Positions 1-64,000 of a stretch of DNA of 64,000 nt are shown piece by piece. Made by a program: the position numbers and the translations under genes. The stretch is taken from positions 310,001-374,000 of the forward strand of contig NZ_FRCS01000006.1 in assembly GCF_900143005.1 (NCBI RefSeq). Reading direction: 5' to 3'. Origin of the DNA: Cryptosporangium aurantiacum. GTDB lineage: Bacteria > Actinomycetota > Actinomycetes > Mycobacteriales > Cryptosporangiaceae. Below the pieces are notes generated by a model, which made no database searches, was not told the origin of the DNA, and worked only from the letters and a program-made list of their open reading frames with translations. Positions within the stretch are counted from its first letter, which is position 1. Each line of letters begins with the position of its first letter.

Positions 1-1247
1 AAGGCCGGCCACGTCATCGACGCGAGGATCTTGCGTCGCCACGCCGGTAAGACCTCGGTGCCGGTCGCGCACTCGTAGCCGCGGTCACGCGCCATCGCCA
101 TTCCCCACGGCACCCGGAGGGCCGCGCGCTGCTCGACCAGGAACCGTGTGAAAAACCGTTGATCCAGCTGCGTCGCCGACCGCAGCGCCTCCCGCAGGAG
201 CAGCGCGGAACCCGCGGCGGAACTGATGCCCTGGGCGTAGAACGGGTTGAACGCACAGATCGCGTCGCCGATGGAGACGATGCCCGCCGGAGCGTGCGGC
301 AGGAGGTCGTAGCGGCGCCACTTGTTACCCGTCGACCGGGTCAGGTGGACGTCGGAGAGCGGCTCGCACCTCGCCATCGCCGCGGCGAACAGCGGCGTCC
401 GCACCCGCTCGGCCGAGGCGACGAAGTCCTCGGTGGTGCGGGGCATGTCGATTCCCCACGACCCCATGCACGCGATCGTGCGGCCACCTTCGATCGGGAA
501 GAAGTTGACGAGGAACTCGTGCTCCTCGGGGTGCTCGCCCTTGTCCTGGGTCGGCATGATCACCAGGTGCTGCCACCACCACGGCTCGGGACGATCCTCT
601 GGAGCCGGTAGCTCGTACCACCGCGAGGTGTAGGTGACCTTGGCGTCGAGCGTCATCGCCGGTGTCTCCGGCCACCCCGCCGCCACGAGCCAGTCCGAGA
701 TCGACGAGCCGCGCCCCATCGCGTCGACGACGAGATCGGCGTCCATCTGCTCGTTGCCTGCGGTTGCCGTGGAGAACGACACCCCGGTGACCCGGCCCTC
801 CGCGGTGCCGCCTGCGACGACGTCGACCCCCCGGACTGAGACTCCCTCCCGGATGGTGACGTTGCTCAGCTGGCGTACTTCGTCGCGCAGCACCCGCTCG
901 ATCAGGATGCGCGAGCTATAGACCATCGTCATCGACGACCGCTTACGCGAGGACCAGCCGCTGGCCTCGAGGTACGCCGCGTCCATCGACGGCATCAGAT
1001 GCAGTCCGCCTGCGGCGATCAGGTCGTCCTCGAAGCCGGCGAAGAGCTCACCGATCGCGCGGCGTCCGGAGTTGAGCAGGAAATGCGGGTGCTTGCTCTG
1101 CGGCACCCCGCGCCGATGCTCGGCATCGGCCGGCAGCTCATCTCGCTCCAGGACGAGCACGCGGTCGAAGTACGGAGCTACCGCCCCCGCAGCGCACAAA
1201 CCCGCCACGCTGCCGCCGAGCACCACTGCTGTTCTGCCGAACCTCAT
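1..1247 (-). CDS. FAD-dependent monooxygenase/oxidoreductase, 3' end outside window
   Basis: The reading frame starts at the ATG at 1247 and stays open to the left edge (about 415 codons), so the C-terminus is missing. Residues near the start read VVLGGSVAGL, a Rossmann FAD-binding loop, followed by LVLERDEL at the end of the second strand, where the acidic residue binds the adenosine ribose. A VVDAMGRGS stretch matches the DG-type motif of class A flavoprotein monooxygenases, and GDAICAFNPFYAQG matches their second FAD (GD) motif. It is probably a cytosolic hydroxylase or epoxidase of the 2-polyprenyl-6-methoxyphenol hydroxylase/squalene monooxygenase-like group. The substrate cannot be named. 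It is transcribed alone from a well-formed promoter just upstream that carries an inverted repeat, so it is probably controlled by a repressor not seen here. Confidence 0.85.
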   Translation of the reverse strand, partial: MRFGRTAVVLGGSVAGLCAAGAVAPYFDRVLVLERDELPADAEHRRGVPQSKHPHFLLNSGRRAIGELFAGFEDDLIAAGGLHLMPSMDAAYLEASGWSSRKRSSMTMVYSSRILIERVLRDEVRQLSNVTIREGVSVRGVDVVAGGTAEGRVTGVSFSTATAGNEQMDADLVVDAMGRGSSISDWLVAAGWPETPAMTLDAKVTYTSRWYELPAPEDRPEPWWWQHLVIMPTQDKGEHPEEHEFLVNFFPIEGGRTIACMGSWGIDMPRTTEDFVASAERVRTPLFAAAMARCEPLSDVHLTRSTGNKWRRYDLLPHAPAGIVSIGDAICAFNPFYAQGISSAAGSALLLREALRSATQLDQRFFTRFLVEQRAALRVPWGMAMARDRGYECATGTEVLPAWRRKILASMTWPA

Positions 1248-1261
1248 GAGGCGACCCCATT

Positions 1262-1286
1262 CATTCATACAGAAGATGGATGAATG
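1262..1286. promoter_or_regulatory. inverted repeat, probable repressor operator
   Basis: CATTCAT (1262-1268) and ATGAATG (1280-1286) form a perfect 7-bp inverted repeat with an 11-base spacer. It overlaps the -10 box and the predicted start of transcription, the classical place for a TetR- or MarR-type repressor. The cognate regulator is not in the window. Confidence 0.55.
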
Positions 1287-1311
1287 TATGATCGCCGTCT
1301 GGGGATGTCAA
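1283..1311 (-). promoter_or_regulatory. sigma70-type promoter of the FAD monooxygenase
   Basis: On the minus strand TTGACA (1311-1306) is followed after exactly 17 bases by TACATT (1288-1283). The -35 box is a perfect match and the -10 box matches 4 of 6. Transcription would start near 1276, about 30 bases before the ATG at 1247. Confidence 0.7.
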
Positions 1312-1335
1312 GGATGGCTTCAGGCCGGCCCGCTG

Positions 1336-1392
1336 ACCCCCGACCAGCAGCGGCGGCCCGGCTGCGCCCGGCCGCCGCTGCTGGTTGGGGGT
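1336..1392. terminator. long perfect hairpin, probable factor-independent terminator
   Basis: Arms at 1336-1358 and 1370-1392 pair over 23 bp (one G-T wobble, otherwise perfect) around an 11-base loop. There is no T-run after it on either strand, as is common for actinobacterial hairpin terminators. It lies between the promoter of the FAD monooxygenase and the 3' end of the EVE-HNH gene, so it would stop minus-strand transcription from the nuclease gene before the monooxygenase promoter. Confidence 0.55.
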
Positions 1393-1688
1393 TACTTGAT
1401 CTGGTCGCGCGATCCGAGACGACGGCGATCAGCTGGTCCTTGGTCACGACCTGTCCCTCCGGGTGGAGTGGACCCATCTCCTCCCGGTCGAAGACGTCCT
1501 TCCGCAGAGCATGCTCACCTCCCGCGTCCGCTTCGAATGGCCCAGCGTCCAGCCAGCCGGAATGCCGGTGCGATGTAAGGCCGAGGATCAGCTCGCCCAA
1601 GCGTGGAGCGAACACTTGGACCGCTTCCGGCCCAGCAGGTAGCGGCCACCGCAATGCAGCCGGACGCTCCTCGGACTCCCAAGAGAGT
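1393..1688. other. gap with no convincing gene
   Basis: Between the hairpin and the nuclease stop codon I see no ORF that I would call. A minus-strand frame (1265-1654, 129 codons, from an ATG at 1654) has plausible composition over its first 85 codons but then runs straight through the terminator-like hairpin. It matches no family I recognise and could be a decayed gene or a chance frame. Confidence 0.4.
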
Positions 1689-2957
1689 TCACCGGAGCCA
1701 CAGCGCCGGATCGACGTCGGCGATGTTCGTGAAATGCCACGCGTAGTAGCTGGCGTTCGCCGACGTATGGGCGTCGACCGGCCTGCCGTCGAGTGCCGCC
1801 AGACGGTCGGCCAGTGCCCCCTCGGCGCGGGAGGAAACCCGGATCACACCGGACGCGTCGACCCCGAGGTAACCAAGCTCGAACAGCGCGTCGCATCCGA
1901 ACACGCACGCCAGCATGGCGATGTTCGCAAGGTCGCGGCGTTCCTCGTCCGAGCAGACGGCACGCCGTTTGATGTGCGCCGCACGGAGAAAAGCCGCAGG
2001 GTAGCGGTTCCCACACAACGCGCAGTCGGCGTCGGTGGCTCCACGTAGCAGGTTCGCGCGGAGCCGGGTCTGCTCACCGCGGCTCAGACCGCCGGCCGCA
2101 CGATTGAGCACACCGGAGAACAGTTCGGTTCCGGTGTGCTCAATCGTGTCCAAGTCGCCCGTTGCGCTGTCGGCTGGCGTGCTCGCGCCTCGTCGAGTCG
2201 TGACGGCGGCGGGCGAGCTGCCGCTGATCGTCACGCCGTCCACCGACCGCAGTACCGCGCCGAGGAACGCGGCGCGGTACTGCGCCTCCTGCGGGTCCAC
2301 GGTCACGGAGCCCTTCGCATACAAACGCACGAGGACCGCCTGAACCCGCGCGATCGGAACGGGTTTCCCTCCCGGCGAACGCCCGCTCCGCACGATCGCG
2401 TCCGTGTCGGTAACCTCGACGATCGTGGTGGTACCGCCGTCGGGCGTCCGTAACTCGATGCCGATCAGGCCCTTCAGTAGCCGCGCGGCCTCATCCGGGC
2501 CGTCCGGGCCGCGGCTCGCCAGCATCTGCAGGTGGTCTTTCCACAGGACATCGAGGACGCCGTCCGCGGGCGGCTCGACCTCCTGGCCCGAGTTGTAGAG
2601 ATCGTTCCAGCGGTAGGCCGGCATCGCGTCGAGAAGGTCGACGATCGGTAGCCGATCCCCGAGCGGCAGCACCGTGTCCCACTCGACCTGTGCGTAGTGC
2701 TCCGACTTGCCCGGCTGCTGCCAATGAGCCTCCACCATCAACTGCGAGTCCGTCAGCCGACCGCGTCCGACAAGACCACGGTCGGTGCCCGTCCGGAGCA
2801 GGTACACCACATCACCTACCTGCAGGCCATGACGTCGCGCGGTGGACCACCGCGCCGGCACGGTGCCGCCCGCCGCTGTCGTCGCGATGTCCGCCGCGTA
2901 GGCCGCGGACGGATAAGCCACGTCAGTGCCGCTCCACAGGAAGACGAACGTAGTCAT
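1689..2957 (-). CDS. EVE-domain HNH endonuclease, type IV restriction-like
   Basis: Predicted product 422 aa, taking the ATG at 2957 (MTTFVFLWSG) rather than an ATG 8 codons upstream, because the EVE fold starts right at this point. Residues about 1-110 look like an EVE/PUA-type domain (FVFLWSG, ARWSTARRHGLQVGDVVYLL), a fold that reads modified bases. The last 110 residues are an HNH nuclease: a CxxC pair at about C312/C315, an AAH at about H328, then a NIAMLACVFGCDALFELGY block. Family knowledge: EVE-HNH enzymes such as VcaM4I restrict DNA with modified cytosines. The inferred role is defence against phage with modified DNA. It lies divergent to the WD40 kinase, 144 bp apart. It could instead be a non-restricting HNH protein; no methylase partner is present. 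Confidence 0.75.
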   Translation of the reverse strand: MTTFVFLWSGTDVAYPSAAYAADIATTAAGGTVPARWSTARRHGLQVGDVVYLLRTGTDRGLVGRGRLTDSQLMVEAHWQQPGKSEHYAQVEWDTVLPLGDRLPIVDLLDAMPAYRWNDLYNSGQEVEPPADGVLDVLWKDHLQMLASRGPDGPDEAARLLKGLIGIELRTPDGGTTTIVEVTDTDAIVRSGRSPGGKPVPIARVQAVLVRLYAKGSVTVDPQEAQYRAAFLGAVLRSVDGVTISGSSPAAVTTRRGASTPADSATGDLDTIEHTGTELFSGVLNRAAGGLSRGEQTRLRANLLRGATDADCALCGNRYPAAFLRAAHIKRRAVCSDEERRDLANIAMLACVFGCDALFELGYLGVDASGVIRVSSRAEGALADRLAALDGRPVDAHTSANASYYAWHFTNIADVDPALWLR

Positions 2958-3069
2958 GGGCGGCAGTGTCCCGCACGCCACCGGCGCTCGATGACGGACG
3001 GCTACGCGAAAGTCGCCGCTGCCAGACGTCCACTGCGGCCTCTCTCATGGTTGCCCACCGGGACATGCG

Positions 3070-3088
3070 CGACGGCGTGACGCCGTCG
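3070..3088. promoter_or_regulatory. perfect 19-bp palindrome upstream of the kinase gene
   Basis: CGACGGCGT (3070-3078), one central G, and ACGCCGTCG (3080-3088) form a perfect 9-1-9 palindrome ending 13 bases before the kinase ATG. It may be an operator shared by the divergent nuclease and kinase genes, or an mRNA hairpin in the kinase leader that limits ribosome access. Confidence 0.45.
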
Positions 3089-3101
3089 TTACGCTGCCGG
3101 A

Positions 3102-6100
3102 ATGTGGCGAACCGGAGATACCGTCCTCGGGCTCTACGACGTGCGTGACGTGGTCGCCAGCGGCGGCATGGGGCTGGTGTACCGCGTCCACCATCGGCAG
3201 TGGGGCATCGACCTCGCGCTGAAGATCCCCCGGGAACAGCTCTTCGCTGACGCGGCCGGTCAGCGGGCATTCCAGGCCGAAGCCGAGTCCTGGGTGTCGC
3301 TCGGAGCGCACCCCAACATCGTCAACTGTGCCTACGTCCGTCGCATCGATCAGCTTCCCGCGGTCTTCGCCGAATGGGTCGACGGGGGCAGCCTCGCCGA
3401 TGCGGTGCGCCACCGGCGGCTCTACGACGGCGGGCCGCAGGCGGCGTTACGACGGGCCATCGACGTGGCCGTGCAGATGGCGTGGGGGCTGGACCATGCC
3501 CACCGGCTGGGGCTCGTGCATCAGGACGTCAAGCCGGCCAACGTCATGCTCACCGCTGACGGGACCGCCAAGGTGACCGATTTCGGTCTGGCCAAAGCGC
3601 GGGCAGCCGCGGGCGAGCTGATCGCCGCCGCACCCGACGCCAGCGTGCTGGTCAGCGCCGGAGGCATGACGCCTGCGTACTGCTCACCGGAACAGGCCGC
3701 AGCGCTGGCCGGCGAGCAGATCCGGCTCTCCAGAGCGACCGACGTGTGGTCCTGGGCGTTGAGCGTCCTTGAGCTCTTCGCCGGCGGCCCGCCGGCACGG
3801 TACGGCCCGGCGGGAGCGGCGGCCCTCGATGCGTTCCTCGCGGAGAGCATCGACGATCCGGATCTTCCTCCGGTACCCGCGGGCATCGGCGACCTGCTGC
3901 ACCGCTGCCTGAACGCCGACACGCGGGAGCGTCCGCACGACCTCGCCGCGCTCGCCGACGAGTTGGCCGACATCCACGCGGCCGTCGTCGGAGAACCGTA
4001 TCCGCGCGCTCGGCCGGAGGCCGCTACGCACCGCGCCGACGGCCTGTCCAACCAGGCGCTGTCGATGCTGGACCTGGGACGCGAGGCCGCGGCCGAGACG
4101 CTGTGGCAGCAGGCGCTGGAAGCCGATCCTCACCATGCCCACACGGTATTCAACCGCGGTCTGCGCCGTTGGCGCACCGGCCAGTACACCGACGCGCAGC
4201 TCCTAGCCGACCTGCAGGACCTGGGCCCGCGGCCGGGAGAGGAAGGCCTCGGCGAGTACCTCACCGGCCTGGTCCACCTCGAGCGCGGCGACACGGCCGC
4301 CGCGTTGCGCGCGCTGGAGGCGGCGCCGGACACACCCGAGGTGCGCGCCGCGCTCGACCGGGCCCGCCGACTCGAACCGGAGCAGCCGCCGGTCGCGCTC
4401 AGCGGCCACACCTCCTGGGTGACCCAGGTCGCGTTGAGCCCGGACGGCTCACTGGCCGCCACCGGCAGCGAGAGCAACCGCTGGCCCAAGCTCGAGGGCG
4501 ACGACGGTGGAACGGTCCGGATCTGGGACACCACGACCGGCGCCTGCATCCGCGAGTTGCAGGCTGACCCGGAAGCCTGCACGGCGCTCGCCTTCAGCCC
4601 CGACGGTCGGCGGATCGCCACCGGCGGCAAGGGCGAGCACGCGATCGTCTGGGACGTGGCGACAGGCCGGCCGCTCGCGGACCTGAAGCAGCACCTCGAG
4701 CCGCTACAGATCGCTCTGACCCGCGACGGTACCGGGCTGGCTGTCCTGACCCGGGACGGCCGCGTGTCGATGTGGAACCTGCGGAAGGGGAGGATGACGG
4801 CGCGGCTCGAGGTGCCGGGCCCCGATCGTGATCACGAGCGCGGTGGCATCGCGTACACGACGGACGACCGGCACCTGTTGAGCTGGGTGTGCGGGACGCC
4901 CCGTGCGGGCTGGCTGCGAGCCAGCAAGGCCCGAACCGGACGTACTGTTCACAGCGACCAGATGCGAGGTCCCGCTCTATTCGCCGGCGACGCCATGGTC
5001 GTCGTCGAGCCCGACCGCATCACGGCGGCCGACATGGTCAACCTCCGGCTCTCGGTCGTGAACTCCAGCACGTGGCCGGCAGCCACGACATGGACCGGTT
5101 GGACGCCGCTCGCGTCGACTCCGGACGGGCGGTGGGCGCTCGCACGGGACGGCCGGTCCGCGGCGCAGTGGGACGTGGCCGCCGGACGATGCGTGCGGAC
5201 CCATCCTGCCCATGGTCACGACGTGCGGGCGGTGGCGGTGAGCGCTGACGGCCGGCTCGGTCTCAGCGGCAGCACGGACCGCACCGCCTGGGTGTTTCCG
5301 CTCGCGGTCACCGGCCCGGAGGCACCGTGGAGCTACGCGCGGCCGCGGGCAGCGTCCGAGCTCGCTTCGTCCGCCGGTCTCGTCGTCGGCGCGATCGCGC
5401 GCGCGAAGAAGGCGATAGCCACCGGGCGGTATGCCGACGCCATCGCCGACCTGCGCGCCGCGCGTGCCGAGACCGGGTTCGAACGTCACCCGGAGCTGGT
5501 CGAGCTGTGGGCCGAGGCAGGAACACGCGCACGGCGCACCGGGGTGCTCGGCATCCGGGAGACCGCGCGGATGCCGTCGCGCGACCGGCCGTACCTCACC
5601 GCCGGCGGCGGTGTCCTGGTCGATCATCCGCGTGGCGGCAAGCAGATCCATGACGTCGCGACCGGCGCGGAACGACACTGGCTCGACGTCTGGGACTTCC
5701 AGGTCGCAATCGGAGCCGGCGGACGCGTCGCGGCCGGCCTGACACCGGAGACGCGCGACGACGAGCAGTTCAACACCGTCACGATCTGGAACGTCATCGA
5801 CGGTCGCCGCCTGCACCGGCTGGAGAAGGGGCCGTACGGGAGTTCTGCGGTCGCCATCGACCCTTCCGGACGCTGGTTCGCGACGGTCGACGAGGACGAA
5901 GGCGTGGTGTTCCAGGACCTGGCGGACGGCAGCGTTCTCAGTCTCTCGCAGCACATCGGCGGCCGCATTGTGTCGTTGGTGCCGTCTGCGGACGGACGGT
6001 GGCTGCTGGCCACGCAATTCGACAACCCGAGTTGTGTGCTGGATCCAGCGACCGGTGACTGCCGTACTCACGTCACGGACGGGACGGTCTCTCCCGGGCG

Positions 6101-6581
6101 GGTGGCCGTCCTGGCCGGCGGGCGGACCGTCGCTGTCGGACGATCCGACGACACGACGGTGCGGGTGTGGACCGCGACCGGTGACGAGAGCACGCTCGCC
6201 GGGCACAGCGACGCGGTGCGGGTGGTCCTGGCGTCCGCTGGGGACCGGATTCTCTACACCGGCGGTGACGACGGCACCGTCCGGAAATGGGACGTCGCGA
6301 CCGGCAGCTGTCTTCAGGTGCTCGGCGGTCACGACGGAGCGGTCAGGGCACTCGCCGCGACCGCCGACGGCCGATGCACGTTGTCGCTTGACGAAACGGG
6401 CACTCTGCGCGTGTGGGACGACGACACCGGCGAGTGCCTGCGGACCGTGGCCGTGGCCGATCCCGATCCCGAAAGCCAGTTCGTTCTGGAGCTCGCTGCC
6501 GACGACTGCACGCTGCTCACGTGGGTCTATCTGCAGCCGGCCCGGTGCTGGCGAATCGATTGGGACTTCGCCGCCGGATGA
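3102..6581 (+). CDS. Ser/Thr protein kinase with WD40 repeats
   Basis: 1159 aa. The N-terminal 280 residues form a Hanks-type kinase: glycine loop ASGGMGLVY (about 19-27), invariant Lys41 (LALKIP), catalytic loop HQDVKPAN with Asp142, DFG with Asp160, and a PAYCSPEQ activation end. All catalytic residues are present. The loop is HQD, so it is a non-RD kinase. Residues about 310-425 look like TPR-type helical repeats (ALEADPHHAHTVFNRG). The remainder holds two WD40 blocks (for example GHTSWVTQVALSPDG, AHGHDVRAVAVSADG, GHDGAVRALAATADG) split by another helical stretch at about residues 755-810. There is no transmembrane segment or signal peptide, so it should be cytosolic, unlike the membrane PknB type. 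The start has only a weak ribosome site. Partner and substrate are unknown. It is divergent to an EVE-HNH nuclease. Confidence 0.9.
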   Translation: MWRTGDTVLGLYDVRDVVASGGMGLVYRVHHRQWGIDLALKIPREQLFADAAGQRAFQAEAESWVSLGAHPNIVNCAYVRRIDQLPAVFAEWVDGGSLADAVRHRRLYDGGPQAALRRAIDVAVQMAWGLDHAHRLGLVHQDVKPANVMLTADGTAKVTDFGLAKARAAAGELIAAAPDASVLVSAGGMTPAYCSPEQAAALAGEQIRLSRATDVWSWALSVLELFAGGPPARYGPAGAAALDAFLAESIDDPDLPPVPAGIGDLLHRCLNADTRERPHDLAALADELADIHAAVVGEPYPRARPEAATHRADGLSNQALSMLDLGREAAAETLWQQALEADPHHAHTVFNRGLRRWRTGQYTDAQLLADLQDLGPRPGEEGLGEYLTGLVHLERGDTAAALRALEAAPDTPEVRAALDRARRLEPEQPPVALSGHTSWVTQVALSPDGSLAATGSESNRWPKLEGDDGGTVRIWDTTTGACIRELQADPEACTALAFSPDGRRIATGGKGEHAIVWDVATGRPLADLKQHLEPLQIALTRDGTGLAVLTRDGRVSMWNLRKGRMTARLEVPGPDRDHERGGIAYTTDDRHLLSWVCGTPRAGWLRASKARTGRTVHSDQMRGPALFAGDAMVVVEPDRITAADMVNLRLSVVNSSTWPAATTWTGWTPLASTPDGRWALARDGRSAAQWDVAAGRCVRTHPAHGHDVRAVAVSADGRLGLSGSTDRTAWVFPLAVTGPEAPWSYARPRAASELASSAGLVVGAIARAKKAIATGRYADAIADLRAARAETGFERHPELVELWAEAGTRARRTGVLGIRETARMPSRDRPYLTAGGGVLVDHPRGGKQIHDVATGAERHWLDVWDFQVAIGAGGRVAAGLTPETRDDEQFNTVTIWNVIDGRRLHRLEKGPYGSSAVAIDPSGRWFATVDEDEGVVFQDLADGSVLSLSQHIGGRIVSLVPSADGRWLLATQFDNPSCVLDPATGDCRTHVTDGTVSPGRVAVLAGGRTVAVGRSDDTTVRVWTATGDESTLAGHSDAVRVVLASAGDRILYTGGDDGTVRKWDVATGSCLQVLGGHDGAVRALAATADGRCTLSLDETGTLRVWDDDTGECLRTVAVADPDPESQFVLELAADDCTLLTWVYLQPARCWRIDWDFAAG

Positions 6582-7003
6582 CGTCAGGCTGCGGTGGCCG
6601 GTGGCGGCGGCGACCCGGTCCGCTGCCCCTGGCCGCTCGGCCACCACCGCTCAGAGTCGAGCCCGGGACGCCGACCGCAACGACTCTGGCGTAGACCCGG
6701 CCGCACTAGTCGGCGCCCCAGGCGCCTTACGCTCTGCTTGGGGTCTGTGCCGCTGGGAGATGCGACGCGGCTGCAACACTTCGTTGACGGTCGGCGCTCC
6801 GGTCTCGACGCGGGGCGGAGGACGCTGATGCGGGACGGCCAGTCGGCCGACGCAACGAACGCGGCGCTGACGCCCGCTGTTGGTGGTGCGGGTCGAGTGG
6901 ATCGAGCCGACCGGCAACGGACGCCACCACAACAAACGCCCTCCGCGCGTTCGAGCTGCTCCCCCTGTCTCGCGGTCACAAGGCGGGTATGACTGGGATC
7001 CCT
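6582..7003. other. 422-bp gap after the kinase gene, possible weak terminator only
   Basis: No convincing gene. GGTGGCCG (6593-6600) and CGGCCACC (6638-6645) can pair, giving a possible terminator 12 bases after the kinase stop, but the 37-base loop makes it uncertain. The rest has open frames on both strands with low-complexity Arg/Pro-rich products typical of non-coding GC-rich DNA. Confidence 0.4.
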
Positions 7004-8227
7004 TTATCCGGCGATGAGGTTCCGCTCTTTATTGATAACTGTCTCGATGTCGATCTGGTCGTAGTTGCAGAGGATGATGCCGACCCAGTCCAGGTCGCGG
7101 TAGACGGTCCAGTTCGTTGATTCGCCCGCCGCGCCGCCTCCGTGTCCGAAGAGTAGGTGGCCGTTCCATACGGGTGCGGGCGCCCCGTAGGCGGTGAAAC
7201 TTCGGACGGTGGGGTCGACGGCTCCGCGGGGGCGGTTGGGGAACTTCGGACTCATGAAGAGCTCGGTGTAGGTAGGGCTGAGCAGCTCGCCGCCCTGCAA
7301 GGCGCGCGCGAAACGAACCAGATCCCCGGCGGTGGAGAACCCATTGCCGCCTCCGGTTCCGATGAACATGCGCGCCGCACCCTCGCCGGCGCGTAGAGCA
7401 TCGACACGTCGGCCGGCGGGGTCGACCATGTAGGGGTGGGCGATGCGTTCGTCGGCCAACCATTGCGTTCGCGTGTAATAGTCGGTGCGGGTCATGCCGG
7501 CTACCGCGAAGATGTGTTCGCGGACGTAATCGTAGAAAGACTGCCCCGCGACCTGCTCGACGACCGCGCCGAGGACATCGTAGCCGTTGTTGCTGTAGCT
7601 GTTCTTGGTGCCCGGACTGAACAGCAGCGGCTCTTTGCGAATGATCTTTATGGTCTCGTTCATGACCTCGGCGGCGCTGGACCAGGTTCCGGCCTCGTCC
7701 AGGAACTCCTGGTTCTTGAGGAGATCGCCCATTCCGGAGGTGTGGGTGAGCAGGTGATGGATGGTGACGGTATTCGCGATCTCGGCGGGAAATCCGCTGA
7801 GGTACCTGCCGAGTGTCTCGTAAAAGTCGATCTTTCCCTGCTGTGCGAGTTGGAGGATCGCCAGTGCGGTAAACGGCTTGGAGGCCGAGGCGAGCGCGAA
7901 AATGGTGTCCGACCGGTTAGGTATCGACTTGACCTTGTCGGCCATGCCGTAGGCCCTAGCCAGGACGGTCCGATCCCTGTACGCGAGAAACACCGTTCCA
8001 GAGAATTTGTCCTCAGCGGCAAGTTGGCCGATGAGCCGGTCGTACGCCCCACCGGGTTGTAGGTCTTGCGGTATCCGTTGGGGCTGGAGAGCGAGGTCAG
8101 CGCCGGTTGCGGCACGGGCGGTCCTGGAAGGCGCGAGCATGCCACCGGCCGCGATCGGAGCCGCGCCAAGCGCCGCGAGTAGGGCTCGCCGCGTTGGCCG
8201 GCGGAGCGGGCGTTGGTCATGGGGCAT
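7004..8227 (-). CDS. Tat-exported beta-lactamase-fold serine hydrolase
   Basis: 407 aa, class C beta-lactamase/penicillin-binding fold. A twin-arginine signal (PTRRALLAALG, then a hydrophobic run and ARAA cleavage region at about 36-40) predicts export in folded form. The active site is complete: SASK with nucleophile Ser114 and Lys117, YSN at 211-213 and HGGG starting at His362 in place of the KTG box. Members of this family act as esterases, D-aminopeptidases or transpeptidase-like enzymes, and beta-lactam resistance is only one possibility. It stands alone, with its 3' end facing the gap after the kinase gene. The ATG at 8227 is preceded by a G-rich stretch that could serve as the ribosome site. 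The natural substrate is unknown. Confidence 0.88.
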   Translation of the reverse strand: MPHDQRPLRRPTRRALLAALGAAPIAAGGMLAPSRTARAATGADLALQPQRIPQDLQPGGAYDRLIGQLAAEDKFSGTVFLAYRDRTVLARAYGMADKVKSIPNRSDTIFALASASKPFTALAILQLAQQGKIDFYETLGRYLSGFPAEIANTVTIHHLLTHTSGMGDLLKNQEFLDEAGTWSSAAEVMNETIKIIRKEPLLFSPGTKNSYSNNGYDVLGAVVEQVAGQSFYDYVREHIFAVAGMTRTDYYTRTQWLADERIAHPYMVDPAGRRVDALRAGEGAARMFIGTGGGNGFSTAGDLVRFARALQGGELLSPTYTELFMSPKFPNRPRGAVDPTVRSFTAYGAPAPVWNGHLLFGHGGGAAGESTNWTVYRDLDWVGIILCNYDQIDIETVINKERNLIAG

Positions 8228-8507
8228 GGAGATGGATCCCCTTTGGAAGAGAACTACCTGGTCCCGTCCCTTCTACCGACGGTCACGTTTCCCTGGCGTT
8301 CTCACTGGCCCCACCGGTCACAGCCGCCGCTGGAGGTTGGCGCATGCTGACGAGGCAGAACGCACGTCCAAGTCACCTGGTTCGGCTGAACGTGAATCAC
8401 TCCGGCGTGTCAGGACGCTGAGCGCGTTGGCTGTGCTGCTGCAGGCTTCGGCGGCCCCAAGTAGTCGGCAGCGCTAGTCCTCCGTTGTCCCCTACGGTCT
8501 CTGCCTG

Positions 8508-9305
8508 TTGCCCAGCAGAGGAGTAGGTCCCGTAGTGCCTGAGCTCAACCCCACCGACCACGACGGAAGCCCGCTCGGCGCCTGGCTGCAGCACAACCCG
8601 ACACGGTCACGGCCAACCGCGCCCAGCGGTGGCTCGAGGTCCGCCTTCTACGCGCGCATGTCCACACGGGAGTTCCAGGACCCGGAGTCCTCGACCGGTT
8701 GGCAGCGCCAAGTCGCCACCGATCTGATCACCGGCCACGGGCGAATCGCCGCGGAGTTCATCGACGTCGGCTGCTCCCGCCGCCGCTCCTGGACTAGCCG
8801 ACCGGAAGCAGCCGCGCTGCTCGAATCCCCTGCGAACCCGGACCGGCAGTTCGACGCGGTGGTCGTCGGTGAATACGAGCGGGCATTCTGCGGCCAGCAG
8901 TCCGTGACCTTCTGCCGGTGCTCGCCGGCCATCCTCCAGATATGGCTACCGGAGTTTCACGGCCCCGTCGACCCGGCCGACCCCGTCCACCAAGCGCAGC
9001 CCGACCCGGAGACCTCGCGGCACGTGCGGCGGATCTTCGCTCAGCAGCTGACCGGGCGGAGTGTCGCGAGCATCGCCCGAGAGCTCAACGAGACCGGCGT
9101 GCCGTGTCCCTCCGTCGCCGACCCGGGACGCAACCGCAACCGCCGTGCGCGCCCGTGGACCGTCCGGACCGTGGCGAGCATCCTGACCAATCCCCGCTTC
9201 ACCGGCAGAGCCGCACGCGGCCGCTCAGGTCATCAGGATTTAACCCGCCGGGACCGCTTCCGGAACACACGGACCCCACTCTCGACGCCATTACCTATCG
9301 ATTGA
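8508..9305 (+). pseudogene. serine recombinase remnant, N-terminal part with internal deletion
   Basis: The frame still encodes the start of a resolvase-type catalytic domain (AFYARMSTREFQDPESS with the nucleophile Ser, then AAEFIDVGCSRRRSW, FDAVVVGEYERAF), followed by a fragment of the recombinase DNA-binding domain (PDPETSRHVRRIFAQQL, ELNETGVPCPS, ASILTNPRFTGR). Between GPVDPADP and QPDPETS the usual roughly 100 residues with the SKGERNR helix and GGRPPYGY block are missing. That is an in-frame deletion, perhaps between the repeated PADP/QPDP codons. After FTGR the family similarity stops and the frame drifts to a stop at 9305. No zinc ribbon or C-terminal coiled coil follows. It cannot be an active integrase. 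The start is uncertain (8508 or 8535). A C-terminal recombinase remnant lies at 19897-20229 in the same orientation. Confidence 0.8.
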
Positions 9306-9312
9306 CAGGTAA
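9291..9312. promoter_or_regulatory. 22-bp imperfect palindrome, probable operator of the carboxylase operon
   Basis: The arms TTACCTATCGA (9291-9301) and TTGACAGGTAA (9302-9312) match as an inverted repeat at 9 of 11 positions. They sit 25 bases before the permease ATG, at the head of the operon. A TTGACA lies inside the right arm but no good -10 follows it. The TetR protein encoded at the end of the operon is the natural candidate to bind here. Confidence 0.55.
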
Positions 9313-9337
9313 CCCTGGCCGCTCCGGAGGTGGTGTC

Positions 9338-10921
9338 ATGAGCGCAGCCGAGTCCGCACCCGTCTTAGGGCCGGAACACAGCACGGTCCGCGGTCCCATC
9401 GGCTACAAGCAGGAGTTGCACCGCGGAGTGGGGACGTTCGCTTCCTTCGCCGCCGGCTTCTCGTTCGTTTCGATCCTCACGACCGTGTTCCAGCTGTTCG
9501 GGCTGGGCTTCCTCCTCGGGGGCGCGTCGTTCTTCTGGACCTGGCCGGTGGTCTTCGCCGGACAGCTCTGCGTCGCCTTTTGCTTCGCCGAGCTCGCCGG
9601 TCGCTGGCCGGTGTCGGGCGCGATCTTCCAGTGGTCCAGCCGCCTGGCCGGCACGACGTGGGGCTGGTTCACCGGCTGGATCATGGTCATCGGCCAGATC
9701 TTGACGGTGGCGGTGGCCGCGATCGCCATGCAGGCCGTGCTGCCCGCCATCTGGTCGGGTTTCCAGCTCGTGGGCGGCTCCGGCGCCGATCCGTCGATTC
9801 TGTCGCCGACCGGCGCGAAGAACGCCGTCATCCTCGGCATCATCGTGCTCGTCTTCACCACCCTGGTGAACATCCTCGGCATCCGCCAGATGGCCGCGAC
9901 GACCAGCGTCGGCGTCGCCATCGAGATCGTCGGCGTCGTCGTGCTCATCGGCGTGCTGTTCGCGCTCTCCGAGCGCGGCCCGTCCGTGGTGCTGCACAAC
10001 ACCGGTTGGGAGGGCACCGGCCACTACTTCTTCGCCTGGCTGGCGTCCTCGCTCATGGCCGCATACGTGATGGTGGGCTTCGACTCCGCCGGTGAGCTCG
10101 CCGAGGAGACCTACGCCCCTCGCAAGACGACGCCGAAGACGATCATCCGCGCCCTGGTCATCTCGGGTATCGGCGGCGGCCTGCTCATCCTGGGTGCGCT
10201 GATGGCGGCACCGAGCCTGACCGACGGCAACCTGTCGACGTTCGGCCTCTCGTGGGTCATCACCGAGCGCCTCGGCGACGTACTGGGCCGGCTGCTGCTC
10301 TGCTGTGTCGCGGTCGCGGTCTTCGCCTGCACGCTCGCGGTCCAGACGTCCGGCGCGCGGATGATCTACTCGATGTCCCGGGAACGCGCGTTCCCCTTCT
10401 CCGCCGCGCTCGGGAAAGTCTCGCCGCGCACCGGCACGCCGGTCGTCACCTCGATCGTGGTCGGTGCCGGCGCCTCGCTCGCCCTCGCGGTCAACATCAA
10501 CTCGACGACGATCTTCACGGCCCTGTCCAGCATCTGCATCGCGATGCTCTACATCGCCTACCTGGGCGTCACGCTGCCGCTGCTCGTCGTGCGGATCAAG
10601 CACCGCGCGACCGACCACTTCCCGGCCGGGCACGACGAGGACGGCGCGCCGCTGTTCTCGATGGGCCGATTCGGCATCGCCGTCAACGTCCTCGCCGTCG
10701 TCTACGGCGCGCTCATGGTGGTCAACCTGATGTGGCCGCGGCCGGAGATCTACGACCTCTCGACGAACGGGAACTGGGTGCTCCAGTACAGCGCGCTGCT
10801 GCTGGTCGGCCTGACCGTGGCCGTCGGCGCCGGCTACTTCGGCTACCGGCGACTGCACACCCGCATCGACCTGGTCCACGTTCCGCACACGCACATCGCC
10901 GCCGAGGGGGCGGACGCGTGA
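9338..10921 (+). CDS. APC-family amino acid/amine permease
   Basis: 527 aa from the ATG at 9338, which has a GGAGGTGG ribosome site 4-5 bases upstream. The frame is open further upstream into the recombinase remnant, but that extension is not related to the family. About 12-13 hydrophobic segments are visible, and the early segment GVGTFASFAAGFSFVSILT matches the APC substrate helix TM1. A GFDSAGELAEETYAPRKTTP stretch is the typical cytoplasmic loop after TM6 of the amino acid/choline (ACT) group. It would import a nitrogenous solute across the cytoplasmic membrane. The operon suggests urea, guanidine or an amine that yields them. Its stop overlaps the next start (GTGA). Confidence 0.88.
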   Translation: MSAAESAPVLGPEHSTVRGPIGYKQELHRGVGTFASFAAGFSFVSILTTVFQLFGLGFLLGGASFFWTWPVVFAGQLCVAFCFAELAGRWPVSGAIFQWSSRLAGTTWGWFTGWIMVIGQILTVAVAAIAMQAVLPAIWSGFQLVGGSGADPSILSPTGAKNAVILGIIVLVFTTLVNILGIRQMAATTSVGVAIEIVGVVVLIGVLFALSERGPSVVLHNTGWEGTGHYFFAWLASSLMAAYVMVGFDSAGELAEETYAPRKTTPKTIIRALVISGIGGGLLILGALMAAPSLTDGNLSTFGLSWVITERLGDVLGRLLLCCVAVAVFACTLAVQTSGARMIYSMSRERAFPFSAALGKVSPRTGTPVVTSIVVGAGASLALAVNINSTTIFTALSSICIAMLYIAYLGVTLPLLVVRIKHRATDHFPAGHDEDGAPLFSMGRFGIAVNVLAVVYGALMVVNLMWPRPEIYDLSTNGNWVLQYSALLLVGLTVAVGAGYFGYRRLHTRIDLVHVPHTHIAAEGADA

Positions 10922-11763
10922 CGACCCGCGGCGAGCACCTGACCGACAGCGTCCGCAACGCCCGCGCCGACGCCCGCGCGCAGACCGGCCTGACCAGCGA
11001 GTGGATGCCGTACCTGCCGGCGTCCGGCAGCCCGTTCGCGCCGGCCGGCGTGGACCCGGTCGACCTGGTGTGGGCCGAGACCGTGGCCCCGGGCGGCTAT
11101 GCCCACAAGGTCCTCGCCCGGGGAACCCGCCTGCGCCTCGACGACCCGACCGGCGACGCGTGCGCGCACCTCGTCGTCTACAACGCACTCGAACCCGTCG
11201 AACGGCTCAACGTGGCCGACACCGTGAAGATCCCGTGGCAGGCCTACCTCGGCGCAGGACACCCGTTGCTGTCGGGCGAGGGGCGGGTGCTCGCCACGGT
11301 CGTGGCCGATACCTCGGCGCACCACGACGCGTTCTGCGGCACCACCACCGAGGCGTGGAACGACCGCAAGTACGGCGACGCCCGCCCGGAGGGACCGTCC
11401 CCGGCCGGCCGGAGCCTGTTCGTCAAGGCCGCGGCCAAGCACGGCCTGAGCCGACGGGATCTGCCGCCGAGCGTCTCGTTCTTCCAAGGAGTCCGGGTCG
11501 AGGCCGATGGCGGCTTCACGTGGCTCGGCTCGGCCGGCCCCGGCACTTCGGTCGAGCTGGTGGCCGAGCTGCCGCTGCTGGTGCTGCTCGCGAACGTCGC
11601 CCACCCGCTCGACCCCCGCCCGGAGTACGTGGTCGGTCCACTGCGAGTGCACGCGTGGCGCGGTCCGGCCACCGGTCCGGGCGACGAGCGGTTCACCGCT
11701 ACCCCCGAGCGGAACCGCGCGTACCTCAACTCGATCGACTACGCGGAGGCACGAGGCCTGTGA
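10918..11763 (+). CDS. DUF1989 urea-carboxylase-associated protein 1, putative carboxyguanidine deiminase subunit
   Basis: 281 aa with a GTG start at 10918 overlapping the permease stop. It is a DUF1989 protein: ETVAPGGYAHKVLARGTRLRLDD, ACAHLVVYNA and the late LLVLLANVAHPLDP. Family knowledge: the two DUF1989 proteins always paired with urea-carboxylase genes, formerly UAAP1/UAAP2, were shown in other bacteria to form carboxyguanidine deiminase, converting carboxyguanidine to allophanate. Here the paralogue follows directly with a 4-base overlap, supporting a hetero-oligomer. It would act between the carboxylase and allophanate hydrolase in the cytosol. The substrate assignment is inferred from family and context. 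Confidence 0.85.
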   Translation: MTTRGEHLTDSVRNARADARAQTGLTSEWMPYLPASGSPFAPAGVDPVDLVWAETVAPGGYAHKVLARGTRLRLDDPTGDACAHLVVYNALEPVERLNVADTVKIPWQAYLGAGHPLLSGEGRVLATVVADTSAHHDAFCGTTTEAWNDRKYGDARPEGPSPAGRSLFVKAAAKHGLSRRDLPPSVSFFQGVRVEADGGFTWLGSAGPGTSVELVAELPLLVLLANVAHPLDPRPEYVVGPLRVHAWRGPATGPGDERFTATPERNRAYLNSIDYAEARGL

Positions 11764-12425
11764 CCGTGGAAACCGCCGCACCGGATTCCCGCTTCGACTG
11801 GAGCGCACCGCTCGTCCCGGGCACCGTCGCGCTCGACGACCGGGTCGCCCCGAACGCGCCCTGGTCGGGCGTCGTGCTGCGGGGGCAAGTGCTGACGATC
11901 GTCGACGTCGGCGGGAATCAGTCCGCCGACTGCCTGATCTACAACGCGCACGACTTCGCCGAGCGCTACAGCGTTCCGGACACCCTCGCCTGGCAGGGCA
12001 ATGCCTATGTGCGCACCGGCACTGTGCTGCGCAGCAACGAGGGCCGTCCACTGATGACCGTCGTGGCCAACGAGATCGACCGCCAGGACACGATCGGCGG
12101 CGCCTGCGGCAAGGAATCCAACACGCTGCGGTACGGCCACCACGTCGGCTACCAGCACGGTTGCCGGGAGAACTTCCTCACCGAGGGGTCCCGGCGCGGT
12201 CTCGACGCCCGCGACCTGGTGTCGAACCTCAACTGGTTCATGAACGTCCCGGTCGAGGCGGACGGCGCCCTCGGCATCGTCGACGGCATGTCCGCGCCCG
12301 GCAAGCGCGTCGCCGTGCGCGCCGAGATGGACGTGCTCGTGCTCGTCTCCAACTGTCCCCAGATGAACAACCCGTGCAACGACTTCGATCCCACGCCGCT
12401 GCGGATGATCGTGGTCGAGCGATGA
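11760..12425 (+). CDS. DUF1989 urea-carboxylase-associated protein 2, putative carboxyguanidine deiminase subunit
   Basis: 221 aa from the GTG at 11760, overlapping the previous stop as GTGA. The GGNQSADCLIYNA block and the GGACGKESNTLRYG block carry Cys, Asp and His residues expected to bind metal in DUF1989 proteins. It ends in NCPQMNNPCNDFDPTPLR, a strongly conserved family tail. It is the shorter partner of the preceding protein and probably forms the deiminase with it. Translational coupling on both sides (GTGA, ATGA) suggests matched synthesis with the carboxylase. A role in urea metabolism without deiminase activity was the older view. Confidence 0.87.
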   Translation: MTVETAAPDSRFDWSAPLVPGTVALDDRVAPNAPWSGVVLRGQVLTIVDVGGNQSADCLIYNAHDFAERYSVPDTLAWQGNAYVRTGTVLRSNEGRPLMTVVANEIDRQDTIGGACGKESNTLRYGHHVGYQHGCRENFLTEGSRRGLDARDLVSNLNWFMNVPVEADGALGIVDGMSAPGKRVAVRAEMDVLVLVSNCPQMNNPCNDFDPTPLRMIVVER

Positions 12426-15400
12426 ACTCTTTTCAACCTCAGGTATCCCCGCAGGTCGAGCACCGTCCGCAGGGGTCGGTCGAAAAGAATTCATTGACCA
12501 CGGTCCTGGTCGCGAACCGCGGTGAGATCGCCCGCCGGATCATTCGGACGGCCCGCGAGCTCGGCATGCGGTCCGTGGCGGTCTTCTCCGACGCCGATCG
12601 CGCGGCTCCGCACGTCCGGGAGGCCGATGCCGCGGTCCACCTCGGCCCGGCACCGGCGCGCGAGTCCTACCTGCGCCACGACGTGATCCTCGAGGCGGCC
12701 CGGAAGACGAACGCCGACATCATCCATCCCGGATACGGATTCCTCTCGGAGAACGTCGACTTCGCTCACGCGGTGGAGGCGGCCGGGATCCGGTTCGCCG
12801 GCCCGGCACCGCACCAGATCACCGCGTTCGGCACGAAGCACACGGCGCGGGCACTGGCCGAGGCCGCCGGCGTGCCGCTGCTCGCGGGTACCGGCCTGCT
12901 CTCCTCCGCCGAAGAGGCGGTCGCCGCCGCGGAGGCGATCGGGCTCCCGGTCATGCTGAAGGCCACCGGCGGAGGCGGCGGAATCGGCATGCAGGCGTGC
13001 GCCACGGTGGATGACGTCCGGGATGGATACGCACGGGTCGCCGCGCTCGCCGCGGCCAACTTCGGCTCCGCCGGCATCTTCCTCGAGCGACTCGTCCGGC
13101 CCGCGCGCCACGTCGAGGTCCAGGTCTTCGGCGACGGCCACGGGCGCATCGCGATCCTCGGGGACCGTGACTGTTCACTCCAACGGCGGAACCAGAAGGT
13201 CATCGAAGAGGCGCCCGCACCGGCTCTGCCCGCGCACGTCCGCGCGTCACTGCACGCTGCGGCACGCGACCTGTTGGCCACCGTCGACTACCGGAGCGCC
13301 GGCACCGTCGAGTTCGTCTACGACCCGGTTCGCGAGGAAGCCTCGTTCCTGGAGGTCAACACCCGGCTGCAGGTCGAGCACCCGGTCACCGAGGAGGTCT
13401 TCGGCGTCGACCTGGTCGCGCTGATGCTGCTCCTGGCCCGCGACGGGGTGGTGGACGAGGACGTCTTCACGCGGCCGTGGACGCCCCGCGGCTTCGCGGT
13501 CGAGGCCCGGGTCTACGCCGAGGATCCCGCGAAGGACTCGCTGCCGTCCTCCGGCCTGGTCACCCGGGCGGTGTTCCCTGCGCTGCCCGGCGTGCGGGTG
13601 GACGGTTACGTCGAGACCGGCCTGGACGTGTCGCCGTTCTACGACCCGATGCTCGCCAAGGTCATCGCGGTCGGCGATACCCGCGACGACGCCCTCGACC
13701 TGCTCGGCGAGGCGTTGGACGCCACCCGCGTCGACGGCATCGTCACCAACCTCGGGTTGCTGCGCGCGCTCACCGATGAGGTCGACCTGCGCGCCGCCGT
13801 CCACTCGACCAGCACGCTGACGCACACCACCGATCCCGACCCGCGAATCGATGTGCTGGCGCCCGGCCCCCTCACCACCGTCCAGGACCTCCCCGGACGC
13901 CTGGGGTACTGGCATGTCGGCGTCCCGCCGAGCGGCCCGTTCGACCCGGTCTCGTTCGCCGAGGCGAATCTCGCGGTCGGCAACCCCGCGGAGGCGCCCG
14001 CGCTCGAGGTCACCGCGGGAGGCCTCACGCTCCGGTTCTCCACGCCGTCGGTCGTCAGCGTCACCGGCGCGGAACTTCCGGTGACCCTGGACGGCGCGGA
14101 GGTCGAGCTCTGGACCGCGATCGACGTCCCGGCGGACGGCACCCTCACTCTGGGCACCTCGAACGGCCCCGGCCTACGCAGCTACGTCGCCGTCCGCGGC
14201 GGCATCGATGTCCCCACGTACCTCGGCAGCGCCTCGACGTTCACGCTCGGCGCCTTCGGCGGCCACGGGGGCCGGGCGCTGCTCGCCGGCGATGTTCTGC
14301 GGCCCGGTTCGCCGGACTCGGCTGACAACGCCGCGCTGGGCCGGGTACCCGGGCCGACGCCGGCCGACCGACGCCCGTTCCTCACGTCCTCCTGGCAGAT
14401 CGGCGTCACCGAGGGCCCGCACTCGGCACCGGAGTTCTTCACCCGCGACGACATCGACACGCTGTACGCCACGGCCTACGAGGTGCACCACAACTCCGCT
14501 CGCACCGGCATCCGGCTGATCGGTCCGAAACCGACCTGGGCTAGGCCGGACGGCGGCGAGGCGGGCCTGCACCCGTCCAACATCCACGACACCCCGTACG
14601 CGATCGGCGCGCTGGACTTCACCGGGGACACGCCGATCATCCTGGGCCCGGACGGGCCCTCGCTCGGCGGTTTCGTCTGCCCCGCGGTCGTGGCCAGCGG
14701 CGAACTCTGGAAACTCGGACAGCTGCGGCCCGGCGACAGCGTCCGGTTCGTGCCCGTCAAGGAGGTCGACGCCGCCGCGCTCGTCGACGCGCGCAGCGCA
14801 CCAGCCCTGCTCTCGTCCGGCGGGGACGGTGACGACGGAGTTCTGGCGTGGATCGGGCCCGCCGACGACCGGCCGTCGGTGACCTACCGACGCGACGGCG
14901 ACGACAACCTGCTCGTCGAGTACGGGCCGATGGCACTCGACCTGGCCCTGCGCATGCGGGTGCACGCGCTGCAGGAGACGCTCGCCCGGCACGCGCCGGA
15001 CGGCATCCTCGACGTCACCCCCGGCATCCGCTCGCTGCAGATCCACACCGACGCGAGCAAGCTCAAGGCCCGTGACGTCGCGAGCCTCCTGCGGGACCTC
15101 GAGGCGGAGGTGCCCCCGACGCACGAGCTGGTCGTGCCCTCCCGCACGGTCCGGCTCCCGTTGAGCTGGGACGATCCCGCCACACGGCTGGCCATCGAGC
15201 GGTACATGGCCGGCGTTCGCGACGACGCCCCCTGGTGCCCGTGGAACATCGAGTTCATCCGGCGAATCAACGGCCTGGACACCGCCGACGACGTCTACCG
15301 CACGGTCTTCGACGCCAGCTACCTCGTGCTCGGACTGGGCGACGTCTACCTGGGCGCGCCCGTCGCCACGCCGCTGGACCCGCGACACCGCCTGGTCACC

Positions 15401-16081
15401 ACCAAGTACAACCCGGCCCGGACCTGGACGGCCGAGAACTCCGTCGGCATCGGCGGCGCCTACCTGTGCATCTACGGCATGGAGGGCCCCGGCGGCTACC
15501 AATTCGTCGGCCGCACCGTGCAGATCTGGAACCGGTTCCGCCGAGGTGGGCTCTTCGGCGAGAACCCGTGGGCGCTGCGGTTCTTCGACCGCATCGAGTG
15601 GTACCCCGTCACCGCGGAGGAACTACTGGAGTTGCGCGCCGAGACCGCCGCCGGCCGCGGAAACTTCGCGACGGCCGACGGCAGATTCTCCCTCGCCGAC
15701 TACCAGGCGTTCCTGACCGAGAACGCCGACTCGATCGCGGAGTTCCGGACCCGCCAGTCGGCCGCCTTCGAGGCCGAGAAGCAACGCTGGCGCGCGTCGG
15801 GCGAGTTCGACCGGCGCGACGATCCCGAGCCCGTCGCGGCCGACGCCGTCACCGTGCCGGCCGACGCCACCGCTGTCACCGCGTCCTTCCCGGCGACGGT
15901 GTGGCAACTGGCCGCCTCTCCGGGCGACAGCGTCGCGGCCGGCGACACGATCATGTCCTTGGAGGCGATGAAGATGGAGATGACGGTGACCGCACCGATC
16001 ACCGGCACCCTCGTCGAGCTGTACGTCCGCTCCGGGGAGCAGGTGGCGCCCGGCCAGGTCGTCGCGGCGGTGCGGTCGTGA
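12422..16081 (+). CDS. uca: biotin-dependent urea/guanidine carboxylase
   Basis: 1219 aa, the usual length. The start is the ATG at 12422 overlapping the previous stop (ATGA); longer readings extend into the DUF1989 genes. Order of domains: biotin carboxylase at about 25-475 (VLVANRGEIARRI, ATP-grasp loop KATGGGGGIGM, EVNTRLQVEHPVTE), carboxyltransferase of KipA type then KipI type at about 480-1050 (APGPLTTVQDLPGRLGYWHVG, then NLLVEYGPMALD and VTPGIRSLQIH), and biotin carrier at the C-terminus with EAMKMEM (biotinyl-Lys1184). It carboxylates urea to allophanate or guanidine to carboxyguanidine using ATP and bicarbonate. The two DUF1989 partners favour guanidine. The determining residue lies in the carboxyltransferase part and I cannot assign it with confidence. 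Confidence 0.93.
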   Translation: MNSFQPQVSPQVEHRPQGSVEKNSLTTVLVANRGEIARRIIRTARELGMRSVAVFSDADRAAPHVREADAAVHLGPAPARESYLRHDVILEAARKTNADIIHPGYGFLSENVDFAHAVEAAGIRFAGPAPHQITAFGTKHTARALAEAAGVPLLAGTGLLSSAEEAVAAAEAIGLPVMLKATGGGGGIGMQACATVDDVRDGYARVAALAAANFGSAGIFLERLVRPARHVEVQVFGDGHGRIAILGDRDCSLQRRNQKVIEEAPAPALPAHVRASLHAAARDLLATVDYRSAGTVEFVYDPVREEASFLEVNTRLQVEHPVTEEVFGVDLVALMLLLARDGVVDEDVFTRPWTPRGFAVEARVYAEDPAKDSLPSSGLVTRAVFPALPGVRVDGYVETGLDVSPFYDPMLAKVIAVGDTRDDALDLLGEALDATRVDGIVTNLGLLRALTDEVDLRAAVHSTSTLTHTTDPDPRIDVLAPGPLTTVQDLPGRLGYWHVGVPPSGPFDPVSFAEANLAVGNPAEAPALEVTAGGLTLRFSTPSVVSVTGAELPVTLDGAEVELWTAIDVPADGTLTLGTSNGPGLRSYVAVRGGIDVPTYLGSASTFTLGAFGGHGGRALLAGDVLRPGSPDSADNAALGRVPGPTPADRRPFLTSSWQIGVTEGPHSAPEFFTRDDIDTLYATAYEVHHNSARTGIRLIGPKPTWARPDGGEAGLHPSNIHDTPYAIGALDFTGDTPIILGPDGPSLGGFVCPAVVASGELWKLGQLRPGDSVRFVPVKEVDAAALVDARSAPALLSSGGDGDDGVLAWIGPADDRPSVTYRRDGDDNLLVEYGPMALDLALRMRVHALQETLARHAPDGILDVTPGIRSLQIHTDASKLKARDVASLLRDLEAEVPPTHELVVPSRTVRLPLSWDDPATRLAIERYMAGVRDDAPWCPWNIEFIRRINGLDTADDVYRTVFDASYLVLGLGDVYLGAPVATPLDPRHRLVTTKYNPARTWTAENSVGIGGAYLCIYGMEGPGGYQFVGRTVQIWNRFRRGGLFGENPWALRFFDRIEWYPVTAEELLELRAETAAGRGNFATADGRFSLADYQAFLTENADSIAEFRTRQSAAFEAEKQRWRASGEFDRRDDPEPVAADAVTVPADATAVTASFPATVWQLAASPGDSVAAGDTIMSLEAMKMEMTVTAPITGTLVELYVRSGEQVAPGQVVAAVRS

Positions 16082-17739
16082 ACGGCACCGTTACCGAGCG
16101 GGTCGCGGCCGCGTTCGACCGGATCGAGGCTGCCGACCGGCCCGAGGTGTGGATCTCGGTACGCGACCGCGACGAGGTGCTCCGCGAAGCCGCCTCCGTC
16201 GACCCGGCACTGCCGCTGGCCGGCCTGGTATTCGCAGTCAAGGACAACATCGACGTCGCCGGCCTGCCGACCACCGCCGCGTCGGCGTCGTACACCTACC
16301 GTCCGGCCGCCGACGCGACCGCGGTCCGGCGGCTCCGCGACGCCGGCGCCCTCGTCGTCGGCAAGACGAACCTCGACCAGTTCGCCACCGGTCTGGTCGG
16401 CACCCGCAGCCCCTACGGCGCGGTACGCAACGCGTGGCACCCGGCGCGAATCTCCGGCGGATCGTCGTCCGGCTCCGGGGTCGCCGTGGCGCTCGGCCTG
16501 GTCGACTTCGCCCTCGGCACCGACACCGCCGGCTCCGGACGCGTCCCCGCCGCCCTCAACGGCATCGTCGGGATCAAGCCCACCAAGGGACTCGTCCCGG
16601 TCACCGGCGTGGTTCCCGCCTGCTACAGCCTCGACTGCGTCACGGTCTTCGCGCGCGACCTCGCACTGGGCCGTGCCGTGGCCGAGATGATGGAGGGAGT
16701 CGACCCCGCCGACCCGCTGTCGCGCGTCGCGCAGCCCACCGCTGCGGCACCGGCCCGCCCGCGCCTCGCCGTACCGGCGGCCGAGCACCTCGACGGGCTC
16801 GCGCCAGGGTGGAAGGACGCTTTCGCGGCGGCCGTCCGGCGCTTCGCGAGCGTCGGCGCCGAGATCGTCGAGGTCGACATCGCACCGCTGCTCGAAGCAG
16901 CGGCACTGCTCTACGGTGGCGCGTTCGTCGCCGAGCGCTACGCCGCGGTGGGCGCGCACCTCGAGAAGCATCCCGAGCTGATCGGGACCGATCTGGACCC
17001 GGTCGTCGCGGGCATCGTTCTCGGCGGAAAGGACAAGACGGCTGCCGACTGGGCCGAGGACACCGCCCGGCTGGCCGCGCTCGGCAGCGCCGGCCGGGCC
17101 GCGCTCGCAGGCTGCGCCGCCCTTCTCACGCCGACGACGACCTCGCACCCGACGCTGGCCGACGTCGCCGCGGATCCGGTCGGCGCCAACGCGCGCATGG
17201 GCCGCTACACGAACTACGCCAACCTCCTGGACATGGCGTCCCTGGCCGTCCCCGCGGGTTTCGTCGACGGGTTGCCGTTCGGCGTCATGCTCACCGGGCC
17301 CGCGTTCAGCGACCGCACGTTAGCCGAGCTCGCCGGCCGGTTCGCCAACCCCGGCATCGACGTCTTCGTCGTCGGCGCCCACCTCACCGGCCAGCCTCTC
17401 AACGTCGAGCTGGTCACCGCCGGCGGGACCCTCGTCGCGTCGACCACCACCGCGCCGGCGTACGCGCTGCACGCGCTGGCCACCGATCCGCCCAAGCCCG
17501 GCCTGGTTCGGGTCGGCAGCGGCGGAAGCAGCATCAAGGGTGAGCTGTGGCGGCTGCCGGCGAGCGGATTCGGAGCATTCGTCGCGACGGTTCCGGCGCC
17601 GCTGGCGATCGGTACGGTCGTCCTCGCCGACGGATCCTCGGTCAGCGGCTTCGTCGCCGAACCCGCGGCGCTGGAGAACGCACCCGACATCAGCCACCTC
17701 GGCGGGTGGCGCGACTACCTCGCGACGGCCGCCCGGTGA
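16078..17739 (+). CDS. atzF: allophanate hydrolase
   Basis: 553 aa, GTG start at 16078 overlapping the carboxylase stop. The N-terminal amidase-signature domain has the full Ser-cisSer-Lys triad: Lys55 in FAVKDN, cis-Ser129 in ISGGSSSGS and nucleophile Ser153 in GTDTAGSGR. The spacing between the two serines is 24, as in the family. The C-terminal 120 residues (VFVVGAHLTGQPLN, GELWRLP) form the second AtzF domain, which in characterised enzymes decarboxylates the N-carboxycarbamate product. It converts allophanate to ammonia and carbon dioxide and completes the pathway started by the carboxylase. Confidence 0.93.
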   Translation: MNGTVTERVAAAFDRIEAADRPEVWISVRDRDEVLREAASVDPALPLAGLVFAVKDNIDVAGLPTTAASASYTYRPAADATAVRRLRDAGALVVGKTNLDQFATGLVGTRSPYGAVRNAWHPARISGGSSSGSGVAVALGLVDFALGTDTAGSGRVPAALNGIVGIKPTKGLVPVTGVVPACYSLDCVTVFARDLALGRAVAEMMEGVDPADPLSRVAQPTAAAPARPRLAVPAAEHLDGLAPGWKDAFAAAVRRFASVGAEIVEVDIAPLLEAAALLYGGAFVAERYAAVGAHLEKHPELIGTDLDPVVAGIVLGGKDKTAADWAEDTARLAALGSAGRAALAGCAALLTPTTTSHPTLADVAADPVGANARMGRYTNYANLLDMASLAVPAGFVDGLPFGVMLTGPAFSDRTLAELAGRFANPGIDVFVVGAHLTGQPLNVELVTAGGTLVASTTTAPAYALHALATDPPKPGLVRVGSGGSSIKGELWRLPASGFGAFVATVPAPLAIGTVVLADGSSVSGFVAEPAALENAPDISHLGGWRDYLATAAR

Positions 17740-17768
17740 CGGCAGCGCGCCGTGGAAGGATGACACCC

Positions 17769-18464
17769 ATGGCGCAGCACGCCCGACCGGGACGGCCGAG
17801 GCACACGTCGGCGTCGACCGTCCCGGCCGATGCCTCCTCGGCCGGCACGGCGCGCGAGCAGATCCTCGACGCCGCTGCGGCGCTCTTCGCCGAGCACGGC
17901 TTCGCCGCCACCACGACGCGCATGATCGCCGAACGGGTCGGCGTCCGCCAGGCCTCGCTCTACTACCACTTCGCCGGCAAGGACGAGTTGCTCATCGAGC
18001 TGCTCACCACGTCGGTGCGGCCGAGCCTGGAAGCCGTCCGGGGCATCGAGTCGCTCGTCCCGGACACCGCGAGCGCCGCCGCGGCGCTCTACCTGCTGGC
18101 CAGCGTGGACGTCGAGACCCTCAGCCGCACGCCGCACAACATCGGGACGCTATACCTCCTCCCCGAGGTGCAGCAGGAGCGATACGACTCCTTCCGCATC
18201 GAACGCCAGGAGCTGCAGGAGATCTACGGTCGCCTGGGGTTCCGGGCAGCGCGGGCGGAGATCCGTGCCGCTATCGCCGAACCGCGCCTCGGCGAGCTCC
18301 TCATCCAAGTCGCCGAGGTGGTCATCCAGATCCGCCGCACGCGCCGTCCGGACGCCCCGGATGCGGACGCCGTCGCCTCCTCCTGCCTGCGGCTGTGCGG
18401 CTGCTCCGACGCGGCGATCGACGAGGCGCGGTCGGACGCCCGCTCGCTGCTCGTCGGAGCGTGA
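17769..18464 (+). CDS. TetR-family regulator
   Basis: 231 aa. The ATG at 17769 is chosen over the ATG at 17760 because GGAAGGA (17754-17760) lies 8 bases before it. A helix-turn-helix of TetR type is clear: EQILDAAAALFAEHGFAATTTRMIAERVGVRQASLYYHFAGKDEL (about residues 34-78, here only described by its run). The C-terminal part is a ligand domain that matches no specific subfamily by eye. It is the last gene of the guanidine/urea operon and probably represses the operon through the palindrome at 9291-9312. The ligand may be the substrate or a pathway intermediate. Confidence 0.85.
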   Translation: MAQHARPGRPRHTSASTVPADASSAGTAREQILDAAAALFAEHGFAATTTRMIAERVGVRQASLYYHFAGKDELLIELLTTSVRPSLEAVRGIESLVPDTASAAAALYLLASVDVETLSRTPHNIGTLYLLPEVQQERYDSFRIERQELQEIYGRLGFRAARAEIRAAIAEPRLGELLIQVAEVVIQIRRTRRPDAPDADAVASSCLRLCGCSDAAIDEARSDARSLLVGA

Positions 18465-18499
18465 GCCGCAACCGTCGTCAGCCGGTCGGGGTGCGACCG

Positions 18500-18900
18500 A
18501 TCTCATCGCTCCGCTCCGCCAAATCCCTTCGCCTGCTCGCCGCCACGGACGGCGAGCAGAGTGCGGCCGTCGGCGCTGCGCTCGGATTGCCTACCGGACT
18601 TGCGGCTCTCCCACTGCTCAGCGGCGTTGTGTGGGCCACGGCGGGTGTCGCGGTTTACGCCGTGGGAATCGGCGTGGTCCGCGGGTGTGGTACCGCCAGT
18701 TCGCGACCGGCCGGTTCGTCCAGGTGTGCGCGCTGCCGTTCACCGTGACCGTCGCGGTTTCGGTCCCGCGCGACGCGGTACCTCGCCACCGCCCGCCGTA
18801 ACAACCCCGCCGCACGGCTCGTCCGGGTCGCCGCCACCGCCCTCGAGACGCCCGACCGGCCGGACGCAGGCACCACCCTCGAGAGACCTACCCCGGCCTA
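18500..18900 (+). pseudogene. possible decayed small membrane protein gene
   Basis: A coding-like stretch begins around 18500 (LRSAKSLRLLAATDGEQSA, then two hydrophobic runs with GVVWATAGVAVYAVGIGVV). It continues in the next frame at 18687-18770 (WYRQFATGRFVQVCALPF, VTVAVSV) and returns to the first frame at 18776-18900 (RYLATARRNNPAARLVRVA to a stop). Two compensating frame changes and one in-frame stop imply a broken gene of about 130 codons. I recognise no family. The composition differs from the random frames around it, but this is a weak call. Confidence 0.3.
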
Positions 18901-19280
18901 GCGGCGGAGGCCAGCCCGGGTTCGGAAGGCCCGGCGGACCGTCAGCGTGGCGCACTCAACTCCGAACATCCGACCATGCCGCGCTGGGTCGTCAGGTCAG
19001 CCACAGCTCAGGTCGACTCGGTGTCAGCGGGGGCTTGCATCCGCCTCTGCGTCGGCATTCAGGAAGCCAGCCGAGTTCGAGTCGGGCCGGGTGCGCCTCA
19101 TCATGGCCCGCGGGATTCCGCCGGCACGGCTTGAGGGTTGATGGGACGGAGCCGTCGGGGACGCGCCCGCCCGGTCCTGATCGCTCTCCGGACGCCGGCG
19201 AGGGCCGGTCTTCCGGCGGAGAAGGAGCCGGAAGAGATACCTCTTGGGGTAGACGCGCCGGGTCACGCCCGGACGGCACA
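18901..19280. other. gap with nothing recognisable
   Basis: Open frames here give Arg/Pro/Ser-rich products without family features. I see no hairpin with strong pairing and no promoter that stands out. Together with the decayed stretches on both sides this looks like genomic scar tissue. Confidence 0.4.
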
Positions 19281-20201
19281 GTGACAGGTGTGATTAGTGC
19301 CGTGCTGCCGCCGGTGATCGGCGGAATCCTGCTGGGTGTTCTGGACTTCGTCTGGATCAAGGTCGTCCCGTTCCCGCTCGGTGGGCTAGGCAACTCCAGC
19401 GCGGTGTGGGCGGTCGCAGCCTTCGGCTTCGCCTACCGGCAGCGACGCGGGCGGCGGGCCGGAGTGCTCGGCTCCGTCGTCCTCCTCGTCGTGGCGGTGC
19501 CGAGCTACTACCTAGCGGCGGTCGTCGTCCAGGGTGACGACGTCTCGACCCTGTGGGACCCGCTCTGGACCGCGGTCGCGGTGCTGGCCGGCGTCGTCTT
19601 CGGCGGCGCCGGGACCGCCGCGCGCACGCCCGGCCGCTGGCGGCTCCCGGCGCTCGCCGTCCCGTCCGCGGTGCTATTCGCGGAGGCGGCGGTGCTGGCG
19701 GCGCGGCTGGGCGAGCCGTCCTACGAGACCGGCGACATCCTCGGGCAGGCACTCGTCGAGTTCGCGCTCGGCGTGCTCTTTGTGCTGCTGCTCCGGGTGA
19801 AGTGGCGACGGCGGTGGGCGGCGCTGGCAATCGCGGCACCGGTGGCGGTGGCGGGGTTCGGACTGTTCCGGCTCACCGGGTTCGCCCGATCCCTAGTCAC
19901 CACTGCGGCATCTGCCGCCGGCACATGGAAAGCGCATTGGGCACACTGCCATCCCGGCTACCGATGCCGCCACGGCCACACCAGCGCCCGACGCAAACCC
20001 GCCGGACACCCGAAGAACCTCTACCTCCGCCAAGACCACATACTCGATCGCATCGCCGCGTCGCTGCCCAAGTCGCGGCGGAATACCAGCAAGATGTCAC
20101 CGACCCACACGCCGCTGCGAAATTACTTCGAGCCGCCGGAGCCCGCGTTATCTGTGGTCGGGACCGCGCGTCAATCATCCCGGAGACCTATTCACTCCTG
20201 A
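19281..20201 (+). CDS. DUF6518-like multi-pass membrane protein, C-terminus run into recombinase remnant
   Basis: 306 aa from the GTG at 19281 (a second GTG at 19290 is possible); no strong ribosome site. Residues 1-210 hold six to seven hydrophobic segments (VIGGILLGVLDFVWIKVVPF, GSVVLLVVAVPSYYLAAVV, LWTAVAVLAGVVFGG and others) and resemble the DUF6518 membrane family. From about residue 205 the same frame enters DNA that encodes a recombinase zinc ribbon (GYRCRHGHTSARRKP, NLYLRQDHILDRIAA), then an unrelated tail. The original stop codon was probably lost when the remnants were joined, so the last 95 residues are an accidental extension. Function unknown. Confidence 0.55.
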   Translation: MTGVISAVLPPVIGGILLGVLDFVWIKVVPFPLGGLGNSSAVWAVAAFGFAYRQRRGRRAGVLGSVVLLVVAVPSYYLAAVVVQGDDVSTLWDPLWTAVAVLAGVVFGGAGTAARTPGRWRLPALAVPSAVLFAEAAVLAARLGEPSYETGDILGQALVEFALGVLFVLLLRVKWRRRWAALAIAAPVAVAGFGLFRLTGFARSLVTTAASAAGTWKAHWAHCHPGYRCRHGHTSARRKPAGHPKNLYLRQDHILDRIAASLPKSRRNTSKMSPTHTPLRNYFEPPEPALSVVGTARQSSRRPIHS

Positions 20202-20229
20202 GCGGAGCGGACGATCGGCCGAACGAATG
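19897..20229 (+). pseudogene. serine recombinase remnant, zinc ribbon and C-terminal part
   Basis: Read in frame 2 the segment starts HCGICRRHME (the CxxC of the recombinase zinc ribbon), shifts near 19930 to frame 3 with AHWAHCHPGYRCRHGHTS and NLYLRQDHILDRIAA, then shifts near 20065 back to frame 2 with AAEYQQDVTDPHAAAKLLRAAGARVICG up to a stop at 20229. The three pieces together match the normal order of the C-terminal third of large serine recombinases. At least two frameshifts make it non-functional. It overlaps the end of the membrane protein frame. The N-terminal remnant of a recombinase lies 10.6 kb upstream on the same strand. Confidence 0.7.
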
Positions 20230-20278
20230 AGACGCAGCCACCGACGCCGAGCCTCGACGCACTGCGCTCCGCGTGGGC

Positions 20279-20698
20279 CTACTGGCGACCACGCTGCTCG
20301 GACGGGTGTCTGAAGACCAGCCTTCCCACGCGCCGCCGCTGCTCCTCCTCCGCGGCATCCTCCATGGGTTGGAGTTTCTCCTGGATGAAGACGGCGAGCA
20401 GTAGGAAGAACTCGGCTCCGATGACGATGAGCGCTATCCACACCGGCACACTCATCCACCAAGGCACCGGCGCCCCCATAGCCAGGGCGATGAAGCAGGA
20501 CAACTCGCCGATCGCCGTGACGTAGATGGGCACGAACATGTAGATGATCCGGAAGAGGCGGTATTCCGCGACGGCACCTTCGCCACTCGCAGCATCGCCG
20601 GTGCTGATCATCAGCCCCAGCACGTTCCCTTCGATAATCATCGCCAGGAGCATCACTGGAATTACCTGTGCCGCGGTCGAAAAGAAGTCGACATCCAC
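20279..20698 (-). CDS. small multi-pass membrane protein of unknown function
   Basis: 139 aa with a GTG start at 20698 (VDVDFFSTAAQVIPVM). Three or four hydrophobic segments are visible: the N-terminal one (AAQVIPVMLLAMIIEGNVLG), one at about 48-70 (RIIYMFVPIYVTAIGELSCF) and one at about 80-105 (WWMSVPVWIALIVIGAEFFL), followed by a charged tail (EDAAEEEQRRRVGR) that should be cytoplasmic. I recognise no family. It follows the cupin operon on the same strand after 62 bp, so it could be cotranscribed or independent. Confidence 0.6.
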   Translation of the reverse strand: MDVDFFSTAAQVIPVMLLAMIIEGNVLGLMISTGDAASGEGAVAEYRLFRIIYMFVPIYVTAIGELSCFIALAMGAPVPWWMSVPVWIALIVIGAEFFLLLAVFIQEKLQPMEDAAEEEQRRRVGRLVFRHPSEQRGRQ

Positions 20699-20760
20699 AA
20701 GGTGACGATCCTATAGCTGGGAGTGTCTGGAAGGCCGCCGCAACAGGATGAGGTCCCGGT

Positions 20761-21168
20761 CTAGTGCTGGTTGGCCTTCTCGTACTCCTCCTGCGGGAGG
20801 GGCTCCAGCCACGTGGTGGGGTCCCCGCCGTCGGGAAGCGCCTCGGTGATCGCGAGGTGGCTCATGAACGTGTCGCTTGTCGCGCCGTGCCAGTGGTCCT
20901 CGTCCGGCGGGCAGACGACTGTCTCACCGGCGTGGATGCGCAGCACGCTTCCGTCGCGGATGCCGACCAGGCCGACGCCTTCGGTGACGTGCAGGGTCTG
21001 ACCCACTCCGTGGCGATGCCAGTTGGTCCGGGCGCCGGGGGTGAAGCGCACCAGCGCGACGGTCAGGTGCGAGGGCAGCGTGCCGAAGAAGATCGGCGTC
21101 ATGTAGACGTCGCCGGTGAAGTTCGACGCCGGGGTCTTCACAGTGGGACGGACGGGTAGCAGTTCCAT
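20761..21168 (-). CDS. cupin-domain protein
   Basis: 135 aa, single cupin barrel. First metal motif NWHRHGVGQTLHVTEG with His51 and His53. Second motif CPPDEDHWHG with His92/His94. The overall sequence resembles the cupins that accompany carboxymuconolactone decarboxylase-like proteins. It is cytosolic and probably a metal-binding isomerase, dioxygenase or sensor; the reaction is not predictable. GAGGAG stands before the ATG at 21168, and only 9 bp separate it from the DUF2255 gene, so it is the fourth gene of an operon with the lipoprotein and MFS exporter. Confidence 0.8.
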   Translation of the reverse strand: MELLPVRPTVKTPASNFTGDVYMTPIFFGTLPSHLTVALVRFTPGARTNWHRHGVGQTLHVTEGVGLVGIRDGSVLRIHAGETVVCPPDEDHWHGATSDTFMSHLAITEALPDGGDPTTWLEPLPQEEYEKANQH

Positions 21169-21177
21169 CGGTACTCC

Positions 21178-21558
21178 TCAGCGGGGATCGAGTCGGAGGG
21201 TCGTGGCGCGGGCCTGCGGCGCGACCATCGCGTCGACGTAGCCCGGCCCGTAACGGCCGTACTTACTGCGGTAGACCGCGTCGAGGTGGTCCTGTACGGC
21301 GTCGTCCTCGAGGACCTCGGTGAACGCCACCTCGGCGTCGACGCCGCCGACGCTGATGCGCCCCTCGTGATGCAACTGGGCACCGCGGTACCAGCCACCC
21401 GAGGCTCCACGGTACGAGCGCACGTACAGGCCGTCGCCGTGCCGGACGACCCAGATAGGGACCGGCCGCCGGGGTCTGCCGTCCGACCGTGGCGCGCTGA
21501 TCTGCAGTTCGTCGGCGTCGCCGATCCGGTCGAGTTGATCGGTGGTCCAGGACGTCAC
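21178..21558 (-). CDS. DUF2255 family protein
   Basis: 126 aa from the GTG at 21558, which overlaps the MFS stop as GTGA. The core PVPIWVVRHGDGLYVRSYRG and GWYRGAQLHHEGRI matches DUF2255, a small family that looks like a split-barrel fold related to flavin/F420-binding reductases. That fold suggestion is inference. A Tyr/Gly-rich end (VYRSKYGRYGPGYVD) is typical. No catalytic residues can be named. A longer reading into the MFS gene is possible but would be antisense-like noise. Confidence 0.75.
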   Translation of the reverse strand: MTSWTTDQLDRIGDADELQISAPRSDGRPRRPVPIWVVRHGDGLYVRSYRGASGGWYRGAQLHHEGRISVGGVDAEVAFTEVLEDDAVQDHLDAVYRSKYGRYGPGYVDAMVAPQARATTLRLDPR

Positions 21559-22802
21559 TGTTGGGTCTCCTTCGCGAGCGTGCGGGTCGCAGGGCGGGCG
21601 ATGACGAGGAGGCCGAGCAGGGACAGGGCTGCTCCGGCGACCACGAGCAGCGCCATCGGCACCGCGGTGTGCTCGCCGCCGAGCCCGGCGATCGGCGCGA
21701 TCAGCCCGGCCGCGCCCCACTGCACACAGCCGAGTACCGCCGAGCCGGTGCCCGGATGCTCCGGTACCTCGCCCGACGCGAGCGCTCCCCCGTTCGGCAC
21801 GACCAGGCCCTGCGCGACCATGATCACCAGGAAACAGATGATCGCCACCAGTAGTGGTGTACCGAACCACACCGCGCCGATCAGCATCGCCACACCGGCG
21901 GCGGCCAACGCCACCAACCCGACCAGGACGACCTTACGCGTGGCGACCCGGCCGGCCAGCCGAGCCGCGACGAGCGCGGCCACCGTCATACCCGCGGCGT
22001 TCGCCGCGAAATCGACCGAGTACGCGGTCGGCGACAGGCCGTTCATCGACTGCAGCACGAACGCCGACGTTGCGACGTAGGCGAACAACGCACCCATCGA
22101 CGCCCCGGTCACCAGCAGATAGCCCACGTACCGGCGCTGCCCGAGAACCTCCCGCCCGGCCATCGCGAATGCCCGCAGGCCCCCGCTGTGCCGCTTCTCC
22201 GGCGGCAGTGACTCCGGCACCGCGGCGAGCACCGCGAGCGTCATCACGACGCCGAGGACCGCGACGGCCCAGAACGAGACCCGCCAGTGCGACAGCTGCA
22301 GAATCACCGCGCCGATCAGCGGCCCGACCACCGGAGCGACGCCGCCCACCGCGGCGATCACGTTCAGCACCCGCACCAGACGCACCCCGGTCGCGAGATC
22401 GACGATGACTGCCCGGCCGATCACCATCGCCCAGCCACCGCTGAAGCCCTGCACGAACCGCGCCGCCATCATCACCCCGATCGAGGGGGTCAGCGCGCAC
22501 ACCACCGAGGCGACGCTCATCAGCAGCAGGGCGCCGATCAGCGGGAGCCGCCGCCCGCGCTGGTCGGAGACCGGCCCTCCGATCAGCTGGCCCAGCGCCA
22601 TGCCGACGAAGAACGTCGTCAGCGTCAGCTGCACCTGCGTCGCGGTCGCGGACAGATCATCCGCGACCTGGGGAAACGCCGGAACGTACAGGTCGGTCGC
22701 CAGCGGCGCGATCGCGGTCAGGAACACGACCGTGGCGACCAGGCCGGACGTCATCCGGGCTCGACGCGTCGCGAGCCCGGGAGCGGGTGCGCGCACGGAC
22801 AT
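21555..22802 (-). CDS. Bcr/CflA-type MFS drug exporter
   Basis: 415 aa, twelve hydrophobic segments. The motif A loop GQLIGGPVSDQRGRRLPL after TM2 and the FVQGFSGGWAMVIGRAVIVD segment are typical of the DHA1 Bcr/CflA subfamily, whose members expel bicyclomycin, chloramphenicol or sulfathiazole using the proton gradient. The natural substrate here is unknown. The ATG at 22802 overlaps the stop of the lipoprotein gene (ATGA) and its stop overlaps the DUF2255 start, so translation of the three is coupled. Confidence 0.88.
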   Translation of the reverse strand: MSVRAPAPGLATRRARMTSGLVATVVFLTAIAPLATDLYVPAFPQVADDLSATATQVQLTLTTFFVGMALGQLIGGPVSDQRGRRLPLIGALLLMSVASVVCALTPSIGVMMAARFVQGFSGGWAMVIGRAVIVDLATGVRLVRVLNVIAAVGGVAPVVGPLIGAVILQLSHWRVSFWAVAVLGVVMTLAVLAAVPESLPPEKRHSGGLRAFAMAGREVLGQRRYVGYLLVTGASMGALFAYVATSAFVLQSMNGLSPTAYSVDFAANAAGMTVAALVAARLAGRVATRKVVLVGLVALAAAGVAMLIGAVWFGTPLLVAIICFLVIMVAQGLVVPNGGALASGEVPEHPGTGSAVLGCVQWGAAGLIAPIAGLGGEHTAVPMALLVVAGAALSLLGLLVIARPATRTLAKETQQ

Positions 22803-23290
22803 CAGATCGCCTCGACGGTGACCTGACCCTGCTCGAGGCGATCCAACCGGTCCATGCCGGCTTCGACCGTGCCGAGCGTGATCAGGTTGTCGTCAACGCC
22901 GCCGGTGGCGTTGTAGTAGAAGCCGAGGTTGCCCCAGGGCTTGTAGTAGATGAGCGTGCCGTTCCTCGGAGCGCTGCCCGGCGAACCCTCGGTGGTGAGC
23001 CGCTCGGGCAGATAGCTGATCTTCTCCCGGCCGCCGAACTCCTCGAAGGTCAGCGTCAGCGGCAGCTTCGAGAGCAGATCCCGGCTCGTCGGGTTGTCGT
23101 TCATGCGGACGACGACCTCGGCTCCCCCGCTAGAGAACCGCACCCGACTCGCCGCCACCGGAACCCCCTCAGTCGTCGCTCGCGCCGTCGTGAGTGGTGA
23201 ACTCGGTCGAGCCGGATCCGACGGACCGGCACAACCGATCACCGCGAGAAGCGAGACTGCACCCAGCACTCCGACGCGTCGCCTTCTCAC
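22802..23290 (-). CDS. cyclophilin-like-fold lipoprotein
   Basis: 162 aa from the GTG at 23290, selected because GGAGG stands 8 bases upstream; the first in-frame ATG (23329) has no such site. Residues 1-20 form a signal with lipobox (VSLLAVIGCAG). The rest (LPLTLTFEEFGGREKISYLPERL, PWGNLGFYYN, LGTVEAGMDRL) matches the bacterial cyclophilin-like fold family (Cyclophil_like2). The family lacks proven prolyl isomerase activity. Anchored at the outer face of the membrane, it is first in an operon with an MFS exporter, DUF2255 and a cupin. It is divergent to the XRE regulator at 23419. Confidence 0.8.
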   Translation of the reverse strand: MRRRRVGVLGAVSLLAVIGCAGPSDPARPSSPLTTARATTEGVPVAASRVRFSSGGAEVVVRMNDNPTSRDLLSKLPLTLTFEEFGGREKISYLPERLTTEGSPGSAPRNGTLIYYKPWGNLGFYYNATGGVDDNLITLGTVEAGMDRLDRLEQGQVTVEAI

Positions 23291-23418
23291 GGCGAGAACC
23301 TCCTTGGATGTCGAACACAGCCGAGTCAACCCGAACGGCGCCCGGGGTGGGAGTCACTGACGAGGGGTGTACTCAGAGGGCATCCCTCCCGCCGATCGAC
23401 GCCCGTACGGTTGATGAC

Positions 23419-24285
23419 GTGGACAATCGCGCAGAGGTCCGCGAGTTCCTGATCTCTCGCCGGGCCAAGATGACACCGCAGCGTGCGGGCCTGCCCGCCG
23501 TCGGCAATCGGCGGGTGCCCGGGTTGCGCCGCAGTGAGGTCGCCGCACTCGCCGGGGTGAGCGTCGAGTACTACGCCAAGCTCGAGCGTGGCGCTCTCGG
23601 CGGCGTCTCCGCCTCGGTGCTCGACGCGCTCGCCCGAGCACTGCAACTCGACGACGCCGAACGCGCGCACCTGTTCCGCCTCGCGCACGCCGCCGACGGC
23701 ACCAGCGCCGGCATGCGGCCGCGGCGGCGTCCCTCGAAGCGCTGGCAGGCGCCTCCCACCCTGCAGTGGGTGCTGGACAGGTTCACGGCTCCAGCGATCG
23801 TCCGCAACGGCCGGATGGATCTGCTGGCCGTCAACGAGCTCGGTCGTGCCATGCACTCCGCGCTCTACGAGAGCCAGTCGAGCGAGCAGCCGAACTTCGC
23901 CCGCTACACGTTCCTCGACGAGGACTCCCACCGCTTCTACCCGAACTGGGAGACGGCCGCCGACATCTGCGTCACGATCCTGCGCACCGAAGCCGGTCGG
24001 GACCCGTTCAACAAAGAACTCCACGACCTCGTCGGCGAGTTGTCCACCCGCAGCGACGACTTCCGCCGCCGGTGGAGCAGCCACGACGTCCGCGCCCACG
24101 GCGCCGGCACCAAACAGTTCCACCATCAGGTGGTCGGCGAGCTCGACCTCGCCTACGAGAGCGTCGACATGGTCTCCGAGCCCGGGCTCACGCTCACCCT
24201 CTACGCCGCCGAACCCGGCTCTACGTCCGCGCAGAGGCTGGACCTGCTTGCCTCGTGGACGACGCGCTCGGCCGTGCCTTCGTAA
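23419..24285 (+). CDS. XRE regulator with MmyB-like ligand domain (copy 1)
   Basis: 288 aa from the GTG at 23419. There is no ribosome site, so the mRNA may be leaderless. Residues 1-70 form a Cro/CI-type helix-turn-helix (GLRRSEVAALAGVSVEYYAK). The remainder is the MmyB-like ligand-binding domain (APAIVRNGRMDLLAVNELGR, HHQVVGELDLAYES). Regulators of this group often control a neighbouring oxidoreductase. Here the gene is followed after 21 bp by a zinc alcohol dehydrogenase on the same strand and is divergent to the lipoprotein operon. A GAGGG-CAT-CCCTC repeat at 23376-23388 may be its operator. It is paralogous to the regulator at 26834. Confidence 0.85.
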   Translation: MDNRAEVREFLISRRAKMTPQRAGLPAVGNRRVPGLRRSEVAALAGVSVEYYAKLERGALGGVSASVLDALARALQLDDAERAHLFRLAHAADGTSAGMRPRRRPSKRWQAPPTLQWVLDRFTAPAIVRNGRMDLLAVNELGRAMHSALYESQSSEQPNFARYTFLDEDSHRFYPNWETAADICVTILRTEAGRDPFNKELHDLVGELSTRSDDFRRRWSSHDVRAHGAGTKQFHHQVVGELDLAYESVDMVSEPGLTLTLYAAEPGSTSAQRLDLLASWTTRSAVPS

Positions 24286-24306
24286 TTCATCCAAGGAGCA
24301 GAACAA

Positions 24307-25329
24307 ATGCGTGGTGCAGTGATGTACGCCCCCGGTGACGTCCGGGTCGAGGACCGCCCGGATCCGCGAATCGAGCAGCCCACCGATGCGATCATCCGGC
24401 TGACGGCGACGTGTGTGTGCGGCTCGGACCTGTGGCCCTACCGGGGCGTCGAGAAACTCGAAGGCCCGACGCCGATGGGACACGAGTACGTCGGGATCGT
24501 GGAGGAGGTCGGCAACGAGGTCACCGCGCTCAAGCCCGGCCAGTTCGTCGTCGGGTCGTTCTGGGCCTCCGACAACACCTGTGCGAACTGCCGGAACGGG
24601 TACCAGTCCGGCTGCATTCACCGCGTCCTGATGGGCACGATCGGCACCCAGTCGGAGTACGCGCGGATCCCCCTCGCGGACGGGACTCTCGTCGCCACGC
24701 CCGAGGTTCCGTCCGCGGAGCTGATCCCGTCGTACCTGGCGGCCTCGGATGTCCTGGGCACCGGCTGGTTCGGCGTCGTCGCCGCAGAAGCCGGCCCCGG
24801 CAAAACCGTGGCCGTCGTCGGTGACGGCGCGGTCGGCCTGCTCGCGATCCTCGCGGCCAAACAGCTCGGCGCGGAGCGGATCATCGCGTTCAGCCGCCAC
24901 GCCGACCGGCAGAAACTCGCCACCGAGTTCGGCGCCACCGACATCGTCACCGAACGCGGCGACGAGGGCGTGGCCCGCATCAAGGACCTCACCGACGGGC
25001 TCGGCGCCCATTCGGTCGTCGAAGCCGTCGGCACGCAGGAGTCGATGCTGCAGGCCATGCACTCCACCCGCCCCGGTGGGAACGTCGGCTTCGTCGGCGT
25101 CGCACACGACGTCAACCTGCCCGGCATGGACCTGTTCATGTCGCTGGTCCGCTTGCACGGCGGGCCCGCCCCGGTCCGACGTTTCCTGCCCGACCTGCTC
25201 GACCTGATCGGCAACCGCACGATCGACCCCGGCAAGGTCTTCGACCTCGACCTCCCCCTCGAGCAGGCCGCAGAAGGCTACAAAGCCATGGACGAACGCC
25301 GCGCGATCAAGACCCTGCTCCGCCCCTGA
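24307..25329 (+). CDS. zinc-dependent alcohol dehydrogenase (copy 1)
   Basis: 340 aa, medium-chain dehydrogenase. Catalytic zinc ligands are Cys38 (CVCGSD) and His59-Glu60 (GHEYVG). The structural-zinc loop keeps only Cys92, Cys95 and Cys103, one fewer than usual. The NAD(P) site is VAVVGDGAVGLLAI. It oxidises or reduces an unknown alcohol/carbonyl pair in the cytosol. AAGGAG precedes the ATG, 21 bp after the XRE gene, so the two are cotranscribed. It shares long identical stretches with the enzyme at 27754, including DVLGTGWFG and the cofactor loop. Confidence 0.88.
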   Translation: MRGAVMYAPGDVRVEDRPDPRIEQPTDAIIRLTATCVCGSDLWPYRGVEKLEGPTPMGHEYVGIVEEVGNEVTALKPGQFVVGSFWASDNTCANCRNGYQSGCIHRVLMGTIGTQSEYARIPLADGTLVATPEVPSAELIPSYLAASDVLGTGWFGVVAAEAGPGKTVAVVGDGAVGLLAILAAKQLGAERIIAFSRHADRQKLATEFGATDIVTERGDEGVARIKDLTDGLGAHSVVEAVGTQESMLQAMHSTRPGGNVGFVGVAHDVNLPGMDLFMSLVRLHGGPAPVRRFLPDLLDLIGNRTIDPGKVFDLDLPLEQAAEGYKAMDERRAIKTLLRP

Positions 25330-25332
25330 CCC

Positions 25333-26280
25333 TCAGAACGTCAGAATCTGGCGGCCGCGCAGTTTTCCCTGCTCGAGCCGTTGGTGGGCGGCCACGGCGT
25401 CGTCGGCCGGGTAGACCTCGGCCACACGCGTCGTCAGCTCGCCGCGCTCGACCATCCGCGCCAGTCGCTCGATCGCGTCGTGCCGGGTGGCCGACCTCAT
25501 GACGTAGGAGTGGAACGGCGTGATCCCGCGGTCCGGCCGGACGTCGGTGGGCAGGTAAAACGCGATCTGCCCGCCGTCCCGGACCGCCGGAAGCACCGCG
25601 TCGGTGAGGATCGCGCCGTCCCCGAGGGCGTCGGCCCCGCGGCCGTCAGTGACGTCCAGGACGTCGCCGACGAACTCGGCGCCCCGGCGGACGACGTGCG
25701 TCGCTCCGAGACCGCGCACGAGCTTCTCGTCGTCCGCCGCCGCGTCAGCGATGACCACCAGGCCGCGGGCGGCGCCCAGCTCCACCAGATAGCCGCCCAC
25801 CGCTCCGGCGGCGCCGGTGACGGCGAGCGTCGATCCGGACGGTAGGGCCAGCGCTTCGAGCGTCAGCTCCGCGGTCAGCGCGTTGGACAGGAATGACGCC
25901 CCGGCGACGAAATCGACGTTCGAGGGCATCCGAGTGACCGACAGCGAGGGGAGCACGATGTATTCGCTGTATCCGCCGTGGCTGCCGGAGGGCACCACGA
26001 ACCCGATCACCGCGTCGCCCACCGCGAGGTCGAAGCCGTCGGGCTGGTCGGGCCCGATCGCGTCGATCGTTCCCGCGACGTCCATGCCGGTGACCAGCGG
26101 GTGCCGGTCGTCCGCCACCATTCCGTCGAACAACCCGAGGCGGATGATCGCGTCGACCGGGTTGACCGAGGCGGCGCGGACGCGGATGCGCACCTCACCG
26201 GCGCCGGCGGTCGGGTCCGGCAGTTCGAGGGTTTCGAGCACCTCGGGCGCTCCGTGGCGGGTGAAGCCGATCGCTTTCAT
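25333..26280 (-). CDS. quinone oxidoreductase-like NADPH dehydrogenase
   Basis: 315 aa from the ATG at 26280, which overlaps the stop of the upstream gene (ATGA). It is a zinc-free medium-chain reductase of the zeta-crystallin type: MKAIGFTRHGAPEVLETLEL start, GMDVAGTIDAIG, and cofactor loop LAVTGAAGAVGGYLVELG. No zinc ligands are present. It probably reduces quinones or enones with NADPH. It ends only 3 bp from the stop of the alcohol dehydrogenase on the other strand, leaving no room for a terminator. It forms a two-gene unit with the SnoaL-like protein, divergent to the second XRE gene. Confidence 0.87.
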   Translation of the reverse strand: MKAIGFTRHGAPEVLETLELPDPTAGAGEVRIRVRAASVNPVDAIIRLGLFDGMVADDRHPLVTGMDVAGTIDAIGPDQPDGFDLAVGDAVIGFVVPSGSHGGYSEYIVLPSLSVTRMPSNVDFVAGASFLSNALTAELTLEALALPSGSTLAVTGAAGAVGGYLVELGAARGLVVIADAAADDEKLVRGLGATHVVRRGAEFVGDVLDVTDGRGADALGDGAILTDAVLPAVRDGGQIAFYLPTDVRPDRGITPFHSYVMRSATRHDAIERLARMVERGELTTRVAEVYPADDAVAAHQRLEQGKLRGRQILTF

Positions 26281-26669
26281 TGCTTCTCCTTCAGCTGCTC
26301 CAGGAGCAACGTGTCGGCGGTCTGGTCGAGCCGGGTGATCGTGCCGTCCGCGATGGTCCACAGGTGGGTGAACCGCACGTCGGCGGAGCGTCCGGAGGGG
26401 CCGGTGGCGGCATAGTGGCCGAGGACGGTCACGTGGCCCGCACCGTCGGCGAAGAACTGCTCCGGTCGTGCGATGACCGGAGAGAACTCCTGCCCGACCC
26501 GGGCGAGGAATTCCAGCACCGCGTCGAGGCCGCGGTAGACGGTGCCGTGGGGCCAGCCGGGTGTGATGTCCCAGACGACGTCCTGGGACATCACCCCGTC
26601 GATCACGGCGCGGTCACCGCGGGCGCCGTAGAAGCGCTGTACCAGCGCAATCTCGTCGGAATTGGTCAT
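26277..26669 (-). CDS. SnoaL-like (NTF2-fold) protein
   Basis: 130 aa, one NTF2-like alpha+beta barrel: EIALVQRFYGARGDRAVIDG at the start, WDITPGWPHGTVYRGLDAV, VLGHYAATGPSGR. Family members are cyclases, isomerases or ligand-binding proteins. The reaction cannot be predicted. The ATG at 26669 lies 34 bp from the nearer of two GGGGAG-type palindromes, so it is probably controlled with the divergent XRE2-alcohol dehydrogenase unit. It is followed by the quinone oxidoreductase-like gene with a 4-base overlap. Confidence 0.8.
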   Translation of the reverse strand: MTNSDEIALVQRFYGARGDRAVIDGVMSQDVVWDITPGWPHGTVYRGLDAVLEFLARVGQEFSPVIARPEQFFADGAGHVTVLGHYAATGPSGRSADVRFTHLWTIADGTITRLDQTADTLLLEQLKEKQ

Positions 26670-26703
26670 GGCACCAGCATCGGCACGAGGCGGGCATCGC
26701 GGC

Positions 26704-26721
26704 AGGGGAGGAATTTGTCCT
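26704..26721. promoter_or_regulatory. imperfect second copy of the GGGGAG palindrome
   Basis: The 18 bases starting GGGGAGGAATTTGTCC match the perfect palindrome at 26736-26753 at 14 of 18 positions. The centres are 32 bp apart, about three helical turns, suiting cooperative binding of two dimers on one face of the DNA. Confidence 0.5.
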
Positions 26722-26735
26722 AGTCATCGCGGTGC

Positions 26736-26753
26736 GGGGGAGAAATTTCTCCC
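26736..26753. promoter_or_regulatory. perfect 18-bp palindrome, probable XRE2 operator
   Basis: GGGGAGAAATTTCTCCCC is a perfect palindrome in the 164-bp divergent region between the SnoaL-like gene and the XRE regulator. Its length and position fit the binding site of a dimeric helix-turn-helix regulator acting on both promoters. The regulator at 26834 is the obvious candidate. Confidence 0.7.
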
Positions 26754-26833
26754 CTGAACGAAGCCGCCCGACGGTGTGAACCTGGGACGTGTCGCACCGG
26801 TGTCCGGCAACCCAGAGGAGTGAGGCTGACCGC

Positions 26834-27733
26834 ATGGCTCGCGACACGAACCTGAACGAGTTGGGCGAGTTCCTCCGCGCGCGGCGCGCCGAGGTCTCCC
26901 CCGCCGATGCGGGGCTGCCCGACGGCGGTAAGGGGCGCCGGGTCGCCGGACTCCGGCGTGAGGAGGTGGCCGTGCTCTCCGCGATCAGCACCGACTACTA
27001 CACCCGCATCGAGCAGGGCCGTATCCAGGCCTCCGAACCGGTGCTCGCGGAGATCGCCCGGGTCCTACGGCTCGATGAGGATCAACGCGAGTATCTGTAC
27101 GAGCTCGCCGGCAAGCAGACCCGGCGGCCACGCCGTCTCACCCGGCAGAGGGTGGATCCGCAGCTGCAGCGACTGCTCGACGACCTGCCGACGACGCCGG
27201 CCTTCGTCATCGGACGGCGGACGGACATCCTGGCCTGGAACGCGATGGGCGCCGCGCTCATCACCGACTTCGGCAAGATCCCGGAGAAGCACCGGACGTT
27301 CATCCGGCTGCTGTTCACCGACCCGGCGATGCGCCGCCTCTACGCCGACTGGGAAGGCATCACCCGGCTGGCCATAGCCCAGCTGCGCATGCACAGCGTC
27401 CACCACCCGGACGACCCTCGCCTGGCCGCCCTGGTCGGCGAGCTGTCCGTCGCCGACCCCCAGTTCCGCCAATGGTGGGCCAGCCATCAGGTGGCCGCGC
27501 GCGGCACCGGCGTCAAACACCTGCACCATCCCGTGGTCGGCGATCTGACCCTGGACTGGAACACCCTGACCTGCGCAACCGACCCGGACCAGCAAATCAT
27601 CGTCTGGACCGCAGAGGCCGGAAGCCCGTCACACGACGGTCTGCGCCTGCTCGCGTCCTGGGCCGCCGACGCGGCCCGGGCGACCGCCGAGCACACCGGA
27701 AGCGGCGCCTCACCGAGCGCCGGTATTTCCTGA
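26834..27733 (+). CDS. XRE regulator with MmyB-like ligand domain (copy 2)
   Basis: 299 aa from the ATG at 26834, with a purine-rich ribosome site (GAGGAGTGAGG). It carries a Cro/CI helix-turn-helix at about 10-70 (GLRREEVAVLSAISTDYYTR) and the MmyB-like ligand domain after residue 100 (FVIGRRTDILAWNAMGAALI, HHPVVGDLTLDWNT). It is clearly related to the regulator at 23419. The zinc alcohol dehydrogenase follows after 20 bp. Two palindromic operators stand upstream. The inducer is unknown, but the paired dehydrogenase suggests an alcohol, aldehyde or electrophile. Confidence 0.88.
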   Translation: MARDTNLNELGEFLRARRAEVSPADAGLPDGGKGRRVAGLRREEVAVLSAISTDYYTRIEQGRIQASEPVLAEIARVLRLDEDQREYLYELAGKQTRRPRRLTRQRVDPQLQRLLDDLPTTPAFVIGRRTDILAWNAMGAALITDFGKIPEKHRTFIRLLFTDPAMRRLYADWEGITRLAIAQLRMHSVHHPDDPRLAALVGELSVADPQFRQWWASHQVAARGTGVKHLHHPVVGDLTLDWNTLTCATDPDQQIIVWTAEAGSPSHDGLRLLASWAADAARATAEHTGSGASPSAGIS

Positions 27734-27753
27734 ACACGAGAGAGAACCGAGAC

Positions 27754-28782
27754 ATGCGCCAAGCAGTCATGCACGCCCCGGGCGACGTCCGCGTCGAGCA
27801 GCGCGACCGGCCCACCATCCTCAAGCCCACCGATGCGGTGATCCGCGTGGCGGCCGCCTGCGTGTGCGGGTCGGACCTGTGGCCCTACCGGGGCATCGAG
27901 CCGGTCAACGGGCCCACCGCGATGGGCCACGAATACGTGGGCATCGTCGAGGAGGTGGGCAGCGAGGTCCGGGACATCACACCGGGCCAGTTCGTCGTCG
28001 GCTCGTTCTTCACGTCCGACAACACCTGCGAGATCTGCCGGGCCGGCTACCAGAGCCGCTGCCCGCACCTGGAGTTCATCATCGACGAGACCGGCGGCGC
28101 ACAGGCCGAGTTCCTGCGCGTGCCGTGGGCGGACGGCACGCTGGTCGCCACCCCGGAACTGCCGTCCGACGACCTGATCCCGAGCCTGCTGGCCGCCTCC
28201 GACGTCCTCGGCACCGGATGGTTCGGTGCGGTCGCCGCCGAGGTCGGCCCCGGCAAGACGGTGGCCGTCGTCGGTGACGGCGCGGTCGGCCTGCTCGGCG
28301 TGCTCGCCGCCAAGCAGCTGGGCGCCGAACGGATCATCGCGATGAGTCGCCACACCGACCGGCAGAAGCTCGCCCTCGAGTTCGGCGCGACCGACATCGT
28401 GACCGAGCGCGGTGACGAGGGCGTGGCGAAGATCAAGGAGCTGACCGGCGGGTACGGTGCCCACTCCGTGATCGAAGCGGTCGGCACGCAGGAGTCGATG
28501 ATGCAGGCGATCCGCTCGGCCCGTCCCGGTGGCCACGTCGGCTACGTCGGCGTCGCGCACGGCGTCGCGCTGCCCGGCGAGGAGCTGTTCTTCTCCGGCG
28601 TGCACTTGCACGGCGGTCCGGCCCCCGTCCGGCGGTTCCTGCCCGACCTGATCGACCTGATCGTCAAGCGGGAGATCAACCCGGGCAAGGTCTTCGACCT
28701 GGAGCTGTCGCTGGACGAGGCCGCGGAGGGCTACCGGGCGATGGACGAGCGTCGCGCCGTCAAGGCCCTGCTCCGGCCCTGA
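27754..28782 (+). CDS. zinc-dependent alcohol dehydrogenase (copy 2)
   Basis: 342 aa, medium-chain family, ATG at 27754. The catalytic zinc residues CVCGSD and GHEYVG are intact, and the cofactor loop VAVVGDGAVGLLGV is identical to copy 1 except for its end. The structural-zinc loop reads CEICRAGYQSRC, again three cysteines. The C-terminal PGKVFDLEL...DERRAVKALLRP also matches copy 1. Cotranscribed with XRE2. It is followed by a strong hairpin at 28790-28823 that separates it from the convergent GH2 gene. Confidence 0.88.
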   Translation: MRQAVMHAPGDVRVEQRDRPTILKPTDAVIRVAAACVCGSDLWPYRGIEPVNGPTAMGHEYVGIVEEVGSEVRDITPGQFVVGSFFTSDNTCEICRAGYQSRCPHLEFIIDETGGAQAEFLRVPWADGTLVATPELPSDDLIPSLLAASDVLGTGWFGAVAAEVGPGKTVAVVGDGAVGLLGVLAAKQLGAERIIAMSRHTDRQKLALEFGATDIVTERGDEGVAKIKELTGGYGAHSVIEAVGTQESMMQAIRSARPGGHVGYVGVAHGVALPGEELFFSGVHLHGGPAPVRRFLPDLIDLIVKREINPGKVFDLELSLDEAAEGYRAMDERRAVKALLRP

Positions 28783-28789
28783 TCCGGCA

Positions 28790-28823
28790 GCGGGCCGGTG
28801 ACTCCTCGGGACTACCGGCCCGC
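28790..28823. terminator. bidirectional hairpin terminator
   Basis: GCGGGCCGGT (28790-28799) and ACCGGCCCGC (28814-28823) form a perfect 10-bp stem with a 14-base loop. It begins 8 bases after the dehydrogenase stop and lies 13 bases from the GH2 stop on the other strand, so it can end both transcripts. Confidence 0.65.
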
Positions 28824-28835
28824 CCGAGCCGCAGA

Positions 28836-31295
28836 TCACCGCCCCGGGCGCCGGACGGGAACGGTGACGGAGACCGGATCGCATCCCTGCGCTGTGGCGG
28901 TGATGGTGACATCGCCCGGTGCGTGCCCGGCCCGCAGCACGGCGAGCGCGCGTCCTCGATACGTCGAGTGACTGGTGCCGGTGAACGCCTCGGCGGTGAT
29001 CGGCTGAGCGCTCCCGAAGCCGAGCAGCGTCGCCGCGCCGTCCACGTGCAAATCGACGAGACGGTCAGCGAGCGGCTTCACGCGGCCGTCGTCGTCGGTC
29101 AGGCTGATCGGCACGTACAGCAGATCGCTGCCGTCGGCGATCAACCCCTCGGTCTCCGGTTCCAGCCGTAACCGAAGGATTTCCGACGTGCTGCGCAACA
29201 CGTCCCGGCCGATCTCCGTGCCGGTCTCGTCGTAGGCGATCGCGGCGAGCTCGCCGGGACGGTAAACCACCGTGAACCTCCCGGTGAACGCCTGCTGCGC
29301 GCCGATCGATGCGCTACCCACGACAGCACCGTTGAGCACCAGATCGACGCGAGCGGCATCGGCGTAGACCTCGACGGTCGCCGCAGTGCCCTCGAAGCCC
29401 TCCCAGCTCCAGCTGTGCACGACGTTGCCGCTCCGCCAGCTGTTACTCACGCGTTTGCGCCCGCTGTGCTGGACTTCGTGGACGGCGATGTAGGGGTCGG
29501 TCCGGAGGCGCCAGGCGACCTGATTGAGGTACGCCTGCGGCTGCGCGAACCCGGTGATGTCGATGACCGGCTCACCGGCGAGCAGCGCCGGATAGGGCTT
29601 GAACAACCGGCGGGGCTGGTCGTACTCGATAGCCGCGATGCCGGCCTCTCCGACGTAGTCCCAACCGGTCCACGCGAACTCGCCGAGCACCTGGGGAAGC
29701 GCCTCGATCTCGCGCCAGACCCGGGCGGTGTCCGGCGGGTTGGTCTCGGTGCCGACGATGAGCCGATCGGGATACCGCTGCGTGTCCTTGCGGTACCGGC
29801 CGGCCATGTAGTTGTAGCCGGCGACGTCGAGCGCGGCGAACGCGTCACGAGTCCGCCGGTCGACCCGGGGCAGGCGGACCAGGTGGGGCAACACCTTCTC
29901 CAGCACACCCATGACGTGGTTGAGGACGACGATGAGGTTCTTTCCGAAGCTCTCACCCCTCGCGCGTGCCGCCTCCGCCTTCCTGGCCACCTTCTCGTCG
30001 TTCATCGACGCGATGAGGTTGAGGAAACCGTTGATGCCGTTGGTCACCAGCCGGGTCGGGTCGAGGTCACGCGCACGGCCGGCCATGGCCTGACTGAGCC
30101 GGACGCCCCGGGGCGTCGCCGTCTCCGCGATCTCGTTGCCGATCGAGTACATGATCACGGACGGATGGTTGACGTCTTTCAAGATCATCGCCTCGAGGTC
30201 GCGCTCCCACCATTCCTCGAAGTCCAGTCCGTAGTCGAACGGCTGCTTCGTCCGCCACCAGACGTCGGTCAGCTCGTCCATGACTAGGACGCCGAGCCGG
30301 TCGCAGGCCCGCAGCGTGGCCCGGGAAACCGGATTGTGGGCGCTACGGATCGCGTTGTAGCCACTCTCCTTGAGGATCCGGACGCGCCGGTGTTCGGCGG
30401 CGTCCAGCGTGTGTGCCCCGATCGGGCCGTTGTCGTGGTGGATGCACGCGCCCCGGAGCTTGACCGGAACTCCGTTGAGGCGAAGTCCGTGGCGCGAATC
30501 GGCCGTCAGCGTCCGGATCCCGAACTCGGCGGCCGCCTCGTCGAGCAGCTCCTCGCCGCCGAGCAGCCGGACAGTGCCGGTGTGGAGGTGCGGTGTCTCG
30601 GGCGACCAGAGCGCGGCGCCCACGATCGCGGCGGTCTGCCGCACGGTCGTCGACTCCCCCGGGGCGAGCCTGATCCGCTCCATGACCGGCCCGACACGGG
30701 CGCCGGACGGAAGAACCAGCACGGTCGAGATCGTCACGGAACGCGCTACCGCGCCGTCGTTGACGATGCGCGTCGCGATCCCGACCGTCGCGCTGCCGTC
30801 CTGTACGGCCTCGGTCGTGAAGCGCGGACCCTCCGGTGCGATGTGAGCCTGCGGTCCGACGAGGAGGTGCACCGGGCGGTAGATCCCGCTCCCGGAGTAC
30901 CAGCGACTGTTGGGCAGCCGGTCGTTGTGCGCCACTACCTCCAGCACGTTGTCCGTACCGAACTCCAGACCACCGTGCAGCGGCACGGTGAACTCCGCGT
31001 ACCCGGACGGCCGCCCGCCGATCAGCCGCCCGTTGAGAAAGACCTCCGAACGGAGGTAGACGCCTTCGAACTCCACTAGGACGTGCTGGTCACGCCACTC
31101 CTCCGGCGCGACGAACGTCTTCGAGTACCGATAGACACCGCCCGGGAAGAAGCCCGTGTGGAAACCGTTCGGGGTCCGCGCGTTCCGAGGCTCGAACAGC
31201 ATGGCGTCGTACGGCACGGTCACCGGACCGACCGGCGCGCCGGAGGAAGCCTCCTCGGCGACGAACCACCCCTCGTTGAACGACGTACGGCGCAT
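28836..31295 (-). CDS. glycoside hydrolase family 2 (beta-galactosidase-type) with DUF4982
   Basis: 819 aa from the ATG at 31295, which has GGAGAAGG 1-2 bases upstream. The order is sugar-binding jelly roll (about 30-190), immunoglobulin-like domain, TIM barrel, then a DUF4982-type and further immunoglobulin-like domains. Acid/base Glu388 is in YSIGNEIAET and the likely nucleophile Glu517 in VGTETNPP. There is no signal peptide, so it acts on short glycans inside the cell. GH2 members cleave beta-galactosides, beta-glucuronides or beta-mannosides; the exact specificity is open. It is divergent to a TetR gene, with a 35-bp perfect palindrome between them. Confidence 0.88.
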   Translation of the reverse strand: MRRTSFNEGWFVAEEASSGAPVGPVTVPYDAMLFEPRNARTPNGFHTGFFPGGVYRYSKTFVAPEEWRDQHVLVEFEGVYLRSEVFLNGRLIGGRPSGYAEFTVPLHGGLEFGTDNVLEVVAHNDRLPNSRWYSGSGIYRPVHLLVGPQAHIAPEGPRFTTEAVQDGSATVGIATRIVNDGAVARSVTISTVLVLPSGARVGPVMERIRLAPGESTTVRQTAAIVGAALWSPETPHLHTGTVRLLGGEELLDEAAAEFGIRTLTADSRHGLRLNGVPVKLRGACIHHDNGPIGAHTLDAAEHRRVRILKESGYNAIRSAHNPVSRATLRACDRLGVLVMDELTDVWWRTKQPFDYGLDFEEWWERDLEAMILKDVNHPSVIMYSIGNEIAETATPRGVRLSQAMAGRARDLDPTRLVTNGINGFLNLIASMNDEKVARKAEAARARGESFGKNLIVVLNHVMGVLEKVLPHLVRLPRVDRRTRDAFAALDVAGYNYMAGRYRKDTQRYPDRLIVGTETNPPDTARVWREIEALPQVLGEFAWTGWDYVGEAGIAAIEYDQPRRLFKPYPALLAGEPVIDITGFAQPQAYLNQVAWRLRTDPYIAVHEVQHSGRKRVSNSWRSGNVVHSWSWEGFEGTAATVEVYADAARVDLVLNGAVVGSASIGAQQAFTGRFTVVYRPGELAAIAYDETGTEIGRDVLRSTSEILRLRLEPETEGLIADGSDLLYVPISLTDDDGRVKPLADRLVDLHVDGAATLLGFGSAQPITAEAFTGTSHSTYRGRALAVLRAGHAPGDVTITATAQGCDPVSVTVPVRRPGR

Positions 31296-31303
31296 GCCTT
31301 CTC

Positions 31304-31338
31304 CATTCCCGGTCGGGAATAATTCCCGACCGGGAATG
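31304..31338. promoter_or_regulatory. 35-bp perfect palindrome, probable TetR double operator
   Basis: CATTCCCGGTCGGGAAT (31304-31320), a central A, and ATTCCCGACCGGGAATG (31322-31338) are exact reverse complements. Each arm is itself palindromic (TTCCCG-GT-CGGGAA), so the element looks like two adjacent dimer sites. It lies between the GH2 start (8 bases away) and the TetR start (41 bases), overlapping where both promoters must be. Confidence 0.75.
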
Positions 31339-31379
31339 CTAGATTGGCCTTCGACCGCCGTCAAGGAACGCGAGGCTGA

Positions 31380-32051
31380 ATGGCGACCACCGAACCGACC
31401 GCTCGACGCCGCGCCGGATCGCGCGCCGGCTTGGATCGCGAGCGGATCCTGATGGCGGCGCGCGGCATGGATCCCGATTCGCTGACGATGCAGGCAGTCG
31501 CCGACCGGCTGGGCGTCGACCGGAAGGCACTGCACTACCACGTGTCCGATCGGGCCGGTCTCCTGCGGCTCGTCGCGGCCGACCGCTTCGAGACCCACTT
31601 CCTCGCGGCGGCCGCCGACCTGGCGGGCGAGTGGCGAGAGGCCCTGGTCAGCTACGCGAAGGCCATCCGGACCGGACTGATCGCCATGGGTACGCTCGTG
31701 GATTTCTTCCGGTTCGACCCCGCCCCGGATTACCCGTCGTTCGCGCCCGTCGAGACACTCCTCCGCCGGATGATCGACGCGGGGTTCAGCGCACGACAGG
31801 CCGGACGGGCGCTGATCCTGGTCACCGGCGTAGCCATGATGAGCGCCCGGGACGAAGTGCTGCAGGCCACCGACGAGGGCCATCCCCAGCTACCCGAACT
31901 GCGTAGAGCGCTCGGCACCGACGCGACCACGTCGTACCCGACGCTGCGCGCACTCGCGCAGGAGGAGTCGGGGCTCTACGACGACGGCCAATTCGAGTTC
32001 GACCTACGCGTCCTCATCCGCGGTCTGGAGGGCGAAATCGGCCAGGAGTGA
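31380..32051 (+). CDS. TetR-family regulator next to the GH2 gene
   Basis: 223 aa, ATG at 31380. Helix-turn-helix at about 40-62 (LTMQAVADRLGVDRKALHYHV). The C-terminal portion (AKAIRTGLIAMGTLVDFFRF and so on) resembles the TetR C-terminal ligand domain of the tetracycline-repressor type. It most likely represses itself and the GH2 gene through the 35-bp palindrome and releases it on binding a sugar-derived or glycoside ligand. That assignment rests on context alone. It converges on the PucR gene, with 32 bp between stops. Confidence 0.85.
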   Translation: MATTEPTARRRAGSRAGLDRERILMAARGMDPDSLTMQAVADRLGVDRKALHYHVSDRAGLLRLVAADRFETHFLAAAADLAGEWREALVSYAKAIRTGLIAMGTLVDFFRFDPAPDYPSFAPVETLLRRMIDAGFSARQAGRALILVTGVAMMSARDEVLQATDEGHPQLPELRRALGTDATTSYPTLRALAQEESGLYDDGQFEFDLRVLIRGLEGEIGQE

Positions 32052-32083
32052 CCAGGAAGTGGCCACCGGATCCGGACCGCAGC

Positions 32084-33322
32084 TCAGCTGCGATCCACCC
32101 CGAGGTCGAGTGCCAGCTGGAACATGCGCACCGCTAAGTGCAGCCGGAGCGCGGGCTCCGGCTCCTGCCAGTCCTCGCCGATCAGGGTGCCGATCCGGCC
32201 CAGCCGCTTCAGCAGGGTATTGGGGTGCACGTGGAGCGCGGCGGATGTCCGGGTGAGGTTGCCGGAGCACTGGAAGTATGCGGCCAGCGTCTTGATCAGT
32301 TCGGCATTGCGCGAGGCGTCGTAGTCGATCAGCGCGCCGAGGGTGTCGTCGAGGAACCGGTTGAGATCCGCGGTCCGGTCCGGGTCGAACACCATGCCGT
32401 ACATCGCGAGGTCCTGCGTCGTCGCCCACCGGTCCCACGACCCGAGCCGCGTCAGGATCTGGGCACAACGCCGCGCGACCGTGAAGGCATGCGCCCATGG
32501 CTCGGGCGGAAGGACGTCGGTACCGACGACGAGGGAGCCGATGCCGAGCTCCGCCCTGAGCTGATCATGGATCTCCTTGGTCGCCACCCCCGCGTCGCGC
32601 CCTGGCAGAACCAGCGTAGCCATCCCCCGGTGGTCTCCGGCCAGCCCGTGCCACTGCTCCGCCACTCGGTCGAGATGGCGCCGGATTCGGACACGATGCC
32701 GCGCCGTCGCCTCGACCACCAGGAGAACAGTGAGCTCGCCGAGGTCCACTCCCCGCGCGCGTGCCCGATCGACGAGATCCTGCGTCGGTCGCTGAGCCGA
32801 GGTGAGAAGCGCGGTGAGCAACTCGCCCCGCACCCCTGTTTCCGCCTCCACGACCGCGTCCCGGGTGAGCGTGATCAGGCCGATGATCTGCGCCGCGTGC
32901 TCCAAGCAGCGCAGATCGACGGCGGTCAGCGACCGGTCGTGGGCCAGGACCAGGCCGCCGAAGTACGACTGGCACCCCGACACGGCCACGACGCTGGCCC
33001 GCCTGCCGTCGCCGAGCCCGGACGTCACGCACCGTCCGGTCCTCCGGGTCTGCTCCATGGCGCAGGCTAGGATTCCCGTGCTGTCGAACCTGGGGGGCGC
33101 TGCGCCGTCCGCGCGCGCGAAGTCCGCGACGTCGATGTGGCCGCTCACCGCGACCACCTGATCGTCCCGGTCGAGAACGGCGACGCCCATGCCCAGTTCG
33201 GCGGCGAGCATCTCGGCGGCGGCGCTCGTGTCCCCGCCCGACAGGACCAGCCGCGTCAGCGATTCGTGCAGGGAGGCCGACCGCTCCATGGCCCGCAGCG
33301 TCTCGACCGGGTCTTCGTCCAT
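32084..33322 (-). CDS. PucR/CdaR-type transcriptional regulator
   Basis: 412 aa from the ATG at 33322 (MDEDPVETLRAM). The N-terminal half looks like a sensory GAF-like region (GMGVAVLDRDDQVVAVSGH, CQSYFGGLVLAHD). The middle is the GGDEF-like linker, and the C-terminus the PucR helix-turn-helix (LIKTLAAYFQCSGNLTRTSAAL, HVHPNTLLKRLGRIG). Family members activate purine, sugar-diacid or other catabolic genes. It is divergent to the sugar ABC operon, starting 140 bp away, and is the natural candidate to control it. The ligand cannot be named. Confidence 0.87.
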   Translation of the reverse strand: MDEDPVETLRAMERSASLHESLTRLVLSGGDTSAAAEMLAAELGMGVAVLDRDDQVVAVSGHIDVADFARADGAAPPRFDSTGILACAMEQTRRTGRCVTSGLGDGRRASVVAVSGCQSYFGGLVLAHDRSLTAVDLRCLEHAAQIIGLITLTRDAVVEAETGVRGELLTALLTSAQRPTQDLVDRARARGVDLGELTVLLVVEATARHRVRIRRHLDRVAEQWHGLAGDHRGMATLVLPGRDAGVATKEIHDQLRAELGIGSLVVGTDVLPPEPWAHAFTVARRCAQILTRLGSWDRWATTQDLAMYGMVFDPDRTADLNRFLDDTLGALIDYDASRNAELIKTLAAYFQCSGNLTRTSAALHVHPNTLLKRLGRIGTLIGEDWQEPEPALRLHLAVRMFQLALDLGVDRS

Positions 33323-33462
33323 GAACGCTCTTTTCGACCACCGACGCTGGTGTGGAAAACCACCACCACTATGGCCGAGCCGGTGAAGTTTTCGCTGCTT
33401 GTTGGCCCTACTCGCCGTCGATAACTTCCGTGTCGACGGCCAACGTAGGTCAGGGAGCGAAC

Positions 33463-34752
33463 ATGTCATCACCATTGTCCCGACGGCGCTTACTCGTGCT
33501 GGGCGGGTCCCTGGCCGGCGGCAGCGTGCTCGCCGCGTGCACGCGCGGAGAAGGTAGTTCCTCGGCCGGCTCGAACGGCGGCCCGCTGAAGTTCTGGGAC
33601 ATGCTGTGGGGCACCGGAACGGCGTACCGCAATGAGGCGCAGCGTCTGGTCGGTACTTACCAGGGCGACGCGAAGGTCACCTACCAGTCCCTTCCGTGGG
33701 CCAACTTCGTGCAGACCTTCTCGTCGGCGATCGCCTCCAACACCGGTCCCGCCGTGAGCTCCGGCGGTGGCTTCCAGGCGCTGCAGTTTTTCACCCAGGA
33801 CGCGATCGCCCCCGCGGACAACCTGGTGAAGAAGCTCAAGACCCAGGACTTCATCCCGGAGACCATCGAGTTCCTGAAGTACCAGGGCACCTATTTCGCG
33901 GTTCCCTGGTTCATCGACGCCCGGGTGCTCTTCTACCGCAAAGCACTGCTGGAGAAGGCGGGCGCCGCGGTACCGACCGACTGGCCGAGCCTGCGGACGG
34001 CGTGCGTCGCCCTCCGCCGCATCGGCGTCTCCGGCTTCGGCATGGCCGCCAGTCCCACGGTGACGACGGGATCGCAACAGATCCTGTCGCTGATGTTCAA
34101 CAACGGCGGTCACTTGTTCACCGCCGACGGCAAGCCGGACGTCGTCACCGACCGCAACATCGAGACGGTGGAGTTCCTCAAGGAACTGGTGTCCATCGGC
34201 GCGATCGACAAGCGCTACGTCAGCTACACCAACGACAACCTCCAGGGCGACATCGCCTCTGGGAAGGTCGGCATGCTGTTCGCGCCACCCAGCTGGCAGG
34301 CCCAGTTCCCGGACGCCGTCCGCAGCGACATGCTGGTCGCCAGCCCGCTCACCGCTCCGCACGGCGACAAGGGCACCTGGTACGCCATCAACAACCTGAT
34401 GATGTACAAGAACACGCCGGACCAGGAGGAATCCGAGGAGTTCCTCGGCTGGTACCTGGACAACATCAAGACGTACTGGCAGAACGGCGTCCTCCCGGCT
34501 GTGCCGGTCCGGCAGAGCATCGTCGACCTGGCCGAGTACCAGGGCAACGCGAACAACCTGAAGATCTCCAAGGAGTGGGTGCCGGTCGGCAAGACCTATG
34601 CCGCCGACTCGAAGGAACCCTTCCCCCAGCTGAACGCCGTCGACGGTGGGCAGGCGCTCTCACGGTTCGCGCAGCAGGTAGTGCAGGGAACGGGGAACGC
34701 ACGGGCTCTCCTCACGACCCTGCAGCAGGGTTTGGAAGAGGTCGTCAAATAG
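33463..34752 (+). CDS. sugar ABC transporter substrate-binding lipoprotein
   Basis: 429 aa from the ATG at 33463, with GGGAG as ribosome site. The N-terminus combines a twin-arginine motif (SRRRLLVLGG) with a lipobox ending in Cys26 (VLAAC), so it is a Tat lipoprotein anchored outside the membrane. The mature part is a MalE-type (family 1) solute-binding protein (LKFWDMLWGTGTAYRNEAQR, FAVPWFIDARVLFYRKALLE). It feeds the two permeases encoded next. The neighbouring GH1 and GH2 enzymes suggest a beta-linked di- or oligosaccharide as ligand. Confidence 0.9.
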   Translation: MSSPLSRRRLLVLGGSLAGGSVLAACTRGEGSSSAGSNGGPLKFWDMLWGTGTAYRNEAQRLVGTYQGDAKVTYQSLPWANFVQTFSSAIASNTGPAVSSGGGFQALQFFTQDAIAPADNLVKKLKTQDFIPETIEFLKYQGTYFAVPWFIDARVLFYRKALLEKAGAAVPTDWPSLRTACVALRRIGVSGFGMAASPTVTTGSQQILSLMFNNGGHLFTADGKPDVVTDRNIETVEFLKELVSIGAIDKRYVSYTNDNLQGDIASGKVGMLFAPPSWQAQFPDAVRSDMLVASPLTAPHGDKGTWYAINNLMMYKNTPDQEESEEFLGWYLDNIKTYWQNGVLPAVPVRQSIVDLAEYQGNANNLKISKEWVPVGKTYAADSKEPFPQLNAVDGGQALSRFAQQVVQGTGNARALLTTLQQGLEEVVK

Positions 34753-35697
34753 ATGGCGGAGCACACGGCGCTCGCGGCCGCCCCCCGAGCCGCGGTCCGA
34801 CGCGCACCATCACCCGGCGGGCGACGTGGCCGCGGCCGCGGCCGCGAGCGGGGGCTGACGTTCACCGCCATGCTCGCGCCCTCGCTGATCCTGGTCGGAC
34901 TGATCAACGCGTACCCGCTCGTCTACGGAGCGATCGAGTCGACGCACGCCGGGACGCTGATCGCCGGTGGACCGTACGTCGGTATCGACAACTACACCCA
35001 GGTGCTCTCCGACCCCCGGTTCTGGGCAGCAGCCCGTTTCACGGCGCTCTTCACGGTGGTCGGGGTGCTCGGCAGCTGGGCCGTCGGCCTCGGCCTCGCG
35101 CTGCTGCTCCGCAGTGATGTCCCGGGCCGGTCGTACTTCCGGGTGCTTCTCCTGCTGCCCTGGGTGGTCCCGGTGGTGGTGTCGTCGATGAGCTGGATCT
35201 GGCTGTCGAACACCTACGACAGCCCACTACCGACGCTCGCCCGAGCGCTCGGCTTCGGGGACGTCCTGTTCCTGAGCGATCCGACGCTGGCGGTGGTCAC
35301 CGTCTTCGCGTTCAAGATCTGGATCAGCTTCCCGTTCATGATGATGACCTCCGGCGCGTCGCTGGAGGCCGTGGACCACACGCTCTACGAGGCGGCCAGC
35401 GTCGACGGCGCCTCGAAGTTCCAGCAGTTCGTTCACATCACGCTGCCGATGATCGCGAAGACCACGTTCGTCAGCTGGGTACTGATGACGATCTTCTGCG
35501 TCAACGACTTCCCGACGATCTTCCTGCTGACCGGCGGGGGCCCGGTGGACGCGACCACCTCGCTGATCGTCTACGCGTACCGGCTGACGTTCCAGAACTT
35601 CCAGCTGGGCCCCGGCCTCGCCGTCGCGCTCCTGATGACCGCCGCGCTGACGGTGGTCTCGGTGATCCTCTACCGCCAGATCCGGAGGGCCCAATGA
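34753..35697 (+). CDS. sugar ABC permease, MalF-like
   Basis: 314 aa. The ATG directly follows the stop of the binding protein. After an Arg/Gly-rich cytoplasmic leader of about 34 residues there are six hydrophobic segments. The EAA loop that docks the ATPase reads YEAASVDGASKFQQFVHITL. It pairs with the next permease to form the pore. No ATPase gene lies nearby, so a shared MsiK-type ATPase elsewhere in the genome is needed, as known in streptomycetes. Confidence 0.9.
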   Translation: MAEHTALAAAPRAAVRRAPSPGGRRGRGRGRERGLTFTAMLAPSLILVGLINAYPLVYGAIESTHAGTLIAGGPYVGIDNYTQVLSDPRFWAAARFTALFTVVGVLGSWAVGLGLALLLRSDVPGRSYFRVLLLLPWVVPVVVSSMSWIWLSNTYDSPLPTLARALGFGDVLFLSDPTLAVVTVFAFKIWISFPFMMMTSGASLEAVDHTLYEAASVDGASKFQQFVHITLPMIAKTTFVSWVLMTIFCVNDFPTIFLLTGGGPVDATTSLIVYAYRLTFQNFQLGPGLAVALLMTAALTVVSVILYRQIRRAQ

Positions 35698-36491
35698 TCC
35701 GCTGGGTGCGATTCGGGGCGCTGACCGTCATCACCGCCGTCGTGCTGGTGCCGCTCGTCGCCGTCGTCGCCCTGGCGCTGCAGCCACGGACCGGCGTGGG
35801 GCACGGAGGGCTGACGCTAGACTCGATGCGTTACGTCCTCGCCGAGACCGCGTCGTTGACCTGGCTGCGCAACAGTCTGGTCGCGGCCGGGCTCACGACG
35901 CTCGCGGCCGTGCTCGTCGCGGCGCCCGCCGGGTACGTGCTCTCCCGTGGGCGCGGCAAGGTGGTCTCCGGCTACTCCCTGCTGCTGTTCAGCATCCAGT
36001 CGTTCCCGCACGTCATCCTCGTCATCCCGCTCTTCGTCATGTTCGCCTCGCTCGGGCTGATCGACTCGGTCACGGGGCTGACCCTGGTGTACATCGCGGC
36101 GGCGCTTCCGGTGGCCTGTTGGATGATGGCCGCCTACATCGACAGCATTCCCGTCTCCCTGGAGGAGGCCGCCTGGATCGACGGGTGCTCGGTCTTCGGC
36201 AGCTTCTGGCGGGTGGTCGTCCGCAACTCGCTGCCCGGGCTCCTGTCCACGGCGATCTTCAGCTTCCTGATCGCTTGGAACGACTACCTGGTCGCGCTGG
36301 TCTTCCTCCGCAGCAGCGATTCGATGACGCTGCCGATCGGGCTCCAGTCCTTCTTCCAGCAGGACACCACGAACTGGGGACCGGTCATGAGCGTCGCGGT
36401 GATCATGCTGCTGCCACCGGTCCTGGTCTTCGCGGCGCTCAACCGGTACTTCAGCGTGGGGGGCATCGGTGGCGCGCTCGCCGGCCAGTAG
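35694..36491 (+). CDS. sugar ABC permease, MalG-like
   Basis: 265 aa, ATG overlapping the previous stop (ATGA). Six hydrophobic segments, with an EAA loop at EEAAWIDGCSVFGSFWRVV. It is shorter than Escherichia coli MalG but typical for actinobacterial family-1 sugar importers. Together with the MalF-like subunit it forms the membrane channel. Its end overlaps the start of the GH1 gene by 23 bases. Confidence 0.9.
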   Translation: MIRWVRFGALTVITAVVLVPLVAVVALALQPRTGVGHGGLTLDSMRYVLAETASLTWLRNSLVAAGLTTLAAVLVAAPAGYVLSRGRGKVVSGYSLLLFSIQSFPHVILVIPLFVMFASLGLIDSVTGLTLVYIAAALPVACWMMAAYIDSIPVSLEEAAWIDGCSVFGSFWRVVVRNSLPGLLSTAIFSFLIAWNDYLVALVFLRSSDSMTLPIGLQSFFQQDTTNWGPVMSVAVIMLLPPVLVFAALNRYFSVGGIGGALAGQ

Positions 36492-37863
36492 TGACATCAC
36501 CTTCCCGCCCGGCTTTGTCTGGGGCGCCGCGACCGCGTCCTACCAGATCGAGGGCGCCGCTCACGAGGACGGCCGCGGCCCCTCGATCTGGGACACCTTC
36601 AGCCACACGCCGGGAGCGGTCGTCGACGGGCACACCGGCGACGTGGCCTGCGACCACTACCACCGGTACTCCGACGACGTGGCGTTGATGGCCGAGGTCG
36701 GCCTGCAGGCCTACCGGTTCTCGGTGGCCTGGCCCCGCATCCAGCCGGACGGATCCGGCCCGATCAACCCGGCCGGGCTGGACTTCTACGACCGACTCGT
36801 GGACGAGCTCCGCGGCCACGACATCGAACCGGTGATCACGCTCTATCACTGGGACCTTCCGCAGGCACTCGAAGACCGTGGCGGGTGGACCGACCGGGAC
36901 ACGGCCCACCGCCTGGCCGAGTACGCCGAAGCGGTCCACGCGCGCCTCGGCGACCGCGTCGACGTCTGGACCACGCTGAACGAACCGTGGTGCGCGGCGT
37001 TCCTCGGCTACGCCGCCGGCGTGCACGCTCCTGGACGCACCGATCCGGCGGCGGCTTTCGCCGCCGCCCACCACCTCAACCTGGGGCACGGTCTCACCGT
37101 GCGCGCGCTGCGCGCAGCCGGCGCGTCCACGCTCGGCGTCACGGTCAACCCCGCGCTCGTGCTCCCCACCGAGCCGGCCGACGCCGGGCACGCCGACGCT
37201 GTGCGCCTCGTTGACGGCTTGCGCAACCGCATCTTCCTCGACCCGATGCTGCGCGGTGAGTACTCCGAGGACGTGCTCGAGCACATCGAGCGGTTCACCG
37301 AGCCCACGTTCATCCACGACGGTGACGCCGCGACCATCGGTGCGCCGATCGAACTGCTCGGCGTCAACTACTACCGCCCCACCCACGTCGCCGCTGGCGC
37401 CGCCGGCCCGGCAAGCCCTGCCTACCCCGGCACCGAGCGGGTGGAGTTCCGGCCCGACGCCGCGCCCCATACGGACATGGGCTGGGCGATCGAGCCCGAC
37501 GGTCTACGTCAACTGCTGGAGAAGCTGAGCCGCGACTACCCCGGCACGCCGCTCTACGTCACCGAGAACGGTGCGGCCTACCCGACCGGGCCGGATGCCG
37601 ATTCCCGTGTTCCCGACGCCGAACGGATCCGCTACCTCGACGCGCACCTCCGGGCCGCCCACCAGGCCCTCACCAACGGCGTCGACCTGCGCGGCTACTT
37701 CGTGTGGTCGCTGCTGGACAACTTCGAGTGGGCGGAGGGCTACTCGAAGCGCTTCGGCCTGGTCTACGTCGACTACCGCACCCAACGCCGGGTGCTGAAG
37801 GACAGCGCGCTGTGGTACGAGCAGGTCGTTCGTCGGAACGGGCTCCCGAAATTAGCCACCTAG
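36469..37863 (+). CDS. glycoside hydrolase family 1 beta-glucosidase
   Basis: 464 aa from a GTG at 36469 inside the end of the permease gene. FVWGAATASYQIEGA opens the TIM barrel. The acid/base Glu172 lies in TTLNEPW and the nucleophile Glu366 in YVTENGAAY, as in all active GH1 enzymes. There is no signal peptide. It would split imported beta-glucosides such as cellobiose or plant glucosides inside the cell, as the last step of the importer operon. Related activities (beta-galactosidase, beta-fucosidase) are common in GH1. Confidence 0.92.
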   Translation: MARSPASSDITFPPGFVWGAATASYQIEGAAHEDGRGPSIWDTFSHTPGAVVDGHTGDVACDHYHRYSDDVALMAEVGLQAYRFSVAWPRIQPDGSGPINPAGLDFYDRLVDELRGHDIEPVITLYHWDLPQALEDRGGWTDRDTAHRLAEYAEAVHARLGDRVDVWTTLNEPWCAAFLGYAAGVHAPGRTDPAAAFAAAHHLNLGHGLTVRALRAAGASTLGVTVNPALVLPTEPADAGHADAVRLVDGLRNRIFLDPMLRGEYSEDVLEHIERFTEPTFIHDGDAATIGAPIELLGVNYYRPTHVAAGAAGPASPAYPGTERVEFRPDAAPHTDMGWAIEPDGLRQLLEKLSRDYPGTPLYVTENGAAYPTGPDADSRVPDAERIRYLDAHLRAAHQALTNGVDLRGYFVWSLLDNFEWAEGYSKRFGLVYVDYRTQRRVLKDSALWYEQVVRRNGLPKLAT

Positions 37864-37913
37864 CCTGTCTACTTCCTCACGATTCGGATGCTCTCACCAC
37901 TCAACTACCCGGA

Positions 37914-37934
37914 TAGAATGACAGCCAGACTGTC
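37914..37934 (+). promoter_or_regulatory. -10 box and MarR-type operator of the marR-MFS unit
   Basis: TAGAAT (37914-37919) matches the -10 consensus at 5 of 6. Directly after it, GACAG (37920-37924) and CTGTC (37930-37934) form an inverted repeat with a 5-base spacer. A repressor bound there would block transcription start. The -35 region (about 37891-37896) is weak. Confidence 0.5.
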
Positions 37935-37956
37935 TTTTGAATGAGGGTGGAGCGAA

Positions 37957-38415
37957 GTGGATCCCCGCGTCGACCAACTGCGTCATGACCTCGCACTGTT
38001 CGCCAGAGGGATCCGCGGCCACCGGGAAGGCCACCAGCTCACTGCCTCTCAGCTGCAGGTGCTCGGCCTCCTCGACGCGTACGGTCCGCTGAACGCCCGC
38101 GACCTGGCCGCGCGGGAGCGGGTCGCACCGCAATCCATGGCGAAGACCGTCAAGAGTCTCGAGGCGGCGAGCCTGGTCACGCGATGCCTCGATCCGGCCG
38201 ATGCGCGCGCTTTCCTGATCGAGATCACCGACGAAGGCCGGACGACCCTCGTCAACGACCGTGTGGTCCGGAACCGGTGGCTGGAAGCGGCGCTGGCGGA
38301 GCGTTGTACCGAGGCCGAGCGCGAGGTCCTCTACATCGCCGGACGACTGTTGCGCTCGCTGTCCGAGTCACCGGTCCGGGCCGACGCGCGCGCGGAGGCC
38401 GACACCCGTGGCTGA
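37957..38415 (+). CDS. MarR-family regulator
   Basis: 152 aa from the GTG at 37957, following a purine-rich GGGTGGAGCGAAG. The winged helix (ARDLAARERVAPQSMAKTVKSL, then the wing DPADARAFLIEITDEG) is typical. Its gene overlaps the start of an MFS exporter gene by 8 bases, the usual arrangement of a MarR repressor with its efflux pump. It probably represses both through the repeat at 37920-37934 until a phenolic or other small molecule binds. Confidence 0.87.
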   Translation: MDPRVDQLRHDLALFARGIRGHREGHQLTASQLQVLGLLDAYGPLNARDLAARERVAPQSMAKTVKSLEAASLVTRCLDPADARAFLIEITDEGRTTLVNDRVVRNRWLEAALAERCTEAEREVLYIAGRLLRSLSESPVRADARAEADTRG

Positions 38416-39796
38416 CACGATGACCCGCCCGGGTGACACGCGACTGCCGTGGCGCACTGGTGGGGCTCTGGTCTCGGGCAGCGTCCTGCAACCCTTGAAC
38501 TCGTCGATGATCGCGCTGGCGATCGTGAGCCTGACGGCCGACTTCGGGGCGTCGGACCTCATGCCGTGGGTCATCGCGGCGATGTACATCGCGACCGCGG
38601 TCGCCGCCCCCGTCTCCGGGCGGTTGGGAGCGCTGCTCGGGCCGCGGCGCGTCTACCTGGCTGGGCTCGGCCTGATCCTGGCCGGATCGGCACTCGGCCT
38701 GCTCGCACCGAGCCTGGCTTGGGTGGTCGTCTCCCGGGTGATCGTCGGGCTGGGCACGGCCACGCAGTACCCCAACGCCGTCGCACTGGTGCGCCGCTAC
38801 GCCCGCAGGCGCCACGTCCGGACCGGCGGGATTCTGGGCCTGCTCGCCATCGGCGCGCAGGTGACCGTGGCCTTCGGTCCGACGCTGGGTGGCCTGCTGG
38901 TCGGCCTGCTCGGCTGGCAAGCGGTGATGTGGATCAACGTTCCCGTCGTAGTCGCCAGCGCGCTGCTCGTCGGAGTGTTCGTGGACCGGGACGACCCCGT
39001 CACCGTCACCCGTCGCGAGCTGCCTCCCGCCTTCGATCTGCCCGGCATCGGGCTGTTCCTCGGGTGGGTCGTCTCGTTGATGATGTTCCTGCTGTCCGCG
39101 GTGGACGAACCGCAGTGGTGGCTGCTCGGCGTCTTCGTCGTCTGTGCCGTCCTGTTCGTCCAGCGGGAGCGGCACACCGCCAGCCCGTTCCTCGACGTAT
39201 CCGCGCTGGTCCGCAACCGGGCGCTCTTCGCAACGCTGATCCGCACTCTGCTCACGTACGTAGCGTTCTACGCCGTCTACTTCGGCTTCCCGCAGTGGAT
39301 GCAGGCCGCGCGCGGTCTCAGTCCGGCGCAGGCCGGGCTGATGATGTTCCCGCTCGCCGCCATCGGTGTGGTCTGCAGCCTGGTCGCCACCCGGACCTGC
39401 CGGATCGCGGGCCCACGCCGGGTACTGGTCGGCGGCACGGCGGCGATGATCGCCGGAGGTGTCATCATCGCCTTCGCCGCCGGCTCGCGCGTTCCCGCGC
39501 TGCTCGTGCTCGTGGCCGTCGTGGCGGGCATTCCGAGCGGCTTCAACAACATCGGCAACCAGACCGTCGTCGACCGGGCGACCCCCGACGGCGACGTCGG
39601 AACCGCGATGGGGCTGTATCGCACGACGCAATTCATCGGGGCCAACTTCGCCGCTGTCGCCCTCGACGTTCTCGTCGGCCCCGATGCCACCGACGCGGGC
39701 TTCGAACGGCTCGGTTGGTTCACCGCGGCCCTCGGCGTCCTGCTGCTCGCGGTGACGGTCGCGGCACGCAGCCTTCGTCCCGAACATCCCATATAA
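38408..39796 (+). CDS. DHA2-type MFS exporter
   Basis: 462 aa from the GTG at 38408, with GGAGG 8 bases upstream (an ATG 12 bases later is possible). Twelve to fourteen hydrophobic segments are visible. The LNSSMIALAIVSLTADFGAS segment at TM1 resembles the EmrB/QacA motif D1, though the usual LD is replaced by LN. The ISSSV-type motif A/C are present in outline (VSGRLGALLGPRRVYLAG; GAQVTVAFGPTLGGLLVG, motif C of antiporters). It is a proton-driven exporter of unknown compounds under MarR control. Its stop codon lies inside the AT-rich element at 39792. Confidence 0.87.
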   Translation: MADTMTRPGDTRLPWRTGGALVSGSVLQPLNSSMIALAIVSLTADFGASDLMPWVIAAMYIATAVAAPVSGRLGALLGPRRVYLAGLGLILAGSALGLLAPSLAWVVVSRVIVGLGTATQYPNAVALVRRYARRRHVRTGGILGLLAIGAQVTVAFGPTLGGLLVGLLGWQAVMWINVPVVVASALLVGVFVDRDDPVTVTRRELPPAFDLPGIGLFLGWVVSLMMFLLSAVDEPQWWLLGVFVVCAVLFVQRERHTASPFLDVSALVRNRALFATLIRTLLTYVAFYAVYFGFPQWMQAARGLSPAQAGLMMFPLAAIGVVCSLVATRTCRIAGPRRVLVGGTAAMIAGGVIIAFAAGSRVPALLVLVAVVAGIPSGFNNIGNQTVVDRATPDGDVGTAMGLYRTTQFIGANFAAVALDVLVGPDATDAGFERLGWFTAALGVLLLAVTVAARSLRPEHPI

Positions 39797-39805
39797 TATT
39801 TTGGT
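39792..39805. promoter_or_regulatory. AT-rich palindrome site A (regulon motif, weakest member)
   Basis: TATAATATTTTGGT matches CATAATATATTATG at 8 of 14 positions, with the left half (ATAATAT) intact. It overlaps the stop of the MFS gene and lies 23 bases before the GntR start. It could equally be a plain -10 region, but the left half is the same as in sites B and D. Confidence 0.4.
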
Positions 39806-39827
39806 CGACGGATATTCAGGAGGTCAG

Positions 39828-40523
39828 GTGACGTCAGCCAGCATCGTCGGACGCGCCGGTTCGCGGCGTCAGGGGCTTCCCGACGAGGTAGCGACGTACG
39901 TCCGCGAGCTCATCCTCTCCGGCCAGGTCCGTCCGGGCGAGTTCATCCGGATGGACGGGATCGCCGAGGCCGTCGGCGTGAGCAACACCCCAGTGCGGGA
40001 AGGGCTGCTCAAGCTGTCCAATGAGGGGTGGCTCGTCCTCGAGCCTCGCCGCGGCTTCGTCGTCGCCGAGTTCTCCGCTCAGGACGTCCAAGACCTGTTC
40101 TGGGCCCAAGCCCAGCTCGCGGGAGAGCTGGCCGCGCGCACCGCGAAGGCGATCACACCGGATCGGCTCGAGCGCCTGAGCGAGCTGATCGAGCGACACG
40201 AGCAGGCCGTCACGTCTAACCAGGGCCCGGAAACGATCGACGCCCTGAATCACGCGTTCCACCGCGAGGTGAACCTGGGCGCGAACTCGCCCTACCTAGC
40301 ACGGCTGCTGTCCTCGGTCGCTCAGAACTTCCCCAATCGCTTCTACTCCGAGATCGAGGGCCAGGTCCAGGCGTGCCGGGTCGAGCACCCGCTGATTCTG
40401 GACGCCTTGCGCCGGCGGAAGGCGCGAACGGCCCGCCAGATCATGCAGCAGCACATTCTGTCGCGTGGCACCTCGCTCGTCGCGATGCTCGAAGAACGCG
40501 GCATCTTCACCGCCGAACAGTAG
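39828..40523 (+). CDS. GntR-family regulator (FCD type), left end of the CoA island
   Basis: 231 aa from the GTG at 39828, preceded by GGAGG 4 bases away (a TTG at 39801 is the longer option). Winged helix at about 20-75 (LPDEVATYVRELILSGQVRPGE, EAVGVSNTPVREGLLKLSNEGWLVLEPR in part) and an all-helical FCD ligand domain after it. The FCD metal/acid-binding residues lie around HEQAV, HAFHREVN and VEHPLI. It is followed by an SDR gene 7 bases on. It probably senses an acidic or CoA-linked intermediate of the island and may bind the AT-rich palindromes. Confidence 0.87.
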   Translation: MTSASIVGRAGSRRQGLPDEVATYVRELILSGQVRPGEFIRMDGIAEAVGVSNTPVREGLLKLSNEGWLVLEPRRGFVVAEFSAQDVQDLFWAQAQLAGELAARTAKAITPDRLERLSELIERHEQAVTSNQGPETIDALNHAFHREVNLGANSPYLARLLSSVAQNFPNRFYSEIEGQVQACRVEHPLILDALRRRKARTARQIMQQHILSRGTSLVAMLEERGIFTAEQ

Positions 40524-40530
40524 GGCCGAC

Positions 40531-41274
40531 GTGGATCTCGGTATCTCCGGCAAACGTGCGGTGGTCATCGGCGGCAGCGCCGGACTCGGTCTGAGCTGCG
40601 CCCGAGCGTTGGCTGCCGAGGGCGTCGGCCTGGTGCTGTTCGCCCGGAGCCGCGAACGCCTCGAACAGGTGCGCGCGGAACTCGGCGCGGCGGATGTCGT
40701 CGCCGGTGACCTGACCGTTCGAGCCGACGTGGCGCGGCTGGGCGACCACCTCCGCGCCACCGGTGGCTTCGACATCCTCGTGCTGAACACGCCGCGGCCA
40801 CCGAGCCCGATGCGCGACTTCCTGGCCGAAGACGACGACAGCCGCTGGGACGAGGCCTATGTAAACCAGTTACAGGGGGCGCTCAACGTCTTGCGCGCGC
40901 TGGCTCCGCTGCTGGTCGGTCGCGGCTGGGGTCGGATCGTCGCCATCACGTCGGCGAGCGTCAAGCAACCGATGCCACGGCACGCGCTGTCCTCGATCTT
41001 CCGTGCCGGTGTGCAGGCGGCGCTCAAGCATCTCGTCGACGAGCTCGGCGCCCACGGCGTCACCGTGAACTCGGTGGCGCCGGCCACGGTCGTCACGCCG
41101 ACGTTCGCCTCGTTCCACAACCTGGACGAGCGCATCCGCCAAACGCCGATGCAGCGCTCCGGCCGCCCGGAGGAGGTCGCGGCCACGGTGGCGTTCCTTG
41201 CCTCGGAGCCGGCCGGCTTCATCACCGGCCAGGTCGTGGCCGTGGACGGCGGAATCACCCGCTCACTGGTATGA
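40531..41274 (+). CDS. SDR-family protein lacking the YxxxK motif
   Basis: 247 aa from the GTG at 40531. The cofactor loop GGSAGLGLSCARAL (TGxxxGxG type with GGSAGLG) and the VVAGDLT segment are intact. At the catalytic place the sequence reads ITSASVKQPMPRHALSSIF followed by RAG: the Ser is kept, but Tyr and Lys of YxxxK are replaced by a SSxxR-like arrangement. A subgroup of FabG-like SDRs has just this change, so it is likely a family feature and not decay. It may act by another mechanism or as a binding protein. It forms a unit with the GntR gene and converges on the CoA-binding protein gene with a 20-bp overlap. Confidence 0.82.
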   Translation: MDLGISGKRAVVIGGSAGLGLSCARALAAEGVGLVLFARSRERLEQVRAELGAADVVAGDLTVRADVARLGDHLRATGGFDILVLNTPRPPSPMRDFLAEDDDSRWDEAYVNQLQGALNVLRALAPLLVGRGWGRIVAITSASVKQPMPRHALSSIFRAGVQAALKHLVDELGAHGVTVNSVAPATVVTPTFASFHNLDERIRQTPMQRSGRPEEVAATVAFLASEPAGFITGQVVAVDGGITRSLV

Positions 41275-42640
41275 GCGAAAAGTTCACCAGCCGGGCCATG
41301 GCCCGGACCGCCCGAACCGGCTCGGAGTAGGCCGGGACACCGGCCGCCAGCAGATCGCGGCGCGCCTGGCCGGTACCTCCCGTCCACACCACGAAAACCG
41401 GTTTGTCGGTGCTTTCGTGGAACCGGCGTAGTGCGGCGACGACCTCCTCGGCGACCTTGTCCGCGTTGCCGAAGACCGCGAGCACCGCGTCGGTCTCCTC
41501 GGAGTCACCCACCACCGTCAGCGTCCTGGACAGGATGGCGACGTCGTTGATCATCGCGCCGGTCACATCGATCGGATTGGCCGTGGAGCCGAAGTAGGGA
41601 AGGTTCTCCCCCACGATCGCGCGAGCGTCCTCCCGCCACGGTTCCACGACGAGACCCTCGTCCACGGCGGCATCGCACGCGAGCGCACCGGCTCCCCCGC
41701 TCAGCGTGACGATCGTGACGCGCCGTCCACGGGGCCGGCGACCGCGAGTCAGGGCCAGGGCGACGTCGGTCATGTCCTCCATGCTGGTGGCCCGGATCGC
41801 TCCGTGACGGGCCAGGACCTCCTCGAACTGCGGGTCGTCGCCCGGCGTGCTCGCCGTGTGGGCGGCGACAGCGCGAGCACCCGCCGCGGTACGCCCCGCC
41901 TTCAGCAGGACGAGGGGCTTGCCGGCGTCCGCGGCACGGCGGGCCAGTGCCTCGAGCGCACCCGCCTCGACAAGCCCCTCCAGGTGGCCGAGCAAGACGT
42001 CGACGTCATCGTGGCCGGCCAACGTGGTCAAGATCTCGACGACGCTGACGTCGGCCTGGTTGCCGGTGTTGGCGAAGTAGCGGACGCCCAAGCCAAGGCT
42101 CGTCATCGCGCTGTACGTGAAGGTCCCGACCGCACCGCTCTGGGACGCCAGCGCGATCGGTGCGTCGGGCCGTTCACCCTCCACGTCGAAGGCGGTCGAG
42201 AACGTGGCGAAGGCCCGGTCGGCCTCGGAGAACGAGCCCAGGCAGTTCGGGCCGATCAGCCGCAGCCCGGACCGAGCCGCGATCGCGACGAGCCGGTCCT
42301 GCAGCGCGACGCGTTCCGGGAGGCGCGTCTCGGCGAAGCCCGAGGCGAAGATGATCGCCGCTCCGGCGCCCGCCTCCGCGCATTCCGTTACTGCGGCCTC
42401 CACCGACTCGGCCGGAACCACGATCACGACGAGATCGATCGGGCCGGGCACCTCGCTCAGGGACGCGTGCGACGGCACGCCCTGCACCACGCTTCGCCGC
42501 GGGTTGATGGCGTGGATGCGGCCGGTGTAGCCGTAGCGCTTCAGGTAGTCCAGCGGGCGCCCCGACAGCTTGTCCGGATCGGACGAGGCGCCGTAAACCA
42601 CCACGCTGCGCGGTGAGAAGAGCAATTCGTCGAGCGTCAT
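41255..42640 (-). CDS. CoA-binding/succinyl-CoA-ligase-like protein (ADP-forming acyl-CoA synthetase alpha part)
   Basis: 461 aa from the ATG at 42640; longer readings run into the hydratase and SDR genes and are spurious. An N-terminal CoA-binding Rossmann domain ([29 protein letters not shown]) is followed by two succinyl-CoA-synthetase flavodoxin-like domains ([37 protein letters not shown] with the likely phospho-His). This is the alpha half of ADP-forming acyl-CoA synthetases. The ATP-grasp beta half is absent here and in the whole window, so it needs a partner elsewhere or has a different role. Last gene of the 49.9-41.3 kb operon. Confidence 0.82.
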
Positions 42641-43443
42641 GAGTCGCCGGTGGTGCGGAACTCGGGCTTGCGGCGCTCCCGGTGGGAGGCGACGCCTTCG
42701 ACGACGTCCGGTCCGCTGAACCCGAGGAACTCCAGTCCGAGTGAGGCGTCGAACATCGCGCCGTTCTGGCGGTACCACTGGTTCAAGGAGTACTTGGTCC
42801 AGCGGATCGCGTCCTGCGCACCGGAGGCGAGCCCGGCGGCGATCTCGCGGGCGGTGTTCAGCAGTTCGTCCTTCGGTACTGAGAGCGAGACCAGCCCGGC
42901 CTGCTCGGCGTCGCGTCCGGAGATCTCTTTGCAGGTGAGAAGCCAGTACTTGGCCTTCGCCATGCCGCACAGCAGCGGCCAGATGACCGCGTGGTCGCCG
43001 GAGGCAACCCCGAGCCGGGTGTGCCCGTCGATGATCCGGGCGTCGTGGGCGGCGACGGAGATGTCCGCCATCAGTCCGACGACCAGCCCTGCCCCGACCG
43101 CGGGACCGTGGATGGCGGACACGATCGGCGTGTTGCAGTTGATCAGGTTGTAGAAGAGGTCCCGGGACTCCTTCATGATCCGCATGCGCAGGGCGTAGTC
43201 GGTGATCTGCCCCTCGATGATCTCGAAGCTGCCGCCGGCCGAGAACGCCTTGCCCTCGCCACGCACGACGACCGCCCGCACGTCGGGATCGCGGTCGATC
43301 ACCGGCCAGATCGCCGGGATCTGCGCGTGGGTCTCGACGTCCACCGCGTTCAAGTTCGGTCCGTCGAACACCACCTCGAGCACGCCCGGAGCGGAGGACC
43401 CGAACGTCAGGCGGGTGAATTCCTTCTGGTATCGCTCGATCAC
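42637..43443 (-). CDS. enoyl-CoA hydratase/isomerase
   Basis: 268 aa from the GTG at 43443, with AAGGAG upstream. It has the crotonase fold: [15 protein letters not shown] forms the first oxyanion loop, and [20 protein letters not shown] the second. The acid pair expected of hydratases is not obvious ([12 protein letters not shown] replaces the usual ExxxG region), so an isomerase or hydrolase activity is possible. It overlaps the CoA-binding protein gene (ATGA). It acts on an acyl-CoA intermediate in the operon. Confidence 0.85.
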
Positions 43444-43467
43444 AACTGCTCCTTGATCGTTGAGAGG

Positions 43468-44214
43468 TCAGAGCGTCGTCGCGTGGCCGCCGTCGACCGG
43501 CAGGACCGCCCCGGTGACGAACGCCCCGGCGCGCGAAGCCAGGTAGAGCGCGGCGCCGGCCATGTCCGCGCCCTCGGCGAAGCGCTGGAGCGGGATGGGT
43601 TCCAGCAGCGATTCGGCGCCCTCGGCGTCGATCGTGTTCTGCAGCATCCGACTCGGAAACCGCCCGGGCGCGAGCACGTTCACCGTGATCGAGTCCGCGG
43701 CGAGCGTCGCGGCGAGGTGGCGACTGAGCTGATGGACGGCCGCCTTGGAGGCGGAGTACGCGTAGGTCTCGTGGTCGGGGACGTGGAAGGCATCGATCGA
43801 GCCGACGTTGATGACCCGGGCCGGGTCCTCCCGGGTGGCCGCCGTGCGAAGCAGCGGCAGCAGGGCTTGGGTCAGGAAGAACACGCCCTTGACGTTGAGG
43901 TCGAAAACCTTGTCCCAACCGCTCTCCGGGTAGCTGTCGAGCTTCTCCGCCCAGAGCGCTCCGGCGTTGTTGATCAGCACGTCGACCCGGGTCTCCCGCG
44001 CGCCCAACTCGTCCGCGAGCAACCGGCAGCCCTCGACGGTGCCGAGGTCGGCCGCGATGGCCGTGCAGCCCTCCGGCGTCGCGGCGAGCCGCCGGGAACT
44101 GATGTAGACGCGCGCCCCGGCCGCGACGAAGCTCTCGGCGATCGCATAGCCGATACCCCGGCTTCCGCCGGTCACGACGACGACCTTCCCCGCGACGTCG
44201 AACAGGTCGGTCAT
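43468..44214 (-). CDS. SDR-family oxidoreductase
   Basis: 248 aa, ATG at 44214 overlapping the thiolase stop. Classical SDR: TGGSRGIGYAIAE cofactor loop, NNAG, catalytic Ser in INVGSID and YAYSASK with Tyr and Lys. The SSRRL after the second strand suggests NADP. It probably oxidises or reduces a hydroxy/oxoacyl-CoA between the hydratase and thiolase steps, a 3-hydroxyacyl-CoA dehydrogenase role inferred from its neighbours. Confidence 0.88.
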   Translation of the reverse strand: MTDLFDVAGKVVVVTGGSRGIGYAIAESFVAAGARVYISSRRLAATPEGCTAIAADLGTVEGCRLLADELGARETRVDVLINNAGALWAEKLDSYPESGWDKVFDLNVKGVFFLTQALLPLLRTAATREDPARVINVGSIDAFHVPDHETYAYSASKAAVHQLSRHLAATLAADSITVNVLAPGRFPSRMLQNTIDAEGAESLLEPIPLQRFAEGADMAGAALYLASRAGAFVTGAVLPVDGGHATTL

Positions 44215-45425
44215 GACGCCACCCGCTCGAACACGGCCGTGAGCCCCTGGCCACCGCCGATGCACATGGTCTCCAGGGCGTACCGGCCGTCGCGCCGCTC
44301 CAGCTCGCGGAGCATCGTGGTCAGGATGCGCACGCCGGTGGCGCCGACCGGATGGCCGAGCGAGATCCCCGAGCCGTTGACGTTGAACCGGTCGAAGTCG
44401 CCCCCGCCGAACTGCCACTCGCGGGTGACGGCCAGGGCCTGCGCCGCGAACGCCTCGTTCAGCTCGATGAGGTCCATGTCGGCCAGCGTCAGCTTGGCCC
44501 GTTGCAGCGCGCGCTGGGTGGAGGGCACCGGTCCGATCCCCATCCGGTGTGGCTCGACCCCGGCCACACCCCAGGCGACCAGCCGGCCCAGCGGACGGAG
44601 GCCGAGTTCCTCGGCCTTCTCCCTGGTGGTGACGACGCACGCCGCGGCGCCGTCGTTCTGCCCGCTCGCGTTGCCTGCGGTGACCGTGGCCTCCGGATCC
44701 TTGCCCGAGCGCACCGGACGCAACCCCGCGAGGGCCTCGAGCGAGACGTCGGTCCGGGGATGTTCGTCGGTCTCGACGATCGTCTCGCCGCGCCGGGATC
44801 GCACCACGACCGGGACGATCTCGTCGGTGAAGCGGCCCTCGCGTTGCGCGGCGACCGCACGTTCGTGCGAGCGCAGAGCGAACTGGTCCTGCACCTCCCG
44901 CGGGATCGCGTACTCGCGGCGCAGGTTCTCGGCGGTCTCGATCATGCCGCCCTCGACCGGGTAGTTCTTGCCGCCCGACGTGATGCGTCCGCGAGCGATC
45001 CGGTCCCAGAGCTGGACGGAATCCCCGCGGAAGCCGAACCGTCCTCCGAGGGCGTAGTGCTCGGCCTGGCTCATACTCTCCGCGCCCCCGGCGATGAGCA
45101 GGTCGGCGACGCCGGTCTGCACCCGCATCGCCGCGTCGAGTACGGCCTGCAGGCCCGAGCCGCACCGGCGGTCGAGCTGCTGGCCGGGCACGGTGACGGG
45201 GAAGCCGGCGTCGAGCGCGGCGACCCGGCCGATGGCCGGCGCCTCACCGTTCGGGTAGCACTGGCCGAAGATCACGTCGTCCACGGCCGCGGGGTCGATG
45301 CCGGTCCGCTGGACGAGCGCGGTGAGCACCGTGGCCGCCAACTCTGCCGCCGGCACATCTTTGAAAGCTCCTCCGTACCGGCCGACCGGGGTGCGCACTG
45401 GTTCGCAGATGACCGCGTCCGGCAT
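44211..45425 (-). CDS. acetyl-CoA acyltransferase (thiolase)
   Basis: 404 aa, ATG at 45425 overlapping the acyl-CoA dehydrogenase stop. Degradative thiolase with acyl-accepting Cys88 (RRCGSGLQA), His358 (SLGHPVGATG) and second Cys388 (CIGGGQG), all intact. It cleaves a 3-oxoacyl-CoA with CoA, releasing acetyl-CoA or propionyl-CoA. It is placed between the dehydrogenase and SDR genes in an operon that holds every step of a beta-oxidation round. Confidence 0.93.
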   Translation of the reverse strand: MPDAVICEPVRTPVGRYGGAFKDVPAAELAATVLTALVQRTGIDPAAVDDVIFGQCYPNGEAPAIGRVAALDAGFPVTVPGQQLDRRCGSGLQAVLDAAMRVQTGVADLLIAGGAESMSQAEHYALGGRFGFRGDSVQLWDRIARGRITSGGKNYPVEGGMIETAENLRREYAIPREVQDQFALRSHERAVAAQREGRFTDEIVPVVVRSRRGETIVETDEHPRTDVSLEALAGLRPVRSGKDPEATVTAGNASGQNDGAAACVVTTREKAEELGLRPLGRLVAWGVAGVEPHRMGIGPVPSTQRALQRAKLTLADMDLIELNEAFAAQALAVTREWQFGGGDFDRFNVNGSGISLGHPVGATGVRILTTMLRELERRDGRYALETMCIGGGQGLTAVFERVAS

Positions 45426-46588
45426 CAGTACGACCTCGGCAGGCCGAGAACCTTGGTGGAGATGAAGTTGAGCACCATCTCCTGGGAGACCGGTGCCACC
45501 TTCAGCAGCCGTGACTCCCGCCAGAACCGCTCCACGTGGTACTCCTTCGCGTACGAGTAGCCCCCGAGCGTCTGCATGGCCCGGTCACACGCCTGGAAGC
45601 CGGCCTCGCTGCCCAGGAACTTGGCCGCGTTCGCCTCCGGGCCGCACGGCAAGTGGCGGTCGTAGAGGTCGGCCGCGTGCATGGCGACGTGCTCCGCGGC
45701 GGTCAGCCGGATCCAGGAGTCGGCCAGCGGGTGCGCGACGGCCTGGTTCTTGCCGATCGGCCGGTCGAAGACGACGCGATCCTTGGCATACTGCGTCGCG
45801 ATCTCCAGCGCCGCCCGCCCCAGCCCGACCTGGGCGGTCGCGACGACGATGCGCTCCGGATTCAGCCCGTCGAGCAGATACGAGAAACCCTTGCCGACCT
45901 CGCCCACGACGTCTTCATCGGGGACTTCGAGGTTGTCGATGAACAGCTCGTTCGAGTCGATGGCCGCACGGCCCAGCTTCTCGATCTCGCGCACCGCGAT
46001 CCGGTCCCGGTTCAGATCGGTGAAGAACAGCGTCATGCCATCGAACGGCCGCTCCTCCGTCCGGGGTGACGTGCGGGCGAGCAGCAGGATCCGCTGGGCG
46101 TTCTGGGCGTTGGTGATCCACACCTTCTGCCCGTTGACCAGCCACCCGCCGCTCGTCCTCTCCGCGCGGGTCGTGATCCGCGAGGTGTCGACGCCGGCCG
46201 TCGGCTCGGTGACGCCGAACGCCATCAGCAGGTCACCGCTGGCGACCAGGGGCAGGTACTTGCGCTTCATCTCCTCCGAGCCGTGCCGGATGATCGGCCC
46301 CGGCGGAAAGATGTAGAAGTGGACCGCGGACGCGCCGCTGGTACCGGCACCCGAGGCGGCGATCTCGTGCAGCATCACCGCCGACTCGGACAGACCCAGC
46401 CCGAGCCCGCCGTACTCCTCCGGGATCATCGCGCCCAGCCAGCCACCCGCAGCGAACGCCTTCACGAACTCCCACGGGTACTCGGCCTTCTTGTCCTTCT
46501 CCCGCCAGTACTCGAGACCGAACTTGCGGGCCAGTTCGCCGGTGGCCGTCCGGATGAGATCGAGATCCCGTTCATCGTCGCTACTCAT
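45425..46588 (-). CDS. acyl-CoA dehydrogenase
   Basis: 387 aa from the ATG at 46588, overlapping the ligase stop by 8 bases. FAD-binding motifs MAFGVTEPTAGVDTS and VWITNAQNA are clear. The C-terminal AMQTLGGYSYAKEYHVERFW and the VAPVSQEM stretch place a Glu where the catalytic base of short-chain acyl-CoA dehydrogenases stands (usually GTSEI). It forms the 2,3-double bond of the acyl-CoA made by the adjacent ligase. Electron transfer flavoprotein genes are not in the window. Confidence 0.92.
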   Translation of the reverse strand: MSSDDERDLDLIRTATGELARKFGLEYWREKDKKAEYPWEFVKAFAAGGWLGAMIPEEYGGLGLGLSESAVMLHEIAASGAGTSGASAVHFYIFPPGPIIRHGSEEMKRKYLPLVASGDLLMAFGVTEPTAGVDTSRITTRAERTSGGWLVNGQKVWITNAQNAQRILLLARTSPRTEERPFDGMTLFFTDLNRDRIAVREIEKLGRAAIDSNELFIDNLEVPDEDVVGEVGKGFSYLLDGLNPERIVVATAQVGLGRAALEIATQYAKDRVVFDRPIGKNQAVAHPLADSWIRLTAAEHVAMHAADLYDRHLPCGPEANAAKFLGSEAGFQACDRAMQTLGGYSYAKEYHVERFWRESRLLKVAPVSQEMVLNFISTKVLGLPRSY

Positions 46589-48512
46589 GCACCTGCTCCA
46601 GCTCCGTGGGGATGTCTTCGAGGGGCGTGGCGGGATCCAGCGAAGAGAGATCTCCCGGCGGCAGACCGAGATAGCGAGCGCGGATCGCGCGGCGCAGGAT
46701 CTTGCCGTTCTTCGTCTTCGGGATGGCGCCGACCACGACGAGCGCCGGTGCGAACGACTTGCCGGTGTTGCGAATCGCGGCGTCGCGCACGTCGTCGTCA
46801 GGGTGGCCGCACAGCACGACGAAGGCCACGACGCGCTGTCCGCGGGCCGGGTCCGGCACGCCCACCACCGCCGCCTCGGCGATGCGCGGATCACGCAGTA
46901 GCGCGGTCTCGATCTCGGCCGGTCCGACGCGTCGGCCGGAGATCTTGATCGTGTCGTCGGAGCGGCCGTGCAGCCGCCACTCCCCCTCGTCGCTCACCGA
47001 AGCCAGGTCTCCGTGCACCCAGACGTCATCGAAGCGCGACCAGTACGTCTCCAGATAGCGCGGCTCGTCGCGCCAGAACGCGTGGGTCATGCCGGGCCAC
47101 GTGTTGCGGACCGCGAGCTCCCCCACCTCGCCGACGACCGGCGCGCCGCTCTGGTCCAGCACGGTCACGTCCATGCCGGGCAACGGTCCGTTGAACGCCG
47201 TCGGCCGGATCGGGAGGAACGGGTAGGCGATCAGAATGCCGCCGCCGGTCTCGGTGCCGCCGCTGTAGTTGACGATCGGGCGCGTCCAGCCTCCGACGGT
47301 GGAGAACATCCAGTGCCAGCTCGGCTCGTCCCAGGACTCGCCGGTCGAGGCGAAGGAACGCACGGTGGGCAGCGTGCTGTCCGGTTCGCCGCCGGCCATC
47401 ATGATCGCGCGCGCCGCGGTCGGCGCGATGCCCAGCAGCGTGACGGCATTGCGGTCGGCGACCTCCCAGAGTCGCCGCGGATGGGGATGGACCGGGACGC
47501 CCTCGACGAGCACGAGCGTGGCGCCGAGTTGCAGGCCACCCAGGATCAGCAACGGGCCGAGCATCCAGCCCATGTCCGCGATCCAGCCGATGACGTCGTC
47601 GTCGTGGACGTCGAAGCCGTAAGCGAAGTCGACCGCGGCTTTCACGCTGAAGCCGGCGTGCGAATGCACGATGCCCTTCGGACGCCCGGTCGTGCCCGAG
47701 GTGTAGATGATCGTCAGCGGGTCGTTGGACTCGGTCGAGGCGGTCTCCACCGGCGGCGCCTCGGGCAGCTCGTCCCAGTAGACGTCCCGTCCGGACTGCA
47801 TCGGCACGTTGTGCCCGAGGTGACGCACGACCACCACGCGCACGCCGACCGGCACGGCTTCGTCGCAGGTGGTCTTCAGCTCGACCCGACGGCTCCGGCG
47901 CGTCGTGCCGTCCGCGGTGACGACGACCTTCGCCCCTGAGTCGGCGATCCTGGTCGCCAGCGCGTCCGTCCCGAAACCGCTGAACGCCGGCACCGACACC
48001 GCGCCGAGCATCGCGCAGGCAAGGAACGCGACGACAGCCTCCGGCACCACCGGCAGGAACAACACGACCCGGTCTGCGGGGCCGACCCCCATAGCGGCCA
48101 GCTGCGCGGCGAAGCGCCGGACCTGCTCGTCCAGCTGTCCGTAGGTCAGCGTGCGACGCTGACCCAAGTCGCCCTCGTAGACGACGGCGAGCTTGTCGCG
48201 GAGGGCCGAGACCGCGTGCCGGTGCGCGCACAGGTGGGCGGCGTTGATCCTGCCCCCGACGAACCAGCTCGGCAACGCATGCCCGCGACTGTCGTCGCGC
48301 ACGGCAAAGAACGGTGTGGAGAACTCGACATCGAGGTCGTCGACCACCGCGCCCCAGAACCATTCCGGATCCTCGATCGCCCCCGCGTGGAACCGCGGGA
48401 GGTCGTCGCCGAATCCCCAGCGCCGCAGCGCGGCCAGCAGCCGGCTCCGTTCCCGGCGCTCGGCGTCCGGCACCCAACCAGCCCCTCCTTTGGTGTCGAA
48501 CAGCGCTGTCAT
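46581..48512 (-). CDS. AMP-forming acyl-CoA synthetase
   Basis: 643 aa, of the acetyl-CoA synthetase size class with its N-terminal cap (about 35-95). P-loop IIYTSGTTGRPKG, the adenine-binding FASTGESWD and YSGGTETGG, the hinge WVHGDLASVSDEGEWRLHGR and the regulatory/catalytic Lys in KTKNGKILRR are all present. It activates a free carboxylic acid with ATP and CoA. The acid is likely the growth substrate or an intermediate of the island. ATG at 48512 overlaps the MaoC gene stop. Confidence 0.92.
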   Translation of the reverse strand: MTALFDTKGGAGWVPDAERRERSRLLAALRRWGFGDDLPRFHAGAIEDPEWFWGAVVDDLDVEFSTPFFAVRDDSRGHALPSWFVGGRINAAHLCAHRHAVSALRDKLAVVYEGDLGQRRTLTYGQLDEQVRRFAAQLAAMGVGPADRVVLFLPVVPEAVVAFLACAMLGAVSVPAFSGFGTDALATRIADSGAKVVVTADGTTRRSRRVELKTTCDEAVPVGVRVVVVRHLGHNVPMQSGRDVYWDELPEAPPVETASTESNDPLTIIYTSGTTGRPKGIVHSHAGFSVKAAVDFAYGFDVHDDDVIGWIADMGWMLGPLLILGGLQLGATLVLVEGVPVHPHPRRLWEVADRNAVTLLGIAPTAARAIMMAGGEPDSTLPTVRSFASTGESWDEPSWHWMFSTVGGWTRPIVNYSGGTETGGGILIAYPFLPIRPTAFNGPLPGMDVTVLDQSGAPVVGEVGELAVRNTWPGMTHAFWRDEPRYLETYWSRFDDVWVHGDLASVSDEGEWRLHGRSDDTIKISGRRVGPAEIETALLRDPRIAEAAVVGVPDPARGQRVVAFVVLCGHPDDDVRDAAIRNTGKSFAPALVVVGAIPKTKNGKILRRAIRARYLGLPPGDLSSLDPATPLEDIPTELEQVHE

Positions 48513-48979
48513 GGTGTGGCCGCCGCAGCGGCCGGGCGCTTGAGCATCAGCCCGGCGCGTTTGCAGTCGCAGACGAGCTCGTCGCGCTGGTTGAGGCCGT
48601 AGTGGCGGAAGAACACGATGCCCGAGTCGCTGCGGCTGCGGGATTCTCGCCGGTCCACGATCTCGGTGCGGACGTGGATCGTGTCGCCGTGGAACACCGG
48701 CTTGGGGAACTTCACGTCCTCGAAGCCCAGGTTCCCCAGCGTGGTGCCCTGCGTGGTGTCGGGCACGGTGATGCCGGTGATCAGCCCCAGGATGAAGAGG
48801 CTGTTGACCAGGCGCTGACCGTAGATGCTCTGCTTGGCGTACTCCTCGTCCAGGTGCAGCGGCGCGAGGTTGAGCGTCAGCGAGCAGAACAGCACGTTGT
48901 CGGTCTCGGTGACCGTGCGCCGAGTCGCGTGCTCGATGACCGTGCCGATCTCGAGCTCCTCGAAGTACAGGCCGGGCAT
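48509..48979 (-). CDS. MaoC-type (hotdog) hydratase
   Basis: 156 aa, ATG at 48979. Hotdog fold with the hydratase motif region DNVLFCSLTLNLAPLHLDEEYA, where Asn and His correspond to the Asp/His of R-specific hydratases. VRTEIVDRRESRSRSDSGIV closes the sheet. It is closest in look to mesaconyl-CoA or itaconyl-CoA hydratases. It stands between the CitE-like lyase (11 bp) and the ligase (ATGA overlap). Its inferred job is to add water to a branched unsaturated dicarboxyl-CoA to give the lyase substrate. Confidence 0.87.
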   Translation of the reverse strand: MPGLYFEELEIGTVIEHATRRTVTETDNVLFCSLTLNLAPLHLDEEYAKQSIYGQRLVNSLFILGLITGITVPDTTQGTTLGNLGFEDVKFPKPVFHGDTIHVRTEIVDRRESRSRSDSGIVFFRHYGLNQRDELVCDCKRAGLMLKRPAAAAATP

Positions 48980-48990
48980 GGTTTCCCCCG

Positions 48991-49875
48991 TCAGTCGCGG
49001 GTGTGCATAGAGGCGAGGACTTCGCGGGCCGTCTTCACGTGGGCGTAGTCGATGTGCATGTCCTCGTAACGGACAGCGGCCGCGCCGGACGCCTCGGCCT
49101 TCTCGAAGGCCTCGACCATGCCCCGGTAGAACGCGATCTCGGCGGCGGAGGGCTGGAACACCTCGTTGGCCATCGCGACGTGCGAGGGATGGATGAGCAC
49201 CTGGCCGCGGAACCCGAGCTCGCGGTTCTGCTCCGCGAAGCGGCGCGCGCCGTCGGGGTCCCCGAGGTCCTGCCAGATACCGCTGAGCGGGAAGTCCAGC
49301 CCGTTCGCGCGGCAGGCGAGAACCGCGCGGCTCCGGAGGTAGAGAGTCTCCAGGCCGCCGGGGGTGAACGTGAAGCCGATGGACCGGGACACGTCGGCGT
49401 CCCGGGCGGTGCCGGCGAACAGCGTCGCCACCCGGGGTGACGCCGTGACAAGCTGCTCGCAGGTGGCGTAGGCCTGCGCGGTTTCGAGGTTGAGGATGAA
49501 CTCGATCGTTCCGGCCGGTACGCCGTTACGGGCCTCGTAGTGCGTCACCAGCGCGTCGTACCGGATGACGTCGCCGGGACCCAACAACTTGGGCAGCGCG
49601 AAGCCGTCCAGGCCGGGGACGGCGACCGCTTCGATGTCGTCACCCGATAATCCGGTGTCCAGCGGATTCAGGCGGACGTAGACGCCGATCCCGGCGTCGG
49701 TCTCGCGAAGCCGGGTGATCGACCGGGCCACCTCTTGCCGGGCCTGGTCCTTGAGGTGAGCGGGGACCGCGTCCTCCAGGTCGAGGATGATCCCGTCGAC
49801 GCCGGACCGGACGGCCTTGTCGACCCAGTCGGCCCGGTGACCGGGAACGAACAGCAGCGAGCGCATCGGCCACAT
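48991..49875 (-). CDS. HpcH/HpaI-type CoA-ester lyase (CitE-like)
   Basis: 294 aa from the ATG at 49875, with AAGGAGG 6 bases upstream. TIM-barrel aldolase: SLLFVPGHRADWVDKA, the acidic GIILDLEDAVP, YVRLNPL with the CoA-contacting Arg, and LNLETAQAY with the metal-binding Glu. Family members are malyl-CoA, citramalyl-CoA and beta-methylmalyl-CoA lyases. First gene of the long minus-strand operon, its ATG lies 22 bases from palindrome site B. The neighbours (CaiB, MaoC, MmgE) favour citramalyl-CoA cleavage to pyruvate and acetyl-CoA. Confidence 0.88.
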   Translation of the reverse strand: MWPMRSLLFVPGHRADWVDKAVRSGVDGIILDLEDAVPAHLKDQARQEVARSITRLRETDAGIGVYVRLNPLDTGLSGDDIEAVAVPGLDGFALPKLLGPGDVIRYDALVTHYEARNGVPAGTIEFILNLETAQAYATCEQLVTASPRVATLFAGTARDADVSRSIGFTFTPGGLETLYLRSRAVLACRANGLDFPLSGIWQDLGDPDGARRFAEQNRELGFRGQVLIHPSHVAMANEVFQPSAAEIAFYRGMVEAFEKAEASGAAAVRYEDMHIDYAHVKTAREVLASMHTRD

Positions 49876-49896
49876 CGAGGCCTCCTTCCAAGCCAA

Positions 49897-49910
49897 CATA
49901 ATATATTATG
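49897..49910. promoter_or_regulatory. AT-rich palindrome site B (perfect)
   Basis: CATAATATATTATG is a perfect 14-bp palindrome in the 111-bp divergent region between the CitE-like and CaiB/BaiF genes. -10-like hexamers (TATTAT, TAATAT) lie inside it on both strands. A bound regulator would control both transcripts. Confidence 0.75.
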
Positions 49911-49986
49911 CTTGAGATGAGGCGTCCAGCCCTGGTACCTTCGGCGAGAGAATCGGCTGGTCACGGCTCCGGGGAGTTGAGCACCG

Positions 49987-51165
49987 ATGCACACCCTGCC
50001 TTTAGCGGGAATTCGGATCCTCGAATTCGGCGGCTACATCGCAGTCCCCTACGCCGGCTCGATCCTCGGCTCGCTCGGGGCCGACGTCATCAAGATCGAG
50101 CGCCCGGACACCGGCGACGAGTTCCGCAGGCGGCAGGACGACCAGAGCCTCTACTTCCGCCAGTACAACGCGGGCAAGCGCAGCCTGGCCGTCGATCTCA
50201 AGGCGCCGGCCGGAGCCGACCTCGTCTGCCGGCTCTTACCCACGGTCGACATCGTCATCGAGAACTTCCGCCCCGGGAAGATGGACCGGCTGGGGTTAGG
50301 GCGCGAGCACTGCGTCGCCGTACGACCGGATCTCCTCTACATGTCGGTCACCGGCTTCGGTGAGAGCGGCCCGATGGCGTTACGCCCGGCCTACGACATG
50401 ATCGGCCAGGCCTTCGGCGGCCTTCTCGCGACGCTGAGCGACCGCGACGCCGCCCAGCTCACCGGCACCTGCCTCGCCGACCTCGTCACCGGGCTGTCCT
50501 GCGCGACCGGCATCCTCGCCGGGCTGGTGGGTCGCGCCGCGTCCGGGAGCGCACCGCGGATCGACACGTCGATCACCGAGGCGATCAGCACGCTCACGAT
50601 CGACGCGATGACGCAGCTGTTCGACAGCGGCTCCGCTCCGCACCGGCAGAGCCGCCATCCCCAAGCCCAGAACTTCTGCCTGAAGACGTCGACCGGCGAC
50701 TTCGTCACGCTGCACCTGTCGTCGTCGCAGAAGTTCTGGGAATCGCTGATCGACACCGTGGGGCGGCCCGAGCTGCTCACCGACGAGCGGTTCGCCACGT
50801 ACCCCGATCGGGTGCGCAACTACGCCGACCTGGCGAAGATCCTCGAGGGAGAATTCCTGCTCCGGCCGTTCGACGCATGGGAGACGGCCCTCATCGAGCG
50901 CGACGTGCCGTTCGCGCCGGTGCTCGACGTAGCCGACTACCGCGACCACCCGCAGGTGGAAGCACTGGGGGTGATCGCACCGGAGGTCGACGGCTTAGCC
51001 CTGGTCCGCGTTCCCTGGCGCTTCGACGGTGGGCGACCGGACCGCGCGCCGCGGACGCCCCGGGTCGGCGAGCACTCGCTCGACGTCGCCGCCGAGGTGT
51101 GCGACGACGCCGAACTCCGCGAGCTCACCGCCGCGGGGGTGCTGTTCTCGCCAGCAACGCGCTGA
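49987..51165 (+). CDS. CaiB/BaiF CoA-transferase (first copy)
   Basis: 392 aa, ATG at 49987 with GGGGAG about 11 bases upstream. Class III CoA-transferase: LAGIRILEFGGYIAVPYAGS at the start, GADVIKIERPDTGDEFRR, then RSLAVDLKAPAGADL with the expected catalytic Asp region near residue 170 (GTCLADLVTGL). It moves CoA between carboxylic acids without using ATP, probably from succinyl-CoA or acetyl-CoA to a dicarboxylate. It is divergent from the CitE-like operon with site B between. Its 3' end overlaps the MmgE/PrpD gene by 41 bp on the other strand. Confidence 0.9.
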   Translation: MHTLPLAGIRILEFGGYIAVPYAGSILGSLGADVIKIERPDTGDEFRRRQDDQSLYFRQYNAGKRSLAVDLKAPAGADLVCRLLPTVDIVIENFRPGKMDRLGLGREHCVAVRPDLLYMSVTGFGESGPMALRPAYDMIGQAFGGLLATLSDRDAAQLTGTCLADLVTGLSCATGILAGLVGRAASGSAPRIDTSITEAISTLTIDAMTQLFDSGSAPHRQSRHPQAQNFCLKTSTGDFVTLHLSSSQKFWESLIDTVGRPELLTDERFATYPDRVRNYADLAKILEGEFLLRPFDAWETALIERDVPFAPVLDVADYRDHPQVEALGVIAPEVDGLALVRVPWRFDGGRPDRAPRTPRVGEHSLDVAAEVCDDAELRELTAAGVLFSPATR

Positions 51166-52549
51166 CGTTCTCGACCTTCTCCAGGTTCAGGATGCCGTCG
51201 AGGAGGTCGTCGATCCGGCCCGCGGGCAGCACGCCGTCGGCGTTCGCCCGGAACTTCTCGACCAGCTCGTCGGTACTCAGGCGGATCGAGGGGTCGGCCG
51301 ACGGGGTGCCCTTCGGGTGCGTGCGGCTCGCGCTGAAAGTGGTTCCCCGGGCGTCGACCTCGACTCTTGTCGGGCGGGCGGACGGATCGGCGCTCAGTGT
51401 GGCCACGTAGTCGGGGTGCGGCGCGAAGCTCACCTTTTCCATCAGCCCCACCACCGACGGGTTCCGCAGCGTCTCGGGCAGCTGCCAGGCCTTCCCCGGC
51501 GGGATCCGGTGCGCGCTGACGGCCAGGCCGTGCCGGATGCTGAACTGCGCCTGGTGCGGCCGGTCGACGGTGGTGCTGAGCCACACCGGCAGCTCGACCC
51601 ACGCTTCGCCCCAGCAGCGGATCGCGTCGATCTCGTCCGGCCGGAGGTCGTTCGCCGTGACGATCTCGGTGAGCGCGTCGAACGGGCCGTGTGTGACCCG
51701 GCAGTGCGGGTACGGCTTGTAGCTGTGGTGGGCCGGGAACAGCCAGTCGACGCCGAGCCCTTCGGTGAGAGCCCCCGGTTCCCAGCGCTCGCTCCCGATG
51801 AAGCGACGGTAGCCGTACTCGGCGTCGTCGAGGATCGTCCGGTCGCCGGTGTGCCCGTCCTCGGCCGAGAACGCCGCCGTCATCCCGGCCTGCGCCACCG
51901 GCCCGGCCATCGAGTACTTGATCGTCGAGTTGGGGACGTTCATCATCCACGTCCGGTAGGAGTTCACCGGCGTGATCGCGCCGGCGATGCCGATCGCGTC
52001 GGCCAGCACCTCGCGGTCCTGGCCCAGGATCAGCCCGGCTGCCGCGGCCGCGCCGAAGACCGCGGAGGTGAACCCGAGCACCGTCGCCACCTGGATCTCG
52101 GTGCCGGTCACGGTGCGGGTGTAGTCCATGGCGCGGCTGAAGCGGTAGCTCATCTCGTGCGATACGGCGATCGCCTCGAGCACCCGGGCACCGCTCGCGC
52201 CCCGCTCCTCGGCCAGCGCCAGGGCGCCGGGAAGCACATACGGCGCGACGTGCCCGGGCGGCAACACCGCGTCGAAGTCGAGCGCGTTGATGCTCTCGGC
52301 GTTGGCGAACGCCGCGGCGAACGGGGTGGTGCGGTCCGCGACGCCGAAGATCGTGGCGTCACCTCGACCGCCCATCCGCCGGGCAACCTTGATACCGATC
52401 CTGCCCTTGTCGACGTCGATGCCTGCGAGGGCACAGCCCACCGAGTCGAGTAGCACTCGTTTGCTGTCCTCGACGACGTCCGGGGGTGGTGCTTCGAGAC
52501 TGACGTCAGCGGCGAAATCAGCCAGCTGTTCGACCGTCGTTCGCGCCAT
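51125..52549 (-). CDS. MmgE/PrpD-family protein
   Basis: 474 aa from the ATG at 52549, with GGGAGGTG as ribosome site. All-helical N-terminal domain (LADFAADVSLEAPPPDVVED, DAVLPPGHVAPYVLPGALAL) and the typical central YKPYPHCRVTHGPFDA. Family members are 2-methylcitrate dehydratase, cis-aconitate decarboxylase (which makes itaconate) and iminodisuccinate epimerase. It is coregulated with the aldehyde dehydrogenase through site C and converges on the CoA-transferase. Its placement in a C5-dicarboxylate-like gene set suggests a dehydratase or isomerase on such acids. Confidence 0.88.
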   Translation of the reverse strand: MARTTVEQLADFAADVSLEAPPPDVVEDSKRVLLDSVGCALAGIDVDKGRIGIKVARRMGGRGDATIFGVADRTTPFAAAFANAESINALDFDAVLPPGHVAPYVLPGALALAEERGASGARVLEAIAVSHEMSYRFSRAMDYTRTVTGTEIQVATVLGFTSAVFGAAAAAGLILGQDREVLADAIGIAGAITPVNSYRTWMMNVPNSTIKYSMAGPVAQAGMTAAFSAEDGHTGDRTILDDAEYGYRRFIGSERWEPGALTEGLGVDWLFPAHHSYKPYPHCRVTHGPFDALTEIVTANDLRPDEIDAIRCWGEAWVELPVWLSTTVDRPHQAQFSIRHGLAVSAHRIPPGKAWQLPETLRNPSVVGLMEKVSFAPHPDYVATLSADPSARPTRVEVDARGTTFSASRTHPKGTPSADPSIRLSTDELVEKFRANADGVLPAGRIDDLLDGILNLEKVENVSALLARTAPPRR

Positions 52550-52572
52550 GAGGGCACCTCCCAAGCACTAAG

Positions 52573-52586
52573 CTTAATATATTATG
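52573..52586. promoter_or_regulatory. AT-rich palindrome site C
   Basis: CTTAATATATTATG differs from the perfect site B at one base. It lies in the 53-bp divergent region between the MmgE/PrpD start (23 bases away) and the aldehyde dehydrogenase start (16 bases), so it must overlap both core promoters. Confidence 0.7.
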
Positions 52587-52602
52587 TTGGAAAGAGTCGA
52601 CG

Positions 52603-54090
52603 GTGGCCGAGGTGCTCATGGTCTGGACTGGTCAATTCGACAAGCTCTTCCTCGGGGGCGAGTGGGTCGCCCCGAACGGCGACGACCGAATCGACGTGCG
52701 GTTCCCGGGCACCGAAGAGGTATTCGCCACCGTCCCGTCGGCGACACGCGGCGACGTCGACCGCGCGGTCGCCGCCGCCCGCGCGGCGTTCGACACCGGC
52801 CCGTGGCCCAAGCTATCGGTGGGTGAGCGGCTCGGCGTCCTCCACAGGTTCCGCGAGCTCTACACCGCGCATCTCGACACGATGGCGGAGCTCATCACCG
52901 AGGAGATGGGCTGTCCGAGCCGGACCGCTCGTGCCGTTCAGGCGCAGGCTCCACAGCTTCTTCTCGAGGGCTACCTCGAGGTGGCCGAGAGCTACCCGTT
53001 CCGTGACCTGCGCGTGGCGAGCACCGGCACCGCGCTGGTCACCCGCGAACCGGTCGGCGTCGTCGCCGCGATCGTGCCGTGGAACGTGCCGCAGAGCGTC
53101 ATCATGCAGAAGCTCGCGCCGTCCTTGATCACCGGCTGCACGGTCGTTCTCAAGCCCGCACCCGAGACTCCCCTGGACTCCTATTTGCTGGCGGAGCTGC
53201 TCCAGCAGGCCGGCGTCCCGGACGGTGTGGTCAACGTCGTCCCCGCCGACCGGGAGGTCAGCGAGTATCTCGTCGCGCACCGCGGCGTCGACAAAGTGTC
53301 GTTCACCGGTTCCACCGCGGCCGGCCGGCGCATCGCCGCCGTCTGCGGCGGCGACCTCCGCCGGGTGACGCTCGAGCTCGGAGGGAAGTCCGCCGCGGTG
53401 TTCCTCGACGACGCCGACCTCGACACCGCAGTCGAATCGCTGCGGCTGCTCTCGTTCCGCAACAGCGGCCAGGTCTGCAGCCTCAAGACGCGGCTCGTCG
53501 TCTCCCGCCGCCGCGAACCGGAGCTCCTCGAACGGCTGGCCGCCCTGGTCGAGTCGATGCCGGTCGGCGACCCGCACGACCCCGAGACCCAGATCGGGCC
53601 GATGGTCAACGCCCGTCAGCGCGACATCGTCAACAACTACATCGCGGTCGGTCAGCAGCAGGGCGCCCGGGCCGTCGTCGGCGGGGGCACCGCGGACTTC
53701 GACCGGGGCTACTTCGTCCAGCCGACGGTCTTCACCGACGTCCGTCCCGAACACCGCATCGCCCAAGAGGAGATCTTCGGCCCGGTGCTGGCGGTCCTCC
53801 GCTACGACACCGAAGACGAGGCGATCGCGATCGCGAACGACTCGCCGTACGGGCTCAGCGGTGCGGTGTTCACCACCGATCTCGAGCACGGCCTGGCTGT
53901 CGCCGGCCGGATCCGCACCGGCACGGTCGAACTGAACGGCAGCCCGATCGGCACCCATGCGCCGGTCGGCGGCTTCAAGAGCAGCGGCATCGGACGCGAA
54001 CAGGGCTACGAAGGGTTCGACTCCTACACCGAGACCCGCTCGATCGGGCTGCCGCCCACCTTCGCCGACACCACTCTGGAGACTCGATGA
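52603..54090 (+). CDS. aldehyde dehydrogenase
   Basis: 495 aa from the GTG at 52603, with GGAAAGAG at 52589-52596 as ribosome site. NAD-dependent superfamily: PWNVPQSVIMQKLAPSL, FTGSTAAGR, general base Glu258 (LELGGKSA) and nucleophile Cys292 (SGQVCSLKT), all intact. It oxidises an aldehyde to an acid, which could then enter through the CoA ligase or transferase. Its stop overlaps the next start (ATGA). Substrate unknown. Confidence 0.92.
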   Translation: MAEVLMVWTGQFDKLFLGGEWVAPNGDDRIDVRFPGTEEVFATVPSATRGDVDRAVAAARAAFDTGPWPKLSVGERLGVLHRFRELYTAHLDTMAELITEEMGCPSRTARAVQAQAPQLLLEGYLEVAESYPFRDLRVASTGTALVTREPVGVVAAIVPWNVPQSVIMQKLAPSLITGCTVVLKPAPETPLDSYLLAELLQQAGVPDGVVNVVPADREVSEYLVAHRGVDKVSFTGSTAAGRRIAAVCGGDLRRVTLELGGKSAAVFLDDADLDTAVESLRLLSFRNSGQVCSLKTRLVVSRRREPELLERLAALVESMPVGDPHDPETQIGPMVNARQRDIVNNYIAVGQQQGARAVVGGGTADFDRGYFVQPTVFTDVRPEHRIAQEEIFGPVLAVLRYDTEDEAIAIANDSPYGLSGAVFTTDLEHGLAVAGRIRTGTVELNGSPIGTHAPVGGFKSSGIGREQGYEGFDSYTETRSIGLPPTFADTTLETR

Positions 54091-54404
54091 CGCAGGATCA
54101 CCCGCGCAGCTACGCCGAGAACGTGCCCAAGCTGGCCGAACTCGGCCGGGACGTGCTCTTCGGCGACGTCTGGGAGCGGCCTGAGCTGAGCAAGCGCGAC
54201 CGCAGCCTGATCACGGTCGCTGCCTTGGTCGCCCTGTGCCGGCCCCAGCAGATGCCGTTCCACCTGGGGCGGGCGCTCGACAACGGCGTGACCCCGACCG
54301 AGCTCGCGGAGCTGATCACCCACCTGGCGTTCTACGCCGGTTGGCCGAGCGCGGTCACCGCGGCCGACGTGCTGGGCGAGGTCTTCACAGAGCGCGGGAT
54401 CTGA
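54087..54404 (+). CDS. carboxymuconolactone decarboxylase-family protein
   Basis: 105 aa, ATG at 54087 overlapping the aldehyde dehydrogenase stop. Small helical AhpD/CMD fold (LSKRDRSLITVAALVALCRP, MPFHLGRALDNGVTPTELAE, AGWPSAVTAADV). The CxxC pair of AhpD peroxidases is absent, so a decarboxylase, hydrolase or lactone-related role is more likely than peroxide reduction. Second and last gene of the plus-strand unit from site C. It converges on the LLM monooxygenase gene with a 20-bp overlap. Confidence 0.85.
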   Translation: MTQDHPRSYAENVPKLAELGRDVLFGDVWERPELSKRDRSLITVAALVALCRPQQMPFHLGRALDNGVTPTELAELITHLAFYAGWPSAVTAADVLGEVFTERGI

Positions 54405-55215
54405 TCTCCGCGAGCGCCTCGACCTGTGCGGGGTCCAGGGCGTAGCAGTAGAGCACCAGCTCGTCGGCGCCGAAGTCGCGATAAGCGGCGACGGTGTCGA
54501 TGAGTTCGGCCGGGTCGCTCACCGGATCGCCCATCCCCGGGCGGCCGGTGAACGCGTAGTAGTCCGCCACGGCTCGCCGCGCCGCGTCGACCGTCTCCGG
54601 TGGGCCGATCGCGACGTTGAGCTGGCACACCAGCCGGGGCTGCCCATCCCGCCCTGCGGCGGCCCACTCCTCGTGCACCGCCGCCACCAGCCTGGCAGCC
54701 GACGCGAGCGGCACCGAGCAGACGTACCCGTCGGCGTGCTGCGCCACCCGGCGCAGCGCCGGCCGCGCGAAGCCGCCGAGGAGGATCGACGGGCCGCCGG
54801 CCGTACGGGGCCGAGGCCCGACGGTGGTGCCCCGCCATGCCTCCCGCAACGCGCGGAGTTGCTCGTCGAACCGGATTCCCCGCTGCCTGATCGGTGTACC
54901 GGCTGCCTCGTGGTCGTCTTCACGGCTCCCGAGGCCGAGGCCGAGGACGAAGCGACCCCCGGACATCCGATCGAGCGTGGCGACCTGCTTGGCGAGCAGC
55001 GCGGTCTGCCGGAGAGGACCGAGCAGCACCTGGGTCTGCAACCGGATGGCCGTGGTGGCCCCCGCGAGGACCGCCAGCGCAGTCAACGGCTCGGGGTTGT
55101 CGAACGCGAGACGATCCAGCAAGGCCAGGCTGGCGAAGCGATGAGTTTCCGCCGCCCGCGCCCAGTCGAGCAGCCGCGCCGGGTCACCGAGGGGCAGGCC
55201 GAGTCCGATGTCCAT
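54385..55215 (-). CDS. LLM-class (luciferase-like) flavin/F420-dependent oxidoreductase
   Basis: 276 aa, ATG at 55215. TIM barrel of bacterial luciferase type: IGLGLPLGDPARLLDWARAA, RLQTQVLLGPLRQTALLAKQ, FVLGLGLGSREDD (phosphate-binding loop) and ILLGGFARPALRRVAQHADG. It is shorter than full two-component monooxygenases and may use F420 or FMN. It could perform a Baeyer-Villiger-type or hydroxylating oxidation, or an F420-linked hydride transfer. Last gene of the minus-strand operon that begins at site D. Confidence 0.87.
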   Translation of the reverse strand: MDIGLGLPLGDPARLLDWARAAETHRFASLALLDRLAFDNPEPLTALAVLAGATTAIRLQTQVLLGPLRQTALLAKQVATLDRMSGGRFVLGLGLGSREDDHEAAGTPIRQRGIRFDEQLRALREAWRGTTVGPRPRTAGGPSILLGGFARPALRRVAQHADGYVCSVPLASAARLVAAVHEEWAAAGRDGQPRLVCQLNVAIGPPETVDAARRAVADYYAFTGRPGMGDPVSDPAELIDTVAAYRDFGADELVLYCYALDPAQVEALAEIRSRAL

Positions 55216-55218
55216 GGG

Positions 55219-55974
55219 TCAGCACACCCAGCGGGCAGGACGTTTCTCCCGGAAAGACGCGATGCCTTCCTGCGCCTCCTCGGACGCGAACAACCGGGCC
55301 GACAGCCGCTGCATGTCCTCGCCGTCGGCATCGAGACGTCGCAGGACGGGGCGGGTGATCAGTGACTTGGTGGCGGCCAAGGCCTGCGGCGAGGCGTGGC
55401 GCAGCGAGTCCGCGATCGCGGTGATCTCGCGCTCCAGATCGTCCGTCGCGGCCGTGATGAGACCGCTCGTCGCGGCGACGGAGGCGTCGAAGAGATCGCC
55501 GGTGAGGAGGTAGCGGGCAGCGTCTCGTTCGCTCATCCGGGTGAGCGTGGTCATCGAGATGAGTGCGGCGGCGACACCCAGCCGTACCTCGGTGAAGGCG
55601 AACGTGGCCTTCGAACTCACGATCACGATGTCGCACGCCCCGACGATGCCGATCCCGCCCGCTCGGACGTGGCCGTCGATCCGCGCGACCACCGGTTTCG
55701 GTATCTCGACGAGTTGGCGTAGCAGCGCGAGCAGACGCTCGCTCCCTGCCTGCGGCCCGCCCTCCGACGCCTGCTCCTTCAGGTCGGCGCCGGCGCAGAA
55801 CGTCGACCCGGCGTGGGTCAGGACGAGAGCACGGACCTCCGGGTCGGCGCGGGCTCGCTTTAGGTGTGTGCTGAGCTCGTGGACCACCTGGGCCGAGAGT
55901 GCGTTGCGGTTGGCCGGCGAGTTGAGCGTGATCGTCGCGATCGCACGGTCGAATCGGTAGTCGACCAGGCTCAC
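55219..55974 (-). CDS. enoyl-CoA hydratase/isomerase
   Basis: 251 aa from the GTG at 55974 overlapping the SDR stop (GTGA). Crotonase motifs: NRNALSAQVV, GSTFCAGADLKEQ and the second oxyanion loop IDGHVRAGGIGIVGACDI. FTEVRLGVAAALIS carries a Glu at the place of the catalytic acid of hydratases. The SFREKRPARW tail is common in actinobacterial members. It lies 3 bp from the LLM gene. It acts on an enoyl-CoA of the same pathway. Confidence 0.88.
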   Translation of the reverse strand: MSLVDYRFDRAIATITLNSPANRNALSAQVVHELSTHLKRARADPEVRALVLTHAGSTFCAGADLKEQASEGGPQAGSERLLALLRQLVEIPKPVVARIDGHVRAGGIGIVGACDIVIVSSKATFAFTEVRLGVAAALISMTTLTRMSERDAARYLLTGDLFDASVAATSGLITAATDDLEREITAIADSLRHASPQALAATKSLITRPVLRRLDADGEDMQRLSARLFASEEAQEGIASFREKRPARWVC

Positions 55975-56723
55975 TGCCGGCCGCCGAACGACGGGATGCC
56001 GACGGTGTTGCCGCCGTCGACCGGCAGCACCGCTCCGACGACGAAGCTGGCGTCCTCCGAGAGCAGGAAGGCGATGGCCGCGGCGATCTCGTGCGGTTCT
56101 CCCTCGCGGCCGATCGGGTGCGACGCCCGGATCGCCTCGACGTTCGCCGGGTCTTCGAACATCGGCGCCGTCATCGGCGTGCGGATCATGCCGGGCGCCA
56201 CCGCGTTGACCCGGATCCCGCGCGGAGCGACCTCGAGGGCCATCGTCTGGGTCACCCCGACCACCCCGAACTTCGAGGCGACGTAGGCGAGCCGGTTGGG
56301 TACCGCGCGAATGCCGGCCGCCGAGGCCACGTTGACGATCGCACCTTGGCGGACGGTGCGCACGAACGCCTGGCACGTGTTGAGCGTCCCGGCGAGGTTG
56401 ACCGACAGCACCCGTTCCAGCTCGGCCGGCTCCAGATCGAAGATGCTGCTGACACCGCGGATCCCGGCGCTGTTCACCAGCCCGTACAGGTTGCCCAGCC
56501 GCTCGGCGGCCGCGATCAGCTCGGTCGCCTGGGACCGGTCAGCCACGTCGGTGGGGACGGCGTGCACCTGGTCGAGGTCGCCGACCGCCGCCTTCAAGCC
56601 CTCGGCACTCAGATCCGCGGCCACAACCGTGGCACCTTCATCGTGCAGCCGTCGCACGGTGGCGGCACCGATGCCGCTGGCCGCGCCGGTGACGATGATC
56701 GTCTTGTCTCCGAACCGTTCCAC
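55971..56723 (-). CDS. SDR-family dehydrogenase
   Basis: 250 aa from the GTG at 56723. Full SDR motif set: VTGAASGIGAATVRRL, NSAG, NVASAAG with the catalytic Ser and YVASK with Tyr and Lys. The AADLS after strand 2 (acidic residue) points to NAD. It probably oxidises an alcohol or hydroxyacyl-CoA. It sits between the cupin and hydratase genes without gaps. Confidence 0.9.
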   Translation of the reverse strand: MERFGDKTIIVTGAASGIGAATVRRLHDEGATVVAADLSAEGLKAAVGDLDQVHAVPTDVADRSQATELIAAAERLGNLYGLVNSAGIRGVSSIFDLEPAELERVLSVNLAGTLNTCQAFVRTVRQGAIVNVASAAGIRAVPNRLAYVASKFGVVGVTQTMALEVAPRGIRVNAVAPGMIRTPMTAPMFEDPANVEAIRASHPIGREGEPHEIAAAIAFLLSEDASFVVGAVLPVDGGNTVGIPSFGGRQ

Positions 56724-56724
56724 G

Positions 56725-57291
56725 TCAGCTCCTCCGTTCGGCGGCCAGCATCGTCGAGACGAGCGTGCAGGGGCGGTCGGAGCGATTGCTCCACGCGTGC
56801 CGGGTGCCGCGTTGCACGATGCAGTCCCCGGTCCGCAGCAGCGTCTCGCCCTCGTCCATCACCATCCAGATCTCCCCGTCGAGGACCGTGACGACGTCGA
56901 CGGTGTCGGTGCGGTGCATCCCGGGCACGGCCCGGGCGGGAGCCCCGTCGCCCGGGCCGTCGTCGCCCTGCTCCCCGTAGATCGCCGTCGCCGCGGCCTC
57001 GTACTCGGCCGTGGCGGCGGCGTCGACGTCCTTGTCCGGCGGGAAGATCGCGACCCGGACGCACACTCCGCCACCGACCGGCGGACGCAACGACTCGTCG
57101 CCGTCGTCGTGCGAGTCGTCATCCACCTGCGCGGGTAGCGACTTCGTCTGCCACAGGTCCATGATCACGGTCCCGGTGGGACGGCGAACCCACGTGGGAG
57201 TCGGGGTGTCGCTCACGATCACCGATCGGTTCTGCTCGTCGGTGCCGGTGACGATGAGGCGTGCCAGCTGAGGCGGATCTTCGGGTGGCAT
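56725..57291 (-). CDS. cupin-domain protein
   Basis: 188 aa, ATG at 57291. The conserved barrel is at the C-terminal end: PGMHRTDTVDVVTVLDGEIWM (with His and Asp where metal ligands occur), then DCIVQRGTRHAWSNRSDRPC. The N-terminal 80 residues are an extension with an acidic insert (DDDSHDDGDE). Similar proteins stand next to SDRs and may be dioxygenases, isomerases or sensors. Only the fold can be given with confidence. Confidence 0.82.
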   Translation of the reverse strand: MPPEDPPQLARLIVTGTDEQNRSVIVSDTPTPTWVRRPTGTVIMDLWQTKSLPAQVDDDSHDDGDESLRPPVGGGVCVRVAIFPPDKDVDAAATAEYEAAATAIYGEQGDDGPGDGAPARAVPGMHRTDTVDVVTVLDGEIWMVMDEGETLLRTGDCIVQRGTRHAWSNRSDRPCTLVSTMLAAERRS

Positions 57292-57312
57292 GGCGGCCTT
57301 TCGAAAAGGAAC

Positions 57313-58359
57313 TCAGGCGTTACGGAGGCTTTCTAGCTGGATGGCGCGGGCTTTTCGCTCCCGCGCGCGGGTGCTGAACGTCGCGATCGCGACGCTGATG
57401 ATCAGGGCCGCGCCGTTGAACATCTGGGTGACGCTGGCGGCGGCGCCCAGGAGCGTGAAGCCGTTGACGGCCACCGCGACGAGGAACAGGCCGAACATGG
57501 TTCCCCACACGTTGTAGTGCCCGGGGTTGATCGCGGTGCTTCCGAGGAACACCGCGGCGAGCGCCGGGAACAGGTACGAGATGGCGCTGGTGGAGTCGCC
57601 GCCGCCGTTGGACGACGTGAGCAACGCGCCGGCTATGCCCGCTAGCAGGCCCGAGAGCAAATAGGTGATCCCCACCGCACGCCGGGTACGGATGCCCGCC
57701 AGCTTCGCCGCGTTCTCGTTACTGCCGATGGCGGCCAGTTTGCGCCCGAACGGCGTCTGCGTGATGAAGTACCAGACGACCAGTGCCACGGCGAGCAGCA
57801 GCCAGAACGGCGCGGGGATACCGATGAACTTGTTGGTGATCCAGAGTGAGAAGTCCAGCGGAATGCCGTTGGCGATGGTCTCCCCCTCGGTATACAGGGC
57901 GAGCGCACCGGACCAGAAGATGTAGGTGCCCAGCGTCGCGATGAACGCGTCGAGGTTCAGCACCGCGATGAGGAAGGTGTTGACCGCGCCGGCGAGCACG
58001 CCCACGACCACCCCGATCACGAGGCTGAGCGCCACCGATTGGCCGTGCTCGGAGATCAGGCTGGCCACGGTCACGTTCGACACCCCGGCGATCGCCGCGA
58101 CCGACAGGTCGAAGTATCCGGCGATCAGCGGGATCACCATCGCCAGCGCGATCAGTCCGGTGACCGACTGGTTGGCCAGCACGTTCTGCAGGTTGACGAG
58201 CGTCCGGAAGTGCTCGCCGATGCCGGGCGTCACGAGGAACACGGCGATGAGCAGCACCAGGAAGATCGGTAGACCCGCGCGCTCGAGGTATCCCAACCGG
58301 GACTTGTGCGCGACCGCGGGGGGAGGTTGCTGTTCGGTCTGGACGACGGTGTCGGTCAT
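57313..58359 (-). CDS. ABC permease, RbsC-like
   Basis: 348 aa, ATG at 58359 overlapping the ATPase stop (ATGA). About ten hydrophobic segments, with the RbsC-type stretch GLIALAMVIPLIAGYFDLSVAAIAG (the G-x-DLS motif) and the C-terminal FNGAALIISVAIATF. It forms the homodimeric channel of a ribose/autoinducer-type importer with the next two genes. The pathway suggests the ligand need not be a sugar. Confidence 0.9.
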   Translation of the reverse strand: MTDTVVQTEQQPPPAVAHKSRLGYLERAGLPIFLVLLIAVFLVTPGIGEHFRTLVNLQNVLANQSVTGLIALAMVIPLIAGYFDLSVAAIAGVSNVTVASLISEHGQSVALSLVIGVVVGVLAGAVNTFLIAVLNLDAFIATLGTYIFWSGALALYTEGETIANGIPLDFSLWITNKFIGIPAPFWLLLAVALVVWYFITQTPFGRKLAAIGSNENAAKLAGIRTRRAVGITYLLSGLLAGIAGALLTSSNGGGDSTSAISYLFPALAAVFLGSTAINPGHYNVWGTMFGLFLVAVAVNGFTLLGAAASVTQMFNGAALIISVAIATFSTRARERKARAIQLESLRNA

Positions 58360-59897
58360 GATGGCTTCCCGCTCTGCGTGTGGACCAGTTCGTTGAGGCG
58401 GTGGGCGGTGAGCTCCTCGCCGGATACCTGGGCGATCAATCGCCCGTTGCGCAGCACGATCGCGCGGTCGACGAACTGCGCGAGCTCCTCTAGGTCGGAG
58501 GTGACCACCACGGCGGCGCCTCCGGCGACGGTCATGGTGCGGATGGCGCCGTAGATATCGGCTCTGGCGCCGACGTCCACACCTTGGCTGGGCTCGTCCA
58601 GCAGCAGCACCGACGCGTCCCGGCGCAGCCAGCGCGCGAGGATCGTCTTCTGCTGGTTCCCGCCGGAGAGCGTGCGCATCTCGACCGAACCCGACGGCGC
58701 CTTGATCCCGAAGCGGGCCCGGAGCGCGTCGCCGTCCTGGCGCATCTGCGCCCGGCGGAACCGCAGTCCGCGCCAGTACCGGTTGAGCACGCCGATATCC
58801 ATGTTGTCGTCCACGGTCATGTCCAGGAACGCGGCACCGCGGGCGCGGTCCTCAGGGATCATGACCACCCCGGCCTCGATCGTCGGGCCCATACCGCCGC
58901 GGAGTGGCCGGCCCGCGAGCGTCACCTCACCGGCGCTTCGCTCGAGGCCGCCGTAGATCGCGGTCAGCAGCTCGGTCCGTCCGGACCCGAGTAGCCCGGC
59001 CACTCCGAGGATCTCGCCGGCGCGAACCTCGAAACTCACGTCGATGACCGGGCCGGCGCTCAGCCCGGACACGGCCAGGATCGGTTCCCCGGCCGTGACC
59101 GTGGCTCGCTGTCCCCGGATCTCGTCCGCACGTCGGCCCAGGATCGACTCGATAAGCACCGCTTCGGTCAGCTCCGAGGTGCGGTGCTCGGCAAACACTT
59201 GCCCATCGCGCATCACGGTGACCCGGTCGGCCGCCGCCATGACCTCGTCCAGGCGGTGGCTGATGAAGACGATCGCGTGTCCCATCTCCGCGAGCCGGCG
59301 AGCAGTGGAGAGCAACAACCCCACTTCCGCCGCCGGAAGCGCGGCGGTCGGCTCGTCCAGCGCGACGATGCATCGATCGTCCTTGACGTCCTGCAACGCG
59401 GTCGCGATCGCAACCTGCGTCCGGACCGAGACCGGCAGATCACGCACCAGCGTGCCCGGGTCGACGTCGATCCGGAACCGCTCGATCAACTCTGACGCTC
59501 GGCGGCGGACCTCTCCCCACGCGATCCGCGTCGACTTGGCGGTGGGGTAGTGGCCGCCCAGAGCGATGTTCTCCGCGACGCTCAGATCCGGGTACAGCGG
59601 CGGATCCTGATGCACGACCCGGAAACCCAGCTCGTACGCGGCCCTCGCCGTCAACTCGGCGGCCGGGAGCTGACGCCCGTTGAACGTCAGCTCCCCCGCG
59701 TCCGCGGGCACGACCCCTGAGAGGATCTTGATCAGCGTCGACTTGCCGCACCCGTTCCCGCCGACCAGCGCGTGCACTTCCCCGAACCGGACCGTCAGGT
59801 CCACGTCCTTGAGCGCCTGCGTTCCGGGGAACACCTTCCGCAATGCCTGCACGGACAAGGCGGTAGCGGACTCGGTCTCGGTTCGGACAGCGCTCAT
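58356..59897 (-). CDS. ABC importer ATPase, RbsA-like (two nucleotide-binding domains)
   Basis: 513 aa. First domain: Walker A VGGNGCGKSTLIK, a signature region of variant sequence (VRDLPVSVRTQVAIA instead of LSGGQ, as usual for this class) and Walker B CIVALDEPTAALP. Second domain: degenerate Walker A VAGLLGSGRTEL, signature LSGGNQQKTILARWL and Walker B VLLLDEPSQGVD. The asymmetry is typical of RbsA/MglA proteins. It powers uptake through the RbsC-like permease. It ends overlapping the permease start, and is separated by 2 bases from the binding-protein gene. Confidence 0.93.
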   Translation of the reverse strand: MSAVRTETESATALSVQALRKVFPGTQALKDVDLTVRFGEVHALVGGNGCGKSTLIKILSGVVPADAGELTFNGRQLPAAELTARAAYELGFRVVHQDPPLYPDLSVAENIALGGHYPTAKSTRIAWGEVRRRASELIERFRIDVDPGTLVRDLPVSVRTQVAIATALQDVKDDRCIVALDEPTAALPAAEVGLLLSTARRLAEMGHAIVFISHRLDEVMAAADRVTVMRDGQVFAEHRTSELTEAVLIESILGRRADEIRGQRATVTAGEPILAVSGLSAGPVIDVSFEVRAGEILGVAGLLGSGRTELLTAIYGGLERSAGEVTLAGRPLRGGMGPTIEAGVVMIPEDRARGAAFLDMTVDDNMDIGVLNRYWRGLRFRRAQMRQDGDALRARFGIKAPSGSVEMRTLSGGNQQKTILARWLRRDASVLLLDEPSQGVDVGARADIYGAIRTMTVAGGAAVVVTSDLEELAQFVDRAIVLRNGRLIAQVSGEELTAHRLNELVHTQSGKPS

Positions 59898-59899
59898 CG

Positions 59900-61054
59900 T
59901 CAGCCCACTCCCCAGGCCTTCTTGTACAGGCTCCGGAAGTCCACCTTGCTGGTGAACGGCTTGCCCGGCTCACTCGGCAGGTTGTGGTCCTTGTCGATCG
60001 ATACATAGCCGATGCCCTGCGGAACCGACGGCTGCTTGTTGAAGTGCCGGTTGAGCTGATCGATCGCCGCCCACGAGAACCACGCGGAGTCGGAGGCGAC
60101 GCCCTCGGCGTAGATCTGTCCGGCACGGACCAGGTCCAGCCCCGGCGCGGTACCGATCCCGGAAATCACCTTCGCATCGCTCCCGGACTGCAGCACGGCC
60201 TTCGCGCCACCGGCGTCGACGGCGTTGGTATCGAACGGCCAGGCCACGTAGTCCGCGTCCGGATGCTTCGTCAACGCGTTACGCAGCGCGTTGACCCACG
60301 GCCCGTTCGGCGCCAGGTCTGTGGTCGTCCACGGCACCTCGGCGACGACCTCACAGTCGGCGCACTCACCGATCGCCTTATCGAAGCCGTCTTTCAGGAA
60401 CTTGAACTGGGGATCTCCCTGGCCGAACGCCGTGATGATCTTGGCCTTGCCGCCCGAGTCAGCCGTGATGAACTCACCGAGATGCGCACCCCAGCCGGTC
60501 CAGAACGCCTTGTTGTCCGGAATTTCCTCGCTGTAGATCATCGGCACCGTGAACAACGACGGGCCGACGCCCGCGTCGTTGCAGTCCACCGTCCGGACCC
60601 CGATCACCGGGATGCCCAGCTGCTTGGCCTGTTGCAGCTCCGGCTGGACGGTCGAGCAGGAGAACGAACTCTCGACGATGGCGTCCGGACGCGCGGCCAG
60701 CGCGGTTCGCATCGCGGTGGCGTAGCCGTTCGCCTCGTTCAAGTTGCCGTCGATGACGTGCAGGTTCCAGCCCATCGCCTTGGCGGCTTCCTGGCCGGCG
60801 GCCGCATACCCCTTGCACGCTTGCGTTCGCTGCCCGCAGGAGATCCACCAGACCTCCTTGCCCTTCGCCGGCGGCGGAGACGTCGCCGGCGGAACGCCCT
60901 CGGTTCCCTTGAAGAGCTCGTTCACCGCCTCGGTGTCCGCGCTCGAGCTGGTACTCGCCGAGTCGCTCGCGCCACCGCTACAGGCGCTGAGCAGAAGTGC
61001 TGCCAGCACTAAGCCGAGTGCCACCGCGCCCGTCCATGGCCGTCTGAAACGCAT
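59900..61054 (-). CDS. substrate-binding lipoprotein of the RbsABC-type importer
   Basis: 384 aa from the ATG at 61054, with GGAGGG upstream. Lipoprotein signal with Cys25 (LLSAC). The mature part is a family-4 periplasmic-binding fold (EVWWISCGQRTQACKGYAAA, IPVIGVRTVDCND). Unusually, it has at least six further cysteines (in WISCGQRTQAC, SFSCSTV, TVDCND and GECADCE), which may form disulfides. It binds the substrate outside the cell. First gene of the minus-strand operon, with palindrome site D 33 bases upstream. The ligand is unknown. Confidence 0.9.
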   Translation of the reverse strand: MRFRRPWTGAVALGLVLAALLLSACSGGASDSASTSSSADTEAVNELFKGTEGVPPATSPPPAKGKEVWWISCGQRTQACKGYAAAGQEAAKAMGWNLHVIDGNLNEANGYATAMRTALAARPDAIVESSFSCSTVQPELQQAKQLGIPVIGVRTVDCNDAGVGPSLFTVPMIYSEEIPDNKAFWTGWGAHLGEFITADSGGKAKIITAFGQGDPQFKFLKDGFDKAIGECADCEVVAEVPWTTTDLAPNGPWVNALRNALTKHPDADYVAWPFDTNAVDAGGAKAVLQSGSDAKVISGIGTAPGLDLVRAGQIYAEGVASDSAWFSWAAIDQLNRHFNKQPSVPQGIGYVSIDKDHNLPSEPGKPFTSKVDFRSLYKKAWGVG

Positions 61055-61087
61055 CGAAACCCTCCGTTGGGTGAGGCGGATCGCAAA

Positions 61088-61101
61088 CATAATATATGAT
61101 G
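61088..61101. promoter_or_regulatory. AT-rich palindrome site D
   Basis: CATAATATATGATG differs from site B at one base. It lies 33 bases upstream of the binding-protein start, where the -10 region of the importer operon should be, and 48 bases downstream of the end of the second CoA-transferase gene. Confidence 0.7.
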
Positions 61102-61149
61102 CATGAGGTTGAAACGGATCAGCGAGTTCGAAAAGCCCTGCTGAGCGCG

Positions 61150-62319
61150 TCAATCGGCCGGATCGGCCAACCAGTCCCGCAGAACGGTCTCCGTATCGGC
61201 GCCGAGCTCCGGAGCCGGCACGAGCGGCATCTTCTCCATCAACGAGGAGTGCAGCGGGTTCCCGGCCATCCGAACCGAACCCCACACGGGGTCGTCGACG
61301 GTGGTCACCATGCCGCGCTTGCGGAGATTTTCGAGCTCGATGACCTCGTTGATGTCGAGTACGGGTGAGGCCGGGACGTCGTAGGCCCGAAGCTGCTGGA
61401 GGACCTCGTCAGTGCTCTTCCGACCCAGCCAGTTCGTGATGTGCGCGTCCAGCACCTCCCGGTTCTGGTGGCGCAGGCGACCGCTACCGAACTCCGGGAG
61501 GTTCGCGATGTCGGGACGGCCCATGGCGTCGGTGAACCGCCGCCAGACCGGCTCCCCGAGCACCGCGATGACGATGTGGCCGTTGGCCGTCGGGTAGGAG
61601 CCGAACGGCGCCGATAGACCGTGCATGCCACGGGCGGCAACCTCGTTCAGGGCGCCGTACATGATCAGCGCCAGCTCGTTGAACGCGACGACACCGTCGA
61701 GCATCGAGATGTCGATGCAGGCACCCTCGCCGGTGCGTTCCCGGTGATAAAGGGCTTGGTAGATCGACGACTGGAGGTTCGCGGACGCGAAGATGTCGGC
61801 GAGCGGGAAGCCGGCGTACACCGGGGTGTCCTGCGCGCCCTCCGGGCGGAAGAGCAGTCCGCCCATGGCCTGCGCGACGACGTCGAAGGCGGGCCAGAAC
61901 GGCAGGTCGCCCTCGTTGAACTCCGGCAGGCCGAAGCCGGAGATCGCGCCGTAGATGATCTTCGGATTGATCCGGCGGACGTCGTCGTAGGTCAGCCCGA
62001 GCGCCTTCAACGCGGTGGGCCGCAGGTTCTCGACCAGGACGTCGGCCTTCGCCAGGAGCGCTTGGAACTGCTCGCGCCCCGCCGGATCCTTCAGGTCGAG
62101 TTCGATGCTGCGCTTGTTGCGGTTGGCGCGGATGAACGAGAGACTGCGCCGCTCACCGTCGCGCTCGCGAATCGGCTGCACACTGCGCGACGTGTCCCCC
62201 GCGCCCGGGATCTCGACCTTCACGACGTCGGCACCGGCGTCCGCTAACCACATCGTGGCGATCGGCGCCGAGATGAAGTTCTCGATCGTCAGCACGCGGA
62301 CCCCGGCCAGCGGCCCCAT
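61150..62319 (-). CDS. CaiB/BaiF CoA-transferase (second copy)
   Basis: 389 aa from the ATG at 62319, which overlaps the hydratase stop (ATGA); a GTG at 62331 is the longer option. Class III CoA-transferase: LAGVRVLTIENFISAPIATM, GADVVKVEIPGAGDTSR, LSFIRANRNKRSIELDLKDP and the catalytic Asp likely in GFPLADIFAS. It is distinct from the copy at 49987 and presumably uses another acid. It forms a two-gene unit with the hydratase, headed by site E. Confidence 0.9.
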   Translation of the reverse strand: MGPLAGVRVLTIENFISAPIATMWLADAGADVVKVEIPGAGDTSRSVQPIRERDGERRSLSFIRANRNKRSIELDLKDPAGREQFQALLAKADVLVENLRPTALKALGLTYDDVRRINPKIIYGAISGFGLPEFNEGDLPFWPAFDVVAQAMGGLLFRPEGAQDTPVYAGFPLADIFASANLQSSIYQALYHRERTGEGACIDISMLDGVVAFNELALIMYGALNEVAARGMHGLSAPFGSYPTANGHIVIAVLGEPVWRRFTDAMGRPDIANLPEFGSGRLRHQNREVLDAHITNWLGRKSTDEVLQQLRAYDVPASPVLDINEVIELENLRKRGMVTTVDDPVWGSVRMAGNPLHSSLMEKMPLVPAPELGADTETVLRDWLADPAD

Positions 62320-63155
62320 CAGGACCGCCACTGCGGTGCGTCACCGGTCGGCCAGTGTGCGCTCAAGCCGAGCGCCTCCGGGCCGCCCTCGTTGCGTCCG
62401 AACACCGCCGGACGCTTCTCGGCGAAGGCCGAGAAGCCCTCCAGGGCATCCGGGGTTCGGTAGCCCTCCTCGGTGATCCGCTCTTCCCACTCGAGCGCTT
62501 CGTCCCAAGTCAGGTCGATGCTGTCGTACGCGATCCGCTTGGTCGCCGCGACCCCCTCGGGGCTGAACTGAGCGATCACCGCTGCGAGTTCCAACGCTGC
62601 GGCGACGGCCTGTCCGGCCGGCACGACCCGCTGCACGAGTCCGATGCGGTAGGCCTTGTCCGCATGCATGTACTCGGAGGTCAACAAACTCTCCAACGCG
62701 TTGCCGAGGCCGACGATCCGCACTAACCGGGTGGTGCACCCGGCTCCGTTGACCAGTCCGCGCTTCAGGCCCGAGGCACCGATCCGAACGGTGTCCGATG
62801 CCACCCGCAGGTCGCACGCGACGGCCAGCGCGAAGCCGCCGCCGACGCAGTAGCCCTCGATCGCGGCGATGAACGGGGTGGAGATCCGCCACGGCTTGGG
62901 CAGCACCGTTCTGCGGCCGGTGCCTTCGGCGCCGACCACGGTCTCCACGTAGTCCGGGACGTAACCGCCGGCGCTGAACGACTCCCCTCCTGCGCCGCTG
63001 ATGACCGCCGCCCGGATGTGCCGGTTGACGTCGATCTCGTCGTAGATCGCCTCGAGCTGCTTCGCCATGGTCGAGGTGACCGCGTTCCGCTTCTCGGGGT
63101 TGTTGATGATGATGTGCCCGACGTGGTCGGCCACCTGGAAGTCGACGCTCGCCAT
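62319..63155 (-). CDS. enoyl-CoA hydratase/isomerase
   Basis: 278 aa from the ATG at 63155, with GGAGGGG upstream. Crotonase fold: NPEKRNAVTSTMAKQL, GESFSAGGYVPDYVE and IEGYCVGGGFALAVACDL. SGLKRGLVNGAGCT replaces the usual hydratase Glu region, so it may be an isomerase, dehalogenase-like or hydrolase member. A second glutamate further on (EEGYRTPDALEGFSAFAEKR) is standard. First gene of the unit under site E, followed by the CoA-transferase. Confidence 0.88.
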   Translation of the reverse strand: MASVDFQVADHVGHIIINNPEKRNAVTSTMAKQLEAIYDEIDVNRHIRAAVISGAGGESFSAGGYVPDYVETVVGAEGTGRRTVLPKPWRISTPFIAAIEGYCVGGGFALAVACDLRVASDTVRIGASGLKRGLVNGAGCTTRLVRIVGLGNALESLLTSEYMHADKAYRIGLVQRVVPAGQAVAAALELAAVIAQFSPEGVAATKRIAYDSIDLTWDEALEWEERITEEGYRTPDALEGFSAFAEKRPAVFGRNEGGPEALGLSAHWPTGDAPQWRS

Positions 63156-63264
63156 CGCCCCTCCGCCTGTGTCGCGGGCGCTCCGCCTCCCCTCGCCGCG
63201 CTGGCTCATCCGATAGCTCGGAGAGCGCGACGGGAAGTCACGGAGTTGAGTGGGTCACACGATC

Positions 63265-63278
63265 TATCATAATGATTA
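63265..63278. promoter_or_regulatory. AT-rich palindrome site E (variant)
   Basis: TATCATAATGATTA contains the perfect palindrome ATCAT-A-ATGAT (63266-63276). It lies 110 bases upstream of the hydratase start, directly after a possible -35 box on the minus strand (TTGACG, 63288-63283). The half-site ATAAT/ATTAT is shared with sites B-D, but spacing differs, so a second regulator may bind here. Confidence 0.5.
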
Positions 63279-63329
63279 GGGTCGTCAAGAGAACCGAGCG
63301 AAGTCGCCGAAACGTGTTCGTGACGAAGG

Positions 63330-64000
63330 TCAGGAGATCAACCAGGACACCGCGCGGTCGATGAGCGTGGGGTTCTCCCGGGCGAAGGTGTCGGCACTCT
63401 GCTCCATGTGGAGCTCCATGAGCAGCGCCGCCTTCGCCGAGTCGCGCCGCTCGATCGCATCGGTGATCCGCTCGTGCACCCGTACCGTCTCGCGCATGAC
63501 GTCCAGGTCACGCCCGCGCCGCTGGTAGATGTCGAAGATGCCGTGCAGTGAGGAGGTCATCAGCGACAACGCCTTGTTGTTGTTGCCGGCCATGTCGGCA
63601 ACGATCGAGTGGAACGCGTGGGCATGGACCATCAGATCGTCGACGTTCCGGGCCTCGCCGTGGGCCTGCAAATTGGCGCGGAGAGCGGAGACCTGATCAG
63701 CGCTTCCGTTCACCGCGGCCAGCTCGGCCATCCGGGGTTCAAGCACGATCCGGGCCTCCAGTAGCTGCCGGAACGTGACACCGGTGGCCTGGAAGTGCAG
63801 CGTGGCCATGCGCGCGAAGTCCTCGTGGTCCATCTCGGCCAACACCGGACCACCGCCTGGCCCGGACTTGATCGTGATCAGGCCGTGCACTTCCAGGATT
63901 CGCAGAGCCTCCCGCAGTGTGCCCCGGCTGACTCCGTGAGCCTGGGCCATCACGGCCTCGGCGGGTAGGCGCTGGCCGGGGGCCATGCCCGCTTTCTCGA
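63330..64000 (-). CDS. GntR-family regulator (FadR/FCD type), 5' end outside window
   Basis: At least 223 codons; the frame is open through the right edge, so the start is not seen and the first in-frame ATG at 63986 is internal (MAPGQRLPAE corresponds to the LRPGDRLPSE part of the winged helix). Recognition helix HGVSRGTLREALRILEVHGLI in part, wing GPGGGPVLA, then an FCD ligand domain with metal-binding His residues in VHAHAFHSIVADMAGN and HERITDAIE. It bounds the CoA island on the right and may control the hydratase/CoA-transferase unit or the whole set of AT-rich palindromes. Confidence 0.88.
   Translation of the reverse strand, partial: EKAGMAPGQRLPAEAVMAQAHGVSRGTLREALRILEVHGLITIKSGPGGGPVLAEMDHEDFARMATLHFQATGVTFRQLLEARIVLEPRMAELAAVNGSADQVSALRANLQAHGEARNVDDLMVHAHAFHSIVADMAGNNNKALSLMTSSLHGIFDIYQRRGRDLDVMRETVRVHERITDAIERRDSAKAALLMELHMEQSADTFARENPTLIDRAVSWLIS

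Follow-up and report, generated by a model that had tools for sequence, protein, structure and literature searches.

The catabolic island studied here raises two connected questions, namely, which of its AT-rich promoter sites belong together and which regulator reads them. A preliminary description of the window, the whole 64,000-nucleotide stretch of DNA that was analysed, listed five related palindromes and assigned them to one regulon, leaving open which of two GntR proteins is the binder. On the reverse strand, the island encodes a thiolase with homologues in relatives (44211–45425), an acyl-CoA dehydrogenase (open reading frame as listed, 45425–46894, true start probably later; 76–84% identity in the relatives G494, G689 and G461), an AMP-forming, AcsA-like acyl-CoA synthetase (46581–48512), a MaoC-type hydratase (48509–48979), a CitE-like (HpcH/HpaI) C-C lyase (48991–49875), an MmgE/PrpD family protein (51125–52549) and an ABC importer consisting of a permease (BPD_transp_2; 57313–58359), an ATPase (58356–59897) and a substrate-binding protein (59900–61054). 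CaiB1, a class III CoA-transferase (49987–51165), an aldehyde dehydrogenase (ALDH; 52603–54090) and an SDR dehydrogenase downstream of gntR1 (40465–41274 as listed, true start probably later) are encoded on the forward strand. CitE, CaiB1 and CaiB2 resemble citrate/citramalyl-, mesaconyl- and succinyl-CoA enzymes at scores far under the NCBIfam cut-offs, and the MaoC-type protein exceeds the Pfam mesaconyl-CoA hydratase cut-off in its N-terminal part.

Three of the five sites, none with an assigned strand, form a tight family. O1 (49897–49910), between the divergent CitE-like and CaiB1 genes, is indeed a perfect copy of the palindrome CATAATATATTATG, with 0 mismatches. O2 (CTTAATATATTATG, 52573–52586), between the divergent MmgE/PrpD and ALDH genes, and O3 (CATAATATATGATG, 61088–61101), upstream of the ABC importer operon, each match it at 13 of 14 positions, so that the agreement reported for these three sites was accurate. 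In the whole genome (9,579,923 bases), CATAATATATTATG with at most two mismatches is found in three places, O1, O2 and O3 only, all inside 11.2 kb of the 9.58 Mb, and its backward-read control in none. With at most three mismatches there are eight genomic places, four of them in the island, versus one for the control; at this threshold dinucleotide shuffles of the window yielded a mean of 0.04 matches versus four observed. The genome-wide mismatch counts rule out a chance origin of the strong sites, which had been thought hard to explain in this way. The sites are also among the window's AT-richest spots, as first noticed: its 20 most AT-rich 14-mers all lie at O1, O2, O3 or 63265. A symmetric matrix of 54 sites has an A/T majority at positions 3–12, with C/G reaching 29% at position 3, and C/G in the outermost pair; the symmetric preference spans at least 14 positions. 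O1–O3 score 31.5–35.3 on this matrix.

The most probable reader of these sites is GntR1 (39828–40523, forward strand), the predicted binder of O1–O3 and of a weaker site, O4. We estimate a probability of about 0.8 that CATAATATATTATG is the operator of GntR1 and that GntR1 is a likely repressor of the island promoters. The protein combines an N-terminal GntR winged helix (PF00392, 8.9e-14) with a C-terminal FCD domain (PF07729, 6.6e-17), the arrangement that defines the FCD (FadR/VanR) class. Residues E100, H145, N149, H187 and H209 are near-invariant among 92 homologues and may be metal ligands, a role carried over from other FCD proteins. Its structure matches are 6z74 (E 5e-11), which we take to be Atu1419, and 9ISW (E 7.6e-8), the structure of AlkR.

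The positions of the strong sites suggest how such a regulator would act. As previously proposed, they stand at the heads of transcription units, upstream of CitE, MmgE and the substrate-binding protein, two of them also preceding a divergent gene. With start codons picked by eye, O1 extends from −35 to −22 relative to CitE and from −90 to −77 relative to CaiB1, O2 from −37 to −24 relative to MmgE and from −30 to −17 relative to ALDH, and O3 from −47 to −34 relative to the substrate-binding protein. The CitE start is probably at 49875, and thus the gene does not begin within the O1 palindrome. At distances of 22–47 bases from the start codons of CitE, MmgE and the substrate-binding protein, the sites are expected to cover the −10 region or the point where transcription begins, and GntR1 would therefore most likely repress. 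A GntR1 dimer would sit on each palindrome with one half-site per subunit, keeping down CitE, MaoC, the AcsA-like ligase, acyl-CoA dehydrogenase and thiolase, as well as CaiB1, MmgE, ALDH and the ABC importer. GntR1 may be released by a pathway intermediate, which is probably a carboxylic acid or the corresponding CoA ester.

GntR1 might also regulate itself through O4 (CATATAATATTTTG, no strand assigned), the weak candidate operator upstream of its gene (−38 to −25 from the start). Previously placed at 39792–39805, this site fits best at 39790–39803, where it matches at 11 of 14 positions with three mismatches. It scores 12.2, versus 31.5–35.3 for O1–O3, on the 54-site matrix, whose sites come from the GntR1-homologue loci themselves. 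By this matrix, a site of at least 14 lies within 250 bp upstream in 35 of the 97 genes for GntR1 homologues, versus five in reversed sequence. A better site, scoring 25.5, precedes the homologue in the relative G461.

The remaining site is of a different kind. Although listed as a fifth relative at 63265–63278, it has no match to the palindrome within four mismatches and scores −3.9 on a matrix made from O1–O3 only, so it was rejected as a family member. The second-class site itself, CCTAATCATTATGA (63267–63280, reverse strand), lies upstream of the hydratase/CaiB2 unit. Its core, CCTAATCATTATSA, has exact copies in the genome only here and at C6:374223, in the promoter region of GntR2 just past the window end. 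Two or more classes of motif are therefore present in the island region. GntR2, the second FCD-type GntR-like regulator, is encoded on the reverse strand (63330–64000 in the window, the gene continuing to ~64088) and is the candidate binder of second-class sites; the two-copy motif probably belongs to it. Of the five proposed palindromes, then, three are strong, O4 is weak and the last belongs elsewhere.

Judged by comparison across genomes, palindrome and regulator occur together in other actinobacteria as well. The fair, non-circular measure of this is the three-site matrix, whereas the 54-site matrix was drawn from the tested loci. With the former, 69 places score at least 20 in 38 of 76 GntR1-homologue loci (1.47 Mb; collected via GntR1 homology, hence GntR1-centred), versus four when the same loci are read backwards; 29 control loci (256 kb) contain none at this level and two at 14 or more. 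With at most two mismatches, the palindrome has 51 matches in GntR1-homologue loci, versus an average of 0.8 and a maximum of 15 for 104 palindromes permuted without change of composition. The relatives' sites precede homologous CitE, CaiB, MaoC, ALDH and gntR genes. In G494, the palindrome lies between CitE and CaiB1, in the same position as O1, and a GntR1 homologue (57%) adjoins CaiB1; in G461, it precedes CaiB1, CitE and the GntR1 homologue. Confinement to the island (three of three places at up to two mismatches, four of eight at three) and conservation in relatives, both named beforehand as the expected support, are thus found for the strong sites. By contrast, 30 of the 76 loci have no site of at least 20 on the 54-site matrix, which points either to a drifting specificity or to many homologues with targets elsewhere.

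In favour of the association, eight of 11 CitE-homologue stretches lack a GntR1 match, and seven of these eight lack the palindrome at up to three mismatches. G689 (CitE 75%) speaks against it: no GntR1 was found in the 40 kb examined, its GntR1 homologues being on another contig, and the sites in the 40 kb are weak, with scores of 18.7 and 22.2 between CitE and CaiB1 and two three-mismatch matches elsewhere. The consensus CAYAATATATTRTG with at most one mismatch has 35 sites in 16 genomes, versus one for the control, and 13 of the 16 sites outside already analysed stretches have a GntR1 homologue no more than 50 kb away; these genomes were mostly picked for loci with sites, so the clustering is informative and the presence is not. 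In a class sample of 384 genomes, CAYAATATATTRTG at this threshold occurs in 19 genomes and its backward control in 11, placing single matches near background; of the 13 genomes in this sample that encode a GntR1 homologue (E≤1e-48), only two contain such a site. Among 12 further homologues (L192–L203) with 1.5-kb flanks, four loci reach 20, versus two in reversed sequence. Footprinting in the nearest relatives yielded nothing, as three genomes of the genus and one of the family contain neither the palindrome at up to one mismatch nor a substrate-binding-protein match at E≤1e-40. None of 18 loci of substrate-binding-protein relatives (33–44% identical) reaches 16 on the 54-site matrix; these relatives are too distant for promoter comparison. 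The plasmid collection yielded three records, two of them without annotation.

Could another protein read the palindromes? GntR2 is also a neighbour of the island, and its similarity is to NanR, LldR and other regulators of the FCD type, which can serve several promoters; GntR1 could then control something else. However, GntR2 homologues occur in the CitE stretches of G499, G554, G470 and G029 without the palindrome, matches to GntR2 at E≤1e-45 are present in just two other genomes of 394, its own promoter region has the different motif, and the palindrome recurs around GntR1 homologues. GntR2 is therefore disfavoured and very unlikely to be the binder. A regulator encoded outside the island, for instance one of the nearest GntR1 paralogues in the genome, C3:40177 (43%) or C9:143753 (41%), is a highly improbable candidate as well. 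Both have a non-Arg recognition helix, and at least five relatives' loci contain three GntR1-like genes each, but no good site is found within ~1.5 kb of either paralogue (best 10.7 and 8.1), whereas GntR1 itself is inside the island alongside the sites.

It might also be argued that the palindromes have no specific regulator and serve as −10 promoter elements common to divergent genes, or as AT-rich sites of DNA melting, since two of the three strong sites separate divergent genes and TATA-like hexamers occur near the start codons at all three. Such an element would be expected genome-wide, whereas only three copies exist at up to two mismatches; the symmetric preference over at least 14 positions and the rarity of permuted palindromes of equal composition in the same loci also speak against it, leaving this explanation with little probability. 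An operator overlapping a −10 element fits both readings. The comparative evidence thus favours GntR1 over GntR2; it supports a single GntR-controlled regulon well for O1–O3 and makes the inclusion of O4 plausible.

The predicted system resembles known ones in layout and differs from them in operator sequence. AlkR, a GntR/VanR protein that represses alkB2 in Pseudomonas aeruginosa, is likewise of FCD type, controls several genes of one pathway and has a palindromic operator in a similar place, −27 to −40 relative to the start codon and over −10 regions; its target genes and its releasing ligand, long-chain acyl-CoA, differ, and its 13-bp operator ATTGTCAGACAAT, with GT and AC in the arms, is unlike CATAATATATTATG (PMC12042122). 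In Agrobacterium fabrum, the FCD repressor Atu1419 of the VanR group acts on a local region for hydroxycinnamic-acid catabolism, its own operon included, by way of identical palindromes that stand at several promoters, and the G of its operator ATGTATACAT is read by Arg45 of helix 3 (PMC7797058). GntR1, by contrast, has Asn at the matching helix position, and its predicted operator has a core without G/C. The consensus that Suvorova et al. (2015) give for the FadR subfamily, an A/T-rich palindrome with TKGT/ACMA boxes (GT-N2/3-AC), shares with the island sites the A/T-rich palindrome and the single site in a divergent pair thought to serve both operons (PMC4494728). The boxes are absent from the island operator, and no GT-N2/3-AC appears in the 54-site matrix. 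The portions available on HypR (PMC6608401) and on M. smegmatis GntR operators (PMC2018728) contain no operator like CATAATATATTATG. No description of the island operator was found in the literature searched, by sequence or by GntR: operator-sequence matches included none on bacteria, judged by title, GntR together with TAATATATTA gave nothing, and GntR together with AATATATT gave other matters only.

The recognition helix differs correspondingly. In a gap-free alignment made by hand and anchored on the common R-E of the helix, Asn53 of GntR1 takes the position of FadR Arg45, the Arg reading G, and GntR1 lacks this hallmark of the FadR subfamily. Among the 92 homologues, position 53 is Asn in 63, Thr, Ile and Val in eight each, Ser and Ala in two each, Lys in one and Arg in none, in keeping with an A/T operator core. 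We tentatively propose, at somewhat less than even odds, that GntR1 heads an FCD clade across many actinobacterial genera in which Arg-G readout of GT/AC boxes was given up in favour of a core made of A/T throughout and flanked by an outer C/G pair. This clade would travel with exchangeable acyl-CoA catabolic islands, often in several copies inside them, one operator code being common to otherwise differing islands. For little-studied catabolic islands of Nocardia, Rhodococcus, Gordonia, Amycolatopsis and others, CAYAATATATTRTG can serve as a predictive operator together with a specified regulator gene, allowing regulons to be proposed from sequence and the substrate to be traced by induction, and the helix residue set against the operator core offers a directly testable case of GntR specificity change. 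A known exception to the subfamily boxes is the BioR site (TTATMKATAA), also nearly all A/T (PMC4494728).

The window (C6:310001-374000) holds one perfect copy of the 14-base palindrome CATAATATATTATG, at 49897-49910, and two single-mismatch copies, at 52573-52586 and at 61088-61101. In the whole-genome search proposed in the preliminary description (9,579,923 bases, 44 contigs), these three strong sites are the sole matches at up to two mismatches, confining such matches to the island; the control, the palindrome read backward, has none. At up to three mismatches, eight places are found genome-wide versus one for the control, including a weak fourth site of the island at 39790-39803. All of the window's 20 most AT-rich 14-mers lie at a strong site or at 63265. 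Given this uniqueness and AT-richness, the central observation of the preliminary description stands. However, of the five related palindromes and single regulon it had claimed, the three strong sites are retained, the fourth is weak and displaced by two bases, its membership being plausible, and the fifth, at 63265, carries a different motif. GntR1 (39828-40523), which has GntR and FCD domains, is followed by an SDR gene. Genes on the opposite strand encode a succinyl-CoA-ligase/CoA-binding-domain protein, thiolase, acyl-CoA dehydrogenase, AcsA-like ligase, MaoC hydratase and CitE-like lyase. Next in the island are CaiB1, MmgE/PrpD, aldehyde dehydrogenase (ALDH), luciferase-like and hydratase genes, then an ABC importer, CaiB2 and a second hydratase, with SDR and cupin protein genes in between.

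To assess conservation, four GntR1 proteins were aligned and the alignment was run against GTDB contigs. The best 80 of 103 relatives represent 76 distinct loci, with GntR1 homologues 49-59% identical, from Amycolatopsis, Nocardia, Rhodococcus, Gordonia, Streptomyces, Saccharopolyspora, Actinomadura and other genera. At up to two mismatches, the palindrome has 51 matches in 31 of these loci, versus a mean of 0.8 and a maximum of 15 for 104 other palindromes of equal composition. The fair test is a matrix made from the window's three sites alone: at scores of at least 20, it finds 69 sites in 38 of the 76 loci versus 4 sites in 4 loci when reversed, and none in 256 kb of control sequence (29 loci: 18 of the substrate-binding protein, 11 CitE-homologue stretches without GntR1). 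At scores of at least 14, the counts are 212 versus 58 reversed, with 2 in the control loci. A fuller matrix, made from sites of the homologue loci, yields 105 sites scoring at least 20 in 46/76 loci versus 16 in 15 loci reversed. Fifty-five of the 105 lie in a -400 to +60 bp interval around the estimated start of an island-gene homologue (12 GntR1, 12 MaoC, 10 ALDH, 9 CaiB1, 4 CitE, 8 others), some of the homologues counted being distant family members; the other 50 lie elsewhere. Sites scoring at least 14 are found within about 250 bp upstream of 35 of the 97 GntR1 homologue genes, versus 5 reversed. The sites are a conserved operator-like set whose binder is most likely an FCD-type GntR regulator, and we put at roughly 80% the probability that CATAATATATTATG is the operator of GntR1, which would act as a local catabolic repressor. 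No description of such a set was found in the literature searched. Five loci (L067, L069, L077, L094, L118) each contain three GntR1-like genes, with the same operator type alongside.

CitE homologues (E≤1e-50) occur in 18 of 394 genomes of the class, own genome counted, and DNA was fetched around those of 11 of the 17 other genomes. In G494 (CitE 76%), the CitE/CaiB1 intergenic region carries CAAAATATATTATG, and CaiB1 has a 57% GntR1 homologue as its neighbour. G461 has two-mismatch sites before CaiB1, CitE and a GntR1 homologue, and G073 has a GntR1 homologue plus matches at two and three mismatches. A GntR1 match is absent from the remaining 8 of the 11 stretches; seven of these (CitE 48-55%) have no palindrome at up to three mismatches, and 4/7 carry GntR2-like genes. 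The eighth, from G689 (CitE 75%), has two three-mismatch matches and, in the CitE/CaiB1 gap, weak sites scoring 18.7 and 22.2; GntR1 homologues of G689 are on a different contig from CitE. With the fuller matrix, the stretches of G494, G461, G073 and G689 together hold 12 sites scoring at least 20 versus 3 reversed. The same-genus genomes G001-G003 lack both the motif, with one mismatch allowed, and any substrate-binding-protein match at E≤1e-40, and thus the island may have been acquired recently.

A genome-wide count of CAYAATATATTRTG, allowing one mismatch, gave 35 sites versus 1 for the control in 16 genomes (13 reached via GntR1-homologue loci, 3 from the class search), most of which were picked for having sites; three have none. 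Without the 19 sites in loci already analysed, 16 are left, 13 of them no more than 50 kb from a GntR1 homologue and three (two in G753, one in G754) without one at that distance, as counted by hand from coordinates with contigs paired through common site positions. Among 384 genomes of the class, 13 carry a GntR1 homologue (E≤1e-48), and 19 contain the motif when one mismatch is allowed, versus 11 for the backward control; two genomes have both homologue and motif. A lone match therefore carries little weight. Among these genomes, the window's alone has more than one site. The 12 class homologues besides GntR1 (L192-L203) have sites scoring at least 20 at four loci versus two reversed. A GntR1 homologue is no guarantee of a near-perfect site.

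Relative to start codons assigned by visual inspection of ribosome-binding sites and N-termini, the strong sites lie at -35 to -22 of CitE, -37 to -24 of MmgE and -47 to -34 of the substrate-binding protein, and the weak site at -38 to -25 of GntR1. FCD repressors such as AlkR and Atu1419 are reported to occupy palindromes that cover the -10 region and to be released by pathway intermediates: the AlkR operator spans -27 to -40 relative to the start codon, with release by acyl-CoA (PMC12042122), and, within one catabolic region, Atu1419 binds ATGTATACAT at several places, some of which overlap -10 boxes (PMC7797058). The positions in this island agree with the operators of both, which favours repression; by this analogy, our best guess is that the regulator would repress at these sites. 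Position by itself is no proof, as shown by Ms0535, a VanR-like activator whose site lies at -19 to -44 (PMC4609117).

The regulator class is that of familiar local catabolic repressors, but the operator core is unusual. The reported FadR-subfamily consensus has TKGT/ACMA boxes (PMC4494728), whereas here the ten inner positions are majority A or T, with a minority C at position 3, and the outermost pair is C/G. In a gap-free alignment made by hand against the FadR recognition-helix residues tabulated in PMC4494728, Thr44-Arg45-Thr46-Thr47-x-Arg49-Glu50 corresponds to GntR1 Ser52-Asn53-Thr54-Pro55-x-Arg57-Glu58. Arg45, whose Arg-G contact is proposed there as conserved, is matched by Arg in none of 92 GntR1 homologues (Asn 63, Thr 8, Ile 8, Val 8, Ser 2, Ala 2, Lys 1) and in 6/8 other paralogues of this genome (E≤1e-8). 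Arg35, another specific contact, corresponds to GntR1 Asp43, which is Asp or Glu in 92/92. Seven Actinomadura homologues, which count as one case because they are closely related, have Val at the Arg45-equivalent position and lack the consensus site; upstream of them (L134, L136-L140, L142) is a common, different AT-rich stretch of the form TTTYATATATTTGATT.

The candidate at 63265 was rejected as a relative of the palindrome (no match within four mismatches, -3.9 on the three-site matrix). Its reverse strand reads CCCTAATCATTATGA. Past the window's end, CCCTAATCATTATCA is found between GntR2, the second FCD-type GntR-like regulator at the right end, and the divergent gene facing it, which we take from its sequence to be AtuA-like. 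The pattern CCTAATCATTATSA has two exact places in the genome, 63267-63280 before the hydratase/CaiB2 unit and position 374223-374236 of contig C6 (L010:14223-14236) in the GntR2/AtuA-like intergenic region, with none at one mismatch and five at two. The pattern was derived from these two places, and hence the telling point is the absence of a third copy. At three mismatches it is indistinct, with totals of 37 forward and 42 reverse matches where the control has 18 and 23. The two copies are most simply read, and likely so, as a separate putative GntR2 operator. Further past the window, L011:785-7121 contains genes for an acyl-CoA dehydrogenase, acetyl-CoA hydrolase/transferase, lipocalin-like protein, BD-FAE-type esterase and second AcsA-like ligase, perhaps a separate GntR2-linked pathway.
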